From assembly GCF_923868895.1 (NCBI RefSeq), contig NZ_OV350343.1, forward strand, positions 1,984,001-2,048,000: a stretch of DNA of 64,000 nt, read 5' to 3'. The stretch comes from Halomonas sp. TD01 (GTDB lineage Bacteria > Pseudomonadota > Gammaproteobacteria > Pseudomonadales > Halomonadaceae). The notes beneath the pieces are model-generated. The model worked only from the letters and a program-made list of their open reading frames with translations. It was not told the DNA's origin and ran no database searches. This document shows, piece by piece, positions 1-64,000 of the stretch (its first letter is position 1; every line of letters starts with the position of its first letter). The position numbers were made by a program, and so were the translations under genes.

Positions 1-2
1 AG

Positions 3-1664
3 CTGGCCAGGCTAGCCCGTGGCCGTGTGTTGGTGCTGGCCCACGTGCGTGAGCTGGTTGAGCAAAATCATGCCAAGTACCAAGCCTACGGGCTTCAGGC
101 AGATATTTTCAGTGCAGGTCTTAAGCGTAAAGAAGCCAGCCGACAAGTGGTGTTTGGCTCGGTGCAATCAGTGGTGCGTAATCTGGAGCGCTTCAGTGAC
201 GCCAGTTTTACGTTACTGGTGATTGATGAATGCCACCGAGTATCGCTGGAAAAAGATGCCAGCTATCGCCAAGTGATTGAGCATCTGCAGCGTCAGAACC
301 CACAGCTAAAAATTCTCGGCTTAACCGCTACGCCGTTTCGGTTAGGGCAGGGATTTATCTACCACCGCCATCACCATGGCATGGTGCGTGGCGATGAAGC
401 GTGCTTCTTTGCCGACTGCGTCTTTGAACAGCCGCTACGATTGATGGTGAAACAAGGTTTTTTGGCGGCGCCTAAACGGCTGGATATGGCCATTGAAGGC
501 TACGATTTTTCTGCCTTGGCCCCTGCGCCCAGTGGGCTGTTTCGTGAGGAAGAGCTCAACCGTGTTGTTGCCGGTAGTCGCGTTACGCCAGGGATCATTG
601 CCCAGGTGGTTGAGTATGCCTCCGCGCGTCAAGGGGTGATGATTTTTGCCGCAACGGTCGCTCATGCTGAAGAAATTATCAGCTACTTACCTATGAACCA
701 AGCAGCGCTGATTACCGGTGCGACGGCTTCACAGGAGCGTACTTCTCTTATTGAAGCATTCAAAGCGCGTGAGCTTAAATTCTTGGTCAACGTCGCTGTG
801 CTGACGACCGGATTTGATGCGCCTCATGTGGATTTAATCGCTATTCTGCGTCCCACAGAATCGGTGAGCCTTTATCAGCAGATTGTTGGCCGAGGGTTGC
901 GTTTATCGCCGGGTAAAGCCAACTGCTTGGTTCTGGATTTTGCGGGTAACCCTTGGGACCTATACTCGCCAGAAGTGGGCGAGCCAAAACCGGACAGTGA
1001 CAGTGAACCGGTCCAGGTTGAGTGTCCGGCGTGTGGTCACGCCAATTTATTCTGGGGTAAGCGTGATGGCGAGCTGGTGATTGAGCACTTTGGTCGTCGC
1101 TGCCAGGGGTTGGTGGATAACCCCAATCCGACTGCTAAGGCGGGCAAGGGTAGGCAGGGCGCCGATCAAAAGCAGTGTGATTTTCGTTTTCGCTTTAAGG
1201 TCTGCGAGCAATGTGGCGCTGAAAATGATATTGCCGCCCGCCGCTGTCACGGCTGCGAGCAACTGCTGGTTGATGCCGACGATAAGCTCAAAGACGCGCT
1301 CAAATTAAAAGATGCCAACGTACTGCGAGTCAGCGGTATGCAGTTAGAGGCCACGACCAACGGGCGAGGGCTGCCGCGTTTAAAAGTGACCTACTATGAT
1401 GAAGATGGCGCGAGCTTGGCGGAGTGGTTTGCGCTGGAAACACCTGCTCAGCGGCGGGCATTTTATGCTGTTTTTTTAAGCAATCACCTGCGTGCCCCAG
1501 GCGCTAAGTGGCAGCCTGCTTCGCCGGCCGAGGTGGTCGAAGAGCAGCGACGGCTGCGCCACCCAGACTTTGTCGTTGGCCGTAAAGTCGGACGGCACTG
1601 GAAGCTTCGCGATAAGCTGTTTGACTATCAAGGGCGCTATCGCAAGGCGGCTGAGGCAGGGTAG
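3..1664 (+). CDS. radD: RadD (YejH) DEAD/DEAH-box helicase, 3' part
   Basis: The reading frame is open from the first base, so the gene starts upstream and its Walker A (helicase motif I) lies outside the window. What remains closely follows E. coli RadD/YejH: the DEAH-type box reads DECHR, then a LTATPFR motif, a [10 protein letters not shown] segment and the motif VI stretch QIVGRGLRL. Towards the C-terminus two cysteine clusters (CPACG and CEQCG...CHGC) look like zinc-binding sites. RadD is a superfamily 2 nucleic-acid-dependent ATPase that helps repair double-strand breaks with RecA and SSB. An internal GTG at 27 could be mistaken for a start, but the residues before it (LARLARGR) match the family, so it is not one. 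It ends about 110 bp before scpA. Confidence 0.93.
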
Positions 1665-1704
1665 CGATAATGCCTCAATAGGCGACACGCTGTTACACTG
1701 GCGA

Positions 1705-1758
1705 GCATGGACACTTAACTTACCATGGACGTTTAACTAACCATGGATGTTTAACTAA
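1705..1758 (+). repeat. Three tandem 18-bp repeats upstream of scpA
   Basis: Three consecutive 18-bp units occupy 1705-1722, 1723-1740 and 1741-1758, each of the form (g/c)catgga(c/t)(a/g)(c/t)ttaactaa with a few mismatches in the first. The array ends just before the ribosome-binding site (aaagga) of scpA. Each unit carries an ATG and in-frame stops, so it does not code. Function unknown. Confidence 0.85.
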
Positions 1759-1773
1759 AGGAACACGCCCCGC

Positions 1774-2748
1774 GTGAGCGAGACGCCAAACGCAACCGTT
1801 GATCACGAGCTTATAGAGCCAACTGCTGAACCGGTAGTAGAGGCGCTTGGGCGCCTGTTTGATGAGCCGATCATGCAGCTGCCGGAGGATCTTTACATAC
1901 CACCAGAGGCGCTGCGGGTGTTTCTGGAAGCCTTCGAGGGGCCGCTCGATCTGCTGCTCTATCTTATTCGCCGTCAGAACCTGGATATTTTGACGATCAA
2001 TGTGGCGACCATTACTCATCAATACATTGAGTATGTGGAATTGATGAAAGCCATGGAGATTGAGCTGGCCGGAGAGTACTTATTAATGGCGGCTATGCTG
2101 GCGGAAATTAAATCCCGCACACTCCTGCCGCGTCCACCGAAGGCAGAAGGCGAGGAGGAAGAAGATCCCAGGGCTGAGCTTATTCGTCGTCTGCAAGAGT
2201 ATGAACGCTTAAAAGAAGCGGCCGAAACATTGGATACGCTGCCTCGGGTAGGGCGTGACTGGTTTAGTGTGCAAGCGGGGCTGCCACCGTTAGAAGCGCG
2301 GGTGATTCATCCTGATGTAGGGTTAGACGAGCTGCTGGGAGCACTATCGGATATTCTGAAACGTGCGGAGCTGGCGCAAGCCCACCAAATCAGCCGTGAG
2401 GTTCTCTCTACCCGCGAACGTATGCTGAAAATTATGGAGCAGTTACACCACGATGGTGACCACCAGCGCTATACCCCGTTTGAAGCGTTGTTTACGCTGG
2501 AAGAAGGGCGCGCTGGAGTAGTAGTGACGTTTATGGCCATTTTAGAGTTAGCCAAAGAAGCTATGATCGAAATTGTACAGAATGCGCCACTGTCGCCCAT
2601 TCATGTGCGTGCGCGGCGTGCCGCCCTCACGGATGGAGAAGAGAGCGCATTTGAAGTGGCTGACTCAGACGATGACGCCTCAGAGTCTGCGTTTGAAGAG
2701 CGTGCGTTTGAAGAGCCGGTATTTGAACCTGACGAGGAGTCATCGTGA
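1774..2748 (+). CDS. scpA: Segregation and condensation protein A
   Basis: A 324-residue kleisin. ScpA bridges the heads of the SMC dimer and, with ScpB, forms the bacterial condensin that compacts and segregates chromosomes. The segment FLEAFEGPLDLLLYLIRRQNLD is the characteristic ScpA N-terminal signature (the SMC-neck binding helix). The C-terminal winged-helix part contains the conserved FxALF-type sequence near YTPFEALFTLEEGRAGVVVTFMAILELAK. The first ~45 residues and the acidic last ~40 residues (rich in E, D, F) are extra compared with short homologues. The start is GTG with an aaagga ribosome site 9-14 bases upstream. The stop overlaps the scpB start (GTGA), indicating translational coupling. 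Confidence 0.95.
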   Translation: MSETPNATVDHELIEPTAEPVVEALGRLFDEPIMQLPEDLYIPPEALRVFLEAFEGPLDLLLYLIRRQNLDILTINVATITHQYIEYVELMKAMEIELAGEYLLMAAMLAEIKSRTLLPRPPKAEGEEEEDPRAELIRRLQEYERLKEAAETLDTLPRVGRDWFSVQAGLPPLEARVIHPDVGLDELLGALSDILKRAELAQAHQISREVLSTRERMLKIMEQLHHDGDHQRYTPFEALFTLEEGRAGVVVTFMAILELAKEAMIEIVQNAPLSPIHVRARRAALTDGEESAFEVADSDDDASESAFEERAFEEPVFEPDEESS

Positions 2749-3632
2749 GAGACACCACGTTAGACGATATTATTGAAGCAGCGCTGCTTGCCGCTGGCGA
2801 GCCGCTTTCCTTAGAGCGGCTTGAAACGCTGTTTTTAGAAGATGAGTGCCCCTCCAAAAAAGCACTTCGCGACACGTTGTCTCGCCTTGTTTTGCGTCAT
2901 GAAGAAGGGGCGCTGGAACTCGTGGAAACGGCGTCTGGATTTCAGCTGCGTATTCGGCCTCGTCTCTCTCATTGGGTATCGCGCCTATGGGACGAGCGGC
3001 CGCAGCGTTACTCTCGGGCACTGCTGGAAACGCTGGCGCTGATTGCCTATCGCCAGCCGGTAACGCGGGGGGATATTGAAGACGTGCGCGGTGTGAGTGT
3101 CAGCAGCTCTATTATGCGCACGCTAGTAGAGCGGGGGTGGATTCGTGTGGTAGGCCACCGAGATGTGCCTGGGCGACCTGCTGTTTACGCCACTACCCGC
3201 AGCTTTTTAGATGATTTTGGCCTGAAAACCTTGGACGCATTGCCGCCGATGCATGCATTGGTCAATGCCGAGGATAGCGACATTGCTATTGAGCAAGGTG
3301 ACAATGGGAATCCGCTAGAAGAAAGCACTAATGGCCAAGAAGAAAGTGCCCAAGAAGAGTGTATTGGTGATCAAGCAGAAAGCATAAGCAACCAAGATGA
3401 GACACAACCAGCACTGGACGAAATGCCTGAAACCGTGCAGGATGCGCCACCCCAGAGTGAAGAGATAGCTTCAGCTAAGATTGCTGATCAACACGCCGAG
3501 ACGGCGTTAACCCAGCCGCTGAGTTTTGCCGATTTAGAGGCGCGCCTAGCGGCACGTGCGCAGCGCAATGACGATGATGCGCGCACGCAGACTAACGATG
3601 TGAGGTCAGACGACCATGAGTCAGAGCAATAA
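2745..3632 (+). CDS. scpB: Segregation and condensation protein B
   Basis: A 295-residue ScpB. The first ~180 residues form the two winged-helix domains of the family. [20 protein letters not shown] is the hallmark segment and GRPAVYATT closes the second domain. ScpB dimerises and binds the ScpA kleisin in the SMC complex. The remaining ~110 residues are an acidic, Q/E-rich, low-complexity tail without recognisable fold, longer than in most ScpB proteins and probably disordered, as is common in halophiles. The start is GTG, overlapping the scpA stop by four bases. The 3' end overlaps rluB by 17 bases. Confidence 0.95.
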
Positions 3633-4485
3633 CACCACGCCCCCCACCAGCGAAAAGCTGCAAAAAGTACTGGCCCGGGCAGGGCTGGGGTCACGCCGTG
3701 AAATGGAAACTGCCATTTCCGATGGTCGAGTAAAGGTTAATAGCCAAGTAGCCAAGTTAGGCGACCGAGTAGAAGCCCGCGACAAAGTAAGTTTTGATGA
3801 TCGCCCTGTGTCGCTGCGGCCCGAAGAGGAAGTGCCGCGCCGCGTGATTATGTACAACAAGCCGGAAGGCGAGTTGTGCACGCGCAAAGACCCAGAAGGG
3901 CGTCGCACGGTGTTTGAACGCTTACCACGCCTGAAAGGTGAACGCTGGATTGCCATTGGTCGTTTGGATATTAACACCAGTGGCTTGCTGCTATTCACCA
4001 CAGACGGCGAGCTTGCTAACCGTCTAATGCACCCTTCGACTCAGGTAGAGCGCGAGTACGCAGTTCGAGTGATGGGTGAGGTCAAGCGCGAGCATATTAT
4101 TGCCATGGTTGATGGCGTGATGCTAGAGGATGGTCCAGCGCGCTTTACTGACGTACAGGAGTTTGGTGGCGAAGGTATTAATACCTGGTTCCACGTGGTT
4201 ATTTTAGAAGGTCGTAACCGAGAAGTGCGTCGACTATGGGAATCTCAGGGGCTCACGGTTAGTCGTCTGAAGCGGGTGCGCTACGGCAACATCTTCCTTG
4301 ATAAGCGCGCCAAGGCAGGTGAGTGGGTTGAGCTTTCCCAAGATGAGGTCGATGACTTGGCCACGTTGGCAAGTCTCGAAACCCGCAAGGTGCCAGCACT
4401 AACGCCTGATGAGAAAAACCGCTGGAGCCGTGATAAACACAAGCGCCGCCCGGTTCAAGCAATGCGCAAGCCTAAGCGTAATTGA
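3616..4485 (+). CDS. rluB: 23S rRNA pseudouridine(2605) synthase
   Basis: A 289-residue RsuA/RluB-family enzyme that isomerises uridine 2605 of 23S rRNA to pseudouridine. An S4 RNA-binding domain spans residues ~13-58. The catalytic domain follows, with the invariant aspartate D118 in the motif [30 protein letters not shown] is the conserved C-terminal family motif. A basic tail ([18 protein letters not shown]) probably binds RNA. It is the last gene of the scpA-scpB-rluB operon and starts inside scpB. This gene order is common in gammaproteobacteria. RluB rather than RluE or RsuA is preferred because of the scpAB linkage. Confidence 0.92.
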
Positions 4486-4551
4486 TAATAGTTAAAGGTA
4501 ATTAATAAGAGTGATTTTGACGGATGCTTATTGGTAAAAGGTAAAAAAGGC

Positions 4552-4580
4552 TTGCTATTAGTGAGCTCTATCCGTACTAT
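4552..4580 (+). promoter_or_regulatory. Sigma-70 promoter for the tRNA-Lys pair
   Basis: A -35 element TTGCTA (4552-4557) and a -10 element TACTAT (4575-4580) are separated by exactly 17 bases, and the first tRNA begins 16 bases after the -10. Seen in sequence; activity inferred. Confidence 0.7.
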
Positions 4581-4596
4581 ATGCATCCGTTCGAGG

Positions 4597-4672
4597 GGGT
4601 CGTTAGCTCAGTTGGTAGAGCAGTTGACTTTTAATCAATTGGTCGTAGGTTCGAATCCTACACGACCCACCA
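4597..4672 (+). tRNA. tRNA-Lys (UUU anticodon)
   Basis: A 76-nt tRNA with acceptor stem GGGTCGT/ACGACCC, D-arm TAGCTCAGTTGGTAGAGC, anticodon loop CTTTTAA with anticodon TTT, T-arm GGTTCGAATCC and encoded CCA end. It decodes AAA and AAG lysine codons. Confidence 0.97.
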
Positions 4673-4723
4673 CTCGAACTGATTTATAGCGCCAAGTAGT
4701 CAACTAGGTGCGTAGCAAAATTT

Positions 4724-4799
4724 GGGTCGTTAGCTCAGTTGGTAGAGCAGTTGACTTTTAATCAATTGGTCGTAGGTTCGAATCCTACACGACCCACCA
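4724..4799 (+). tRNA. tRNA-Lys (UUU anticodon), second copy
   Basis: Identical over all 76 nt to the copy at 4597-4672, separated by a 51-bp spacer, with encoded CCA. The two are probably transcribed together from the promoter at 4552-4580 and end at the terminator at 4806-4838. Confidence 0.97.
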
Positions 4800-4805
4800 A
4801 ATTTA

Positions 4806-4838
4806 ACGCCCCTGGTAGCTTGCTGCCAGGGGCGTTTT
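4806..4838 (+). terminator. Rho-independent terminator of the tRNA-Lys operon
   Basis: A GC-rich hairpin (arms starting ACGCCCCTGG and ending CCAGGGGCGT) is followed by TTTT, directly after the second tRNA. Confidence 0.9.
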
Positions 4839-4968
4839 GCTATTCGGTGATAAAGCGTCCTAACGCACACTTTATGCTTGCAGCGGGCAACGATTTAACA
4901 CCACAATAGTCTTAGTTATAGCTACCAATGATGTCACGGTAGCGCTGTCCGCGCTAATGGCGGGCAGA

Positions 4969-5069
4969 GCGACGAGTCACCGCGAGAGACGCAGCGGCTC
5001 GTCGCATCGAGTGCGGCGTTTGCGGAGTGCACACGCCGTGACCGGTGTTTAACAGGGGGATTCCCTGTT
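4969..5069 (+). promoter_or_regulatory. Structured leader of nadA: three consecutive stem-loops
   Basis: Three perfect hairpins are visible: GCGACGAG/CTCGTCGC (4969-4976 with 4998-5005), CGGCGT/ACGCCG (5014-5019 with 5033-5038) and AACAGGG/CCCTGTT (5051-5057 with 5063-5069). The last holds the only strong Shine-Dalgarno-like sequence (AGGGGGA) before nadA. It does not match any riboswitch consensus that I can recognise. The rest of 4839-5088 holds no gene. Confidence 0.5.
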
Positions 5070-5088
5070 CGTCACAGTGGTAGACACG

Positions 5089-6117
5089 ATGACTATTATG
5101 ACTACTCAAGCTGAGCTCGACGCTCCGCTCCCCAGCCCGTACTGCCCCACCCGCATTCCTGCGGAAGACGAGGCGCGGGTAGCTGAAATCAAGCAACTGC
5201 TTAAGGCACACAATGCGGTGCTAGTTGCTCATTACTATACCGATGATGCTATTCAACAGCTGGCCGAAGAGACTGGCGGCTGTGTTGCAGACTCCCTTGA
5301 AATGGCGCGCTTTGGCGCACGCCACGATGCAACAACGCTGGTAGTTGCAGGTGTACGATTCATGGGGGAAACAGCGAAAATTCTATCGCCAGAAAAACGT
5401 GTATTAATGCCCACTCTGGAAGCTACCTGTTCGCTGGATATTGGCTGCCCTGCTGATGAGTTCAGTGCTTTTTGTGATGCGCACCCTGACCGTACCGTGG
5501 TGGTATATGCCAACACCTCTGCTGCCGTGAAAGCGCGTGCTGACTGGGTCGTTACCTCTTCGATTGCGGTTGAGGTTATTGAGCATCTTCAAGCCAAAGG
5601 TGAAAAAATACTTTGGGCGCCAGATAAGCACTTAGGTGGCTATATCCAGAAAAAGACCGGCGCCGATATGCTGATGTGGGACGGTGCCTGTATCGTTCAC
5701 GAAGAGTTTAAGGCAAAAGGGATTGAAGATCTTAAACGACTTTATCCTGAAGCCGCGGTGCTAGTGCATCCAGAATCACCGGATGCCGTGGTCAAACTGG
5801 CCGATGTTGCAGGTTCAACCTCTCAACTGATCAAAGCCGCGCAGACCCTGCCCAATGACAAATTAATCGTTGCCACTGATCGCGGTATTTTCTTTAAAAT
5901 GCAGCAGGCGGTGCCCGATAAAACACTGTTTGAGGCGCCCACTGCGGGTAATGGCGCGACTTGCCGTAGTTGCGCGCATTGCCCGTGGATGGCGATGAAC
6001 GCTCTGGATAACTTGGCTGGTGCGTTGCGCGACGGGTGTGGTGAAATTTTTGTAGATGACACGCTGCGACTGCAGGCGTTAAAACCATTAGAGAGAATGC
6101 TGAATTTTAATGCCTAG
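5089..6117 (+). CDS. nadA: Quinolinate synthase NadA
   Basis: Quinolinate synthase condenses iminoaspartate with dihydroxyacetone phosphate to quinolinate in de novo NAD synthesis, using a [4Fe-4S] cluster. The conserved segments [23 protein letters not shown] and a [14 protein letters not shown] motif near the C-terminus are present. Counting from an alternative GTG at 5077, likely cluster ligands are C118, C204 and C301, corresponding to the three E. coli ligands. ATG 5089 is preferred (342 aa) because the distance to the [11 protein letters not shown] motif then equals that in E. coli NadA. GTG 5077 and ATG 5098 remain possible, and none has a well-placed ribosome site outside the leader hairpin. 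It is a single-gene unit bounded by terminators. Confidence 0.95.
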
Positions 6118-6148
6118 CGTATAGGTTCACCATGGCAGCTCGAAGGCT

Positions 6149-6183
6149 ACAGCCCGAATGCGAAGGCATTCGGGCTGTTCTTT
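6149..6183. terminator. Bidirectional terminator between nadA and bepA
   Basis: A 12-bp stem (ACAGCCCGAATG ... CATTCGGGCTGT, 6149-6178) with a 6-nt loop is followed by TCTTTT. It lies between convergent nadA and bepA. Confidence 0.9.
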
Positions 6184-6191
6184 TAGTAACG

Positions 6192-7652
6192 TCAGAACTT
6201 CTCTAGTGCCTCGCGATATTCAATGAACGCTTCACGGCGTTGTTCAATGCGTGCTAGTGCCTGTTGGTCGTTCTCTTGCTGCGCAGCATCTTTTGCGATG
6301 CTCAACTGACGAATACCTCGGTCAACTCTACCTGTTAGCTGTAAGTGCTCTGCTCGCGCTAAGTGCCCCCAACCGTTATAACCACTACGTCCGGCCGCTT
6401 CGGCAAGTAGGTTGAACCCCTGAGGGTTTTCAGGGTACTGAGCAGTCATGTCGCGTAATAATTCATAAGCGGCTTGCGGGTCGCGCTGGAGCTGGGCTTC
6501 AGCTAATACCAATTGAACAGGTAAGTAGTTGGGCATGATACGCAGTAGGCGCTGGCTACGCGTAATAGCCTCTTCATAGCGTTGCGCTTCCAGTGCAACA
6601 GCGGCGGCAGAAGCAGGTAGCATGCCGTAGTCAGGTAGTTCACGGGCCAGTTGGTCGATGGTTTGCAGAGCGTTGTCTGTTTGACCATTTCGAGCTGCGA
6701 TTAGCGCTGACAGGTAGCGCTGCGCTTGTTCTTCGCTATTTTCTTGAGCAAGCCGTGAAGCAGCTTGCTGCGGTGTATTGTTATAAATACTCAAAAGCGC
6801 GCGGGCACGCATCATGTCGTATAAAGTGTCGCTGGTATAGGCGTCAGCAATATTTAGCTGTGATGCGCGTGCTTGAGCATCGCTTAGTCGGCTATCGCTG
6901 ACTGGGTGGGTGAGTAAGAACTCTGGTGGCGTGCCGCCTTGGAGTCGTGCCATCCGTTGCATGGCACCGAACATCCGCACCATCGCGTCTGGGTTGTATC
7001 CAGCACTTGCCATCGCCTGTAGGCCAATCCGGTCGGCTTCTTGCTCAAAGCGTCGTGAATAAGATAATTGATCTTGGATTAGCGCCGCTTGGGAACCCAT
7101 AGCGGCGGCCATGCCAGCCTCACCGCCACCGCTAGCGGCAATTAGCATTCCTGCAAGCATCGCGGCCATTGCAGGAAGCTGTGTTTGCTCTGCACGCGCA
7201 CTGCCCCTGGCGTAGTGTCGTTGAGATAAGTGGCCCAGTTCGTGGGCGATAACCGATACAAAGGCTCCTTCGTCTTCAGCAAAGGCGAATAACCCTGAAT
7301 TGATGCCTATGACTCCCCCTGGTACTGCGAAAGCATTGAGAGAGCCGCTATCAACCATCACGGTGGTCGTGCGAAGGTTACCAAGCTGGCTATGGGGAGC
7401 AAGGCGTGCAACTAGGCTGTTTAGGTAGTCATTTACGATAGGGTCTTGCCACTGTGGCGCTTGGGCACGAAATTGACGAAGCCAAGCGCGACCTAGGCGA
7501 TACTCCTCGTTACTGACAGAGGTTGAAGCGCCGCCTAGGGTAGGGAGCTGATAATCGTCGAAGCCAAGGCTAGGTGGGCTAACACTGGCGATACTCAGCA
7601 TAAGCGCTAGCGTGTAGGCTCGGCGAGAAAGTGCGAGTCGAAGGTGCAGCAT
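6192..7652 (-). CDS. bepA: BepA-like periplasmic M48 metalloprotease with TPR repeats
   Basis: A 486-residue secreted protease/chaperone of the BepA (YfgC) family, which supports assembly of outer-membrane proteins such as LptD and degrades stalled ones. It starts with a signal peptide (MLHLRLALSRRAYTLALML...SLG). The M48 zinc motif is HELGH; counting from the upstream TTG at 7670 it is at 143-147, with the third ligand E211 in EQEADRIG. About 200 residues of TPR-like helical repeats follow. ATG 7652 is chosen over TTG 7670 because it has an AGGAT ribosome site a few bases upstream and gives a clean signal peptide. An outer-membrane quality-control factor in the same window as giant trimeric adhesins is notable, but its position next to nadA is conserved in core genomes. 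Confidence 0.92.
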   Translation of the reverse strand: MLHLRLALSRRAYTLALMLSIASVSPPSLGFDDYQLPTLGGASTSVSNEEYRLGRAWLRQFRAQAPQWQDPIVNDYLNSLVARLAPHSQLGNLRTTTVMVDSGSLNAFAVPGGVIGINSGLFAFAEDEGAFVSVIAHELGHLSQRHYARGSARAEQTQLPAMAAMLAGMLIAASGGGEAGMAAAMGSQAALIQDQLSYSRRFEQEADRIGLQAMASAGYNPDAMVRMFGAMQRMARLQGGTPPEFLLTHPVSDSRLSDAQARASQLNIADAYTSDTLYDMMRARALLSIYNNTPQQAASRLAQENSEEQAQRYLSALIAARNGQTDNALQTIDQLARELPDYGMLPASAAAVALEAQRYEEAITRSQRLLRIMPNYLPVQLVLAEAQLQRDPQAAYELLRDMTAQYPENPQGFNLLAEAAGRSGYNGWGHLARAEHLQLTGRVDRGIRQLSIAKDAAQQENDQQALARIEQRREAFIEYREALEKF

Positions 7653-7780
7653 GGCATCCTCATTGTTCAAGTAATATGCGCAGCAAACAGCGGTGTGACA
7701 TTGATTCAGGCAGGGAAGTGCCGTTAAATCAAATTCTCAGCGACCTTTCTAAAGAAATAGTTTATGTAACAATGCCGTAT

Positions 7781-7814
7781 TCAAGTAGGTATTTTGATCA
7801 AGTAGGTATTTTGA
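7781..7814 (+). repeat. Exact 17-bp tandem duplication before the tusA-like gene
   Basis: The unit tcaagtaggtattttga occurs at 7781-7797 and again, identical, at 7798-7814, directly before the ribosome site (gggagaggg) of the gene at 7825. It places AT-rich, promoter-like sequence twice. Confidence 0.9.
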
Positions 7815-7824
7815 GGGAGAGGGT

Positions 7825-8103
7825 ATGTCCGAGCAAACAGAGTCTAAGTCAAACGATAGCATTAAGCCCGATACAGTATTGGATGCTACCGGGTTGCACT
7901 GCCCGCTGCCATTATTAAAAGCCAAACAGGCACTGGCAGGGCTGGCTCCTGGTCAATTACTTGAAGTAAGAGCAACCGATGCTGGTTCGTGGCGTGATAT
8001 GGCGTCTTTCACAGAGCTTAGTGATCATGTGTTAGAAGCACGCGAGCAGCATGGCGATGTGTACTATTTTTGGATACGTAAAGCAGGGATGTCTCGCTCA
8101 TGA
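7825..8103 (+). CDS. TusA/SirA-family sulfurtransferase-like protein
   Basis: A 92-residue member of the TusA (SirA/YeeD) family. The conserved CPLP motif (GLHCPLPLLKAKQAL) supplies the cysteine that carries persulfide sulfur. Family members pass sulfur to tRNA thiolation, molybdopterin or other acceptors. It has a ~20-residue extra N-terminus compared with TusA. In Pseudomonas aeruginosa a TusA-like gene (PA1006) sits in the same nadA/bepA/permease/bcp context and influences molybdenum homeostasis and nitrate respiration, so that role is more likely than tRNA 2-thiolation. A strong purine-rich ribosome site precedes the ATG. The stop overlaps the next start (ATGA), implying coupling to the permease. 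Confidence 0.88.
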   Translation: MSEQTESKSNDSIKPDTVLDATGLHCPLPLLKAKQALAGLAPGQLLEVRATDAGSWRDMASFTELSDHVLEAREQHGDVYYFWIRKAGMSRS

Positions 8104-9197
8104 CCATGCGCACTATTCTGAAAAGTTGGATTGATCGCTACTTTTCAGACGAAGAAGCGTTGATTCTTCTCTTTGTATTGATCGCTGGTTTTGCGGCCAT
8201 TATTTGGTTTGGCAGAATGCTAGCACCGTTTTTCACCGCGCTTGTGGTCGCATTTTTGCTGCAGGGTGTCGTGAGCGCCTTTACCCGGCGAGGTGTGCCC
8301 CATTTATTGGCTGTCATCGTCGTGTTTGTGGGGTTTGTCAGTGTATTGCTGACGCTGGCTTTTATATTGATGCCGCTGATATGGAATCAGCTTGTCGGGC
8401 TTGTTCAGGAAACCCCTCGAATGTTTGCTAGCGGCCAAGGGTGGCTAGACGAACTTCAAGCCCGTTATCCTAATTTAATAACACCCGATCAGATGCAAAG
8501 CTGGATAGGCGTTGCCAGCCGGGAAATTAGCCAGCTGGGACAGCGTGCATTAACACTTTCACTAGCATCGCTTGGCAATATTATGTCGTTGATTATTTAC
8601 CTGGTGTTAGTGCCGATACTGGTATTCTTCATGCTAAAGGACCGCCAGTCTTTGGTAGGTTTTACGCTGTCGTTGTTACCGCAAAAGCGTACGCTGCTAA
8701 CCCGTATCTGGCATGAAATGGATCGTCAGATTGCGAATTACATACGCGGTAAATCGATAGAAATCATTATTGTTGGTACGGTCGCTTTTTTTACTTTCGC
8801 TTTCTTTGGTTTGCCCTACACCGCCCTGTTAGCAGTGCTTGTGGGTTTTTCTGTCCTGGTGCCATACATCGGAGCGGCGGTGATCACCATTCCTGTGGCA
8901 GCGGTTGCAGGATTTCATTTCGGTATCAGTGAGCAGTTTGCTTATGTGCTTGTCGCTTACGGCGTTATTCAAGCGCTTGATGGGAATGTGCTTGCTCCAG
9001 TTCTGTTTTCAGAAACGAACAATATCCACCCGGTGTCCATAATTGTCGCAGTGCTGTTTTTTGGCGGCATATGGGGCTTTTGGGGCGTTTTCTTTGCGAT
9101 ACCCCTGGCCACACTGCTCAAAGCGTTGGTGTATGCATGGCCAAGAGGAATTGCAGAGAAAGAAGGAGGAAAGCAGCTTCCAGCGGTCGAACATTAG
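8100..9197 (+). CDS. PerM/AI-2E family inner-membrane transporter
   Basis: A 365-residue polytopic membrane protein of the AI-2 exporter/PerM superfamily. Roughly seven or eight hydrophobic segments are visible: two near the N-terminus (ALILLFVLIAGFAAIIWF and the following APFFTALVVAFLL), one near residues 62-85, a central hydrophilic domain with an amphipathic helix, then a run of hydrophobic helices including the conserved GNVLAPVLFSETNNIHPVSIIVAVLFFGGIWG region. The substrate is not predictable: relatives export AI-2 or act as sodium/proton antiporters, the latter plausible in a halophile. It overlaps the tusA-like gene by four bases. ATG 8106 is an alternative start. Confidence 0.9.
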   Translation: MTMRTILKSWIDRYFSDEEALILLFVLIAGFAAIIWFGRMLAPFFTALVVAFLLQGVVSAFTRRGVPHLLAVIVVFVGFVSVLLTLAFILMPLIWNQLVGLVQETPRMFASGQGWLDELQARYPNLITPDQMQSWIGVASREISQLGQRALTLSLASLGNIMSLIIYLVLVPILVFFMLKDRQSLVGFTLSLLPQKRTLLTRIWHEMDRQIANYIRGKSIEIIIVGTVAFFTFAFFGLPYTALLAVLVGFSVLVPYIGAAVITIPVAAVAGFHFGISEQFAYVLVAYGVIQALDGNVLAPVLFSETNNIHPVSIIVAVLFFGGIWGFWGVFFAIPLATLLKALVYAWPRGIAEKEGGKQLPAVEH

Positions 9198-9272
9198 CAG
9201 GCACCATCTCACCGTAGTACGCAAGAGACGAACGGAAAAGGCGCCCGCGGATCAGTCACAGCACTGCTTCGC

Positions 9273-9292
9273 GCTGCACCCGCGGGTGCAGC
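9273..9292. other. 20-bp perfect palindrome between convergent permease and bcp
   Basis: GCTGCACCCGCGGGTGCAGC is fully self-complementary. It lies between convergent genes in a 175-bp gap (9198-9372) with no other coding signal. A second small hairpin (CCGCA/TGCGG, 9344-9358) is followed by cgctttt. They may serve as termination signals, but neither has a strong T-tract. Confidence 0.45.
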
Positions 9293-9372
9293 TGGCGCTT
9301 ACCACGCGCTACAAAAACTACCTAGTCAGGGCGGATAAGGTGCCCGCAAAGGATGCGGCGCTTTTGGCTTTA

Positions 9373-9846
9373 TTAGTTGGTATGAAGCGCTTCTGCTGCT
9401 GTTAGTACTTCATCAGCATGCCCAGGTACTTTAACGCCGCGCCACTCTTGAACAAGTTTACCCTCACTGTCGATTAGAAAGGTGCTGCGCTCAATGCCAA
9501 GATGCTCTTTGCCGTACATTTTTTTGAGTTTGATAACGTCAAACAGCTGGCACACAGTTTCGTCCTTATCGGAGATAAGCTCGAAATTAAAATCTTGCTT
9601 TGCCTTGAAGTTCTCTTGAGCACGGATGCCGTCTCTGGAAACGCCAATAATGACCGTGTTAGCAGCATCGAAACGTGGCTTTCGGTCTCTAAAATCGCCG
9701 CCTTCGGTAGTGCAACCGGGGGTGCTGGCTTTGGGGTAAAAATAGATGACCACCTGCTTGCCGCGCAGTTCAGACAGCGTCACCGTTGTATCACCAGTGG
9801 CTGGGGCGGAAAAGTCAGGTACCGATTGGTTGAGTTTCACTGACAT
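9373..9846 (-). CDS. bcp: Peroxiredoxin, Bcp/PrxQ family
   Basis: A 157-residue thioredoxin-fold peroxidase that reduces hydrogen peroxide and organic peroxides. The peroxidatic cysteine is C45 in PKASTPGCTTEGG. The E. coli-type resolving cysteine five residues later is replaced by glycine (C45-T-T-E-G-G50). The only other cysteine is C99 (ETVCQLFDV), so the enzyme may use a distant partner or act as a 1-Cys enzyme. The ATG has an aggagct ribosome site upstream on the minus strand. It is divergent from dapA. In E. coli bcp, gcvR and dapA are adjacent; gcvR is missing here. Confidence 0.93.
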   Translation of the reverse strand: MSVKLNQSVPDFSAPATGDTTVTLSELRGKQVVIYFYPKASTPGCTTEGGDFRDRKPRFDAANTVIIGVSRDGIRAQENFKAKQDFNFELISDKDETVCQLFDVIKLKKMYGKEHLGIERSTFLIDSEGKLVQEWRGVKVPGHADEVLTAAEALHTN

Positions 9847-10216
9847 GAATAGCTCCTTTAATGAGGTGGTTTACTTAGTTGATTACACGCAAGTAACGCT
9901 ATTATGTCAAAGCGAATGAACGCTCGGTATTGAGTGGATGAGAAAACTCTCAGCGCTTTACGCTGTACAGGTTCGAGTCGCCTGAGTACCATTTGCTTTC
10001 TGCAGCATTCCTTGGGACGACAGCAAAGTACTCAAGGCATAAAATGGCAGTAAGTTAAATCGCCCCGATGTGCTCGTTCTAATGGTCAGGGCTCGTTTGG
10101 ACAGGTTCTTATAAACAGAGCCCTTATGGTCGAAGCTTCTCGATTTTCAATGCTCGATTTTAAATGAACATCGTCAGTAGCTTAATTTTATAATTTTGCA
10201 GGTGAGGAACAAACGG
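9847..10216. promoter_or_regulatory. Divergent bcp-dapA intergenic region with a stem-loop
   Basis: A 370-bp gene-free region carries both promoters. A stem-loop AGGGCTC/GAGCCCT (10088-10094 with 10118-10124, plus inner TTT/AAA pairing) lies about 90 bp before dapA and may be part of its leader. I could not assign -10/-35 boxes with confidence. Confidence 0.4.
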
Positions 10217-11101
10217 ATGATCACAGGCAGCATTGTCGCCCTGGCGACGCCGATGAAGGTCAATGGCGACATCGACTGGGAGGCGCTTCGTCGTCTGGTG
10301 AACTTCCACCTCGATAATGGCACTGATGCCATCGTCGCAGCGGGCACCACGGGCGAACCTACTACTATGTCGTTTGCTGAGCACTTTGATGTGATTCGCA
10401 GCGTGGTAGAAGAGGTGAATGGCCGTATTCCGGTGATCGCCGGCACGGGAGCGAACGCCACATCAGAGGCGGTTGAGTTAGCACGCTACGCCAGCGAAGT
10501 CGGCGCAGATTACTGTCTATCGGTTTGCCCATACTACAATAAGCCGACTCAGGAAGGTCTCTATCAGCATTTTAAGGCGGTGGCTGAAGGGAGCAAATTG
10601 CCGGTAATTCTTTATAACGTTCCCGGTCGCACCTGCTCTGATCTGTATAATGAAACGGTAGTGCGCCTGGCTGAAGTAAAGAATATTATCGGTTTGAAAG
10701 ACGCTACAGGGAACCTTGAGCGCGCTGAGGATCTAATTACCCGCTTGAAGGGCAGTGACTTTATGCTCTACTCCGGAGACGATGCCACCGCCTGTGACTT
10801 TATGTTAATGGGCGGTCACGGCGATATCTCCGTTACTGCGAACGTAGCGCCTAAAGCGATGCATGAGCTATGTGCTGCAGCTGTTGCTGGTGATTCGGAT
10901 AAAGCTCACCAAATTAATACGCGTTTGATGCCGCTGCATACTAATTTAGGCATCGAGGCAAACCCAATCCCGGTTAAGTGGGCGCTGCATCGCATGGGGT
11001 ATATGGATGCAGGGATTCGTCTGCCGTTAACTTGGCTTTCGGAAAAGTACCACGCCACTGTTAGTGAAGCGCTGCAGTTGGCGGGCGTCGTAGAGGAGTA
11101 G
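10217..11101 (+). CDS. dapA: 4-Hydroxy-tetrahydrodipicolinate synthase
   Basis: A 294-residue TIM-barrel aldolase that condenses pyruvate with aspartate semialdehyde at the first committed step of lysine and meso-diaminopimelate synthesis. Active-site residues fall at the same numbers as in E. coli DapA: T44-T45 (GTTGE), Y133, R138 (YNVPGRT) and the Schiff-base lysine K161 (GLKDATG). ATG 10217 is chosen because a GAGGA ribosome site lies 9-13 bases upstream. The TTG at 10196 would add seven unsupported residues. It is the first gene of dapA-bamC-purC, an order shared with E. coli. Confidence 0.97.
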
Positions 11102-11120
11102 TTCGACGCAACCCCATTGC

Positions 11121-11151
11121 TACCCGGCGTGCTTTTTTTACTCGCCGGGTA
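11121..11151 (+). other. Hairpin in the dapA-bamC gap
   Basis: A 9-bp stem TACCCGGCG/CGCCGGGTA (11121-11129 with 11143-11151) has a T-rich loop (tgctttttttact). The T-tract lies in the loop rather than after the stem, so it is not a classical terminator. Partial termination, or an RNA-processing or stability element setting the dapA:bamC ratio, is plausible. Confidence 0.5.
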
Positions 11152-11180
11152 CTCGATCTGTTGACTGTTAAGGTGGCTTG

Positions 11181-12161
11181 ATGAGCTCTGTGCTTGAAAA
11201 ACGTGCGCTTAAATGGATACCGCTGGCACTCGCAACGGCTGTCACACTTGCTGGATGCGCGCGCGATGGTTACTACCACGACCGCAATTTGGATTACACT
11301 GAAGCCGCCCCAGCGCCTCCCTTATTACTTCCAGATACCCGCAACACTCAGCGTTATCGTGATGCAATGCCTGTGCCACAGGTGTCAGTGCAGGGTAGCC
11401 GTATCGACGAAGCGGCCGAGATTGCCCCTCCTCAGACGTTAACGATTGGGAGTGGTTTAGAACCTGAATTCGTTGAACGTCGTCAGGTGGGTAATCAGAC
11501 ATGGCTTGTGGTTGCGGCAGATACGGGAGCCGTTTGGCCTCAGTTAGAAGCGTTTGCGAATAGTCGCCAGCTAGGTGTGCTGCAAAGCAATGCGAATCAA
11601 GGTGTCATAGTAACCTCTCAAGCCACGCTAACGTTACAGAGTGCGCTTAGGGCAGGCAGCAGCGAGGTGCGCTGCGAGCAAGCAGGGCAAAGCGTCGCTG
11701 GGTGTCTTGATGCCTTAGAGCAGTATTTAGGTGCACGTAGTGCCACTGCTAGCGCTTCTTCTTGGACGGCTCAACGGCTCGCACAAGAGCAGACGCTTCA
11801 AATGCGTCAGCAGGGCGACGAGTGGGAAGTTGTGATCCCCCAATCTATAGATCGAGTTTGGGCAGAACTGGATCACTATCTTGAGCTCGACTTTAGTGTT
11901 GAAGGTCAGCGTGACCTATTAGCCACTTCCGCTGAAAACTATGAATTCCTGGTTGAGTACATGACTGAGACTGAGCGGGGCCGCAATCCACTGCAAATCG
12001 TCTTCAGCCCCGATGTGCGCCGTATGTCGCAGCAGATTCGTCTTGCCCTTCAATCTAACGGCGATAAGACCATTCTGCGTGCGATTAATGCCAGCGAGCG
12101 TAGTTTAAATGCTGACGATCAGCGCGAGCTGCTTGAGCGTGTCTCCGGCTACCTACGTTAA
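11181..12161 (+). CDS. bamC: Outer-membrane assembly lipoprotein BamC (NlpB)
   Basis: A 326-residue lipoprotein with a signal peptide ending in the lipobox LAGC (lipidated C26). It fits BamC by position between dapA and purC and by architecture: a Pro-rich unstructured N-terminal stretch (PPLLLPDTRNTQRY) followed by two helix-grip-like domains. BamC is an accessory component of the BAM complex that inserts beta-barrels into the outer membrane. Overall sequence conservation is low, as is usual for BamC. ATG 11181 is preferred over TTG 11178 given an AAGGTGG site about six bases upstream. Confidence 0.85.
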   Translation: MSSVLEKRALKWIPLALATAVTLAGCARDGYYHDRNLDYTEAAPAPPLLLPDTRNTQRYRDAMPVPQVSVQGSRIDEAAEIAPPQTLTIGSGLEPEFVERRQVGNQTWLVVAADTGAVWPQLEAFANSRQLGVLQSNANQGVIVTSQATLTLQSALRAGSSEVRCEQAGQSVAGCLDALEQYLGARSATASASSWTAQRLAQEQTLQMRQQGDEWEVVIPQSIDRVWAELDHYLELDFSVEGQRDLLATSAENYEFLVEYMTETERGRNPLQIVFSPDVRRMSQQIRLALQSNGDKTILRAINASERSLNADDQRELLERVSGYLR

Positions 12162-12191
12162 TTTTTGATTTTGAAACCCTTCGGAGCCCCT

Positions 12192-12905
12192 ATGGAAAAG
12201 CGCCAAGAACTCTACGCTGGTAAAGCGAAATCAGTTTATACCACCGACGATCCTGATTTGTTGGTACTGCACTTTCGTGATGATACCAGTGCTTTCGATG
12301 GTAAAAAGAAAGAGTCACTGGCCCGTAAAGGCAAAGTGAACAACATCTTCAATGCTTTTATTATGCAGCGCCTAGAAGAGGCCGGGATTCCTACCCATTT
12401 TGAAAAGCAGCTTTCTGATACTGAAAGCTTAGTAAAAAAAATGGAGATGATTCCTGTTGAATGCGTCGTGCGCAACATTGCAGCAGGTGGCCTAGTTAAG
12501 CGGCTGGGGGTGGAAGAGGGCATCAGCTTGAATCCGCCTACCTTTGAATTGTTCTTAAAGAACGATGAAAAGGGAGATCCTATGATTAACGAGTCGCTAG
12601 CGGAGACCTTTGGTTGGGCAACTCCTGAGCAACTGGCGAAAATGAAGTCACTGACTTTTAAAGTGAACCATGTTCTCAAACAGCTTTTTGCCGAAGGCGA
12701 CATGCTGCTAGTCGATTACAAGCTTGAGTTCGGTATCTTTAAAGGCGACGTAGTACTCGGTGATGAGTTCTCCCCGGATGGATGCCGTTTGTGGGATGCT
12801 AATACCCGGGAAAAACTCGATAAGGACCGCTTCCGTCAGGGTCTAGGCGGCGTTATTGAAGCGTACGAAGAAGTGGCTCGACGGATTGGTATTCATATCG
12901 ATTAA
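12192..12905 (+). CDS. purC: Phosphoribosylaminoimidazole-succinocarboxamide (SAICAR) synthase
   Basis: A 237-residue enzyme, the same length as E. coli PurC. It joins CAIR with L-aspartate using ATP in purine biosynthesis. Family motifs include [14 protein letters not shown] at the N-terminus, [13 protein letters not shown] in the centre and [10 protein letters not shown] near the C-terminus. ATG 12192 is preferred over TTG 12165 because it has a CGGAG ribosome site and gives the canonical length. It lies 30 bp after bamC and ends the operon at a strong terminator. Confidence 0.97.
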
Positions 12906-12942
12906 TGGCAGAGCACATCTGTTTTGATATGCTCGCACAGTA

Positions 12943-12982
12943 AAAACCCGCTTAGGATGCCTATTTCCTAAGCGGGTTTTTC
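12943..12982. terminator. Strong terminator after purC
   Basis: A 15-bp perfect stem (AAAACCCGCTTAGGA ... TCCTAAGCGGGTTTT) with a short loop, A-rich before and T-rich after, so it can work for both purC and the convergent response-regulator gene. Confidence 0.92.
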
Positions 12983-13004
12983 TATTGAGGTCTAAAAGCG
13001 CGTT

Positions 13005-13745
13005 TTATTCGCCTGATGATTCGTCAGTTAGTTCATCGAGCGCCTGTAATCGGTAGCCATAGCCGTAAACAGAAACAAGATTCCAACCAAACTCCGACGT
13101 TAGATTAAGTTTTTTACGCACCCGGTGAATATGAACGTCTAGCGTACGTGTGCCAGGCGGATCACTTTTACCCCATACATATTCATATAGGTAAGAACGT
13201 GAAAGCGGACTGCCTAGCTGGTTTAGCAGTAGAAATGCTAAGCGGAACTCCTGCCTCGTCAACGATACTTCTTCTCCGTCTACGTATGCCGTTTCACGGT
13301 TGGTATTAAGCTTAATACGACCAAACTCTAATGTTTGCTGCTGAGCAACACTAGGAGTGCGTAGTGAGTGGCGCCGAGTTGAAGCATAGGCCCTTGCAGC
13401 CAGTTCGCGCGGTCTAAAAGGCTTGCTGATGAAGTCATCAGCTCCCGCATTTAAGGCTTGTATGATATCGGCTTCTTCCTGCCGCAGAGTTACCATTAGG
13501 ACAGCAGGAATAATCTGTAGGTAGGTTTTCATCCAATTGAGCAGCGCAATACCGGTGCCGTCAGGCAAATGCCAGTCAAGTATGACTAAATCAAACGTAT
13601 TGCGGCTGGCGGTATGAATAAATGCCTTGCTGGTCTCGAATGAGAAGATGTTTGCTTCTATTCCTCGTTCGGCAAAGCCATCCATAAGCGCTTTTTCAAT
13701 GCGCTCTGATACCACCTTCTCATCTTCTACTACTGCAATGCGCAT
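13005..13745 (-). CDS. Orphan OmpR-family response regulator
   Basis: A 246-residue two-component regulator. The receiver domain spans residues 1-~120, with acidic pocket E7-D8, phospho-acceptor D57 (LVILDWHLPDG), switch T86 and K108 (ISKPF). A winged-helix DNA-binding domain spans ~140-235 (LTRQEFRLAFLLL...TLDVHIHRVRKKL...VYGYGYRL). No histidine kinase lies next to it or anywhere in this window. It is transcribed away from the adhesin array, and its start faces the long regulatory region before the first adhesin gene, so control of the adhesins is a reasonable guess but unproven. Confidence 0.92.
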   Translation of the reverse strand: MRIAVVEDEKVVSERIEKALMDGFAERGIEANIFSFETSKAFIHTASRNTFDLVILDWHLPDGTGIALLNWMKTYLQIIPAVLMVTLRQEEADIIQALNAGADDFISKPFRPRELAARAYASTRRHSLRTPSVAQQQTLEFGRIKLNTNRETAYVDGEEVSLTRQEFRLAFLLLNQLGSPLSRSYLYEYVWGKSDPPGTRTLDVHIHRVRKKLNLTSEFGWNLVSVYGYGYRLQALDELTDESSGE

Positions 13746-14514
13746 AGGCTGTATCCAAGTCAGGTCTCGTCAGTGAAAGTGAGCAGCATAGGTTGCGAAT
13801 TTGTTCCTAGATCTAGAAAAAGGGCCAAAGTGCCATAGTTAGATACTTGCTCCGAAATATGAGCTTTGCAAGTAGAAAAGCTTGTTAAGCGCTTCTTTTG
13901 TTAACTGCTGATGATAACAGCAGGCCTCTGAACGTGCCTGTCAAGTAGTGCTTAGTATCCTCAAGCCCTTTCCCTACCGGTGCTGCAGCAACAGCATGAT
14001 CAAACTTTAGCATGATCAATCTACGTTGCAGGTTGGCTACTCCCAAGAATACGCATGTCGGCTGAAATGTAAATTGATGAGTGCATCTAAAAAATAAATT
14101 TAAGTTAACAGCAGATTTTTTTAGCTTTAATCGATTTTTTTATAAGTTTAATAGTAAGTGCTTACTATCAATAAAGGTGATGTGGTTGTTGGGCTTTAAA
14201 CGGAAATTGTGTTTTTTAATTGGTGTTTTTGAATAAGAGCTTAAAAGAAAATTCATTAATTTAGAAATTAACGTTTATTCATCTTGTGGAGGCGGTCAAC
14301 TCCCTATGCTAGCTTCAATATTAAGTAATGTTTCAAGCGGCGGGGGCTTTAGACTATTAATAATAGTTTCATAAAAAATTCTTATGAAACAAAATAATAT
14401 GGTTTATAAGCCAAGCTGAAAGTGCCAGCTAAGCTAGGTGTTTCATACCCATCGCCCAAGAGACTAGGAAAACTAACTACAAAAAAACCTGGCTATTTTT
14501 ATCGGAGAAAGGGC
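13746..14514. promoter_or_regulatory. Long AT-rich regulatory region between response regulator and TAA1
   Basis: A 769-bp gene-free region. It contains an 18-bp palindrome ATAGTAAGTGCTTACTAT (14151-14168), a related sequence AAGTAGTGCTTAGTAT (13943-13958) and a 9-bp-stem hairpin GTTTCATAA/TTATGAAAC (14366-14374 with 14382-14390). A frame open upstream from 14422 reads into the adhesin but adds no signal-peptide-like sequence and is not considered translated. Confidence 0.6.
14151..14168. promoter_or_regulatory. Candidate operator: 18-bp palindrome
   Basis: ATAGTAAG-TG-CTTACTAT is a perfect inverted repeat of 8 bp with a 2-bp centre. Its core AGTAAGTGCTTA recurs with one mismatch upstream of TAA2 (31509-31520) and upstream of TAA3 (44898-44909). 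It is a candidate binding site for a dimeric regulator; the protein is unknown. Confidence 0.45.
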
Positions 14515-17500
14515 ATGAATAACGTATTTCGCCTTATCTGGAACCGCACCTTAGGTCGTCTGGTTGTGGCATCAGAAGCCGCTCGCTCTCAGCACAAATC
14601 GGGGGCGCGGAAAAGCTTAGTTGGACATATTGAAAGTCCTGGCGTTACACAGAAATGCTTGTTGTTTACCGCAGCGGTCGCTTCGATAGTGGCAGGTAGC
14701 TTGGTACTGTCGGAGCCCAGTTATGCTGCTAAAAGCGCAACACTTACAGGGGCTGGCGCCGGGCTCAAAGTCGGTGACGGGACTTTTGCAAATGATGATG
14801 GCCTCACTACCTTGTATTGGGGCAATCCCAATGTCATTGGTCTGGGCCTGCCTATTGACTACTCAGGTGGTTTAACCGTGAGTGGAGCAGTGGCTATTGG
14901 CACGGACGCTGAGGCGCGCTCCAAGGGGTCTGTTGTTATTGGGGCTAATTCAATCGCTGAATCCCCTGTTGCCAATAATGGTGCATCGACGGTTATTGGC
15001 GCCTATTCCTATGCAGGTAGCAATAACAATGTTGTGTTAGGTAACCGAGGGGTTGCGACCGGTTGGGGGGCGATGGCAATAGGCCGAGAGTCTGGCTCAT
15101 TAGGAAGAAATGCTATTTCATTCGGTAATGTATCGGCTGCCATTGGTGATGGTTCTGTAGCAATGGGGCAGTCGTCACTTGCTTCTGGGCCGCGAGCTAT
15201 TGCCATTGGATCTGCAGATTCTCTAAGAGATTATACTACCCAAAATACACAGGCTATTGGTACTGACTCGCTCGCTTTTGGTACGCGGGCTGTGGCAAGT
15301 CAGCAGGATGCCGTCGCTTTTGGGCGTGAGTCTGGTGCCGCAGGTGTGCAATCTGTTGCCATTGGGACACTTGCCAATGCGGCGGCAAACCGTGCAGTCG
15401 CGATTGGTAGTGATACTCAAGCTGAGCTAAATGCTACCGCTATCGGTGATCAGGCGACATCAATCGGTGAGCGTTCTACAGCCCTAGGTTTTTCATCCAG
15501 TTCCCAAGGTAATGATTCTGTTGCAGTGGGTAATCAAGCGACTGCGACTGGCGTTAATAGTTTGGCGATGGGTAAGGAAAGCCAAGCCACCGGGACAGAT
15601 GCATTAGCTCTAGGAACGGGAGCTATCGCTTCGGGTGACAAAACGATCAGTATTGGTTTTGCTAACGAAGTTTCTGGAACAGGTTCTGGCGCTATCGGTG
15701 ATCCTAATATCATCACGGGCGCAGGCAGCTACGCACTGGGCAACGACAATACCATCGACGCTGACGAGGCCGGTGCGTTTGGTAACCGTAACATCCTTGC
15801 GGCTACCGCTGACGGCAGCCGCATTATCGGCAACGACAATAACATCAATGTCCCCGATGCCATGGTGGTGGGTAATAATGCGGATGTCACGCAGGCGGGA
15901 GGAGTGGCACTAGGCTCTGGTTCGGTAGCAGATACCGCAGCAGGTATAGCGGGCTATGTACCCTTTGGTGCGACGGCAGCAGACACCGCCGCAATTAATG
16001 GTACGGTGGCCACTCAGGCAGCTGTGGATATCGGAAGCCGCCAGATCACCAGCGTTGCGGCAGGTACCGAACTTGATGATGCGGTGAATGTCAGCCAGCT
16101 TGTTGCTACGCAAACTAGTGTGGCAGCAGGCACAAACGTTACGAGTGTGGCAGAAAGTGATAACCCTAATGGTGGGACCATTTACACCATCAACGCTGAT
16201 GGTGCGAGCGTTAGCGCAGGCTCGGCAGCGGTGGACGTCGTCGCCGCTGTACCCGATGCCAATAACGTCACTGACTACGCGGTCGACCTTAGCCAAGCTA
16301 GCAAAGATAGCCTGACGCTGGCGGACTCCGCGCTACAGGACGTGGTGACCCAGGTCGACGGTGTTGACGTCAAAACCCTGACCAAGGGCGATAACAACGC
16401 CAACTTCGTGACGGGCAAGAATATGGCGCTCAGCCCTGACGGTGCGGGCGGCATTGAAATTGCCACGTTGGACAACGTCACCTTCACGGATGTTAAGACC
16501 GACACCCTGACGGCAGGCCCCGTCAACATCGGGGCCACCGGTATCGATGCCGGCAACACCACGATCTCCGGTGTGGCCCCTGGTGTGGCGGGTACTGATG
16601 CGGTCAACCTTAATCAGCTAGACGATGCCGCAGCGGCCTCAAAGACCGAAGTCGCGGGCGGCAGCAATATCGCCAGTGTGGATAAAACCACCGGTATTAA
16701 CGGCCAGGATATCTACACCGTTAACGCCGAGGGCGCATCAGTGAGCGCCGGTTCCGGTGCGGTGGACGTCGTCGCCGCTGCCCCCGATGCCAACAACGTC
16801 ACCGACTACGCGGTCGACCTTAGCCAAGCTAGCAAAGACAGCCTGACGCTGGCGGACTCCGCGCTGCAGGACGTGGTGACCCAGGTTGACGGTGTTGACG
16901 TCAAAACCCTGACCAAGGGCGATAACAACGCCAACTTCGTGACGGGCAAGAATATGGCGCTCAGCCCTGACGGTGCGGGTGGCATTGAAATTGCCACGCT
17001 GGACAATGTCACCTTCACGGATGTTAAAACCGACACCCTGACGGCAGGTCCCGTCAACATCGGGGCCACCGGTATCGATGCCGGCAACACCACGATCTCC
17101 GGTGTGGCCCCTGGGGTGGCGGGTACTGATGCGGTCAATCTTAATCAGCTAGACGATGCCGCAGCGGCTTCGAAGACTGAAGTTGCGGGCGGCAGCAATA
17201 TCGCCAGTGTGGATAAAGCCACTGGTATTAACGGCCAGGACATCTACACCGTGAATGCCGAGGGCGCGAGCGTTAGCGCAGGCTCCGGTGCGGTGGACGT
17301 CGTCGCTGCTGCCCCCGATGCCAACAACGTCACCGACTACGCGGTCGACCTTAGCCAAGCTAGCAAAGACAGCCTGACGCTGGCGGACTCCGCGCTGCAG
17401 GACGTGGTGACCCAGATCGATGGCACTGCGGTTAAGACGATTGATCAGAACGACAATGTCGCTAACTTTATCAGCGGCGATAACATCGAGCTGAGCGATC

Positions 17501-20500
17501 TGGGTGGCGCGATTGAAATTGCCACTAGCCCGAACCTCACCGCTGATAGCCTGACAATCACCAATGGTCCAACGCTCAATGACAACGGCATTGATATGGG
17601 CGGCGATACCATTACCAATGTGGGGGCGCCGATAAACGGTGGTGATGCGGTTAATCTCGATTACTTCGATGAAAACCGCACCCGTTATTACAGTGTCAAT
17701 GATAACGGAGTCCAGCAAGGTAACTATGACAACGACGGTGCGACCGGCATCAATGCGCTGGCGGCGGGTACTAATGCGCTGGCCGATGGTAATTCCTCGC
17801 TAGCCATGGGCGATGGTGCTCGCACAGCGAGTACTGGTGAAGATCAAGTGGCTGTCGGGACGGGGGCCTTAGCGGGAGGTAATAAGTCAGTTGCGATTGG
17901 CCAAGGGGCCCGGGCCGCAACAGATTTATTTGATGGCGGCATAGAAGCTGTTGCCATTGGTAGCGGTGCGTCAGCCCAGGGCACTGGTAATGTTGCCTTA
18001 GGTTCTGATTCGGTCGCTGATGGCAGCACGCTTGCTACTGCGGCTTACCAGCCGCTAGATTCAAGTGGCAATCCGATTGCAGTTGCAGCGCCCACGGCAA
18101 CAAGTGAGGTCTCAGTGGGCACTGTGGGTGATGAGCGTCGCATCATCAATGTTGCTGCCGGTGCAGAAGATACTGACGCCGTCAATGTCAGCCAATTAAA
18201 GGCGGTTAATGAACTGGCCAGCGCTGGCTGGGATGTTCAAACCAACGGTGACACGGCCACCAATGTGGCGCCCGGCGATACTGTTCAGTTTATCGACGGC
18301 AAGAATATTGATATTACTCGCAACGGCGCTGATATCACCGTTGCCACGGCCGACAGTGTGGTCTTTGATGACGTGACCATCACGGGTGGCCCGACGCTCA
18401 CTGGCGGCGGCATTGATATGAACAACACCACCATTAGCAACCTAGCTGATGGGGTGAATGCTAACGACGCCGTGAACCTAAGCCAGTTGGAAGGCGCTGC
18501 TGCCGCTTCAAAGACTGAAGTAGCGGGCGGCACCAATGTGGCCAGTGTGGATAAAGCCACTGGTATTAACGGCCAGGACATCTACACCGTGAATGCGGAT
18601 GGCGCATCAGTAAGCGCCGGTTCCGGTGCGGTGGACGTCGCCGCCGCTGCCCCCGATGCCAACAACGTCACTGACTACGCGGTCGATCTTAGCCAAGCTA
18701 GCAAAGACAGCCTGACGCTGGCGGATTCTGCCTTACAAACCGTGGTCACCCAGATCGATGGCACCGTGGTTAAGACAATTGATCAGAACGACAACGTCGC
18801 TAACTTTATCAGCGGCGATAACATCGAGCTGAGCGATCTGGGTGGCGCGATTGAAATTGCCACTAGCCCGAACCTCACCGCTGATAGCCTAGCGATCACC
18901 AATGGCCCAACGCTTAATGACAACGGCATTGATATGGGCGGCAATACCATTACCAACCTGGGTGATCCGGTGAACGCAGGAGATGCACTCAACCTCAAGT
19001 ATTTCGATGAAAACCGCACCCGCTACTACAGCGTTAACGACGATGGCGTTATTCAGGGTAACTACGAAAACGATGGCGCCACTGGCGTAAATGCAATGGC
19101 CGCCGGTGTAGAGGCCATCTCTACAGGTGAAAATAACACCGCCGTTGGTTTCAATAGCCAAGCAACGGGTGCCAATGATGCGACTGCTGTTGGGGCTAAT
19201 GCTCTGGCGTCGGCTCCTGGTTCGACATCCTTGGGGCAGTCTTCTACGGCGACTGGCAGTACAGCAACTGCTATTGGCACTAGAGCGAACGCGTCAGGTT
19301 CAAGCTCTTCTGCGATTGGTTCAAACGCTCAAGCGTCGGGCACGGCGAGTGTTGCCTTGGGGCGGCTTGCAAATGCCGCCGGTGAAGATGCTGTAGCGAT
19401 TGGTAATAGCGCTAGAAGTGATTATCGAGGCACTGCCGTGGGGCCGCTCTCCGAAGCCACGGGAGATAATGCCACTGCGACAGGTTTCTTTTCTAAAGCT
19501 AACGGTTACTACGCTGCCTCTTACGGCAGTAACTCTAAAGCTGAGGGGGATTTATCTCTAGCAATGGGTGGGGGCTCGCAAGCAACGGCGGCCAATAGTG
19601 TGGCGTTGGGTTCGAATAGCCTAGCCGACGGCAGCACACTGAGCACTGCGGCTTACCAGCCGCTGGATGGTGAAGGCAATCCGATTGCTGTTGCAGCGCC
19701 CACGGCGGATAGCGAAGTTTCAGTGGGTAGTGCTGGTAACGAGCGCCGCATCACTAACGTTGCTGCTGGTGCCACAGATACCGATGCGGTCAACGTCAGC
19801 CAGTTGAAGGCGGTTAATGAAGTAGCCAATACTGGCTGGAATGTTCAAGCCAACGGTGACACGGCTACCAACGTGGCACCCGGCGATACTGTTCAGTTTA
19901 TCGACGGCAAGAATATTGATATTACTCGCAACGGTGCCGATATCACCGTCGCCACGGCCGACAGTGTGGTCTTTGATGATGTGACCATCACCGGTGGGCC
20001 CACGCTCACTAGCGGTGGCATTGATATGAACGCCACCACCATTAGCAACCTGGCTGATGGGGTGAATGCTAACGACGCCGTCAATCTCAGCCAGCTGGAA
20101 AACTCCGCTGCCGCTTCGAAGACTGAAGTGGCTGGTGGCACCAATGTGGCTAGTGTGGACAAGGCTACTGGCGTGAACGGCCAGGATATCTACACCGTGA
20201 ATGCGGACGGCGCATCAGTGAGTGCCGGTTCCGGCGCGGTGGATGTCACTGCCGCTGCGCCAGATGCCAATAACATCACCGACTACGCGGTGGATCTCAG
20301 TCAAGCCAGCAAAGACAGCCTGACGCTGGCCGACTCCGCGTTGCAAACCGTGGTCACTCAGATCGACGGCACTGAGGTGAAAACTCTCGACCAGAACGAC
20401 AACGTCGCCAACTTCGTCACTGGCGATAACATCGTGCTCAGTGACGAGGCTGGCGGCATCAAGATTGCTACTAGCCCAGATCTTACGGCGGATAGCCTGA

Positions 20501-23500
20501 CCATCAACAATGGTGGTCCGACGCTCAATGACAACGGCATTGATATGAACGATAACCGCATCACCAATGTTGGAGAGGCGGTAGACGGTGGTGATGCCAT
20601 CAATCTTGACTACTTCGATGCCAACCGCACCCGCTACTACAGTGTGAATGACGGTGGCACTATTGGCGGCAACTTCAACAACGATGGCGCAACGGGCCTG
20701 AATGCAATTGCCTCCGGCGTTAATGCCACTGCCAGCGGGGATGGCGCGGTGGCTATGGGCTTCGGTGCCAGTGCCCCGATTCGCGATAGCCTGGCATTGG
20801 GCAGTGGCTCGGTAGTGGATCGTGCCCTGGCCCCGGACTCCGGCTTTATTCCAGCCGGGTCCGCGACCATTGAGTTCAACACCACCGATAAAGAGTTGCT
20901 CGGTGCGATCTCGGTAGGTGACAGCGACGCCTACCGCCAGATCACCAACGTCGCCGACGGCACCCAGGCGCAGGACGCCGTGACAGTGCGCCAACTGCAA
21001 GGCGCGGTGGGCTCAGTGATTACCACCGGCATAAAATATTACCGTGCCAACTCCGATGACCCTGACGCGATTGCGGCTGGAGAAGATAGCCTTGCTATTG
21101 GGCCTAATACAGTCACCAATGGTGACAATGGCATCGGCATGGGTAACGGCGCGATTGTCGGTCAAATGGCCCCAGGCGGCACTGCCATTGGTAATAATGC
21201 CGAAGTGCTGCTCTCCGATGGCATTGCGTTCGGCACTAACGCGCGTTCTGAAGCTCAGCAGGGCATTGCCCTGGGCGCAGGCGCGACGGTTAGCCACGAT
21301 CAAAGTGTCGCCTTGGGTAGCAATAGCGTGACAGAGGAAGCGGTGGCCACCAGTGGCGTCACGATTGCCGGTGATAGCTATACCTTCGCAGGCGCCACCC
21401 CAGATAGCACGGTGAGTATTGGCAGTGCAGGCAACGAGCGCACGTTGACCAATGTCGCGGCAGGCCGTGTGAGTGAAACCAGTACCGACGCCATCAATGG
21501 CAGCCAGCTGTTTGCCTCTAATCAAGCCATTGAAGAGGTCAGTGCGATTGCCAACACGGGCTGGGATATTCAAACCAATGGTGATACAGCGACCAGTGTT
21601 GCCCCAGGCGACACTGTTCAGATGCTTGATGGTCAAAACATTGCCATCACCCGCAACGGCACGGATATTACAATCGCCACTGTTGATTCACCGCAGTTCG
21701 GCAATGTCACTGTCAATACTGGTGGTGGTGACACCATTAACGGCCTGTCTAACACCACCTTTGATCCTGATAACTTCACCTCGGGCCAAGCGGCCAGTGA
21801 AGACCAGCTTAAGCAGGTCAGCGATGTCGCCAATACTGGCTGGAATGTTCAAGCCAACGGTGACACGGCTACCAACGTGGCACCCGGCGATACTGTTCAG
21901 TTTATCGACGGCAAGAATATTGATATTACTCGCAACGGTGCCGATATCACCGTCGCCACGGCCGACAGTGTGGTCTTTGATGATGTGACCATCACCGGTG
22001 GCCCCACGCTGACGGGTGGCGGCATTGATATGAACGCCACCACCATTAGCAACCTGGCTGATGGCGTGAACGCCCAAGATGCTGTCAACGTTAGCCAACT
22101 AGAGGGAGCTGCTGCAGCCTCCCGCACGGAAGTCATTGCTGGCACAAACGTGGCCAGTGTTGGCCAAACCACCGGCGCTGACGGCCAAGACATCTACACC
22201 GTGAATGCGGACGGCGCATCAGTGAGTGCCGGTTCCGGCGCAGTAGATGTCACTGCCGCAGCGCCAGATGCCAACAACGTCACCGACTACGCGGTGGATC
22301 TCAGCCAAGCCAGCAAAGACAGCCTGACGCTGGCCGACTCTGCGCTCCAAACTGTGGTTACCCAGATCGACGGTACCGAGGTCAAAACTCTCGACCAGAA
22401 CGATAACGTCGCCAACTTTATCAGCGGTAACAATATCGAACTGAGTGATGATAATGGCGCGATTGAAATCGCCACTAGTGCAGACCTGACGGCGGATAGC
22501 CTGACCATCAACAATGGTGGTCCGACGCTCAATGACAACGGCATTGATATGAACGATAACCGCATCACCAATGTTGGAGAGGCGGTAGACGGTGGTGATG
22601 CCATCAATCTTGACTACTTCGATGCCAACCGCACCCGCTACTACAGTGTGAATGACGGTGGCACTATTGGCGGCAACTTCAACAACGATGGCGCAACGGG
22701 CCTGAACGCCATTGCCTCTGGTGTTAATGCCACTGCCAGTGGAGACGGCGCGGTGGCTATGGGCTTTGGTGCCAGTGCACCGATTCGCGATAGCCTGGCA
22801 CTGGGCAGTGGCTCGGTAGTGGATCGTGCCCTGGCCCCGGACTCCGGCTTTATTCCAGCCGGGTCCGCGACCATTGAGTTCAACACCACCGATAAAGAGT
22901 TGCTCGGTGCGATCTCTGTAGGTGACAGCGACGCCTACCGCCAGATCACCAACGTCGCCGACGGCACTCAGGCGCAGGACGCCGTGACAGTGCGCCAACT
23001 GCAAGGCGCGGTGGGCTCGGTGATTACCACCGGCATAAAATATTACCGTGCCAACTCCGATGACCCTGACGCGATTGCGGCTGGAGAAGACAGTCTTGCT
23101 ATTGGGCCTAATACAGTCACCAATGGTGACAATGGCATCGGCATGGGTAACGGCGCGATTGTCGGGCAAATGGCCCCAGGTGGCACTGCGATTGGTAATA
23201 ATGCTGAGGTACTGCTCTCCGATGGCATTGCGTTCGGCACTAACGCGCGTTCTGAAGCTCAGCAGGGCATTGCCCTGGGCGCAGGCGCGACGGTTAGCCA
23301 CGATCAAAGTGTCGCCTTGGGTAGCAATAGCGTGACAGAGGAAGCGGTGGCCACCAGTGGCGTCACGATTGCCGGTGATAGCTATACCTTCGCAGGCGCC
23401 ACCCCAGATAGCACGGTGAGTATTGGCAGTGCAGGCAACGAGCGCACGTTGACCAATGTCGCGGCAGGCCGTGTGAGTGAAACCAGTACCGACGCCATCA

Positions 23501-26500
23501 ATGGCAGCCAGCTGTTTGCCTCTAACCAAGCCATTGAAGAGGTCAGTGCGATTGCCAACACGGGCTGGGATATTCAAACCAATGGTGATACAGCGACCAG
23601 TGTTGCCCCAGGCGACACTGTTCAGATGCTTGATGGTCAAAACATTGCCATCACCCGCAACGGCACGGATATTACAATCGCCACTGTTGATTCACCGCAG
23701 TTCGGCAATGTCACTGTCAATACTGGTGGTGGTGACACCATTAACGGCCTGTCTAACACCACCTTTGATCCTGATAACTTCACCTCGGGCCAAGCGGCCA
23801 GTGAAGACCAGCTTAAGCAGGTCAGCGATGTCGCCAATACTGGTTGGAATGTTCAAACCAACGGTGATGCGGCTACTAATGTTGCTCCCGGCGATACTGT
23901 TCAGTTTATCGACGGCAAGAATATTGATATTACTCGCAACGGTGCCGATATCACCGTCGCCACAGCCGACAGTGTGGTCTTTGATGATGTGACCATCACC
24001 GGTGGCCCCACGCTGACGGGTGGCGGCATTGATATGAACGCCACCACCATTAGCAACCTGGCTGATGGCGTGAATGCTAACGACGCCGTCAATCTCAGCC
24101 AGCTGGAAAACTCCGCTGCCGCTTCGAAGACTGAAGTGGCTGGTGGCACCAATGTAGCCACTGTGGACAAGGCTACTGGTGTGAACGGCCAGGACATCTA
24201 CACCGTTAATGCCGACGGCGCGAGCGTTAGCGCTGGCTCTGGCGCCGTGGATGTCACTGCCGCTGCGCCAGATGCCAACAACGTCACCGACTACGCGGTG
24301 GATCTCAGCCAAGCCAGCAAAGACAGCCTGACGCTGGCCGACTCTGCGCTCCAAACTGTGGTTACCCAGATCGACGGTACCGAGGTCAAAACTCTCGACC
24401 AGAACGATAACGTCGCCAACTTTATCAGCGGTAACAATATCGAACTGAGTGATGATAATGGCGCGATTGAAATCGCCACTAGTGCAGACCTGACGGCGGA
24501 TAGCCTGACCATCAACAATGGTGGTCCGACGCTCAATGACAACGGCATTGATATGAACGATAACCGCATCACCAATGTTGGAGAGGCGGTAGACGGTGGT
24601 GATGCCATCAATCTTGACTACTTCGATGCCAACCGCACCCGCTACTACAGTGTGAATGACGGTGGCACTATTGGCGGCAACTTCAACAACGATGGCGCAA
24701 CGGGCCTGAACGCCATTGCCTCTGGTGTTAATGCCACTGCCAGCGGGGATGGTGCAGTGGCTATGGGCTTTGGTGCCAGTGCCCCGATTCGCGATAGCTT
24801 GGCACTGGGCAGTGGCTCGGTAGTGGATCGCGCCCTGGCCCCGGACTCCGGCTTTATTCCTGCAGGGTCTGCCACCATTGAGTTCAACACCACTGACAAA
24901 GAGCTGCTCGGCGCAATCTCGGTGGGTGATGATGACTCCTACCGTCAGATCACTAACGTTGCCGATGGTACTGAAGCTCAAGACGCCGTGACAGTGCGCC
25001 AACTGCAAGGCGCGGTGGGCTCAGTGATTACCACCGGCATAAAATATTACCGTGCCAACTCCGATGACCCTGACGCGATTGCGGCTGGAGAAGATAGCCT
25101 TGCTATTGGGCCTAATACAGTCACCAATGGTGACAATGGCATCGGCATGGGTAACGGCGCGATTGTCGGTCAAATGGCCCCAGGCGGCACTGCCATTGGT
25201 AATAATGCCGAAGTGCTGCTCTCCGATGGCATTGCGTTCGGCACGAATGCCCGCTCCGAAGCGCAGCAAGGTATCGCCCTGGGCGCAGGCGCGACGGTTA
25301 GTCACGATCAAAGTGTCGCCTTGGGTAGCAATAGCGTGACAGAGGAAGCGGTGGCCACCAGTGGCGTCACGATTGCCGGTGATAGCTACACCTTCGCGGG
25401 CACCACCCCAGATAGCACGGTGAGTATTGGCAGTGCAGGCAATGAGCGCACGTTGACCAATGTGGCCGCAGGCCGCGTGAGTGAGACAAGTACCGATGCC
25501 ATCAATGGCAGCCAGCTGTTTGCCTCTAACTTGGCCATTGAGCAGGTCAACGCGATTGCCAATACTGGCTGGAATGTTCAAACCAACGGTGACATAGCGA
25601 CCAATGTTGCTCCAGGAGATACGGTCCAGTTCCTGGATGGCAAAAATGTCGATATCACCCGTAGTGATATGGATATCACCGTGGCCACAGCCGATGACGT
25701 AGCCTTTGATAGCGCGATGTTTATTGACGGTCCGACCATCAATGGCGGCGGCATTGATATGAATAACACCACCATTAGCAACCTCGCAGATGGCGTGAAC
25801 GCTCAAGATGCCGTCAACCTCAGCCAGCTGCAAAACAGCGCAGCGGCGTCGAAGACAGAAGTTGCGGGTGGCACTAACGTGACGGGCGTTGACCAGACCA
25901 TTGGTGCTGATGGCCAAGCTATTTACACCGTGAATGCGGACAGTGCGAGTGTTAGCGCCGGTTCCGGCGCAGTAGACGTCACTGCCGCCGCCCCCGATGC
26001 TGATAACATCACCGACTATGCGGTGGATCTCAGCCAAGCTAGCAAAGATAGCCTGACGCTGGCCGACTCTGCCTTACAAACCGTGGTCACCCAAATCGAC
26101 GGCACCAACGTTAAAACCCTCGACCAGAATGATAACGTCGCCAACTTTATCAGTGGCCAGAACGTTGAGCTGAGCGACAACGGCGGTGCGATTGAAATTG
26201 CCACGAGTCCTAATCTTACGGCTGATAGCCTGACGATAAACAACGGCCCAACGCTTAATGGTAACGGCATTGATATGGGTGGCAACTCCATCACCAACCT
26301 GGGCGACCCAGTGAATGATGGTGATGCACTAAACCTTCAATACTTCAATGAAAACCGCGTTCGTTACTTTAGTGTGAACGATAACGGTGTCATCGGCGGT
26401 AACTTCAATAACGACGGTGCCACCGGTTTGAATGCGATGGCGAGCGGCGTAGGCGCTATTGCTGATGGCGAGGGTGCAGTGGCCATGGGCTTTGGGGCAA

Positions 26501-26703
26501 ATGCTCTAGTACGTGGCAGCTTAGCGATTGGTAGTGGCTCGGTTTCTGACCGAGCCTTAGCGCCTGAATCGGGCTTTATACCAGCCGGCTCGGCAACCAT
26601 TGAATTTAACACCACCGACAAAGAACTGCTTGGCGCTATTTCCGTCGGGGACAGCGATTCTTACCGTCAGATTATTAATGTTGCCGATGGCACTGAAGCG
26701 TAA
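14515..26703 (+). CDS. Giant trimeric autotransporter adhesin TAA1, N-terminal part before an in-frame stop
   Basis: A trimeric autotransporter adhesin: 4,062 residues up to an ochre codon at 26701, after which the same frame continues to a full anchor at 30390 (5,291 codons in total). It begins with an ESPR extended signal peptide ([20 protein letters not shown]; cleavage near residue 71) preceded by GGAGAAAGGGC. A YadA-type beta-roll head follows (repeats of the kind AIGxxAxAxGxxSxAxG, ~14880-15700). Alternating neck motifs (DAVNVSQL), stalk segments and further heads come after. Two 531-bp units (16114-17175) and a 2004-bp unit repeated from 20122 lie inside. Surface adhesion is the family role. 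Without the anchor, this truncated product should not insert in the outer membrane. The ATG at 14515 is certain from the ESPR. Confidence 0.93.
16114..17175 (+). repeat. 531-bp tandem repeat, two units, in TAA1
   Basis: Units at 16114-16644 and 16645-17175 encode 177 residues each (TEVAGG...[12 protein letters not shown]). The first begins with a diverged copy. The same unit is expanded to eleven copies in TAA2. Confidence 0.92.
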
Positions 26704-27285
26704 GACGCCGTCACGGTTCGCCAGCTACAGGGGGCAATAGGCTCTGTAGTTAATACCGGCACTAAGTATTTCCACGCCAACTCTACGGCGCCAGACTCAC
26801 TTGCGGCAGGTAACGACAGTATTGCCGTTGGGCCAACCACGGTCACTAACGGTGATAACGGCATTGGTATGGGGAATGGCGCAATTGTTGGTCAAATGGC
26901 ACCGGGTGGTACCGCCATTGGCAATAATGCCGAGGTATTGCTCTCCGACGGAATCGCGTTCGGCACTAATGCCCGCTCTGAAGCTCAGCAGGGTATTGCC
27001 CTGGGCGCAGGGGCGACGGTTAGCCACGATCAAAGTGTAGCGTTAGGTAGCAACAGTACAACGGATGAGCCGGTGGCTACTCAGGGTATTACGCTGATTG
27101 GCAATGATTACTCATTTGCAGGTACCACGCCGGATAGCACGGTGAGTGTTGGCAGTGCAGGCAACGAGCGCACGTTGACCAATGTAGCGGCTGGTCGTGT
27201 TAGTGAAACCAGCACTGATGCCATCAACGGTAGTCAGCTGTTTGCTTCTAACCAAGCCATTGAAGAAGTAAGTGCCGCAGCCAAT
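20122..27285 (+). repeat. 2004-bp tandem repeat in TAA1
   Basis: Full units at 20122-22125 and 22126-24129 (668 aa each). The third unit, 24130-25854, lacks 279 bp (93 codons). A more diverged fourth begins at 25855 and contains the premature stop. Each unit joins a stalk segment, a small head starting [14 protein letters not shown], a neck ([13 protein letters not shown]) and a second head ([18 protein letters not shown]). Confidence 0.88.
26701..26703 (+). other. Premature in-frame ochre stop in TAA1
   Basis: The reading is GAA-GCG-TAA-GAC-GCC-GTC. In the other copies of this neck motif the codon is glutamine: GAA-GCG-CAA-GAC near 28000, GAA-GCT-CAA-GAC near 24975 and GCG-CAG-GAC near 20970 and 22975. 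A single C-to-T change explains it, and the downstream frame is unbroken. Confidence 0.9.
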
Positions 27286-30200
27286 GCGGGCTGGAATGTC
27301 ACCGACGGTACCAATGCCGCCAATATAGGTCCTAATGGCGAGGTAACGTTCACTGGGGATAGTAATCTCACCGTCGCGCAGACAGGCATCGATGATGCCG
27401 GTGAGGTGGAAGTTACCCTTAATCGTGACCTTGATCTCGACAGCGTCACCGCCGGCAACAGTGAACTCACCAATGCTGGCCTGCGCGTAGACGATGGCAG
27501 CGGCAACCTCACCACCGTCACCAACGATGGCCTCACTATTGCTGGCGGGCCCAGCATCACCGCCAGTGGCGGCATTGATGCTAATAATCAAGTCATTCGT
27601 AATGTAGGCGCACCAGTAAACGAAGGTGATGCGCTGAACCTTCAATACTTTAATGAAAATCGTGCTCGTTACTACAGCGTGAACGACGGCGGCACTATCG
27701 GAGGTAACTTTAATAACGATGGTGCCACTGGGTTGAATGCCATCGCTAGTGGCGTAGACGCTAGCGCCAGCGGCGAAGGTGCCGTAGCCATGGGGTTTGG
27801 GGCGAATGCACCGATTCGAGATAGCTTGGCACTGGGTAGCGGCTCGATTTCTGACCGTGCTTTAGCGCCAGAATCAGGCTTTATTCCTGTGGGTTCGGCA
27901 ACCATTGAGTACAACACCACCGACAAAGAATTACTTGGTGCGATTTCCGTCGGGGACAGCGATTCTTACCGTCAGATTATTAATGTTGCCGATGGTACTG
28001 AAGCGCAAGACGCTGTCACCGTGCGTCAGCTTCAGGGAGCGATAGGCTCCGTGGTGGATACGGGCACGAAGTACTTCCACGCTAACTCCAAGGCGCCTGA
28101 CTCACTTGCGGCAGGTAACGACAGTATTGCGGTTGGCCCAACCACGGTCACTAACGGTGATAACGGCATTGGTATTGGTAATGGCGCGATTGTGGGGCAA
28201 ATGGCTCCAGGCGGCACTGCCATTGGCGATAGTGCCGAAGTACTGCTGTCAGATGGCATTGCGTTCGGTACCAACGCCCGTTCTGAAGCTCAGCAGGGTA
28301 TTGCCCTGGGGGCAGGGGCGACGGTTAGCCATGATCAAAGTGTAGCGCTAGGCAGCAACAGCACCACAGATGAACCGGTTGAAACCCAGGGCATTACGCT
28401 GATTGGCAATGACTACTCATTTGCAGGCACTACACCGACGAGTACCGTCAGCGTTGGTAGCGCGGGTAATGAACGCACGATCACCAATGTGGCAGCGGGG
28501 CGAGTTAGTGCGACCAGCACTGATGCCATTAATGGCAGCCAACTTTTCGCTTCTAACCAGGCTATTGAAGAGGTAAGTGCTACGGCGAACGCTGGATGGA
28601 ACTTGAGCGTTGAAGATGGTGACGCTAGCAATGTGGCCCCAACGGGTGAAGTTAACCTCTTAAGTGATGACGGTAACATACTCATTACTCAGGCCACGGT
28701 TAATGATCGTGAAGAAGTCGCGTTTGGGCTATCCGATGATTTATCGATCGGTAATAGCCTTACCGTAGGGCAAGACGGGCCTGTTATTAGTAACGAGGGG
28801 ATTACTAACTTAGCCGAAGGTGATGTATCAGCCGATAGCAAAGATGCCATCAACGGCTCTCAACTTTACGCCACGAATCAGTGGATCGAAGTGTTAGAAA
28901 ACAGCGTTACGAACGTTGTTGGTGACGGAAGCGATGAGTACATCACCAATAACGGCCTCGGCATTCGCTACGTGCGCACCAACGACAGTGGTTTAGCAGT
29001 GAGCGATGCCTTTGCCCAAGGGCAAGGCTCCACCGCTGTTGGTTACGAGGCCGTCGCTTCGGCAGATCGTGCACTGGCGATGGGGTACGACGCGATTGCC
29101 TCCCACCAAGGCAGCGTTGCGCTAGGGGAAGGCGCCCGCACTGCCGCTGCGGTTGGTACCGCTTCGGTAGAGATCGCAGGTCAAACCTACCAGTTTGCGG
29201 GCGCCTCTCCGGTAGCCACGGTCAGCGTTGGCAGCGTCGGTGCTGAACGTACGGTGACGAACGTCGCAGCAGGCCGAGTGTCGGCAGAGAGTACTGATGC
29301 GATTAACGGCAGCCAATTGTATGCCACTAATCAAGCGGTCGGGTCGCTAGGCAACCGCGTCACCACTGTTGAAGGCGATATCAGTAATATCACCAACGAC
29401 CTGGCAGACCTGGATAACCGTGCGGTGGCGTATGACCGCAACGATGACGGTAGTGTTAATTACAACACCATTAGCTTGGAAGGCGATGGCGGCACGAAGA
29501 TCACCAATGTTGCCCCCGGTGATATTGCGCAAAATAGCTCGGATGCGGTGAACGGTAGCCAGCTATGGGATGTGCAGAACCAAATCACCAACATTGAACA
29601 AGGGGGCTCCAAGTACTTCCGCGCCAATAGCGACGGCCCTGCCGCAGACCCACAAGGTACTGACAGCATCGCCATGGGGCCAAGCAGTGTCGCGGCAGGC
29701 GACCGTAGCGTTGCCTCGGGGGCCGGCGCTCAGTCAACGGCTGACGGCAGCGTTGCACTTGGTGCGGATTCCGTTGCTGACCGTGAAGGCATGAACGGTG
29801 AGCGTGAGCGCTTCTCCAACGAATCGGTGGCTTCCACTCAAGGGGCTGTTTCCGTGGGTAGCGCGGGCAACGAACGCCAGATTACCAACGTGGCAGGCGG
29901 TACCCAAGACACCGACGCGGTTAACGTTCGTCAGTTGGACGCGGTTCAGCGCGGTGCGGTGAACTATGACCGTGATGAAGATGGCAATGTTGACTACAGC
30001 ACCGTCACGCTGAAAGGTGATGAAGGCACCACCATCACCAATGTGGCGCCAGGTATTAATGCCAACGATGCTGCCAACGTAGGGCAGTTGAATGAGCTTG
30101 GCCGTCGCTTTGAAAACGAAATCGTCAACGTTCACGAACGTATCGACAGCGTTGAACGTAATGCTAACGCCGGTTCTGCTAGTGCGATCGCCGCCTCTAC

Positions 30201-30390
30201 GGTGCCGCAAGCCTGGATGCCTGGTAAGAGCATGGTAGGTGTAGGGGCAGGTACCTACGGTGGTGAATCTGCGGTCTCGGTGGGTGTATCGCGCCTCTCA
30301 GACAATGGCCGCTGGGTTATCCAAGGTAAGGTGACGGGCGACTCGCAAAGCAACTTCGGCGCAGGTATTGGCGCTGGCTGGCACTGGTAA
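26869..30390 (+). pseudogene. TAA1 C-terminal part: heads, necks and YadA-type membrane anchor
   Basis: Same frame as 14515-26700. The uninterrupted continuation begins right after the stop at 26704; 26869 is only the first in-frame ATG, which has no signal peptide and no convincing ribosome site. It encodes beta-roll heads, necks and a stalk. A conserved C-terminal block begins with GIRYVRTNDSG, followed by a short coiled coil (LNELGRRFENEIVNVHERIDSVERNANAG) and the four-stranded YadA anchor ending ...GAGIGAGWHW, with the terminal aromatic residue expected for BAM substrates. It can work only if the stop is read through, reverted or a sequencing error. The tpgA-like gene follows 11 bp later. 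Confidence 0.85.
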
Positions 30391-30841
30391 AGGAGAGCGA
30401 CGTGAACAACCGTAGCAATCGCATGATGACAAAGGCGGCCCTTGGGGCCGCCAGTATAGCCGCCGTTCTCGTTTTAGCGGGCTGTGCTAGCCCGCCCAAC
30501 AACGACCGTACCGAATTGCGCGACGCCGGAGATGGCTTTCCGGCGCTAGCGGGCAACTGGTACGACGGCGGACAGTTTGTTGACCCTGAAAACATTTTGC
30601 GTATTCGGGAAAGCCAAACAAAAGATCAAGTACGCCAGTTAATCGGTAACCCTCACTTCACGGAAGGGTTCTTTGGTGTTCGAGAGTGGAACTATGTTTT
30701 CAATCTCTATACAGGCAATGGAAACGAGTACATTACTTGCCAATACCAAGTGCACTATGACGATGATATGGCGTTAGAAAGCACTCGCTGGCGGGATGCG
30801 CAGTGTCCTGCGCTACTAGTGCCAATCGAAGTGGAAGAGAT
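28961..30841 (+). repeat. Long duplicated block, copy 1 (TAA1 C-terminus plus tpgA-like 1 N-terminus)
   Basis: Matches 58456-60336 at a constant offset of 29,495 bp without any indel that I could find. Positions 30280-30841 are identical except for one C/T difference at 30725/60220. Confidence 0.9.
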
Positions 30842-31229
30842 TGCCACTGAGCCGCGTGAAGAGAAGTTGACGTTATCAGGCGATGTGTTGTTTGATTTTG
30901 ATAGTGATCAACTTTCGTTAGAAGGTCGGCGCGCCCTAGAAAGGGTGGCAGAAATGGTTCTTAATGCCTACTCGTCGCCGAATGTTCGCATCATTGGTTA
31001 CACAGACCGATTCGGAGATGAGCAATATAACCTGCGCTTATCTCAGTCGCGTGCGGAGGCGGTCGGTAGCTATCTAGTATCACAAGGGATAGAGCGCCGT
31101 GACTTAACATTGCTAGGAAGAGGGGAGTCTGACCCAATAGTAGATTGCCCTGGCCAAATGGCCACGCCCAGCGTGAAGGGGTGTTTACGGCCCAATCGCA
31201 GAGTGGAGGTAATAGTTACTAATAGTTAG
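30402..31229 (+). CDS. TpgA-like lipoprotein 1: BamE-like plus OmpA-like domains
   Basis: A 275-residue outer-membrane lipoprotein: lipobox LAGC with lipidated C28 and Ala at +2. A BamE/SmpA-like domain spans ~60-120 (ILRIRESQTKDQVRQLIGNPHF...FGVREWNYVF). An OmpA-like domain spans ~155-275 with the diaminopimelate-binding pair D202 and R217 (YTDRFGDEQYNLRLSQSRAEAV). C113, C135, C249 and C261 may form disulfides. The architecture and position directly after a TAA match TpgA, which holds the AtaA anchor and binds peptidoglycan in Acinetobacter Tol 5. The GTG start has AAGGAGAG seven bases upstream and is co-transcribed with TAA1. It remains intact although TAA1 carries a stop. Confidence 0.9.
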   Translation: MNNRSNRMMTKAALGAASIAAVLVLAGCASPPNNDRTELRDAGDGFPALAGNWYDGGQFVDPENILRIRESQTKDQVRQLIGNPHFTEGFFGVREWNYVFNLYTGNGNEYITCQYQVHYDDDMALESTRWRDAQCPALLVPIEVEEIATEPREEKLTLSGDVLFDFDSDQLSLEGRRALERVAEMVLNAYSSPNVRIIGYTDRFGDEQYNLRLSQSRAEAVGSYLVSQGIERRDLTLLGRGESDPIVDCPGQMATPSVKGCLRPNRRVEVIVTNS

Positions 31230-31266
31230 TTAACGGCTAAGCCTTTTAGCAATGCCGATCTTTTAG

Positions 31267-31294
31267 CCGAAGCTTTTAAAGCTTCGGTTTTTTT
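31267..31294 (+). terminator. Terminator after tpgA-like 1
   Basis: The hairpin CCGAAGC/GCTTCGG with AT-rich inner pairs (31267-31287) is followed by TTTTTTT. Confidence 0.9.
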
Positions 31295-31409
31295 GTATGT
31301 GTTGCTTTAGTTGGTTTGTGCTTTTTGAAAAATATATTATGGCTGATTTACATGGCTTAACTTTTTATACAGGTTTTAGTTAAGTTTAAAGATTAGTGCT
31401 GATTTTTTT

Positions 31410-31435
31410 ATTAACAATCGTTTCATTGTGTTGAG
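31410..31435 (+). promoter_or_regulatory. Shared upstream motif, TAA2 copy
   Basis: ATTAACAATC-N3-TCA-N2-GTGTTGAG, 233 bp before the TAA2 start. The same 21 fixed positions with the same spacing occur at 44874-44899 before TAA3. It includes an ACAAT...ATTGT inverted repeat. Confidence 0.5.
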
Positions 31436-31619
31436 AGTTTGTTATTTTGCTGTAAAAAAATAAATAAACTCCTTATCTAAATGTTTGTTGGGTGTCTGTC
31501 GTTTTTTAAGTAAATGCTTATGCAGGATAACTTAAATAACTCTTAGTTGTTGACCTGTTGTTTTGGGAAACACCGCCTGAAATCGATCATTTAGATACCC
31601 CGCCTGACAATGCCGTAAT

Positions 31620-31655
31620 TTTTCACATAGGTGGTTCCCCCCGCTGATGTGAAAA
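31620..31655 (+). promoter_or_regulatory. Hairpin abutting the TAA2 ribosome-binding site
   Basis: TTTTCACAT (31620-31628) pairs with ATGTGAAAA (31647-31655); the Shine-Dalgarno GGGAG starts at the next base and the ATG is at 31668. It could affect translation initiation or protect the mRNA 5' region. Confidence 0.6.
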
Positions 31656-31667
31656 GGGAGAAGCGCA

Positions 31668-34600
31668 ATGAATAACGTATTTCGCCTTATCTGGAACCGC
31701 ACTTTAGGTCGTCTGGTTGTGGCATCAGAAGCCGCTCGCTCTCAGCACAAAGCGGGGAATGGCAGTAAACAGGTAGGACAACCGCCAATACCGGTACAGA
31801 AAACGACAGAGTGCCGGTTATTCACACCACTGAAACCCAAAGCACTATTGCTCGCCTGTGCCACGATGTTGTTACTGCCGTTGGGCATTTCAGACGCCGA
31901 GGCACGCAAATTTGCCTCAGATGGTGGTAGCTGTGTTTCAGTTGGTGGAGGAACGGTAATTGGAAGATTAGTTACACCTAGCACCACGTTTGATCCTATT
32001 GATGGTAGCGGAACTTATTCAACCGTTGCTGGCTGTAATGCCAGTGGTAATGGCCAGTCGGCAGCGACTGTATATGGCACTTTTAGTCAGGTCACTGGAG
32101 CTGGTGGGGCAGCATTTGGTTTTAATGTTAGGGCTGCACGTTGGGCGACGGCAATAGGTTTAGAAAGTCGTGCTACCGGCGTGAGTGGCACAGCATTAGG
32201 TTTTGGCAGCCAAGCAACGGCGCTTAATGCCGTTGCGATTGGGGGTGCCGGTGGGGATGGCACGACGCCACTAGCAGTGGCGGACTCAACGCTTGCTTCT
32301 GGCTTACACTCGATCGCCATTGGAAGTAACGCAGTTCGAGGAGCGCAAGCATTAGGTGGCAATGCGATAGCAATAGGTGGAGAAACCATTGCATCGGAGC
32401 TTTCAAGCACAGCCCTTGGAAATAAAAGCCAGGCGACTGGAGCTAGCTCTTTAGCAGTTGGTGAGCGCTCAGAAGCAACAGCACAGTTTGCTAATGCCCT
32501 GGGTATTCAATCAAAAGCTGAGGGACTTGCTTCGCTGGCGGTAGGCCCAGCGGCAAAAGCACTGGCAGAAAGTAGTGTGGCGATGGGGCGGCGCTCAGAA
32601 GCCACTGAGTTGCAAAGTATCGCGGTAGGTTTTGACTCCAAGGCATCAGGGGTCGACTCTCTGGCAATAGGCACGGGTGCTATCGCTTCTGGTGAACGAA
32701 GCATTAGTATTGGTTTTGCTAACGAAGTTTCTGGAACAGGTTCTGGCGCTATCGGTGATCCTAATATCATCACGGGCGCAGGCAGCTACGCACTGGGCAA
32801 CGACAATACCATCGAAGCTAATAATGCCGGTGTGTTTGGTAACCGTAACATCCTTGCGGCTACCGCTGACGGCAGCCGCATTATCGGCAACGACAATAAC
32901 ATCAATGTCCCCGATGCCATGGTGGTGGGTAATAATGCGGATGTCACGCAGGCGGGAGGAGTGGCACTAGGCTCTGGTTCGGTAGCAGATACCGCAGCAG
33001 GCATAGTGGGCTATGTACCCTTTGGTGCGACGGCAGCAGACACCGCCGCAATTAATGGTACGGTGGCCACTCAAGCAGCTGTGGATATCGGAAGCCGCCA
33101 GATCACCAGCGTTGCGGCAGGTACCGAACTTGATGATGCGGTGAATGTCAGCCAGCTTGTTGCTACGCAAACTAGTGTGGCAGCAGGCACAAACGTTACG
33201 AGTGTGGCAGAAAGTGATAACCCTAATGGTGGGACCATTTACACCATCAACGCTGATGGTGCGAGCGTTAGCGCAGGCTCGGCAGCGGTGGACGTCGTCG
33301 CCGCTGTACCCGATGCCAATAACGTCACTGACTACGCGGTCGACCTTAGCCAAGCTAGCAAAGACAGCCTGACGCTGGCGGACTCCGCGCTACAGGACGT
33401 GGTGACCCAGGTCGACGGTGTTGATGTCAAAACCCTGACCAAGGGCGATAACAACGCCAACTTCGTGACGGGCAAGAATATGGCGCTCAGCCCTGACGGT
33501 GCGGGCGGCATTGAAATTGCCACGTTGGACAATGTCACCTTCACGGATGTTAAGACCGACACCCTGACGGCAGGCCCCGTCAACATCGGGGCCACCGGTA
33601 TCGATGCCGGCAACACCACGATCTCCGGTGTGGCACCTGGGGTGGCGGGTACTGATGCGGTCAACCTTAATCAGCTAGACGATGCCGCTGCCGCTTCGAA
33701 GACTGAAGTGGCTGGCGGCACCAATGTGGCCGGTGTGGATAAAGCCACCGGTATTAACGGCCAGGACATCTACACCGTTAATGCCGAGGGCGCGAGCGTT
33801 AGCGCAGGCTCGGCAGCGGTGGACGTCGTCGCTGCTGCCCCCGATGCCAATAACGTCACCGACTACGCGGTCGACCTTAGCCAAGCTAGCAAAGACAGCC
33901 TGACGCTGGCGGATTCCGCGCTACAGGACGTGGTGACCCAGGTCGACGGTGTTGACGTCAAAACCCTGACCAAGGGCGATAACAACGCCAACTTCGTGAC
34001 GGGCAAAAATATGGCGCTCAGCCCTGACGGTGCGGGCGGTATAGAAATTGCCACGTTGGACAACGTCACCTTCACGGATGTTAAGACCGACACCCTGACG
34101 GCAGGCCCCGTCAACATCGGGGCCACCGGTATCGATGCCGGCAACACCACGATCTCTGGTGTGGCACCTGGGGTGGCGGGTACTGATGCGGTCAATCTTA
34201 ATCAGCTAGATGATGCCGCAGCCGCTTCGAAGACTGAAGTCGCGGGCGGCAGCAATATCGCCAGTGTGGATAAAACCACCGGTATTAACGGCCAGGACAT
34301 CTACACCGTGAATGCGGACGGCGCATCAGTGAGCGCCGGTTCCGGTGCGGTGGACGTCGTTGCCGCTGCCCCCGATGCCAACAACGTCACCGACTACGCG
34401 GTTGACCTTAGCCAAGCTTCGAAAGATAGTCTGACGCTGGCGGACTCCGCGCTACAGGACGTGGTGACCCAGGTCGACGGTGTTGACGTCAAAACCCTGA
34501 CCAAGGGCGATAACAACGCCAACTTCGTGACGGGCAAGAATATGGCGCTCAGCCCTGACGGTGCGGGCGGCATTGAAATTGCCACGCTGGACAACGTCAC

Positions 34601-37600
34601 CTTCACGGATGTTAAGACCGACACCCTGACGGCAGGCCCCGTCAACATCGGGGCCACCGGTATCGATGCCGGCAACACCACGATCTCCGGTGTGGCCCCT
34701 GGGGTGGCGGGTACTGATGCGGTCAACCTTAATCAGCTAGACGATGCCGCTGCCGCTTCGAAGACTGAAGTAGCGGGCGGCACCAATGTGGCCGGTGTGG
34801 ATAAAGCCACCGGTATTAACGGCCAGGACATCTACACCGTTAATGCGGACGGCGCATCAGTGAGCGCCGGTTCCGGTGCGGTGGACGTCGTCGCCGCTGC
34901 CCCCGATGCCAATAACGTCACTGACTACGCGGTCGATCTTAGCCAAGCTAGCAAAGACAGCCTGACGCTGGCGGATTCCGCGCTACAGGACGTGGTGACC
35001 CAGGTCGACGGTGTTGACGTCAAAACCCTGACCAAGGGCGATAACAACGCCAACTTCGTGACGGGCAAGAATATGGCGCTCAGCCCTGACGGTGCGGGCG
35101 GCATTGAAATTGCCACGTTGGACAACGTCACCTTCACGGATGTTAAGACCGACACCCTGACGGCAGGCCCCGTCAACATCGGGGCCACCGGTATCGATGC
35201 CGGCAACACCGCGATCTCTGGCGTGGCCCCTGGGGTGGCGGGTACTGATGCGGTCAACCTTAATCAGCTAGACGATGCCGCAGCGGCCTCAAAGACTGAA
35301 GTAGCGGGCGGCACCAATGTGGCCGGTGTGGATAAAGCCACTGGTATTAACGGCCAGGACATCTACACCGTTAATGCCGAGGGCGCGAGCGTTAGCGCAG
35401 GCTCGGCAGCGGTGGACGTCGTCGCTGCTGTACCCGATGCCAATAACGTCACTGACTACGCGGTCGACCTTAGCCAAGCTAGCAAAGACAGCCTGACGCT
35501 GGCGGATTCTGCGCTACAGGACGTGGTGACTCAGGTCGACGGTGTTGACGTCAAAACCCTGACCAAGGGCGATAACAACGCCAACTTCGTGACGGGCAAG
35601 AATATGGCGCTCAGCCCTGACGGTGCGGGCGGTATAGAAATTGCCACGTTGGACAACGTCACCTTCACGGATGTTAAGACCGACACCCTGACGGCAGGCC
35701 CCGTCAACATCGGGGCCACCGGTATCGATGCCGGCAACACCACGATCTCCGGTGTGGCCCCTGGGGTGGCGGGTACTGATGCGGTCAACCTTAATCAGCT
35801 AGACGATGCCGCTGCCGCTTCGAAGACTGAAGTGGCTGGCGGCACCAATGTGGCCGGTGTGGATAAAGCCACCGGTATTAACGGCCAGGACATCTACACC
35901 GTTAATGCGGACGGCGCATCAGTGAGCGCCGGTTCCGGTGCGGTGGACGTCGTCGCCGCTGCCCCCGATGCCAACAACGTCACTGACTACGCGGTCGACC
36001 TCAGTCAAGCCAGCAAAGACAGCCTACTGCTAGCCGACTCCGCGCTCCAGACCGTGGTCACTCAGATCGATGGCACTGCGGTTAAGACGATTGATCAGAA
36101 CGACAATGTCGCTAACTTTATCAGCGGCGATAACATCGAGCTGAGCGATCTGGGTGGCGCGATTGAAATTGCCACTAGCCCGAACCTCACCGCTGATAGC
36201 CTGACAATCAACAATGGTCCAACGCTCAATGACAACGGCATTGATATGGGCGGTGATACCATTACCAATGTGGGGGCGCCGATAAACGGTGGTGATGCGG
36301 TTAATCTCGATTACTTCGATGAAAACCGCACCCGTTATTACAGTGTCAATGATAACGGAGTCCAGCAAGGTAACTACGACAACGACGGTGCGACCGGCAT
36401 CAATGCGCTGGCGGCGGGTACTAATGCGCTGGCCGATGGTAATTCCTCGCTAGCCATGGGCGATGGTGCACGCACAGCCAGCATTGGGTCAGATCAAGTA
36501 GCGGTAGGGACGGGGGCCTTGGCTGGTGGCAATAGATCAATTGCGATTGGCCAAGGTGCTCGGGCCGCAACAGATTTATTTGATGGCGGCATAGAAGCTG
36601 TTGCCATTGGTAGCGGTGCGTCAGCCCAGGGCACTGGTAATGTTGCCTTAGGTTCTGGTTCGTTTGCTGATGGCAGCACGCTTGCTACTGCGGCTTACCA
36701 GCCACTAGATTCAAGTGGCAATCCGATTGCAGTTGCAGCACCCACGGCAACAAGTGAGGTCTCAGTGGGCACTGTGGGTGATGAGCGTCGCATCATCAAT
36801 GTTGCTGCCGGTGCAGAAGATACTGACGCCGTCAATGTCAGCCAATTAAAGGCGGTTAATGAACTGGCCAGCGCTGGCTGGGATGTTCAAACCAACGGTG
36901 ACACGGCCACCAATGTGGCGCCCGGCGATACTGTTCAGTTTATCGACGGCAAGAATATTGATATTACTCGCAACGGCGCTGATATCACCGTTGCCACGGC
37001 CGACAGTGTGGTCTTTGATGACGTGACCATCACGGGTGGCCCGACGCTCACTGGCGGCGGCATTGATATGAACAACACCACCATTAGCAACCTAGCTGAT
37101 GGGGTGAATGCTAACGACGCCGTGAACCTAAGCCAGTTGGAAGGCGCTGTTGCCGCTTCAAAGACTGAAGTAGCGGGCGGCACCAATGTGGCCGGTGTGG
37201 ATAAAGCCACTGGTATTAACGGCCAGGACATCTACACCGTTAATGCCGAGGGCGCGAGCGTTAGCGCAGGCTCGGCAGCGGTGGACGTCGTCGCTGCTGT
37301 ACCCGATGCCAATAACGTCACTGACTACGCGGTCGACCTTAGCCAAGCTAGCAAAGACAGCCTGACGCTGGCGGATTCTGCGCTACAGGACGTGGTGACT
37401 CAGGTCGACGGTGTTGACGTCAAAACCCTGACCAAGGGCGATAACAACGCCAACTTCGTGACGGGCAAGAATATGGCGCTCAGCCCTGACGGTGCGGGCG
37501 GTATAGAAATTGCCACGTTGGACAACGTCACCTTCACGGATGTTAAGACCGACACCCTGACGGCAGGCCCCGTCAACATCGGGGCCACCGGTATCGATGC

Positions 37601-40600
37601 CGGCAACACCACGATCTCCGGTGTGGCCCCTGGGGTGGCGGGTACTGATGCGGTCAACCTTAATCAGCTAGACGATGCCGCTGCCGCTTCGAAGACTGAA
37701 GTGGCTGGCGGCACCAATGTGGCCGGTGTGGATAAAGCCACCGGTATTAACGGCCAGGACATCTACACCGTGAATGCCGAGGGCGCGAGCGTTAGCGCAG
37801 GCTCGGCAGCGGTGGACGTCGTCGCCGCTGCCCCCGATGCCAACAACGTCACCGACTACGCGGTTGATCTTAGCCAAGCTTCGAAAGACAGCTTGACGCT
37901 GGCGGATTCGGCGCTGCAGGACGTGGTGACCCAGGTCGACGGTGTTGATGTCAAAACCCTGACCAAGGGCGATAACAACGCCAACTTCGTGACGGGCAAG
38001 AATATGGCGCTCAGCCCTGACGGTGCGGGCGGTATAGAAATTGCCACGTTGGACAATGTCACCTTCACGGATGTTAAGACCGACACCCTGACGGCAGGCC
38101 CCGTCAACATCGGGGCCACCGGTATCGATGCCGGCAACACCACGATCTCCGGTGTGGCACCTGGGGTGGCGGGTACTGATGCGGTCAACCTTAATCAGCT
38201 AGACGATGCCGCTGCCGCTTCGAAGACTGAAGTGGCTGGCGGCACCAATGTGGCCGGTGTGGATAAAGCCACCGGTATTAACGGCCAGGACATCTACACC
38301 GTTAATGCCGAGGGCGCGAGCGTTAGCGCAGGCTCGGCAGCGGTGGACGTCGTCGCTGCTGCCCCCGATGCCAATAACGTCACTGACTACGCGGTCGACC
38401 TTAGCCAAGCTTCAAAAGACAGCCTGACACTGGCGGATTCTGCGCTACAAACCGTGGTCACCCAGATCGATGGCACTGCGGTTAAGACGATTGATCAGAA
38501 CGATAACGTCGCCAACTTCGTGACGGGCAAGAATATGGCGCTCAGCCCTGACGGTGCGGGCGGTATAGAAATTGCCACGTTGGACAACGTCACCTTCACG
38601 GATGTTAAGACCGACACCCTGACGGCAGGCCCCGTCAACATCGGGGCCACCGGTATCGATGCCGGCAACACCACGATCTCCGGTGTGGCCCCTGGGGTGG
38701 CGGGTACTGATGCGGTCAACCTTAATCAGCTAGACGATGCCGCTGCCGCTTCGAAGACTGAAGTGGCTGGCGGCACCAATGTGGCCGGTGTGGATAAAGC
38801 CACCGGTATTAACGGCCAGGACATCTACACCGTTAATGCCGAGGGCGCGAGCGTTAGCGCAGGCTCGGCAGCGGTGGACGTCGTCGCTGCTGCCCCCGAT
38901 GCCAATAACGTCACCGACTACGCGGTCGACCTTAGCCAAGCTTCGAAAGACAGCCTGACACTGGCGGATTCTGCGCTACAAACCGTGGTCACCCAGATCG
39001 ATGGCACTGCGGTTAAGACGATTGATCAGAACGATAACGTCGCCAACTTCGTGACGGGCAAGAATATGGCGCTCAGCCCTGACGGTGCGGGCGGCATTGA
39101 AATTGCCACGTTGGACAATGTCACCTTCACGGATGTTAAGACCGACACCCTGACGGCAGGCCCCGTCAACATCGGGGCCACCGGTATCGATGCCGGCAAC
39201 ACCACGATCTCCGGTGTGGCACCTGGGGTGGCGGGTACTGATGCGGTCAACCTTAATCAGCTAGACGATGCCGCTGCCGCTTCGAAGACTGAAGTGGCTG
39301 GCGGCACCAATGTGGCCGGTGTGGATAAAGCCACCGGTATTAACGGCCAGGACATCTACACCGTTAATGCCGAGGGCGCGAGCGTTAGCGCAGGCTCGGC
39401 AGCGGTGGACGTCGTCGCTGCTGCCCCCGATGCCAATAACGTCACTGACTACGCGGTCGACCTTAGCCAAGCTTCAAAAGACAGCCTGACACTGGCGGAT
39501 TCTGCGCTACAAACCGTGGTCACCCAGATCGATGGCACTGCGGTTAAGACGATTGATCAGAACGACAATGTCGCTAACTTCGTGACGGGCAAGAATATGG
39601 CGCTCAGCCCTGACGGTGCGGGCGGTATAGAAATTGCCACGTTGGACAACGTCACCTTCACGGATGTTAAGACCGACACCCTGACGGCAGGCCCCGTCAA
39701 CATCGGGGCCACCGGTATCGATGCCGGCAACACCACGATCTCCGGTGTGGCCCCTGGGGTGGCGGGTACTGATGCGGTCAATCTTAATCAGCTAGATGAT
39801 GCCGCAGCCGCTTCGAAGACCGAAGTCGCGGGCGGCAGCAATATCGCCAGTGTGGATAAAACCACCGGTATTAACGGCCAGGATATCTACACCGTTAATG
39901 CGGATGGCGCATCAGTGAGTGCCGGTTCCAGTGCGGTGGATGTCACTGCCGCTGCCCCCGATGCCAACAACGTCACTGACTACGCGGTCGATCTTAGCCA
40001 AGCTTCAAAAGACAGCCTGACGCTGGCGGATTCGGCGCTCCAAACCGTGGTCACTCAGATCGACGGTGCTGCGGTTAAGACGATTGATCAGAATGACAAC
40101 GTCGCCAACTTCGTGACGGGCAAGAATATGGCGCTCAGCCCTGACGGTGCGGGCGGCATTGAAATTGCCACGTTGGACAACGTCACCTTCACGGATGTTA
40201 AGACCGACACCCTGACGGCAGGCCCCGTCAACATCGGGGCCACCGGTATCGATGCCGGCAACACCACGATCTCGGGTGTGGCCCCTGGGGTGGCGGGTAC
40301 TGATGCGGTCAATCTTAATCAGCTAGACGATGCCGCAGCGGCCTCAAAGACCGAAGTCGCGGGCGGCAGCAATATCGCCAGTGTGGATAAAACCACCGGT
40401 ATTAACGGCCAGGACATCTATACCGTTAATGCCGAGGGCGCATCAGTGAGTGCCGGTTCCGGCGCAGTAGACGTCACTGCCGCTGCGCCCGATGCCAACA
40501 ACGTCACCGACTACGCGGTGGATCTCAGTCAAGCCAGCAAAGACAGCCTGACGTTGGCCGACTCCGCGTTGCAAACCGTGGTCACTCAGATCGACGGCAC

Positions 40601-43469
40601 TGAGGTGAAAACCCTCGACGAGAACGACAACGTCGCCAACTTCGTGACCGGCGATAACATCGTGCTCAGTGATGAGGCGGGCGGCATCAAGATCGCCACC
40701 GCGGATGATGTCACTTTCACTAGCATCAACAGTGACAGCCTCGCCATCACGGGCGGCCCAACGCTCACTGGCGGCGGCATTGATATGAATGGCGGCACTA
40801 TCAGTGATCTTGCTCCTGGAGTTAACCCGCAAGATGCGGTCAACCTCAGCCAGTTGGAAAACTCCGCTGCCGCTTCGAAGACTGAAGTCGCGGGCGGCAC
40901 CAATGTGGCCAGTGTGGACAAGGCTACTGGCGTGAACGGTCAGGATATCTACACCGTTAATGCCGAGGGCGCATCAGTGAGTGCCGGTTCCGGCGCGGTA
41001 GATGTCACCGCCGCTGCCCCCGATGCCAATAACGTCACTGACTACGCGGTCGATCTTAGCCAAGCTTCAAAAGACAGCCTGACACTGGCGGATTCGGCGC
41101 TCCAAACCGTAGTTACCCAGATCGACGGCACCGAGGTGAAAACCCTCGATGAGAACGACAACGTCGCCAACTTCGTGACCGGCGATAACATCGTGCTCAG
41201 TGATGAGGCGGGTGGCATCAAGATCGCCACGGCAGATGATGTTACTTTCACTAGCATCAACAGTGACAGCCTCGCCATCACCGGCGGCCCGACGCTCACT
41301 GGCGGCGGCATTGATATGAACAACACCACCATTAGCAACTTGGCTGATGGGGTGAATGCTAACGACGCCGTGAACCTCAGTCAGTTGGAAAAGGTTAGCA
41401 GCTCAGCTAACGCAGGATGGAACGTCACCACCTCAAATGAAACAGGTACTGTTAGCAGCAATGTAGGGCCTAACGCGAACGTGGACTTTGTTAGCGGCGA
41501 TGAAAACGTGGTGATTTCCCATATGCGTAGCGAAGACGGCAGTACTTCGATTGATTATCGTCTAGCCGATGATGTGCGTATCGGTAATAGCGTGTCGGTG
41601 GGAGATACATCTATTAGTAACGATGGTTTGGTGATCACAGGTGGCCCAAGTGTCACTACACAAGGTATCGATGCTGGTAATAAACAGATTACCAATGCGG
41701 CAAGTGGGGTTGGTGACACCCCGCTGGACGAGCTAGAAGGCGATGCGCTAGGGAATGTCATTAACGCCGGTGATTTGCAAAACGTTGCCAATAACCTTAG
41801 TAGCAGTGTCACCGCTGCCAAAACGGAAGTGGAAGCTGGTAACAACATGACGGTTGCTGATCGCATCGGTGATGATGGACAGGTTATCTACACAGTGGCT
41901 ACCGCAGATGAAGTTAGCTTTGATCAAGTTGATATAGGTAGTGTCAGCATCAATGCAGACAATGTGGATGATAGTGGGAACACCATTATTAGTGGGGTAG
42001 GCGAAGGTGGTATTGGTGAAGACAGCACCGATGCCATTAATGGTTCGCAACTCTGGGCGACTCAGGATCTGATTAAGAACCTGGAAGGTGGGGTCATCAA
42101 CATCGCAGGCGATCTGAGTGACGAGTACATCACTAATAACGGTCGAGGTATTCGCTATGTGCGTACCAACGATGAGGGCCTTGATGTGAGCGATGCGTTT
42201 GCCGAAGCGCAAGGCTCCACAGCCCTTGGGTACGAAGCGCGTGCTACGGGTGACCGTGCGCTGGCCATGGGTTACGAAGCAATGGCATCACACCAAGGCA
42301 GTGTGGCGCTAGGTGAAGGTGCCCGCACCGAAGCGGCTATGAGAACTGCCTCGGTGGAGATTGGAGGCCAGACCTATCAGTTCGCAGGTGTAAATCCAGT
42401 GGCCACAGTTAGCGTTGGTAACGCCGGTTCCGAGCGAACCATTACCAATGTAGCGGCAGGACGGATCAGCGCAACCAGTACCGATGCCATCAATGGAAGC
42501 CAGCTATACGCCTCCAACCAGTTTATGGATACGCTCGATGATCGCTTAACTATCGTGGAAGGTGGCTTGGGCGATCTTACTGAAACGGTGGCAGGTATAC
42601 CCCAAGGGGGCGGAGAAGGCGCAGTCGAGTATGCTCGAAACGATGATGGTTCCATCAATAAAAATACTGTTGAGCTGGCAGGCGATGGTGGCTCCAAAAT
42701 TACTAACGTAGCGCCAGGCGAGATTGCATCGGGCAGTTCGGATGCAGTTTCAGGAGATCAGCTTCACACGACACGTCAGGATGTCGCTGGCAACACCGCT
42801 AATATCGAAGGTAACCGTAACCAGATTGCAGGTAACACTGACAGCATAAGCAACATTAACACCACGCTAGACAAAGGCCTGAATGTCAGTGCCGACCAGG
42901 GTGAGCCGGTTAATCGTCAGCTCGGGGATACCGTTGCAGTGACTGGAGATAACAACATCACTACTCGTACTACAGGGCAGGGGGTTCAGGTTACGCTTAA
43001 TCGAGAGCTAAATGTGAATAGCGTCACCACTGGTAACACCACAATCAATAACGATGGCGTAAGGATTCAAGATGGCCCTAGCATGACGCAAACAGGTTTT
43101 GATGCCAACGGCACCACTATTACCAATGTGGCGCCTGGTGTTAATGCTGGGGATGCCGTCAACGTAGGCCAAATGAATGAGTTGGGTCAGCGTTTTGCTA
43201 ATGAAATCAACAATGTTCACGGCCGCATTGATAAGGTTGAGCGCAACGCTAATGCAGGCATTGCAGCGGTTGCTGCTATGGGGCACGCCCCTTATGTGCC
43301 CGGTAAGCTTACTTACCACGTAGGGGGTGGCCACCACGGTGGTGAAAGTGCCGTCGGCATCAACTTTCGCCGTACTGCGGATAATGGCCGCTGGAGCTTA
43401 AACGCAGGCATTGCTGGTTCACGGGCAGGTGCCACTATTGGTGTCGGTATTTCAGGGGTGATTGATTAA
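31668..43469 (+). CDS. Giant trimeric autotransporter adhesin TAA2
   Basis: A 3,933-residue intact TAA. The ESPR is nearly identical at the DNA level to that of TAA1, with a signal peptide ending near residue 79 (ISDAEA). A YadA-type head (~32090-32760) is followed by a block nearly identical to TAA1, then a stalk dominated by eleven copies of the 531-bp unit (33171-35825 and 37164-40349) split by a head-containing interlude. Diverged stalk, neck and GIRYVRTND modules come next, and a short coiled coil leads into the anchor. The anchor differs from those of TAA1 and TAA3, and the protein ends ...GVGISGVID, without the C-terminal aromatic residue usual for barrel substrates. The GGGAG ribosome site is well placed. 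It is paired with tpgA-like 2. Confidence 0.95.
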   Translation: MNNVFRLIWNRTLGRLVVASEAARSQHKAGNGSKQVGQPPIPVQKTTECRLFTPLKPKALLLACATMLLLPLGISDAEARKFASDGGSCVSVGGGTVIGRLVTPSTTFDPIDGSGTYSTVAGCNASGNGQSAATVYGTFSQVTGAGGAAFGFNVRAARWATAIGLESRATGVSGTALGFGSQATALNAVAIGGAGGDGTTPLAVADSTLASGLHSIAIGSNAVRGAQALGGNAIAIGGETIASELSSTALGNKSQATGASSLAVGERSEATAQFANALGIQSKAEGLASLAVGPAAKALAESSVAMGRRSEATELQSIAVGFDSKASGVDSLAIGTGAIASGERSISIGFANEVSGTGSGAIGDPNIITGAGSYALGNDNTIEANNAGVFGNRNILAATADGSRIIGNDNNINVPDAMVVGNNADVTQAGGVALGSGSVADTAAGIVGYVPFGATAADTAAINGTVATQAAVDIGSRQITSVAAGTELDDAVNVSQLVATQTSVAAGTNVTSVAESDNPNGGTIYTINADGASVSAGSAAVDVVAAVPDANNVTDYAVDLSQASKDSLTLADSALQDVVTQVDGVDVKTLTKGDNNANFVTGKNMALSPDGAGGIEIATLDNVTFTDVKTDTLTAGPVNIGATGIDAGNTTISGVAPGVAGTDAVNLNQLDDAAAASKTEVAGGTNVAGVDKATGINGQDIYTVNAEGASVSAGSAAVDVVAAAPDANNVTDYAVDLSQASKDSLTLADSALQDVVTQVDGVDVKTLTKGDNNANFVTGKNMALSPDGAGGIEIATLDNVTFTDVKTDTLTAGPVNIGATGIDAGNTTISGVAPGVAGTDAVNLNQLDDAAAASKTEVAGGSNIASVDKTTGINGQDIYTVNADGASVSAGSGAVDVVAAAPDANNVTDYAVDLSQASKDSLTLADSALQDVVTQVDGVDVKTLTKGDNNANFVTGKNMALSPDGAGGIEIATLDNVTFTDVKTDTLTAGPVNIGATGIDAGNTTISGVAPGVAGTDAVNLNQLDDAAAASKTEVAGGTNVAGVDKATGINGQDIYTVNADGASVSAGSGAVDVVAAAPDANNVTDYAVDLSQASKDSLTLADSALQDVVTQVDGVDVKTLTKGDNNANFVTGKNMALSPDGAGGIEIATLDNVTFTDVKTDTLTAGPVNIGATGIDAGNTAISGVAPGVAGTDAVNLNQLDDAAAASKTEVAGGTNVAGVDKATGINGQDIYTVNAEGASVSAGSAAVDVVAAVPDANNVTDYAVDLSQASKDSLTLADSALQDVVTQVDGVDVKTLTKGDNNANFVTGKNMALSPDGAGGIEIATLDNVTFTDVKTDTLTAGPVNIGATGIDAGNTTISGVAPGVAGTDAVNLNQLDDAAAASKTEVAGGTNVAGVDKATGINGQDIYTVNADGASVSAGSGAVDVVAAAPDANNVTDYAVDLSQASKDSLLLADSALQTVVTQIDGTAVKTIDQNDNVANFISGDNIELSDLGGAIEIATSPNLTADSLTINNGPTLNDNGIDMGGDTITNVGAPINGGDAVNLDYFDENRTRYYSVNDNGVQQGNYDNDGATGINALAAGTNALADGNSSLAMGDGARTASIGSDQVAVGTGALAGGNRSIAIGQGARAATDLFDGGIEAVAIGSGASAQGTGNVALGSGSFADGSTLATAAYQPLDSSGNPIAVAAPTATSEVSVGTVGDERRIINVAAGAEDTDAVNVSQLKAVNELASAGWDVQTNGDTATNVAPGDTVQFIDGKNIDITRNGADITVATADSVVFDDVTITGGPTLTGGGIDMNNTTISNLADGVNANDAVNLSQLEGAVAASKTEVAGGTNVAGVDKATGINGQDIYTVNAEGASVSAGSAAVDVVAAVPDANNVTDYAVDLSQASKDSLTLADSALQDVVTQVDGVDVKTLTKGDNNANFVTGKNMALSPDGAGGIEIATLDNVTFTDVKTDTLTAGPVNIGATGIDAGNTTISGVAPGVAGTDAVNLNQLDDAAAASKTEVAGGTNVAGVDKATGINGQDIYTVNAEGASVSAGSAAVDVVAAAPDANNVTDYAVDLSQASKDSLTLADSALQDVVTQVDGVDVKTLTKGDNNANFVTGKNMALSPDGAGGIEIATLDNVTFTDVKTDTLTAGPVNIGATGIDAGNTTISGVAPGVAGTDAVNLNQLDDAAAASKTEVAGGTNVAGVDKATGINGQDIYTVNAEGASVSAGSAAVDVVAAAPDANNVTDYAVDLSQASKDSLTLADSALQTVVTQIDGTAVKTIDQNDNVANFVTGKNMALSPDGAGGIEIATLDNVTFTDVKTDTLTAGPVNIGATGIDAGNTTISGVAPGVAGTDAVNLNQLDDAAAASKTEVAGGTNVAGVDKATGINGQDIYTVNAEGASVSAGSAAVDVVAAAPDANNVTDYAVDLSQASKDSLTLADSALQTVVTQIDGTAVKTIDQNDNVANFVTGKNMALSPDGAGGIEIATLDNVTFTDVKTDTLTAGPVNIGATGIDAGNTTISGVAPGVAGTDAVNLNQLDDAAAASKTEVAGGTNVAGVDKATGINGQDIYTVNAEGASVSAGSAAVDVVAAAPDANNVTDYAVDLSQASKDSLTLADSALQTVVTQIDGTAVKTIDQNDNVANFVTGKNMALSPDGAGGIEIATLDNVTFTDVKTDTLTAGPVNIGATGIDAGNTTISGVAPGVAGTDAVNLNQLDDAAAASKTEVAGGSNIASVDKTTGINGQDIYTVNADGASVSAGSSAVDVTAAAPDANNVTDYAVDLSQASKDSLTLADSALQTVVTQIDGAAVKTIDQNDNVANFVTGKNMALSPDGAGGIEIATLDNVTFTDVKTDTLTAGPVNIGATGIDAGNTTISGVAPGVAGTDAVNLNQLDDAAAASKTEVAGGSNIASVDKTTGINGQDIYTVNAEGASVSAGSGAVDVTAAAPDANNVTDYAVDLSQASKDSLTLADSALQTVVTQIDGTEVKTLDENDNVANFVTGDNIVLSDEAGGIKIATADDVTFTSINSDSLAITGGPTLTGGGIDMNGGTISDLAPGVNPQDAVNLSQLENSAAASKTEVAGGTNVASVDKATGVNGQDIYTVNAEGASVSAGSGAVDVTAAAPDANNVTDYAVDLSQASKDSLTLADSALQTVVTQIDGTEVKTLDENDNVANFVTGDNIVLSDEAGGIKIATADDVTFTSINSDSLAITGGPTLTGGGIDMNNTTISNLADGVNANDAVNLSQLEKVSSSANAGWNVTTSNETGTVSSNVGPNANVDFVSGDENVVISHMRSEDGSTSIDYRLADDVRIGNSVSVGDTSISNDGLVITGGPSVTTQGIDAGNKQITNAASGVGDTPLDELEGDALGNVINAGDLQNVANNLSSSVTAAKTEVEAGNNMTVADRIGDDGQVIYTVATADEVSFDQVDIGSVSINADNVDDSGNTIISGVGEGGIGEDSTDAINGSQLWATQDLIKNLEGGVINIAGDLSDEYITNNGRGIRYVRTNDEGLDVSDAFAEAQGSTALGYEARATGDRALAMGYEAMASHQGSVALGEGARTEAAMRTASVEIGGQTYQFAGVNPVATVSVGNAGSERTITNVAAGRISATSTDAINGSQLYASNQFMDTLDDRLTIVEGGLGDLTETVAGIPQGGGEGAVEYARNDDGSINKNTVELAGDGGSKITNVAPGEIASGSSDAVSGDQLHTTRQDVAGNTANIEGNRNQIAGNTDSISNINTTLDKGLNVSADQGEPVNRQLGDTVAVTGDNNITTRTTGQGVQVTLNRELNVNSVTTGNTTINNDGVRIQDGPSMTQTGFDANGTTITNVAPGVNAGDAVNVGQMNELGQRFANEINNVHGRIDKVERNANAGIAAVAAMGHAPYVPGKLTYHVGGGHHGGESAVGINFRRTADNGRWSLNAGIAGSRAGATIGVGISGVID
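33171..35825 (+). repeat. 531-bp tandem repeat block A, five units, in TAA2
   Basis: Unit starts are at 33171, 33702, 34233, 34764 and 35295. The flanks match TAA1: 16645 aligns with 33702, and 17411 aligns with 36061. The offset grows by 1,593 bp, exactly three units. Confidence 0.95.
37164..40349 (+). repeat. 531-bp tandem repeat block B, six units, in TAA2
   Basis: Unit starts are at 37164, 37695, 38226, 38757, 39288 and 39819. Units differ mainly by alternating sub-blocks ([20 protein letters not shown] versus [19 protein letters not shown]), which shows mosaic exchange between units. Confidence 0.95.
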
Positions 43470-43480
43470 TTCGCAAGCTT

Positions 43481-43502
43481 GGGGAGAGACTTCTCTCTCC
43501 CC
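43481..43502 (+). other. Hairpin between TAA2 and tpgA-like 2
   Basis: A perfect 9-bp stem GGGGAGAGA/TCTCTCCCC with tetraloop CTTC sits 12 bp after the TAA2 stop. The T-run after it is poor (agtttctgtt), so it may be a partial terminator or an mRNA processing site that sets the ratio of adhesin to partner. Modules 1 and 3 have no such element. Confidence 0.65.
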
Positions 43503-43547
43503 AGTTTCTGTTACTAATAGGCTTGTATGACGGAATAGGGCGTGACC

Positions 43548-44339
43548 ATGAAAAATCGATCCACGATATTAGCAATTGGCCTGGTGATCGGGTTAGCAGG
43601 CTGTGCTTCAAATGCGTCGCTAACAGACGAGGGGGAAGTTCGCTTTCCTGATTTGGACAGCACGTATCTGAAAACCGGGGATTTTGTCGATCCCGATGAT
43701 GTACTGCGCATTTCTGAAGGCCAACACAAAGACCAAGTACGTCTATTATTGGGGCATCCGCACTTTAGCGAAGGTATTTTTGGCGTGCGCGAGTGGGACT
43801 ACGCCTTTAATTTTTATACTGGCAACGGCAATGAGTACATTACTTGCCAGTATAAATTGCTATTTGACCGTGATATGCGCGTCAAAAGCACTTACTGGCG
43901 TGATGCACAATGCCCAGCGCTGTTAGTTCCTATCCAGGTGGAGGAATTCGCTATAGAGCCACGCCAAGAGAAGCTAATGCTGCCAGGGGATGTGCTGTTC
44001 GACTTTGATAGCGCGCAGCTGACCCTGGAAGGTCGGCGTGCCTTAGAAAGGATAGTAGCAGCATTCGATGAAACCAAGCCGCCCACCAATGTACGAGTGG
44101 TCGGCTATGCTGATCGCTTTGGTGATGAACAACACAACCTACGTCTATCCCAGGCGCGGGCTGAAACAGTCGGCAATTACTTAGCTAGCCAAGGGGTGGC
44201 GCGTGCCAGCTTAGAGGTGGTAGGAAGAGGGCAGGCCGACCCTGTAGTGAACTGCCCTGGCAGTATAGCGACCCCAAGCGTTAGAGAGTGTTTAAAACCC
44301 AATCGAAGGGTGGAGATAACGCTGCAATACGAGAGCTAA
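43548..44339 (+). CDS. TpgA-like lipoprotein 2: BamE-like plus OmpA-like domains
   Basis: A 263-residue lipoprotein with the same layout as the other two: lipobox LAGC (C19), BamE-like domain around residues 45-105 (VLRISEGQHKDQVRLLLGHPHF...FGVREWDYAF) and an OmpA-like domain around 145-263 with D189 and R204. Its N-terminal half clearly differs in sequence from copies 1 and 3, just as the TAA2 anchor differs from theirs, consistent with cognate pairing. ATG 43548 has an AGGG site about seven bases upstream; GTG 43542 is possible. Proposed role: periplasmic partner that ties the TAA2 barrel to peptidoglycan. Confidence 0.88.
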   Translation: MKNRSTILAIGLVIGLAGCASNASLTDEGEVRFPDLDSTYLKTGDFVDPDDVLRISEGQHKDQVRLLLGHPHFSEGIFGVREWDYAFNFYTGNGNEYITCQYKLLFDRDMRVKSTYWRDAQCPALLVPIQVEEFAIEPRQEKLMLPGDVLFDFDSAQLTLEGRRALERIVAAFDETKPPTNVRVVGYADRFGDEQHNLRLSQARAETVGNYLASQGVARASLEVVGRGQADPVVNCPGSIATPSVRECLKPNRRVEITLQYES

Positions 44340-44370
44340 ATCAACAAAAAAATTCCTCTGTCATCACATT

Positions 44371-44422
44371 AATGCCCGTGTATGCCATGACCTTTATAGG
44401 TAAATGTCACGCGGGCATTTTA
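44371..44422 (+). terminator. Terminator after tpgA-like 2
   Basis: AATGCCCG (44371-44378) pairs with CGGGCATT (44412-44419), with further pairing inside, followed by TTTATT. Confidence 0.7.
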
Positions 44423-44873
44423 TTACCTTGCTAACACTTTGCTACAAAAATGATCCGATAATGCAAATAGTTAATTACAGTTAACTAAGTCGGAAGGAGT
44501 ATTTTCATCTGTTTAGACGTAGTGCTAATGGCACAGTATTAACAATGGTAAAAAACAAAAGTATTTTTTTAGAAAAAGCCGATTGATAAAAAGTTTTAAA
44601 TGTTAAATGTATTTTTATTAATGTTGTTTGTTTTAGTGTTAGTTGTTGTTTTAGATAGAGGTGGGTGTTTCTTGTTTGTTTTATTTATCAATATAAGTAT
44701 ATGTTTTTATTTGTTTTTTTATTTTATTTTATTATTGGTGCTTTCTTTTTTAACTTTTTGAAAATATTGTTCGTTAGAGAAAAAGGGGTGCTGAAATATT
44801 GTAATTAATTTTTAAATATTAAATGTCGTTAAATGCCTGGAGATAGTATCGATTTTTGCTCTAATTACTGAGT

Positions 44874-44899
44874 ATTAACAATCATGTCACTGTGTTGAG
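44874..44899 (+). promoter_or_regulatory. Shared upstream motif, TAA3 copy
   Basis: ATTAACAATC-N3-TCA-N2-GTGTTGAG, 302 bp before the TAA3 start, with the same fixed bases and spacing as 31410-31435. It overlaps the AGTTAGTGCTTA core at its end. Confidence 0.5.
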
Positions 44900-44944
44900 T
44901 TAGTGCTTATCTAAGTAAGAGAATGTACCCACTAAATAAACGCC

Positions 44945-45208
44945 TTGAACGGTGCTCATAAGATTCTGTGTTTTTACACAGAGCCTCAAGGGTACCTGCA
45001 AAGGTCGTTTGCTTATCTATCGCAGCGCTATGAAATGGTTTTTAACTGCGTGATGGCATTCGACAGTTGCCCAGTCGGAATGATGTTGCCCCAGGTTTGG
45101 TTTGCCCCTGAGCTTCAACATCGCACCGAGATGGCCAAGGGAAAAACTGTGCGAGGCGAAATCGCCTCCTCATCTGAATGGTTAGTGGAGTTCTCAGTAA
45201 ATGAATAA
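44945..45208 (+). CDS. Possible small leader ORF overlapping the TAA3 start
   Basis: An 87-codon frame with a TTG start ends in a stop that overlaps the TAA3 ATG by eight bases (ATGAATAA). The product contains no family that I recognise. There is no good ribosome site at the TTG, and the length could arise by chance. If translated, it would be coupled to TAA3. Low confidence that it is a gene. Confidence 0.2.
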   Translation: MNGAHKILCFYTEPQGYLQRSFAYLSQRYEMVFNCVMAFDSCPVGMMLPQVWFAPELQHRTEMAKGKTVRGEIASSSEWLVEFSVNE

Positions 45209-48200
45209 CGTATTTCGCCTAATCTGGAACCGTACGCTTGGTCGGTTGGTGGTGACATCTGAAGCGGCACGCAGCCGCGATAAAGCGGCCACACGGCAAG
45301 GGGTGGTCGGCCAACTGCCGGCACCGGAAGTCGCCTCAAATATTCCCGCTCTGCTGCGCCCCGTGGTCGCCGCAGTGGCACTCGCCGTTGGCTCAATAAC
45401 GCTGGTTTCTCCAGTGCAGGCTGATGCGTTAATGAATGCAGATAGCTGTGCCAATCAGGGGTTTAATAACACCCGTATTGGCATTGGCTCTGGGGCGAAA
45501 GCCTGTGGTGACGGTTTGATCGCTATTGGCTGGGGTGCTGAAGCGACTGGCGTTGACCTTGTTTTTCCTCCCAATCCTGATGTGCAGAGCGGCGTTGCTA
45601 TTGGGCGTGCATCCTCCGCGACAGGTGGTGTTGCCATAGGTCATCGTGCTGCAGCGGGTGGATCGAACAGTGATGGGACTAGCAGTGTGGGTACTGCTAT
45701 TGGTGGTGGTTCTGTCGCGAGGGGGCACCGTTCCATTGCCATCGGCACCGTTGGCAATCGCCCAACAGTTGCGTCAGCCAATTGGGCTATGGCGTTGGGA
45801 ACGAATGCAACTGCTTCGGAGGTTCGCTCTGTCGCACTTGGGCCGGAGGCAAAAGCTAAAGGTGTAGGCTCTCTCGCCATGGGCGATGGCGCGGTGGCAG
45901 AGTCTATACGTGTAACAACCCAGGCGTTGTACGATGCCCCTACCAGTAATCCAAATGGTTACGAGGTGGGTGATTATTTGCCGACCACGGCGGTGGGGGC
46001 GGGTGCAACGGCGAATTCAGGGACTGCTATCGGCCATGATGCGGTCGCTGGACGTGAATCTGGAAATGGGGATGGTTTAATTAACACCGGCACGGCCCTT
46101 GGTGCTGGTGCACAGGCCACCGGCAACACCTCCATTGCTATTTCGCCCGCTGCTTATGCACCTGCCATAGCTGATGGATTGGGTGCTATTGCAGTGGGGT
46201 ATGACACCCGGGCAAATGAGCTGGGTTCGCTTGCTATTGGTATTCGAGCGGAAGCAGCCGAAGCGGCTATGGCGTTTGGGTATGGTGCAAAGGCCCTCGG
46301 AAAGGGGGGGAGCGCACTCGGTGGTGATGCAAAGGCAACGGGGAATCGTTCCGTTGCCATTGGGGCTGCGGAAGCAGCTAAGGCTGGCGATATCGCCATT
46401 GGGGATGAAGCATACGCCGAAGGCGGTGTGGACGGTTCCGGTAACCCTATGTCTGCTCTCGCGGTGGGCTTTGGTGCCGAAGCGGTGGGCGAAGATGCCG
46501 CGGCCTTTGGTAATAATGCAAAGGCAAGAGCTAACTATGGTCTTGCTGTAGGTAATTTTGCTGAGGCTAATGGTGTACAGGCATCTAGTCTGGGCAATGG
46601 AGCTCAAGCCAATGGCGATTACAGTTTAGCGCTAGGTAATATTGCTAAAGCTAACGGTGTGAGTGCCTCCAGTGTGGGTAATTTTGCTGAAGCCGATGGC
46701 GATTACAGCATAGCGCTAGGTGAATTTTCTGAAGCCGGTGGATCCCGTAGTACAGCGGTAGGTAGTGGTGCTAAAGCGAGTGCTGAGAATGCTTGGGCAT
46801 CAGGTAGCGATGCAGTTGCCAGTGCTAATGGCGCCATTGCTTTAGGTAAGCAGTCACAAGCAACGGTTGAAAACACCGTTGCAATGGGTACCAATGCTGA
46901 GGCTTCAGCCACCAATGCAATTGCGATTGGTAAAGATAGTTTAGCATCAGGTGTTGATACTGGTGCCATCGGCCGTGGCGCGGTTGCTACTGGCTCGTGG
47001 GCGGTAGGTACCGGTGCTAATGCCAGCAACGGCGGTCAGGCCTTTGGTGAGTACTCCACGGCCAGCGGCAATGTATCGTCTGCCTATGGCTACAATGCAA
47101 CGGCTACCGGTAATCGGTCTAGCGCGCTAGGTACCAGTGCCAGAGCCGAGGGTGTTCGTTCGGTTGCGGTAGGTGATGGGGCGCTGTCAAGGAATATTGC
47201 GCTCACCTCTGTCGCATTGTCAGGCACCTCTAATCCAAATGGCTATAAAGTTGGCGATCCAATGCCCACCGTAGCAGTAGGTGCGGGTTCGCGCGCTGTT
47301 AATGGCACCGCTGTTGGGTTTGATGCTGTTGCAGGCAAGGTCGTTGGCAGTACCACTAACTCGGGTACCGCCATCGGTGGTGGTGCGCAGGCTACCGGTA
47401 ATGCTTCCATCGCTATTTCACCGGCTGCTGAGGCACCGGCTATTGCTGATGGATTGGGTGCTGTCGCAATGGGGTATGACGCCCGTGCAATGCAGCTCGG
47501 CTCGCTTGCAATAGGGATTCGAGCAGATGCCAGTGAGTATGGTAATGCCTTTGGTAACAGAGCCAATGCTGGAGATTATGGCGTTGCTAACGGTTTTAAG
47601 GCGAACGCAACTGGTGAGCGAGCTATTGCGATTGGTACCGAAAGTCTTGCGTCTGTTGATGATGCAATTGCCGTAGGTACTAATGCTCGAGCCACTGGTG
47701 TAGATGCCCTGGCCATCGGTCGTGATGCCTGGGCGGCAGGTTCTGTCGCTCAGGGTGCTGTGGCGCGAGCTGCTAATGGCGGTGCGGCGTTTGGTGATGG
47801 TGCTCAGGCAACATGGCGTGAAGACAATGATCCAAATGAGAACCCAGAAACATTTGACGTTTCTGGTGCTGCGTTGGGTAAAAATGCCCTAGCGAACCGT
47901 TCAGGTGCTACCGCGCTGGGTGCCAACACGGAAGTGTTAGTGGATGACGGCGTCGCGTTAGGTTCTGGTTCCATTTCAACCGTTGGTCCAGGTGTAAATG
48001 GTTACATTCCGGCCACCGCAGATGCGGCACAAGAGCAAGCGATCCTGGATACAGCTGCCGTTCGTGGCGCTGTTGATGTGGGCAGTCGCCAGATCACCAG
48101 CGTTGCAGCTGGTACTCAGGATGATGATGCAGTTAACGTCTCTCAGCTGAAGGCCGTGGAAACCATGGCGGCTGAAAGTGGTGTTAACTATTACAGTGTT

Positions 48201-51200
48201 CAGGATGATGGTACCCCTGAAGGTAACTTCAACAACGACGGTGCCACGGGTTGGAAATCTCTGGCAGCTGGTACCAATGCTAGTGCAACGAAAGATCACG
48301 CCCTTGCGGTTGGTGACGGAGCTCAAGCTATCGGGTTCGAGGCTATGGCAATCGGGCGCGAAGCAGTCGCTAGTGGGCCCAATAGCAGTATTGCCATAGG
48401 TCAGCTGGCTAAGGCGACTCAAGACTTCGCTATTTCTATCGGCAGATCGTCAGAGGCAACGGCGCAGAACGCTGTTGCACTTGGTAACGGAGCACTGGCT
48501 AGGGTTGAGCAAGGTGTTGCGCTGGGTTCAGGTTCGCTTTCTACGGTTGGCGCAGGCGTTGCTGGTTTTGTTCCAGCAGGGGCTGACGCTGCTGATGAGC
48601 AGGCTATTCTGGATACCATTGCTACCCGTGGCTCGGTAGATATCGGCAGCCGTCAAATCACTCGTGTAGCTGCGGGCACAAAGGATGGCGATGCGGTTAA
48701 CGTCGCCCAGCTAAAATCGGTCAATAACTTGGCTGGCGCTGGCTGGGATGTTCAGGTTAATGCGGAAGTGGCCGATAACGTTGCGCCGGGCGAGACCGTC
48801 CAGTTTATTGATGGCAAAAACATCGATATTACCCGCGATGGTGACCAGATCATCAAAGTGGCCACCTCTGATAACGTCGAGTTCAATCAGGTAACAATCG
48901 GCGACGCCACCAACAATACCGTCATTACCAGCACGGTTGATGGCCTGGATGTGGGCGGCGACAAGATTACCAACGTGGCAGATGGTGAGATCAGCAATAC
49001 CTCGTCTGATGCGGTTAACGGTAGCCAGCTGTTTGCGACGAATACCAATGTTGATAACAACACTACCAATATCACGAACAACACCACCGAGATTGGTAAA
49101 GGCATCAACTTTGGTGACGGTGCGACGGCCAACAACTACGCGCTAGGCGACACCATTAATGTTAAGGGTGATCCCAACGTTACCTCTACCACCACGGCGG
49201 ATGGTGTACAGCTTGGGCTGGCGGATGTTGTCAATATTGGCTCGACCAATCCTGTCACTATTGATGGTAATAGCGGCACCATTGGCGGCCTGACCAACAA
49301 AACCTTCGACCCGAACAACTTCACCTCTGGCCAGGCTGCGTCTGAGGACCAGTTAAGCCAAGTCACTTCGGATCTGACGACCGAAGGTCTGGACTTTGCA
49401 GGCAATGAAGGCGCTGATGTTCATCGTGACCTCGGTCAAACACTAGCGATTCAGGGTGAGGCAACCTCTGGCGGTGCCTACACCGGTGCAAACCTGAAAA
49501 CGGTCACTGACCCGCTAACGGGTGCCATCAATCTGCAAATGACAGATTCGCCTGATTTCACTAACGTCAATGTGACTAATCAGTTGGATGTGGCGGGCGA
49601 TACCAATATCGGCGGCAATACCACTATCCAGGGCGACACCACGGTGAAGGGCGACACCTTCCTGGGTGACAACTTCTCGGTCGTTAATAACGAAGCGATC
49701 TATAACGTTGAACCTGACCAGATCACCAATGATTACCAGGTCACCAACAAGAAGTACGTAGATAACAGCGTGACCGCGCTGGGCGACACGCCGCTGACCT
49801 TTATGGGTGACAGTGGTACTCAGTTTGATCGCAAGCTGGGTGAAACTGCCAACGTTAAAGGTGGCAGCATCGGCACATTGACCGATGGCAACATTGGTGT
49901 GGTCGCTGACGGCACTGACACTCTGAATATCAAGCTGGCTGAAAACGTTGACCTGGGCCTGAACGGCAGCGTCGTCATGGGCGACACCACCGTTAACAAC
50001 GACGGCCTGACAGTTGGTGACACTATCGTCAATGGCGACAGCATCACTACCAACAACCTCACCGTGTCTGGTGAAACTAAGCTGGGCGATAACTTCGTCG
50101 TTAACAACGAAGGTAACGTCAGCTACACCGGCGACATCATTGATGGCAATAACATCGTCAACAAGGACTATGTCGACGGTAAAGAAACGCACTACTACAG
50201 CGTTAACGATGGCGGCACTATTCAAGGTAACTACGAAAACGATGGCGCCACTGGTGTAAATGCAATGGCCGCTGGCGTGAAGGCTGTCGCTACAGGGTTA
50301 GAAAACACCGCGATTGGTTTCAATACACAGGCAACGGGTAGTAATCGTGCGACGGCTGTCGGTGCAAATGCTTTGGCGTCAGCGCCTGGCACTACGTCCT
50401 TGGGCGGCTTCGCCGCGGCGACTGGCATTAGCGCAACTGCTATTGGCACTAGAGCGAATGCTTCAGGCTTAGGCTCTTCTGCGATTGGCTCAAACGCAAA
50501 AGCATCAGGTCTAGCGAGTGTTGCCTTGGGGCAGCTTTCAATGGCAGCTGGCGAAGATTCGGTAGCGGTTGGTTCCTCTAGTTCGAGTGGTTATCGAGGC
50601 GTTTCAGTCGGGAGGCAAACTGAAACGTCGGGAGAAAACGGCACTGCTACAGGTTTCTTCTCTAGGGCGAATGGTGACTACGCTGCTGCTTATGGCAGTA
50701 ACTCGAAGGCTTCGGGAGATTTCTCTCTGGCAATGGGGGCTTCCTCGGAAGCAACGGCGGAAAACAGTGTGGCCTTGGGCGCAGGTTCTGTCGCCGATGG
50801 TAGCACGCTGGGCACGGCGGCTTATCAGCCGCTGGATATTAATGGCAATCCGATTGCCGTTGCAGCACCCTCGGCGGCTAGCGAAGTTTCTGTTGGTTCT
50901 GCCGGTAATGAGCGTCGCATCACCAACGTTGCAGCTGGTGCGACAGATACCGATGCGGTCAACGTCAGCCAGTTGAAAGCAGTAAATGAAGTGGCTAACA
51001 CCGGTTGGAACGTTCAAGCTAACGGCGACGTTGCAACCAACGTAGCGCCAGGTGACACCGTTCAGATGATCGATGGTAAGAACATCGCCATCACACGTGA
51101 CGGCAAGGATATCACTGTCGCGACGGCAGACGATGTCGAGTTCACCAATGTCGACGTGACTGAGAACCTTAACGTTGCGGGCAACACGACCATCGAAGGC

Positions 51201-54200
51201 GACACCACGGTGAAGGGCGATACCTTCCTTGGTGACAACTTCTCGGTCGTTAATAACGAAGCGATCTACAACGTTGAGCCTGACCAGATCATCAATGACT
51301 ACCAAGTCACCAACAAGAAGTACGTAGATAACAGCGTGACCGCGCTGGGCGACACGCCGCTGACGTTTGGCGACGATGCTGGCACTACGACGGATCGTAA
51401 GCTGGGTGAGCGTCTAGACGTCGTCACCAGCAACGCCAACCTCAGCACCACGCTGACGGATGAGCAGACTCTGGAAATCGCCATGAGCGATGATCTGGAC
51501 GTCAACAATGTCACGGTTAATGACTCGCTCACGGTTAACGGCCCCACCACCCTGAACGGCGGCACCACCATTGGTGACAGCCTGACCTTGCTGGCGGGCA
51601 CGACCGTTGACATGGGTGGCAACCAGATCACCAACGTGGCAGCCGGTACCGAAGGCGACCACGCGGTGAACCTGGATCAGTTGACTGACGTCAGCGACGT
51701 GGCGAACAAGGGCTGGAACGTTCAGACCAACGGCGACGTTGCAACCAACGTAGCGCCAGGTGACACCGTTCAGATGATCGATGGTAAGAACATCGCCATC
51801 ACGCGTGACGGCAAGGATATCACCGTAGCGACGGCAGACGATGTCGAGTTCACCAATGTCGACGTGACTGAGAACCTTAACGTTGCGGGCAACACGACCA
51901 TCGAAGGCGACACCACGGTGAAGGGCGATACCTTCCTGGGTGACAACTTCTCGGTCGTTAATAACGAAGCGATCTACAACGTTGAGCCTGACCAGATCAT
52001 CAATGACTACCAAGTCACCAACAAGAAGTACGTAGATAACAGCGTGACCGCGCTGGGCGACACGCCGCTGACGTTTATGGGTGACAGCGGTACTCAGTTT
52101 GATCGCAAGCTGGGTGAAACCGCCAACGTTAAAGGCGGTAACACCGGCACATTGACCGATGGCAACATTGGTGTGGTCGCTGACGGCACTGACACTCTGA
52201 ATATCAAGCTGGCTGAAAACGTTGACCTGGGCCTGAATGGCAGCGTCGTCATGGGCGACACCACCGTTAACAACGACGGCCTGACCATCGCTGGTGGCCC
52301 GAGCATCACTAATACAGGCATTGATGCAGGTAACACCACCATCACCAACGTCGCACCAGGTGTTGACGGTACGGATGCGGTTAACGTTGACCAGCTGACG
52401 AACGTCAGCGACGTGGCAAACAAGGGCTGGAACGTTCAAGCCAACGGCGACGTTGCAACCAACGTAGCGCCAGGTGACACCGTTCAGATGATCGATGGTA
52501 AGAACATCGCCATCACACGTGACGGCAAAGATATCACTGTCGCGACGGCAGACGATGTCGAATTCACCAATGTTGACGTGACTGAGAACCTTAACGTTGC
52601 GGGCAACACGACCATCGAAGGCGACACCACGGTGAAGGGCGATACCTTCCTGGGTGATAACTTCTCGGTCGTTAATAACGAAGCGATCTACAACGTTGAG
52701 CCCGATCAGATCACCAATGATTACCAGGTCACCAACAAGAAGTATGTAGATAACAGCGTGACCGCGCTGGGCGACACGCCGCTGACCTTTATGGGTGACA
52801 GCGGTACTCAGTTTGATCGCAAGCTGGGTGAAACCGCTAATGTCAAAGGTGGCAGCATCGGCACATTGACCGATGGCAACATTGGTGTGGTCGCTGACGG
52901 CACTGACACTCTGAATATCAAGCTGGCTGAAAACGTTGACCTGGGCCTGAACGGCAGCGTTGTCATGGGCGATACCACCGTTAACAACGATGGCCTGACC
53001 ATCGCTGGTGGCCCGAGCATCACTAATACAGGCATTGATGCAGGTAACACCACCATCACCAACGTCGCACCAGGTGTTGACGGTACGGATGCGGTTAACG
53101 TTGACCAGCTGACGAACGTCAGCGACGTGGCGAACAAGGGCTGGAACGTTCAGACCAACGGCGACGTTGCAACCAACGTAGCGCCAGGTGACACCGTTCA
53201 GATGATCGATGGTAAGAACATCGCCATCACACGTGATGGCAAAGATATCACTGTCGCGACGGCAGACGATGTCGAGTTCACCAATGTTGACGTGACTGAG
53301 AACCTTAACGTTGCGGGTGATACTGCGATTGGTGGTAACACGACGATCGCGGGCAACACGACCATTGAAGGCGACACCACGGTGAAGGGCGATACCTTCC
53401 TGGGTGATAACTTCTCGGTCGTTAATAACGAAGCGATCTACAACGTTGAGCCTGACCAGATCACTAACGACTACCAAGTAGTCAACAAGAAGTATGTCAC
53501 TCAGGCGGGCGACGACCTGATCGACAACAACCCGCTGACGTTTGGCGACGATGCTGGCACTACGACTGATCGTAAGCTGGGTGAGCGTCTAGACGTCGTC
53601 ACCAGCAACGCCAACCTCAGCACCACGCTGACGGATGAGCAGACTCTGGAAATCGCCATGAGCGATGATCTGGACATCAACAATGTCACGGTTAATGACT
53701 CGCTCACGGTTAACGGCCCCACCACCCTGAACGGCGGCACCACCATTGGTGACAGCCTGACCTTGCTGGCGGGCACGACCGTTGACATGGGTGGCAACCA
53801 GATCACCAACGTGGCAGCCGGTACCGAAGGCGACCACGCGGTGAACCTGGATCAGTTGACTGACGTCAGCGACGTGGCGAACAAGGGCTGGAACGTTCAG
53901 ACCAACGGCGACGTTGCAACCAACGTAGCGCCAGGTGACACCGTTCAGATGCTCGATGGCAAGAACATCGCCATCACGCGTGACGGCAAAGATATCACTG
54001 TCGCGACGGCAGACGATGTCGAGTTCACCAATGTCGACGTGACTGAGAACCTTAACGTTGCGGGTGATACCAATATTGCAGGTGACACTATCATTGGTGG
54101 TAACACCACCATCAACGAAAACTTGACGGTTGAAGGTGACACCTACCTGGGTGACAGCTTCTCAATCGTGAACAACGAAGCGTTCTACGACGGCCCGGTG

Positions 54201-57200
54201 ACGGAAGATAACCACATCACCAACAAGAGCTACGTGGATAACTCAGTGACCGAGCTGGGCGACACGCCGCTAACGTTTGGTGCTAACGAAGGTGACGACA
54301 CTGATCGCCGCCTGGGTGACCGCCTGGACATCGTAGGCGAGGAAGATGCGGAAGGTGATAGCAACATCATCACCAAGATCACGGATGAAGAAACCCTCGA
54401 ACTGGCGCTGAATGACGATCTTAAGATCGGCAACAGCATCACCGTGGGCGACACCTTCATTGATGGTGACAGCGTCACCACCAACAACATGACGGTGAAC
54501 GAGAACCTGACGGTACAAGGCGAGACCCGCCTGGGTGACAACTTCTTCGTCAACAACGAAGGTAATGTCACTTACACCGGCGACATCACCGAAGGCGACC
54601 ACATCACCAACAAGAGCTACGTTGACAACAGCGTCACTGAGTTGGGCGATACGCCGCTGACCTTTGCAGGCGACAGTGGTACACCGTTCGAGCGTCGCTT
54701 GGGTGAAACCACCAACGTTAAAGGTGGTGCTGAAGGTGGTCTGACTGAAGGTAACATCGGTGTCGTGGCCGATGGTGAAGACACGCTCAACATCCAGCTG
54801 GCCGAGAACATCGACCTGGGTGAAGACGGCAGCCTGACGATCAACGAAACGCTGATCGACGGTAACCAAGTCACCACCAATAACGTCACGGTGAATGAGA
54901 CTCTGACTGTTGAAGGCGACACGTTCCTGAACGAGAACCTAACGGTAGCGGGTAACACCACCATCAACGAAAACCTGACGGTTGAAGGTGACACCTACCT
55001 GGGTGACAGCTTCTCAATCGTGAACAACGAAGCGTTCTACGACGGCCCGGTGACGGAAGATAACCACATCACCAACAAGAGCTACGTGGATAACTCAGTG
55101 ACCGAGCTGGGCGACACGCCGCTAACGTTTGGTGCTAACGAAGGTGACGACACTGATCGCCGCCTGGGTGACCGCCTGGACATCGTAGGCGAGGAAGATG
55201 CGGAAGGTGATAGCAACATCATCACCAAGATCACGGATGAAGAAACCCTCGAACTGGCGCTGAATGACGATCTTAAGATCGGCAACAGCATCACCGTGGG
55301 CGACACCTTCATTGATGGTGACAGCGTCACCACCAACAACATGACGGTGAACGAGAACCTGACGGTACAAGGCGAGACCCGCCTGGGTGACAACTTCTTC
55401 GTCAACAACGAAGGTAACGTCACTTACACCGGCGACATCACCGAAGGCGACCACATCACCAACAAGGACTACGTTGACAACAGCGTGACCGAGTTGGGCG
55501 ATACGCCGCTGACCTTCGCTGGCGACAGCGGCGAGTCATTCGAGCGTCGCCTGGGTGAGCAGACCAACGTGAAAGGTGGTTCTGAAGGCGGCTTGACCGA
55601 AGGCAACATCGGCGTGGTGGCGGATGGTGAAGACACGCTCAACATCCAACTGGCCGAGAACATCGACCTGGGTGAAGACGGCAGCCTGACGATCAACGAA
55701 ACGCTGATCGACGGTAACCAAGTCACCACCAATAACGTCACGGTGAATGAGACTCTGACTGTTGAAGGCGACACGTTCCTGAACGAGAACCTAACGGTAG
55801 CGGGTAACACCACCATCAACGAAAACCTGACGGTTGAAGGTGACACCTACCTGGGTGACAGCTTCTCAATCGTGAACAACGAAGCGTTCTACGACGGCCC
55901 GGTGACGGAAGATAACCACATCACCAACAAGAGCTACGTGGATAACTCAGTGACCGAGCTGGGCGACACGCCGCTAACGTTTGGTGCTAACGAAGGTGAC
56001 GACACTGATCGCCGCCTAGGTGACCGCCTGGACATCGTAGGCGAGGAAGGTGCGGAAGGTGATAGCAACATCATCACCAAGATCACGGATGAAGAAACGC
56101 TTGAGCTGGCGTTGAATGACGATCTTAAGATCGGCAACAGCATCACCGTGGGCGACACCTTCATTGATGGTGACAGCGTCACTACCAACAACATGACGGT
56201 GAACGAGAACCTAACCGTTGAGGGCGAGACCCGCCTGGGTGACAACTTCTTCGTCAACAACGAAGGTAATGTCACTTACACCGGCGACATCACCGAAGGC
56301 GACCACATCACCAACAAGAGCTACGTTGACAACAGCGTCACTGAGTTGGGCGATACGCCGCTGACCTTTGCAGGCGACAGTGGTACACCGTTCGAGCGTC
56401 GCTTGGGTGAAACCACCAACGTTAAAGGTGGTGCTGAAGGTGGTCTGACTGAAGGTAACATCGGTGTCGTGGCCGATGGTGAAGACACGCTCAACATCCA
56501 ACTGGCCGAGAACATCGACCTGGGTGAAGATGGCAGCCTGACGATCAACGAAACGCTGATCGACGGTAACCAAGTCACCACCAATAACGTCACGGTGAAT
56601 GAGACCCTGACCGTTGAAGGCGACACGTTCCTGAACGAGAACCTAACGGTAGCGGGTAACACCACCATCAACGAAAACTTGACGGTTGAAGGTGACACCT
56701 ACCTGGGTGACAGCTTCTCAATCGTGAACAACGAAGCGTTCTACGACGGCCCGGTGACGGAAGATAACCACATCACCAACAAGAGCTACGTGGATAACTC
56801 AGTGACCGAGCTGGGCGACACGCCGCTAACGTTTGGTGCTAACGAGGGTGACGACACCGATCGCCGCCTGGGTGACCGCCTGGACATCGTAGGCGAGGAA
56901 GGTGCGGAAGGTGATAGCAACATCATCACCAAGATCACGGATGAAGAAACCCTCGAACTGGCGCTGAACGACGATCTTAAGATCGGCAACAGCATCACCG
57001 TGGGCGACACCTTCATTGATGGTGACAGCGTCACTACCAACAACATGACGGTGAACGAGAACCTAACCGTTGAGGGCGACACGTTCCTGAACGAGAACCT
57101 AACGGTAGCGGGTAACACCACCATCAACGAAAACCTGACGGTGGAAGGCACCACGCAGCTGGGCGACAACTTCTTCGTAACCAACGAAGGTAACGTCACA

Positions 57201-59885
57201 TACGACGGTGATATCACCGAAGGCAACCACATCACCAACAAGAGCTACGTGGATAACTCAGTGACTGAGCTGGGCGACACGCCGCTGACCTTTGGTGCTA
57301 ACGAAGGTGACGACACTGATCGCCGCCTGGGTGACCGCTTGGACATCGTAGGCGAGGCTGATGAGGAAGGTAACAGCAACATCATCACCAAGCTAACGGA
57401 TGAGGAAACGCTTGAGCTGGCGTTGAATGACGACCTCAAGATCGGCAACAGCATCACCGTGGGCGACACCTTCATTGATGGTGACAGCATCACCACCAAC
57501 AATATGACGGTGAATGAAAACCTCACGGTGGCAGGCGAAACCCGTCTGGGCGACAACTTCATTGTGACTAACGAAGGCAACGTCACTTACACCGGCGACA
57601 TCACTGAAGGCAACCACATTGTCAACAAAGACTATGTGGACGGCGGTATCGATGAACTGGGTGATCGCCCGATTTATTTCGCAGGCGATACTGGAGAAAA
57701 AGTCGCTAAGCGACTGCGCGAAACACTGACTATCTCTGGTGAACTGGCGGAAGATGCTGATGCAACAGGCGCTAACCTGCGCATCGACAGCGATAGTAAA
57801 CAACTGAACTTAGTGATGGCGAAGAATCTGACAGATCTGGAAAGCATCACACTAGGTGATACGTTTATTAGCAACGAAGGCATTACCCTTGGCGACACCA
57901 CCATCAATGGCGCTCGTATCTCCAGCAACAATCTTACTGTGACTGGTGAGACTAAGCTGGGCGATAACTTCTTCGCGAACAATGATGGCAACGTCACTTA
58001 CACCGGTGATATCACCGAAGGCACTCACATCGTCAACAAGGATTATGTTGACGGTGCTGGTGATCAGTTGATTGCAAACAATCCGCTGACGTTTGGTGCT
58101 AACGAAGGTGAGGACACCGAACGCCGTTTGGGTGACCGTCTGGACATCGTAGGCGAGGCTGATGAGGAAGGTACCAGTAACATCATCACCAAGCTTACCG
58201 ATGAGCAGACGCTTGAACTGGCGCTGAACGACGATCTCAAGATCGGTAATAGCATTGCTGTAGGTGAAGATGGTCCGGTCATCAGCGGCGATGGAATCGA
58301 CATGGGTGATAACAAAATCACCAATGTGGCTGATGGTTCGGTATCGGCTGATAGCAAAGATGCTATTAACGGCTCTCAGCTTTACCAGTTGGAAAGCATT
58401 GTCACTAACGTTACTGGTGATATAAGCAACGAATATGTGACCAATAACGGCCGTGGCATCCGCTACGTGCGCACCAACGACAGCGGCTTAGCAGTGAGCG
58501 ATGCCTTTGCTCAAGGGCAAGGTTCGACCGCTGTTGGCTACGAAGCCGTCGCCTCGGCTGATCGCGCGTTAGCCATGGGTTACGACGCCATTGCATCGCA
58601 TCAAGGCAGCGTAGCACTAGGTGAAGGTGCTCGCACCGCTGAGGCGGTAAGCACTGCTTCGATAGAGATTGCAGGCCAAACGTACCAGTTTGCGGGCGCC
58701 TCTCCGGTAGCCACTGTCAGCGTTGGCAGCGTCGGTGCTGAACGTACGGTGACCAATGTAGCGGCAGGCCGAGTGTCGGCTGAGAGCACGGATGCTATTA
58801 ACGGAAGCCAGCTGTATGCCACCAACCAGGCGGTCGGCGCACTAGACAACCGCGTTACCAATGTTGAAGGTGATATCAGTAATATCACCAACGACTTGGC
58901 TGACCTGGATGATCGCGCAGTGAAATATGACCGCAGCGACGACGGCAGTGTTGACTACAACACGATTACGTTGGAAGGCGATGGCGGTACGAAGATCACC
59001 AATGTGGCACCCGGTGATATTGCGCAAAACAGCTCGGATGCGGTGAACGGCAGCCAGCTATGGGATGTGCAGAACCAAATCACTGACATTGAGCAGGGTG
59101 GTTCCAAGTACTTCCGAGCCAACAGTGAAGGCCCTGTCGCAGACCCGCAAGGGGCCGACAGCATCGCCATGGGGTCAAGCAGCGTTGCTGCAGGCGACCG
59201 TAGCGTTGCCTCGGGGGCTGGAGCACAGGCCAATGCCGAAGGCAGTGTTGCACTTGGTGCGGATTCCGTTGCTGACCGTGAAGGCATGAACGGTGAGCGT
59301 GAGCGCTTCTCCAACGAATCCGTTGCTTCCACACAGGGCGCTGTTTCTGTGGGTAGTGAAGGAAATGAGCGTCAGATCACCAACGTGGCAGGCGGTACCC
59401 AAGACACCGACGCGGTTAACGTTCGTCAGTTGGATGCGGTACAGCGTGGTGCGGTGAACTACGATCGCGATGAAGACGGCAATGTGGACTACAGCACTAT
59501 CACGCTGAAAGGCGATGAAGGCACCACCATCACCAATGTGGCGCCAGGTATTAATGCCAACGATGCTGCCAACGTGGGGCAGTTGAATGACCTCGGTCGT
59601 CGTTTTGAGAACGAGATTATCAACGTGCATGGCCGTATCGACAGCGTTGAACGTAATGCTAACGCCGGTTCTGCTAGCGCGATCGCCGCCTCTACGGTGC
59701 CGCAAGCCTGGATGCCTGGTAAGAGCATGGTAGGTGTGGGGGCAGGTACCTACGGTGGCGAATCTGCGGTCTCTGTGGGTGTATCGCGCCTCTCAGACAA
59801 TGGCCGCTGGGTTATCCAAGGTAAGGTGACGGGCGACTCGCAAAGCAACTTCGGCGCAGGTATTGGCGCTGGCTGGCACTGGTAA
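45201..59885 (+). CDS. Giant trimeric autotransporter adhesin TAA3
   Basis: A 4,894-residue intact TAA, the largest uninterrupted gene here. The ESPR ([20 protein letters not shown]) is followed by a signal peptide ending near residue 74 (SPVQA). A very long YadA-type beta-roll head covers ~45460-48650 and a second head covers ~50230-50930. The stalk is made of four 708-747-bp modules (51003-53885) and three 852-bp modules (54129-56684 plus a partial fourth) built on NLTVxGxTxLGDNF and ITNKxYVDNSVTELGDTPLTF motifs. The C-terminal GIRYVRTND block, short coiled coil and YadA anchor (ending GAGWHW) are nearly identical to TAA1. The ribosome site is weak (GTGGAG, 11 bases away). tpgA-like 3 follows 11 bp after the stop. 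Family role: surface fibre for adhesion and autoaggregation. Confidence 0.95.
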   Translation: MNNVFRLIWNRTLGRLVVTSEAARSRDKAATRQGVVGQLPAPEVASNIPALLRPVVAAVALAVGSITLVSPVQADALMNADSCANQGFNNTRIGIGSGAKACGDGLIAIGWGAEATGVDLVFPPNPDVQSGVAIGRASSATGGVAIGHRAAAGGSNSDGTSSVGTAIGGGSVARGHRSIAIGTVGNRPTVASANWAMALGTNATASEVRSVALGPEAKAKGVGSLAMGDGAVAESIRVTTQALYDAPTSNPNGYEVGDYLPTTAVGAGATANSGTAIGHDAVAGRESGNGDGLINTGTALGAGAQATGNTSIAISPAAYAPAIADGLGAIAVGYDTRANELGSLAIGIRAEAAEAAMAFGYGAKALGKGGSALGGDAKATGNRSVAIGAAEAAKAGDIAIGDEAYAEGGVDGSGNPMSALAVGFGAEAVGEDAAAFGNNAKARANYGLAVGNFAEANGVQASSLGNGAQANGDYSLALGNIAKANGVSASSVGNFAEADGDYSIALGEFSEAGGSRSTAVGSGAKASAENAWASGSDAVASANGAIALGKQSQATVENTVAMGTNAEASATNAIAIGKDSLASGVDTGAIGRGAVATGSWAVGTGANASNGGQAFGEYSTASGNVSSAYGYNATATGNRSSALGTSARAEGVRSVAVGDGALSRNIALTSVALSGTSNPNGYKVGDPMPTVAVGAGSRAVNGTAVGFDAVAGKVVGSTTNSGTAIGGGAQATGNASIAISPAAEAPAIADGLGAVAMGYDARAMQLGSLAIGIRADASEYGNAFGNRANAGDYGVANGFKANATGERAIAIGTESLASVDDAIAVGTNARATGVDALAIGRDAWAAGSVAQGAVARAANGGAAFGDGAQATWREDNDPNENPETFDVSGAALGKNALANRSGATALGANTEVLVDDGVALGSGSISTVGPGVNGYIPATADAAQEQAILDTAAVRGAVDVGSRQITSVAAGTQDDDAVNVSQLKAVETMAAESGVNYYSVQDDGTPEGNFNNDGATGWKSLAAGTNASATKDHALAVGDGAQAIGFEAMAIGREAVASGPNSSIAIGQLAKATQDFAISIGRSSEATAQNAVALGNGALARVEQGVALGSGSLSTVGAGVAGFVPAGADAADEQAILDTIATRGSVDIGSRQITRVAAGTKDGDAVNVAQLKSVNNLAGAGWDVQVNAEVADNVAPGETVQFIDGKNIDITRDGDQIIKVATSDNVEFNQVTIGDATNNTVITSTVDGLDVGGDKITNVADGEISNTSSDAVNGSQLFATNTNVDNNTTNITNNTTEIGKGINFGDGATANNYALGDTINVKGDPNVTSTTTADGVQLGLADVVNIGSTNPVTIDGNSGTIGGLTNKTFDPNNFTSGQAASEDQLSQVTSDLTTEGLDFAGNEGADVHRDLGQTLAIQGEATSGGAYTGANLKTVTDPLTGAINLQMTDSPDFTNVNVTNQLDVAGDTNIGGNTTIQGDTTVKGDTFLGDNFSVVNNEAIYNVEPDQITNDYQVTNKKYVDNSVTALGDTPLTFMGDSGTQFDRKLGETANVKGGSIGTLTDGNIGVVADGTDTLNIKLAENVDLGLNGSVVMGDTTVNNDGLTVGDTIVNGDSITTNNLTVSGETKLGDNFVVNNEGNVSYTGDIIDGNNIVNKDYVDGKETHYYSVNDGGTIQGNYENDGATGVNAMAAGVKAVATGLENTAIGFNTQATGSNRATAVGANALASAPGTTSLGGFAAATGISATAIGTRANASGLGSSAIGSNAKASGLASVALGQLSMAAGEDSVAVGSSSSSGYRGVSVGRQTETSGENGTATGFFSRANGDYAAAYGSNSKASGDFSLAMGASSEATAENSVALGAGSVADGSTLGTAAYQPLDINGNPIAVAAPSAASEVSVGSAGNERRITNVAAGATDTDAVNVSQLKAVNEVANTGWNVQANGDVATNVAPGDTVQMIDGKNIAITRDGKDITVATADDVEFTNVDVTENLNVAGNTTIEGDTTVKGDTFLGDNFSVVNNEAIYNVEPDQIINDYQVTNKKYVDNSVTALGDTPLTFGDDAGTTTDRKLGERLDVVTSNANLSTTLTDEQTLEIAMSDDLDVNNVTVNDSLTVNGPTTLNGGTTIGDSLTLLAGTTVDMGGNQITNVAAGTEGDHAVNLDQLTDVSDVANKGWNVQTNGDVATNVAPGDTVQMIDGKNIAITRDGKDITVATADDVEFTNVDVTENLNVAGNTTIEGDTTVKGDTFLGDNFSVVNNEAIYNVEPDQIINDYQVTNKKYVDNSVTALGDTPLTFMGDSGTQFDRKLGETANVKGGNTGTLTDGNIGVVADGTDTLNIKLAENVDLGLNGSVVMGDTTVNNDGLTIAGGPSITNTGIDAGNTTITNVAPGVDGTDAVNVDQLTNVSDVANKGWNVQANGDVATNVAPGDTVQMIDGKNIAITRDGKDITVATADDVEFTNVDVTENLNVAGNTTIEGDTTVKGDTFLGDNFSVVNNEAIYNVEPDQITNDYQVTNKKYVDNSVTALGDTPLTFMGDSGTQFDRKLGETANVKGGSIGTLTDGNIGVVADGTDTLNIKLAENVDLGLNGSVVMGDTTVNNDGLTIAGGPSITNTGIDAGNTTITNVAPGVDGTDAVNVDQLTNVSDVANKGWNVQTNGDVATNVAPGDTVQMIDGKNIAITRDGKDITVATADDVEFTNVDVTENLNVAGDTAIGGNTTIAGNTTIEGDTTVKGDTFLGDNFSVVNNEAIYNVEPDQITNDYQVVNKKYVTQAGDDLIDNNPLTFGDDAGTTTDRKLGERLDVVTSNANLSTTLTDEQTLEIAMSDDLDINNVTVNDSLTVNGPTTLNGGTTIGDSLTLLAGTTVDMGGNQITNVAAGTEGDHAVNLDQLTDVSDVANKGWNVQTNGDVATNVAPGDTVQMLDGKNIAITRDGKDITVATADDVEFTNVDVTENLNVAGDTNIAGDTIIGGNTTINENLTVEGDTYLGDSFSIVNNEAFYDGPVTEDNHITNKSYVDNSVTELGDTPLTFGANEGDDTDRRLGDRLDIVGEEDAEGDSNIITKITDEETLELALNDDLKIGNSITVGDTFIDGDSVTTNNMTVNENLTVQGETRLGDNFFVNNEGNVTYTGDITEGDHITNKSYVDNSVTELGDTPLTFAGDSGTPFERRLGETTNVKGGAEGGLTEGNIGVVADGEDTLNIQLAENIDLGEDGSLTINETLIDGNQVTTNNVTVNETLTVEGDTFLNENLTVAGNTTINENLTVEGDTYLGDSFSIVNNEAFYDGPVTEDNHITNKSYVDNSVTELGDTPLTFGANEGDDTDRRLGDRLDIVGEEDAEGDSNIITKITDEETLELALNDDLKIGNSITVGDTFIDGDSVTTNNMTVNENLTVQGETRLGDNFFVNNEGNVTYTGDITEGDHITNKDYVDNSVTELGDTPLTFAGDSGESFERRLGEQTNVKGGSEGGLTEGNIGVVADGEDTLNIQLAENIDLGEDGSLTINETLIDGNQVTTNNVTVNETLTVEGDTFLNENLTVAGNTTINENLTVEGDTYLGDSFSIVNNEAFYDGPVTEDNHITNKSYVDNSVTELGDTPLTFGANEGDDTDRRLGDRLDIVGEEGAEGDSNIITKITDEETLELALNDDLKIGNSITVGDTFIDGDSVTTNNMTVNENLTVEGETRLGDNFFVNNEGNVTYTGDITEGDHITNKSYVDNSVTELGDTPLTFAGDSGTPFERRLGETTNVKGGAEGGLTEGNIGVVADGEDTLNIQLAENIDLGEDGSLTINETLIDGNQVTTNNVTVNETLTVEGDTFLNENLTVAGNTTINENLTVEGDTYLGDSFSIVNNEAFYDGPVTEDNHITNKSYVDNSVTELGDTPLTFGANEGDDTDRRLGDRLDIVGEEGAEGDSNIITKITDEETLELALNDDLKIGNSITVGDTFIDGDSVTTNNMTVNENLTVEGDTFLNENLTVAGNTTINENLTVEGTTQLGDNFFVTNEGNVTYDGDITEGNHITNKSYVDNSVTELGDTPLTFGANEGDDTDRRLGDRLDIVGEADEEGNSNIITKLTDEETLELALNDDLKIGNSITVGDTFIDGDSITTNNMTVNENLTVAGETRLGDNFIVTNEGNVTYTGDITEGNHIVNKDYVDGGIDELGDRPIYFAGDTGEKVAKRLRETLTISGELAEDADATGANLRIDSDSKQLNLVMAKNLTDLESITLGDTFISNEGITLGDTTINGARISSNNLTVTGETKLGDNFFANNDGNVTYTGDITEGTHIVNKDYVDGAGDQLIANNPLTFGANEGEDTERRLGDRLDIVGEADEEGTSNIITKLTDEQTLELALNDDLKIGNSIAVGEDGPVISGDGIDMGDNKITNVADGSVSADSKDAINGSQLYQLESIVTNVTGDISNEYVTNNGRGIRYVRTNDSGLAVSDAFAQGQGSTAVGYEAVASADRALAMGYDAIASHQGSVALGEGARTAEAVSTASIEIAGQTYQFAGASPVATVSVGSVGAERTVTNVAAGRVSAESTDAINGSQLYATNQAVGALDNRVTNVEGDISNITNDLADLDDRAVKYDRSDDGSVDYNTITLEGDGGTKITNVAPGDIAQNSSDAVNGSQLWDVQNQITDIEQGGSKYFRANSEGPVADPQGADSIAMGSSSVAAGDRSVASGAGAQANAEGSVALGADSVADREGMNGERERFSNESVASTQGAVSVGSEGNERQITNVAGGTQDTDAVNVRQLDAVQRGAVNYDRDEDGNVDYSTITLKGDEGTTITNVAPGINANDAANVGQLNDLGRRFENEIINVHGRIDSVERNANAGSASAIAASTVPQAWMPGKSMVGVGAGTYGGESAVSVGVSRLSDNGRWVIQGKVTGDSQSNFGAGIGAGWHW
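51003..53885 (+). repeat. Four ~714-bp modules in the TAA3 stalk
   Basis: Units begin at the GWNVQ(A/T)NGDVATNVAPG motif at 51003, 51711, 52425 and 53139, with the next start at 53886 (spacings 708, 714, 714, 747). Two alternative inserts follow the shared core (GDDAGTTTDRKLGERLDV or MGDSGTQFDRKLGETANV). Confidence 0.9.
54129..57143 (+). repeat. 852-bp tandem repeat in the TAA3 stalk
   Basis: Units at 54129-54980, 54981-55832 and 55833-56684 (284 aa each) are nearly identical; a partial fourth runs from 56685 to about 57143. Each starts VEGDTYLGDSFSIVNNEAF. Confidence 0.93.
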
Positions 59886-60336
59886 AGGAGAGCGACGTGA
59901 ACAACCGTAGCAATCGCATGATGACAAAGGCGGCCCTTGGGGCCGCCAGTATAGCCGCCGTTCTCGTTTTAGCGGGCTGTGCTAGCCCGCCCAACAACGA
60001 CCGTACCGAATTGCGCGACGCCGGAGATGGCTTTCCGGCGCTAGCGGGCAACTGGTACGACGGCGGACAGTTTGTTGACCCTGAAAACATTTTGCGTATT
60101 CGGGAAAGCCAAACAAAAGATCAAGTACGCCAGTTAATCGGTAACCCTCACTTCACGGAAGGGTTCTTTGGTGTTCGAGAGTGGAACTATGTTTTCAATC
60201 TCTATACAGGCAATGGAAATGAGTACATTACTTGCCAATACCAAGTGCACTATGACGATGATATGGCGTTAGAAAGCACTCGCTGGCGGGATGCGCAGTG
60301 TCCTGCGCTACTAGTGCCAATCGAAGTGGAAGAGAT
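58456..60336 (+). repeat. Long duplicated block, copy 2 (TAA3 C-terminus plus tpgA-like 3 N-terminus)
   Basis: Partner of 28961-30841 at offset 29,495. Near-identity stops at 60336/30841, close to residue 147 of the lipoprotein, just before the OmpA-like domain. Confidence 0.9.
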
Positions 60337-60730
60337 CGCTGCTGAGCCGCGTGAAGAGAAGCTGACGCTATCAGGCGATGTATTATTTGATTTCGATAGT
60401 GATACGTTGACGCTAGAGGGACGTCGTGCTGTTGATCAAGTGACTCAAACGATCGCAAGTGACTTCGTGAGCCCAAGTGTGTTGATCATTGGTTATACAG
60501 ATCGCTTTGGTAGCGAGGCGTATAACCTAGCGTTATCCAACTCTCGTGCTGAAACGGTAGGTGCCCGTATGGCTAATCAGGGGATTAGTCGATCGAGCAT
60601 TATGACGGCTGGACGTGGTATGGCAGACCCTGTTGTAGAGTGCCCAGGAAGAAGTGCAACGCCAAGTGTGACTGAGTGTTTGAGGCCAAATAGGCGAGTG
60701 GAAATTACGGTTACTGAGACGGCTCGTTAG
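59897..60730 (+). CDS. TpgA-like lipoprotein 3: BamE-like plus OmpA-like domains
   Basis: A 277-residue lipoprotein. Residues 1-147 are encoded by DNA identical to copy 1 except for one silent base, so the signal, lipobox (C28) and BamE-like domain are the same. The OmpA-like half diverges clearly (for example LTLEGRRAVDQVTQTIASDF) but keeps the ligand-binding pattern YTDRFGSEAYNLALSNSRAETV and the cysteines near the end (VECPG, ECLRPNRRVEI). The GTG start with AAGGAGAG is 11 bp after TAA3. Proposed role: partner of the TAA3 barrel, anchoring it to peptidoglycan. Confidence 0.9.
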   Translation: MNNRSNRMMTKAALGAASIAAVLVLAGCASPPNNDRTELRDAGDGFPALAGNWYDGGQFVDPENILRIRESQTKDQVRQLIGNPHFTEGFFGVREWNYVFNLYTGNGNEYITCQYQVHYDDDMALESTRWRDAQCPALLVPIEVEEIAAEPREEKLTLSGDVLFDFDSDTLTLEGRRAVDQVTQTIASDFVSPSVLIIGYTDRFGSEAYNLALSNSRAETVGARMANQGISRSSIMTAGRGMADPVVECPGRSATPSVTECLRPNRRVEITVTETAR

Positions 60731-60826
60731 TTGCTTATATAGCGAACTGGTACTAAAGGTAACTATTAACGGTGGGGGTACAACACTATCCCTGCTTTTG
60801 AAAACCTAAACTTAGGAAGTTGAATA

Positions 60827-61252
60827 ATGAAGTATGTTGGCTATATCACTACGTTCGTAGCGGCAGTCGCGGTGGCAGTTGGTCTGTCTATATTTAGCAT
60901 GGGCGTAATGGCAGAACAGCAGGAGCAACCATCTAAGAACACTGTGGATCAAAGCTCAGTGTGTGTAGCAGCAAGTGATGAACAAGCGCTAGGGTGTCCT
61001 GAAGGTGGTATGTTCCTGGCGCGTTTGGCCATCAACGAAAGTGACTTGCAAAACCCGCTAATACTTGAAAACCGTGTGTTGAACACGATGGCTCTTTACT
61101 GCGATACAAACTTTGAAATTCAGCATACACGCACGGGTGTGCTTTGTGTGCTGACCCATGAGCGTATCGGTACGCCAGCTGAAGATGCTGATGCTATTGA
61201 AGCGGTTGAAGAAGAGCCGGTTGAGGAAGAATCGGTTGAAGAAGATTCTTAA
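60827..61252 (+). CDS. Small secreted acidic protein of unknown function
   Basis: 141 residues. The N-terminus is a signal peptide (YITTFVAAVAVAVGLSIFSMGVMA, cleavage near residue 29) or a membrane anchor. The mature part has four cysteines (C46, C57, C92, C107) that could form two disulfides in the periplasm. The C-terminus is an acidic EEEPVEEESVEEDS tail. I do not recognise a family. It lies 96 bp after tpgA-like 3 with no obvious terminator between, so it may belong to the TAA3 transcript, and is followed by the DUF6447-like gene. Confidence 0.75.
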   Translation: MKYVGYITTFVAAVAVAVGLSIFSMGVMAEQQEQPSKNTVDQSSVCVAASDEQALGCPEGGMFLARLAINESDLQNPLILENRVLNTMALYCDTNFEIQHTRTGVLCVLTHERIGTPAEDADAIEAVEEEPVEEESVEEDS

Positions 61253-61320
61253 CCGCATATTTAAATAATTATTCTTATTATTCAATATTCAATTCACATT
61301 GATTTAGGAGGTGGTTCCTT

Positions 61321-61650
61321 ATGAGCAAACAGCGCACGACAGGCCCGGCAAAAAGCAGAGCCGCTAGTAAAAGTGAAGCCAATCAAAGCGAAAAAGAAGT
61401 AACTGCTAATGAGAGTGAGTCGGCGGTTGCCGTTGGCGAACAAGCAACGCAGCCAACTGTCACGATAGACGGTAAAGAGTACACGCTTGAAAGTCTGGGA
61501 CAGCAGGGGCGAGAGCAGCTGCAAAATCTACGAGTCACAGACCAAGAGCTACAGCGTTTACAAGATCAACTGGCGATTACGCAAACAGCCCGCAATACTT
61601 ATGCCCGTATACTGGCAGAAGTGACGAAGTCGGTAACGCCAGTGAAGTAA
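61321..61650 (+). CDS. DUF6447-like small protein
   Basis: 109 residues. A Ser/Glu/Ala-rich, probably disordered N-terminus (~45 aa) is followed by a compact domain with the pattern VTIDGKEYTLESLGQQGREQLQNLRVTDQELQRLQDQLAITQTARNTYARIL: a beta-hairpin, then a helix that looks like a coiled coil. This resembles the DUF6447 family from memory; function unknown. The ribosome site AGGAGGTGG (61306-61314) is almost ideal, so it is probably highly translated. No signal peptide, so cytoplasmic. Confidence 0.8.
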   Translation: MSKQRTTGPAKSRAASKSEANQSEKEVTANESESAVAVGEQATQPTVTIDGKEYTLESLGQQGREQLQNLRVTDQELQRLQDQLAITQTARNTYARILAEVTKSVTPVK

Positions 61651-61686
61651 TCTCGCAAGCTGTGAGATTGCTTAATATTGTTGAAC

Positions 61687-61716
61687 GCCCGGTAGACGAA
61701 AGTCTATCGGGCTTTT
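61687..61716 (+). terminator. Terminator after the DUF6447-like gene
   Basis: An 11-bp stem GCCCGGTAGAC/GTCTATCGGGC with a GAAA loop (one G-T pair) is followed by TTTT. Confidence 0.9.
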
Positions 61717-61734
61717 GTGGAGGAAGGCTTAAAT

Positions 61735-62652
61735 ATGAGGATGCTACCCTGGTTGAGCCTTATTATTGTCGGGATTAGCACGCTAGCCAGTGCGGATTAC
61801 GAGGCTGGGCTTGGTGAATATCAGCGTGGCCATTATGCCTCCGCTATCCATGAGTGGCGCACGGCAGCAGAACGAGGTAATTCAGACTCTCAGTTTGCAC
61901 TGGGAATGATGTTCGAGCGCGGCCAAGGGGTTAGTGCCAGCTTAGATGAAGCCTATAAATGGTATCGACTTGCGGCGGATAATGGGCTTGCAGACGCCCA
62001 GGTTAGGTTGGCTGAGCTTTATCTTCTTGAACGTCTTGAAGGTGATTCAGGATTAGCTGCGCAGTGGTTTGAGCGGGCTGCCGAATCAGGCAATGCTGCG
62101 GCACAATTTCAACTAGGCTTATTGTATTTGGAAGGGCAGGGCGTTGATGAAAACGCTGAGCTTGCGGCGAGATGGTTTGAGTTGGCCGCTGAGCAAGGGC
62201 ATGTGGCAGCACAAAACAATATCGGTAGCCTTTACGAAACAGGTCGTGGAGTAGAGCAAAGCTATACTCGTGCGTTTGAGTGGTATGAGCGTGCTGCGAA
62301 GCAGAATGACCCGTTCGCGCAAAATAATCTTGGTGCCATGCATGCTAGAGGACATGGAGTTGATCGTAATCATGCCTGGGCGGTTTTTTGGTTCGTTATG
62401 GCTGCTCAAGGTGGCAATGATTTAGCGCAAGAAAATATTAATGCCAGCCTACCTAATCTTGAAGAAAAACAAATTGCCGGAAGTCGCGTTAATATTCGTG
62501 CGGGAGCAAGTACGGATTTTGACCGTATTGCATCATTGACAAGAGGCACCGCCGTTTACGTGCTGGGAAGTATGGATGGATGGAGCCAAGTCTATTTCCA
62601 ACAGGACAATGCACCCACTTTAGGTTGGATATCTAATACACTAATTGAGTGA
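61735..62652 (+). CDS. Periplasmic Sel1-repeat protein with C-terminal SH3 domain
   Basis: 305 residues with a signal peptide (MRMLPWLSLIIVGISTLASA). About six Sel1/TPR-like repeats follow (patterns such as AQFQLGLLYLEGQGVDENAELAARWFELAAEQG), then a bacterial SH3 domain (SRVNIRAGASTDFDRIASLTRGTAVYVLG...GWISNTLIE), a module that often binds cell-wall material. Sel1 proteins usually scaffold protein complexes. ATG 61735 has a GGAGGAAGG site eight bases upstream; GTG 61717 lies in the terminator and is unlikely. Its position between the adhesin array and a LysM-FecR gene suggests an envelope role. Confidence 0.87.
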   Translation: MRMLPWLSLIIVGISTLASADYEAGLGEYQRGHYASAIHEWRTAAERGNSDSQFALGMMFERGQGVSASLDEAYKWYRLAADNGLADAQVRLAELYLLERLEGDSGLAAQWFERAAESGNAAAQFQLGLLYLEGQGVDENAELAARWFELAAEQGHVAAQNNIGSLYETGRGVEQSYTRAFEWYERAAKQNDPFAQNNLGAMHARGHGVDRNHAWAVFWFVMAAQGGNDLAQENINASLPNLEEKQIAGSRVNIRAGASTDFDRIASLTRGTAVYVLGSMDGWSQVYFQQDNAPTLGWISNTLIE

Positions 62653-62731
62653 TTTTTTAATAGAAATTAGTGCTATTTGAACAGCAAATACATTACCGAG
62701 CGTGCCTATGTGTATCAAAGATGGTGGCGTT

Positions 62732-64000
62732 ATGAATAAAAGAAAAAGCTGGAGTAGCTTGAAAGCTAAGTCGCTGTTACAACGTTTTTCAGGCGTTGTA
62801 TTCGGAAGTGTGTTTTTACTGACTTGGGGGCTTTCCTACGCATCTGATACACACCATCAAGTGATGCCAGGCGATACGCTTTGGGACATTTCCGAATATT
62901 ATTATGGTACTCCTGACGAATGGCCCACGTTGCAACAATTAAATGCGATAGCTGACCCCTTCAAGCTTCAGCCCGATACCATGGTGGATCTCAGTGATTT
63001 CGATCCCTTTCCGCTGTCGGTTCTGTTCCGTTCAGGTGAAGCATGGTTAATCGAAGAGGGTGGTGAAACTCTTTTGGAGAATGGTGACATTATTGAGCTG
63101 GGATCTATTATTGAAACCGGAGTAGGCTCTGCTTTGACTTTGCAAATGCGTGATGGTGCCAGGGCGGTAGTGCCTTCTAATTCACGCATTGTGCTAAAGC
63201 GTGAAGGGGAGAGAGGAGTCACGTTTCAACTAGAACATGGCGAGATAGAATCTTATGTACCTGCAAATCGCATGCTGAGGCGAGCATACAACATAGAAAC
63301 AAATACGGGTGTCCTAGGTGTTCGGGGGACTCACTTTCGGGCAAGCTATGCAGACGAAACATTGATAACGTCGGTTTATGAAGGGAGTGTCGCTGCTCAA
63401 AATCGAATGGGTACTTCAGAAGCCTCAGTTAGTGAGGGTGAAGGGGCACGTATTGATGAAACAGGGAGTATTCAAGTAGTACGCCTCTTGCGCCAACCAG
63501 AGGACGTGGATATCACTTCGCTTTCAAATGAGGCCATACAAATAGATGTTTTGTCTCCTGTGCAGGGACAGGCTTATAGAGCACAAATAGCGAGTGATCC
63601 AAACTTTCTAACGATAATACGTGATCAACGCTCTCAAGGCAGCCAGATACAGTTCGAACCACTTTCTCCGGGGTTTTACCATTTGCGAATAGCCGCTATA
63701 GATGAGTTTGGTATTGAAGGTGATAGCGCCATTTTCGTTATTCATCATCGTGGTAATCGAGTGTCCGTTAAGCAGGAGGAAAGTGCATGGATATTCGAGT
63801 GGCTCCATCGAGCACAAATGACCTATCGCTTGCAGCTAGCAACTGACCGCGAATTTATGAAAGTTTTATTAGACTATGAGCCTCAAAATAATGGTCCTTT
63901 AAAAGTAAGCCATTTGCCAGGTCACGAGATATTCTGGCGTGTGGTCAGCTTAGATGAACGTACAGACATGACTGTGGTTCTCGATACTGGAACACTAAAT
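62732..64000 (+). CDS. LysM and FecR domain protein (partial, runs off the window)
   Basis: The frame is open to the last base, 423 codons so far. It has a signal peptide or N-terminal anchor (hydrophobic FSGVVFGSVFLLTWGLSYA), a LysM peptidoglycan-binding domain at ~42-90 (HQVMPGDTLWDISEYYYGTPDEWPTLQQLN) and a FecR-type domain at ~100-230 with the signature VLGVRGTHFR near residue 194. Regions resembling Ig-like or FN3-type domains follow. Such proteins are often found beside CHASE2 or adenylate-cyclase signalling genes, but that neighbour would lie outside this window. ATG 62732 is preferred (GGTGG site); in-frame ATG 62708 is an alternative. Confidence 0.85.
   Translation, partial: MNKRKSWSSLKAKSLLQRFSGVVFGSVFLLTWGLSYASDTHHQVMPGDTLWDISEYYYGTPDEWPTLQQLNAIADPFKLQPDTMVDLSDFDPFPLSVLFRSGEAWLIEEGGETLLENGDIIELGSIIETGVGSALTLQMRDGARAVVPSNSRIVLKREGERGVTFQLEHGEIESYVPANRMLRRAYNIETNTGVLGVRGTHFRASYADETLITSVYEGSVAAQNRMGTSEASVSEGEGARIDETGSIQVVRLLRQPEDVDITSLSNEAIQIDVLSPVQGQAYRAQIASDPNFLTIIRDQRSQGSQIQFEPLSPGFYHLRIAAIDEFGIEGDSAIFVIHHRGNRVSVKQEESAWIFEWLHRAQMTYRLQLATDREFMKVLLDYEPQNNGPLKVSHLPGHEIFWRVVSLDERTDMTVVLDTGTLN

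Follow-up and report, generated by a model that had tools for sequence, protein, structure and literature searches.

Why would a bacterium line up three giant adhesin genes, each with a lipoprotein gene directly behind it, and would each fibre then have a cell-wall tether of its own? We addressed this question in a window of 64,000 nucleotides from Halomonas sp. TD01 (positions 1984001-2048000), that is, the whole stretch of DNA that was analysed; the genome (G000) is a single contig of 4,142,565 bases (4.14 Mb) and is 99.99% complete. The ORF list and profile scans located, at 14515-60730 and entirely on the (+) strand, an array of three modules, each made of a trimeric autotransporter adhesin (TAA) gene and a gene for a BamE-OmpA lipoprotein. 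A first-pass annotation had described three consecutive TAA genes with ESPR starts and a lipoprotein directly behind each, and the ORFs, the ESPR and anchor matches and the BamE/OmpA matches all agreed with this description. The layout recalls AtaA-TpgA of Acinetobacter sp. Tol 5 (PDB 9VNJ), in which a giant TAA is likewise followed by a BamE-OmpA protein (PMC13082670).

Module 1 is interrupted. Its N-terminal piece (14515..26703, +) carries the ESPR, heads and stalks and lacks an anchor; a single in-frame stop (TAA, 26701-26703) ends the frame, which reopens as an ORF at 26869..30390 (+) encoding, without ESPR, a stalk, a head and a Hia-like class A YadA anchor. The span 14515-30390 amounts to 5,292 codons with the final stop counted, in keeping with the interrupted 5,291 codons annotated beforehand. 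Lipoprotein 1 follows (30402..31229, +), a TpgA-like protein with the lipobox LAGC, a class A BamE-like half and an OmpA-like half. Module 2 comprises a TAA of 3,933 aa (31668..43469, +), with an ESPR and an AtaA-like class B anchor ending in GISGVID, and lipoprotein 2 (43542..44339, +), of class B, TpgA-like and of the three the nearest to TpgA. Module 3 comprises a TAA of 4,894 aa (45201..59885, +), with an ESPR and a Hia-like class A anchor ending in GAGWHW, and lipoprotein 3 (59897..60730, +), whose BamE half is nearly identical to that of lipoprotein 1 and whose OmpA half differs. The ORF lengths of modules 2 and 3 matched the 3,933 and 4,894 codons given at first.

The gaps between TAA and lipoprotein genes are 11, 72 and 11 nt in modules 1, 2 and 3, respectively. 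All three TAAs matched the ESPR profile (PF13018; E 2.3e-10, 4.2e-11 and 2.1e-10) and contained YadA stalk and head domains. A profile search of the genome returned three YadA_anchor matches, all above cut-off and all inside the window; the weakest was that of module 2 (36.8 bits), absent from the listing of the whole-protein scan. Thus the features of type Vc secretion, i.e. ESPR/signal, YadA head/stalk repeats and C-terminal anchor, were found in each module, in module 1 only across its two pieces. The three lipoproteins each matched BamE (PF04355) and OmpA (PF00691) above curated cut-offs. Promoter-like sites showed no excess over shuffles in the gaps 31150-31700, 44250-45250 and 60650-60900, and terminator-like sites found versus expected were 1 vs 0.7 (a weak hairpin at 31265..31289, +, behind lipoprotein 1), 0 vs 0.8 and 1 vs 0.1, respectively. 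These scans do not support separate transcription units.

Judged from their barrel sequences, the modules are of two kinds in the order A-B-A, A standing for a Hia-like and B for an AtaA-like barrel. The module 2 barrel scored 104.6 bits against AtaA-TM (9VNJ chain A) and 39.9 against Hia, whereas the module 3 barrel was nearest to Hia of Haemophilus influenzae (3EMO, 2GR7), with 83.0 bits for 3EMO against 60.6 for AtaA, and the module 1 barrel shares its last 75 residues with that of module 3. A plain triplication of one unit was ruled out since module 2 is of the other barrel class.

The BamE halves aligned to TpgA-N with 68.5 bits for lipoprotein 1 and 88.7 bits for lipoprotein 2, and to BamE itself with at best 24.4 and 25.5 bits, respectively. 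The BamE equivalog PRK11548 (cut-off 93 bits) reached 19.9 bits for lipoprotein 3 and was not among the best 25 of 33 matches listed for lipoprotein 1, nor among the best 25 of 30 for lipoprotein 2. For all three lipoproteins the best family was the TpgA equivalog NCBIfam NF047726, which matched over most of its length with 158.9, 177.5 and 161.6 bits for the whole proteins; since these scores lie below its 350-bit equivalog cut-off, we call the lipoproteins TpgA-like rather than TpgA itself. Each nevertheless has what characterizes TpgA, a BamE-like N half and an OmpA-like C half adjoining a TAA gene, and the TpgA interface residues K64 and D65 and their partner sites K3576 and D3601 are present in all three modules. 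Both diaminopimelate-binding positions are conserved in the OmpA halves. Fold comparison of a lipoprotein 1 model (pTM 0.48) gave only OmpA-type domains among the matches listed, and it bears on the OmpA half alone. Because the BamE-half DNA of tethers 1 and 3 is 99.7% identical, the three tether copies probably represent two specificities, not three; tethers 1 and 3 are probably exchangeable, and the distinction that counts would be that between A and B. The array had been viewed as a triplicated, self-contained system with one tether per fibre. The tandem TAA/TpgA-like modules with one tether gene each fit this view, but the likeness of tethers 1 and 3 and the other barrel class of module 2 do not, and a working threefold system is at odds with the broken module 1 of this strain.

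Do barrel and tether touch in these proteins? In the AtaA-TpgA complex, two salt bridges are formed, K3576-D65 and D3601-K64 (PMC13082670). We placed these sites with a numbering of our own, obtained by residue count on the aligned 9VNJ chains: the barrel sites are the K in PGK and the D in DNG, and the tether sites are the K-D pair in a (T/H)KDQ motif. Pairs came from the genus (25 pairs), from 80 of the 104 loci of a wider search and from family loci, 102 altogether, of which 81 distinct ones were kept after removing pairs with identical ends. The pairing rule left 22 of 124 lipoproteins without an upstream anchor: two lay at contig starts, two were second lipoproteins behind a first, 12 were from Pasteurellaceae with no TAA seen, two were from Collimonas (an ESPR-like frame lies downstream in L104 and none was seen in L127), and in four (L086, L097, L099, L115) the rule missed a TAA C-terminus lying directly upstream. 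These last four are all K/D and stand outside the 81.

Site 64 was K in 81/81 pairs and site 3601 acidic in 81/81. The 3576/65 pair was basic/acidic in 65 of the 81, non-basic/non-acidic in 11 and mismatched in five, one of them acid-acid (L167). This association persisted after clustering and outside Halomonadaceae, and changes at the two sites coincided on tree branches more than expected. Sites 3576 and 65 were mutual best partners; their pair ranked 19 after correction, with 18 column pairs above it, and 104 by raw mutual information, the higher-ranked column pairs being probably mostly phylogenetic. Within Halomonadaceae only 4/40 pairs depart from a basic 3576, three of them in a single clade. 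The genome G068 harbors both states, each within its own module, E/H in the A module and K/D in the B module. The E/H pairs have a basic residue three positions ahead of the E, and their contact may thus be shifted instead of reversed. We regard this covariation as the strongest evidence that barrel and tether would touch in these relatives, Hia-like barrels included. Together with the homology to AtaA-TM and TpgA-N of PDB 9VNJ, it upholds the likeness to the AtaA-TpgA pairing that had been proposed.

In five genomes we compared the DNA of module 1 with that of module 3, taking the two A modules in the case of G064. The anchor was 84-96% identical, the BamE half 86-100% and the OmpA half 58-61%, while OmpA halves compared across species, module 1 with module 1 or module 3 with module 3, were 76-87% identical. 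In the window's own genome, anchor (94.6%) and BamE half (99.7%) lay above the interspecies figures of about 86 and 85%, the pattern that recent gene conversion would leave; barrel and BamE half have been homogenised together there, and the OmpA half has kept to its position. No such excess was seen for the anchor in G003 (83.9%) or for the BamE half in G064 (85.7%), indicating that homogenisation between modules 1 and 3 has not been equally recent everywhere. As for the passengers, module 1 covers 75% of the module 2 adhesin gene at 91% identity, against 88% at 75% for the G047 orthologue, so that modules 1 and 2 share passenger DNA despite barrels of different classes. Because the identity pattern differs over passenger, anchor/BamE half and OmpA half, passengers, barrel plus clamp (the BamE half) and wall-binding OmpA halves move as separate blocks. 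The array thereby reveals two recombination cut points in a giant adhesin module, one separating the fibre from the barrel and the other separating the clamp from the wall-binding half. The BamE half lies nearer the anchor on the DNA than the OmpA half does, and this linkage explains part of its closer co-divergence.

How widespread is such an array? YadA anchors, 25 in total, occurred in 15/82 genus genomes, and a TpgA-like gene lay directly downstream of 25/25. Conversely, close TpgA-like genes (>230 bits) almost always had an anchor, the exceptions being two in G078, both at contig ends; G008 has a broken relic of a B-type TpgA-like gene, also without an anchor. The threefold A-B-A array was found in 4/82 genus genomes: G000, G047 (on one contig, with TAAs of 4,522, 4,609 and 5,387 aa, all open), G003 and G080 (in both of which a contig end splits the third module). 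In G064 the order is A-A; in G068 an A module comes after a broken B. Across Halomonadaceae, a TpgA-like match (E <=1e-30) occurred in 37/275 genomes, and additional tandem pairs were seen in G130 and G145; in an even draw across the class, 14/369 genomes matched, only four of them over both halves, our own genome included. Named records carrying such genes include Vreelandella zhaodongensis, V. andesensis, V. venusta and V. azerica, as well as several filed as Halomonas. Threefold arrays are thus uncommon, yet common to several species of this genus; the impression that an array of this size is unusual survives as to rarity, but the array is not unique.

Some loci of the search departed from this plan. 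The longest open frame seen in this analysis was a single TAA of 7,224 aa at the same locus in G038 (L042-L043). At L081:5835-6740 and L101:5859-6770 a second TpgA-like gene directly follows the first behind a single TAA. Twelve Pasteurellaceae loci (L098, L102, L106, L109, L112, L121, L122, L124-L126, L132, L133) have a TpgA-like gene with no TAA seen within up to about 5 kb on either side, which indicates that TAA-tether coupling is not universal.

The first module was broken in 5/9 multi-module loci, by a stop in G000, G068 and G145, by a frame change in G064 and as a relic in G008 (the pattern rests on L029-L030, L031, L039 and L191); it was open in G047, G003, G080 and G130. The last module was open in G000, G047, G064, G068, G130 and G145 and broken in G008; in G003 and G080 it is divided by a contig end. 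The idea that these genomes share a programmed stop in module 1 was not supported, the stops being TAA in G000 and TAG in G068, in different contexts, and the break in G064 a frame change.

Taken together, we consider it likely, on comparative grounds, that this is a conserved multi-fibre adhesion locus whose TpgA-like tethers are matched to barrel type. It would make up to three long surface fibres, each a homotrimeric TAA with its C-terminal barrel in the outer membrane. Outer-membrane destination of a lipoprotein is judged from the residue after the lipobox Cys; here LAGC is followed by A, so the lipoproteins would be lipid-anchored in the outer membrane. The BamE-like half would grip the periplasmic face of the barrel, as homology to 9VNJ and the covariation suggest, class A and class B barrels each having their own matched BamE half, and the OmpA-like half, with its conserved diaminopimelate-binding positions, would bind peptidoglycan, so that load would be shared between fibre base and wall as in AtaA-TpgA. 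Recombination shuffles the array as blocks: passenger, barrel plus BamE half, and OmpA half. Since module 1 is interrupted, this strain probably displays no more than fibres 2 and 3. AtaA has 3,630 residues. Its fibre measures about 260 nm (PMC13082670), and by proportion, as a rough guess, fibres 2 and 3 would reach ~280 and 350 nm. A bolder reading, put forward tentatively and short of being likely, is that one cell runs two orthogonal fibre-tether systems: a small charge code at the interface would set tether choice, and certain relatives would have rewired it (the G068 A module with E/H in place of K/D, B keeping K/D), while gene conversion would keep barrel and clamp matched and let fibres and wall-binding halves be swapped freely.

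Other explanations of the same data were weighed. Long near-identical repeats might raise the suspicion that the array is an assembly artefact of one module, but barrel class, OmpA half and intergenic DNA set the modules apart, and the A-B-A order recurs in single-contig G047 as well as in G003 and G080 with their split third modules; the G047 array and the differing OmpA halves rule the artefact out, and we grant it virtually no credence. A second possibility deserves more attention: the lipoproteins may help to export or assemble the fibres, as chaperones like BamE or SadB, and bear no load as tethers. Their N-terminal half is a BamE domain, and loss of TpgA lowers surface AtaA by a mechanism and with a substrate range described as unknown in a review (PMC8151025). 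Yet the OmpA half retains its peptidoglycan-binding residues, the model resembles wall-binding domains and the BamE half is far nearer TpgA-N than BamE, so we deem an exclusive helper role rather unlikely, bearing in mind that helper and tether are not mutually exclusive.

Barrel-tether co-divergence might also reflect mere DNA neighbourhood and joint inheritance, any tether serving any barrel. With gaps of just 11-72 nt, linkage by itself predicts matching trees, and, by sequence, the BamE half of tether 1 could stand in for that of tether 3. However, it does not predict the loss of charge at 65 alongside 3576, and the residue-level covariation survives clustering and falls on shared branches, which makes linkage alone improbable. 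About as improbable, in our opinion, is an antigenic or specificity-variation cassette, in which the broken module 1 and the repeats would donate passengers and the tethers would have no special role. That the module 2 gene is closer to module 1 than to its G047 orthologue and that the first module is so often broken (G000, G064, G068, G008, G145) speak for such a cassette; the fully open array of G047, the open first modules of G003, G080 and G130, and the fact that barrel types are kept apart speak against it. A tether matched to barrel type thus remains our preferred reading.

TAA-TpgA pairs and TAA clusters are each already known (PMC13082670, PMC7549365, PMC7247748). With AtaA-TpgA the array shares the order of genes, the AtaA-like barrel of module 2, BamE halves that align to TpgA-N and the K, D, K, D residues in all three modules; it differs by its three tandem modules, its two barrel classes and lipoproteins scoring under the TpgA equivalog cut-off. 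According to PMC13082670, YadA and Hia have had no such periplasmic partner reported; here Hia-like barrels are accompanied by a TpgA-like partner. The Vomp A-D genes of Bartonella quintana are tandem TAA genes like those of this array, but encode proteins of about 100 kDa, with four genes in 12.8 kb (PMC7247748), and the adhesin cluster of Veillonella parvula groups TAA genes with domain swaps and copy-number change (PMC7549365). A repeated BamE-OmpA partner is not mentioned in the available parts of either source; the word OmpA occurs twice elsewhere in the Veillonella text. SadA-SadB of Salmonella likewise couples a TAA to a dedicated lipoprotein, but SadB is a trimeric lipoprotein of the inner membrane without similarity to TpgA (PMC8151025).

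The literature searched held no report of tandem TAA-TpgA arrays or of this covariation, and papers pairing Halomonas with trimeric autotransporter mentioned Halomonas once apiece. Two works fall outside that scope: Yoshimoto 2025, reportedly the paper on the AtaA-TpgA complex, and Dorison 2026, said to be a preprint on TAAs. A 2021 review gave the action of TpgA-type partners on other adhesins as unknown (PMC8151025). Two barrel classes beside their own tethers, and charge-changed pairs occurring in nature, make the partner range of TpgA testable with natural proteins.

The array sits in a recurrent frame. Where the stretches reach, the genus locus has on one side a purC-like gene (purC and rluB were named by eye) and an OmpR-type response regulator (13005..13745, -), and on the other a 141-aa protein (60827..61252, +), a DUF6447 protein (61321..61650, +), a Sel1-repeat and SH3 protein (61717..62652, +), a FecR-LysM protein (62702..64000, +, extending beyond the window) and a CHASE2 histidine kinase outside it (L187:3299-5602). 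As exceptions, G034 had only the Sel1-SH3 match, G057 no DUF6447, and G014 and G067 no FecR-LysM match. The 141-aa protein had no Pfam or NCBIfam match; it was found in 15/82 congeners, namely 14 of the 15 anchor-bearing genomes and G078, which carries the locus, and is possibly a new accessory factor of the fibres. The response regulator was found in 17/82 genomes (E to 1e-60) and the kinase in 16/82 (E to 1e-100); 16 genomes have both. Because they flank the array at opposite ends and co-occur in this way, we propose them as a candidate two-component system of the locus. Regulator and kinase occurred with no anchor found in G050, G051 (66% complete) and G002, where the kinase lies close to the start of a contig and the regulator ~4 kb short of the end of one; G014 has an anchor, and both were unmatched there at the set thresholds. 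In G050 (one contig, L199), a truncated regulator, FecR-LysM and kinase lie together and the adhesin block is absent.

G050 also encodes a BapA-type adhesin next to a TpgA-like protein. In 8/82 congeners (L052-L059) a more distant BamE-OmpA protein was encoded directly upstream of a giant BapA-type adhesin, for example at L056:5040-5810 and L056:6070-12000, respectively. The L056 protein scored 107 bits against the TpgA model and 20.3, below cut-off, against BamE; the BapA assignment comes from PF22783 BapA_N in the one adhesin tested. An rluB-like gene, as in the window, lies upstream in 6/8 stretches, the other two ending short of that point, and an OEP-type (TolC-like) fragment follows in G024. 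From these neighbourhoods, TpgA-like tethers may also serve type I secreted adhesins.
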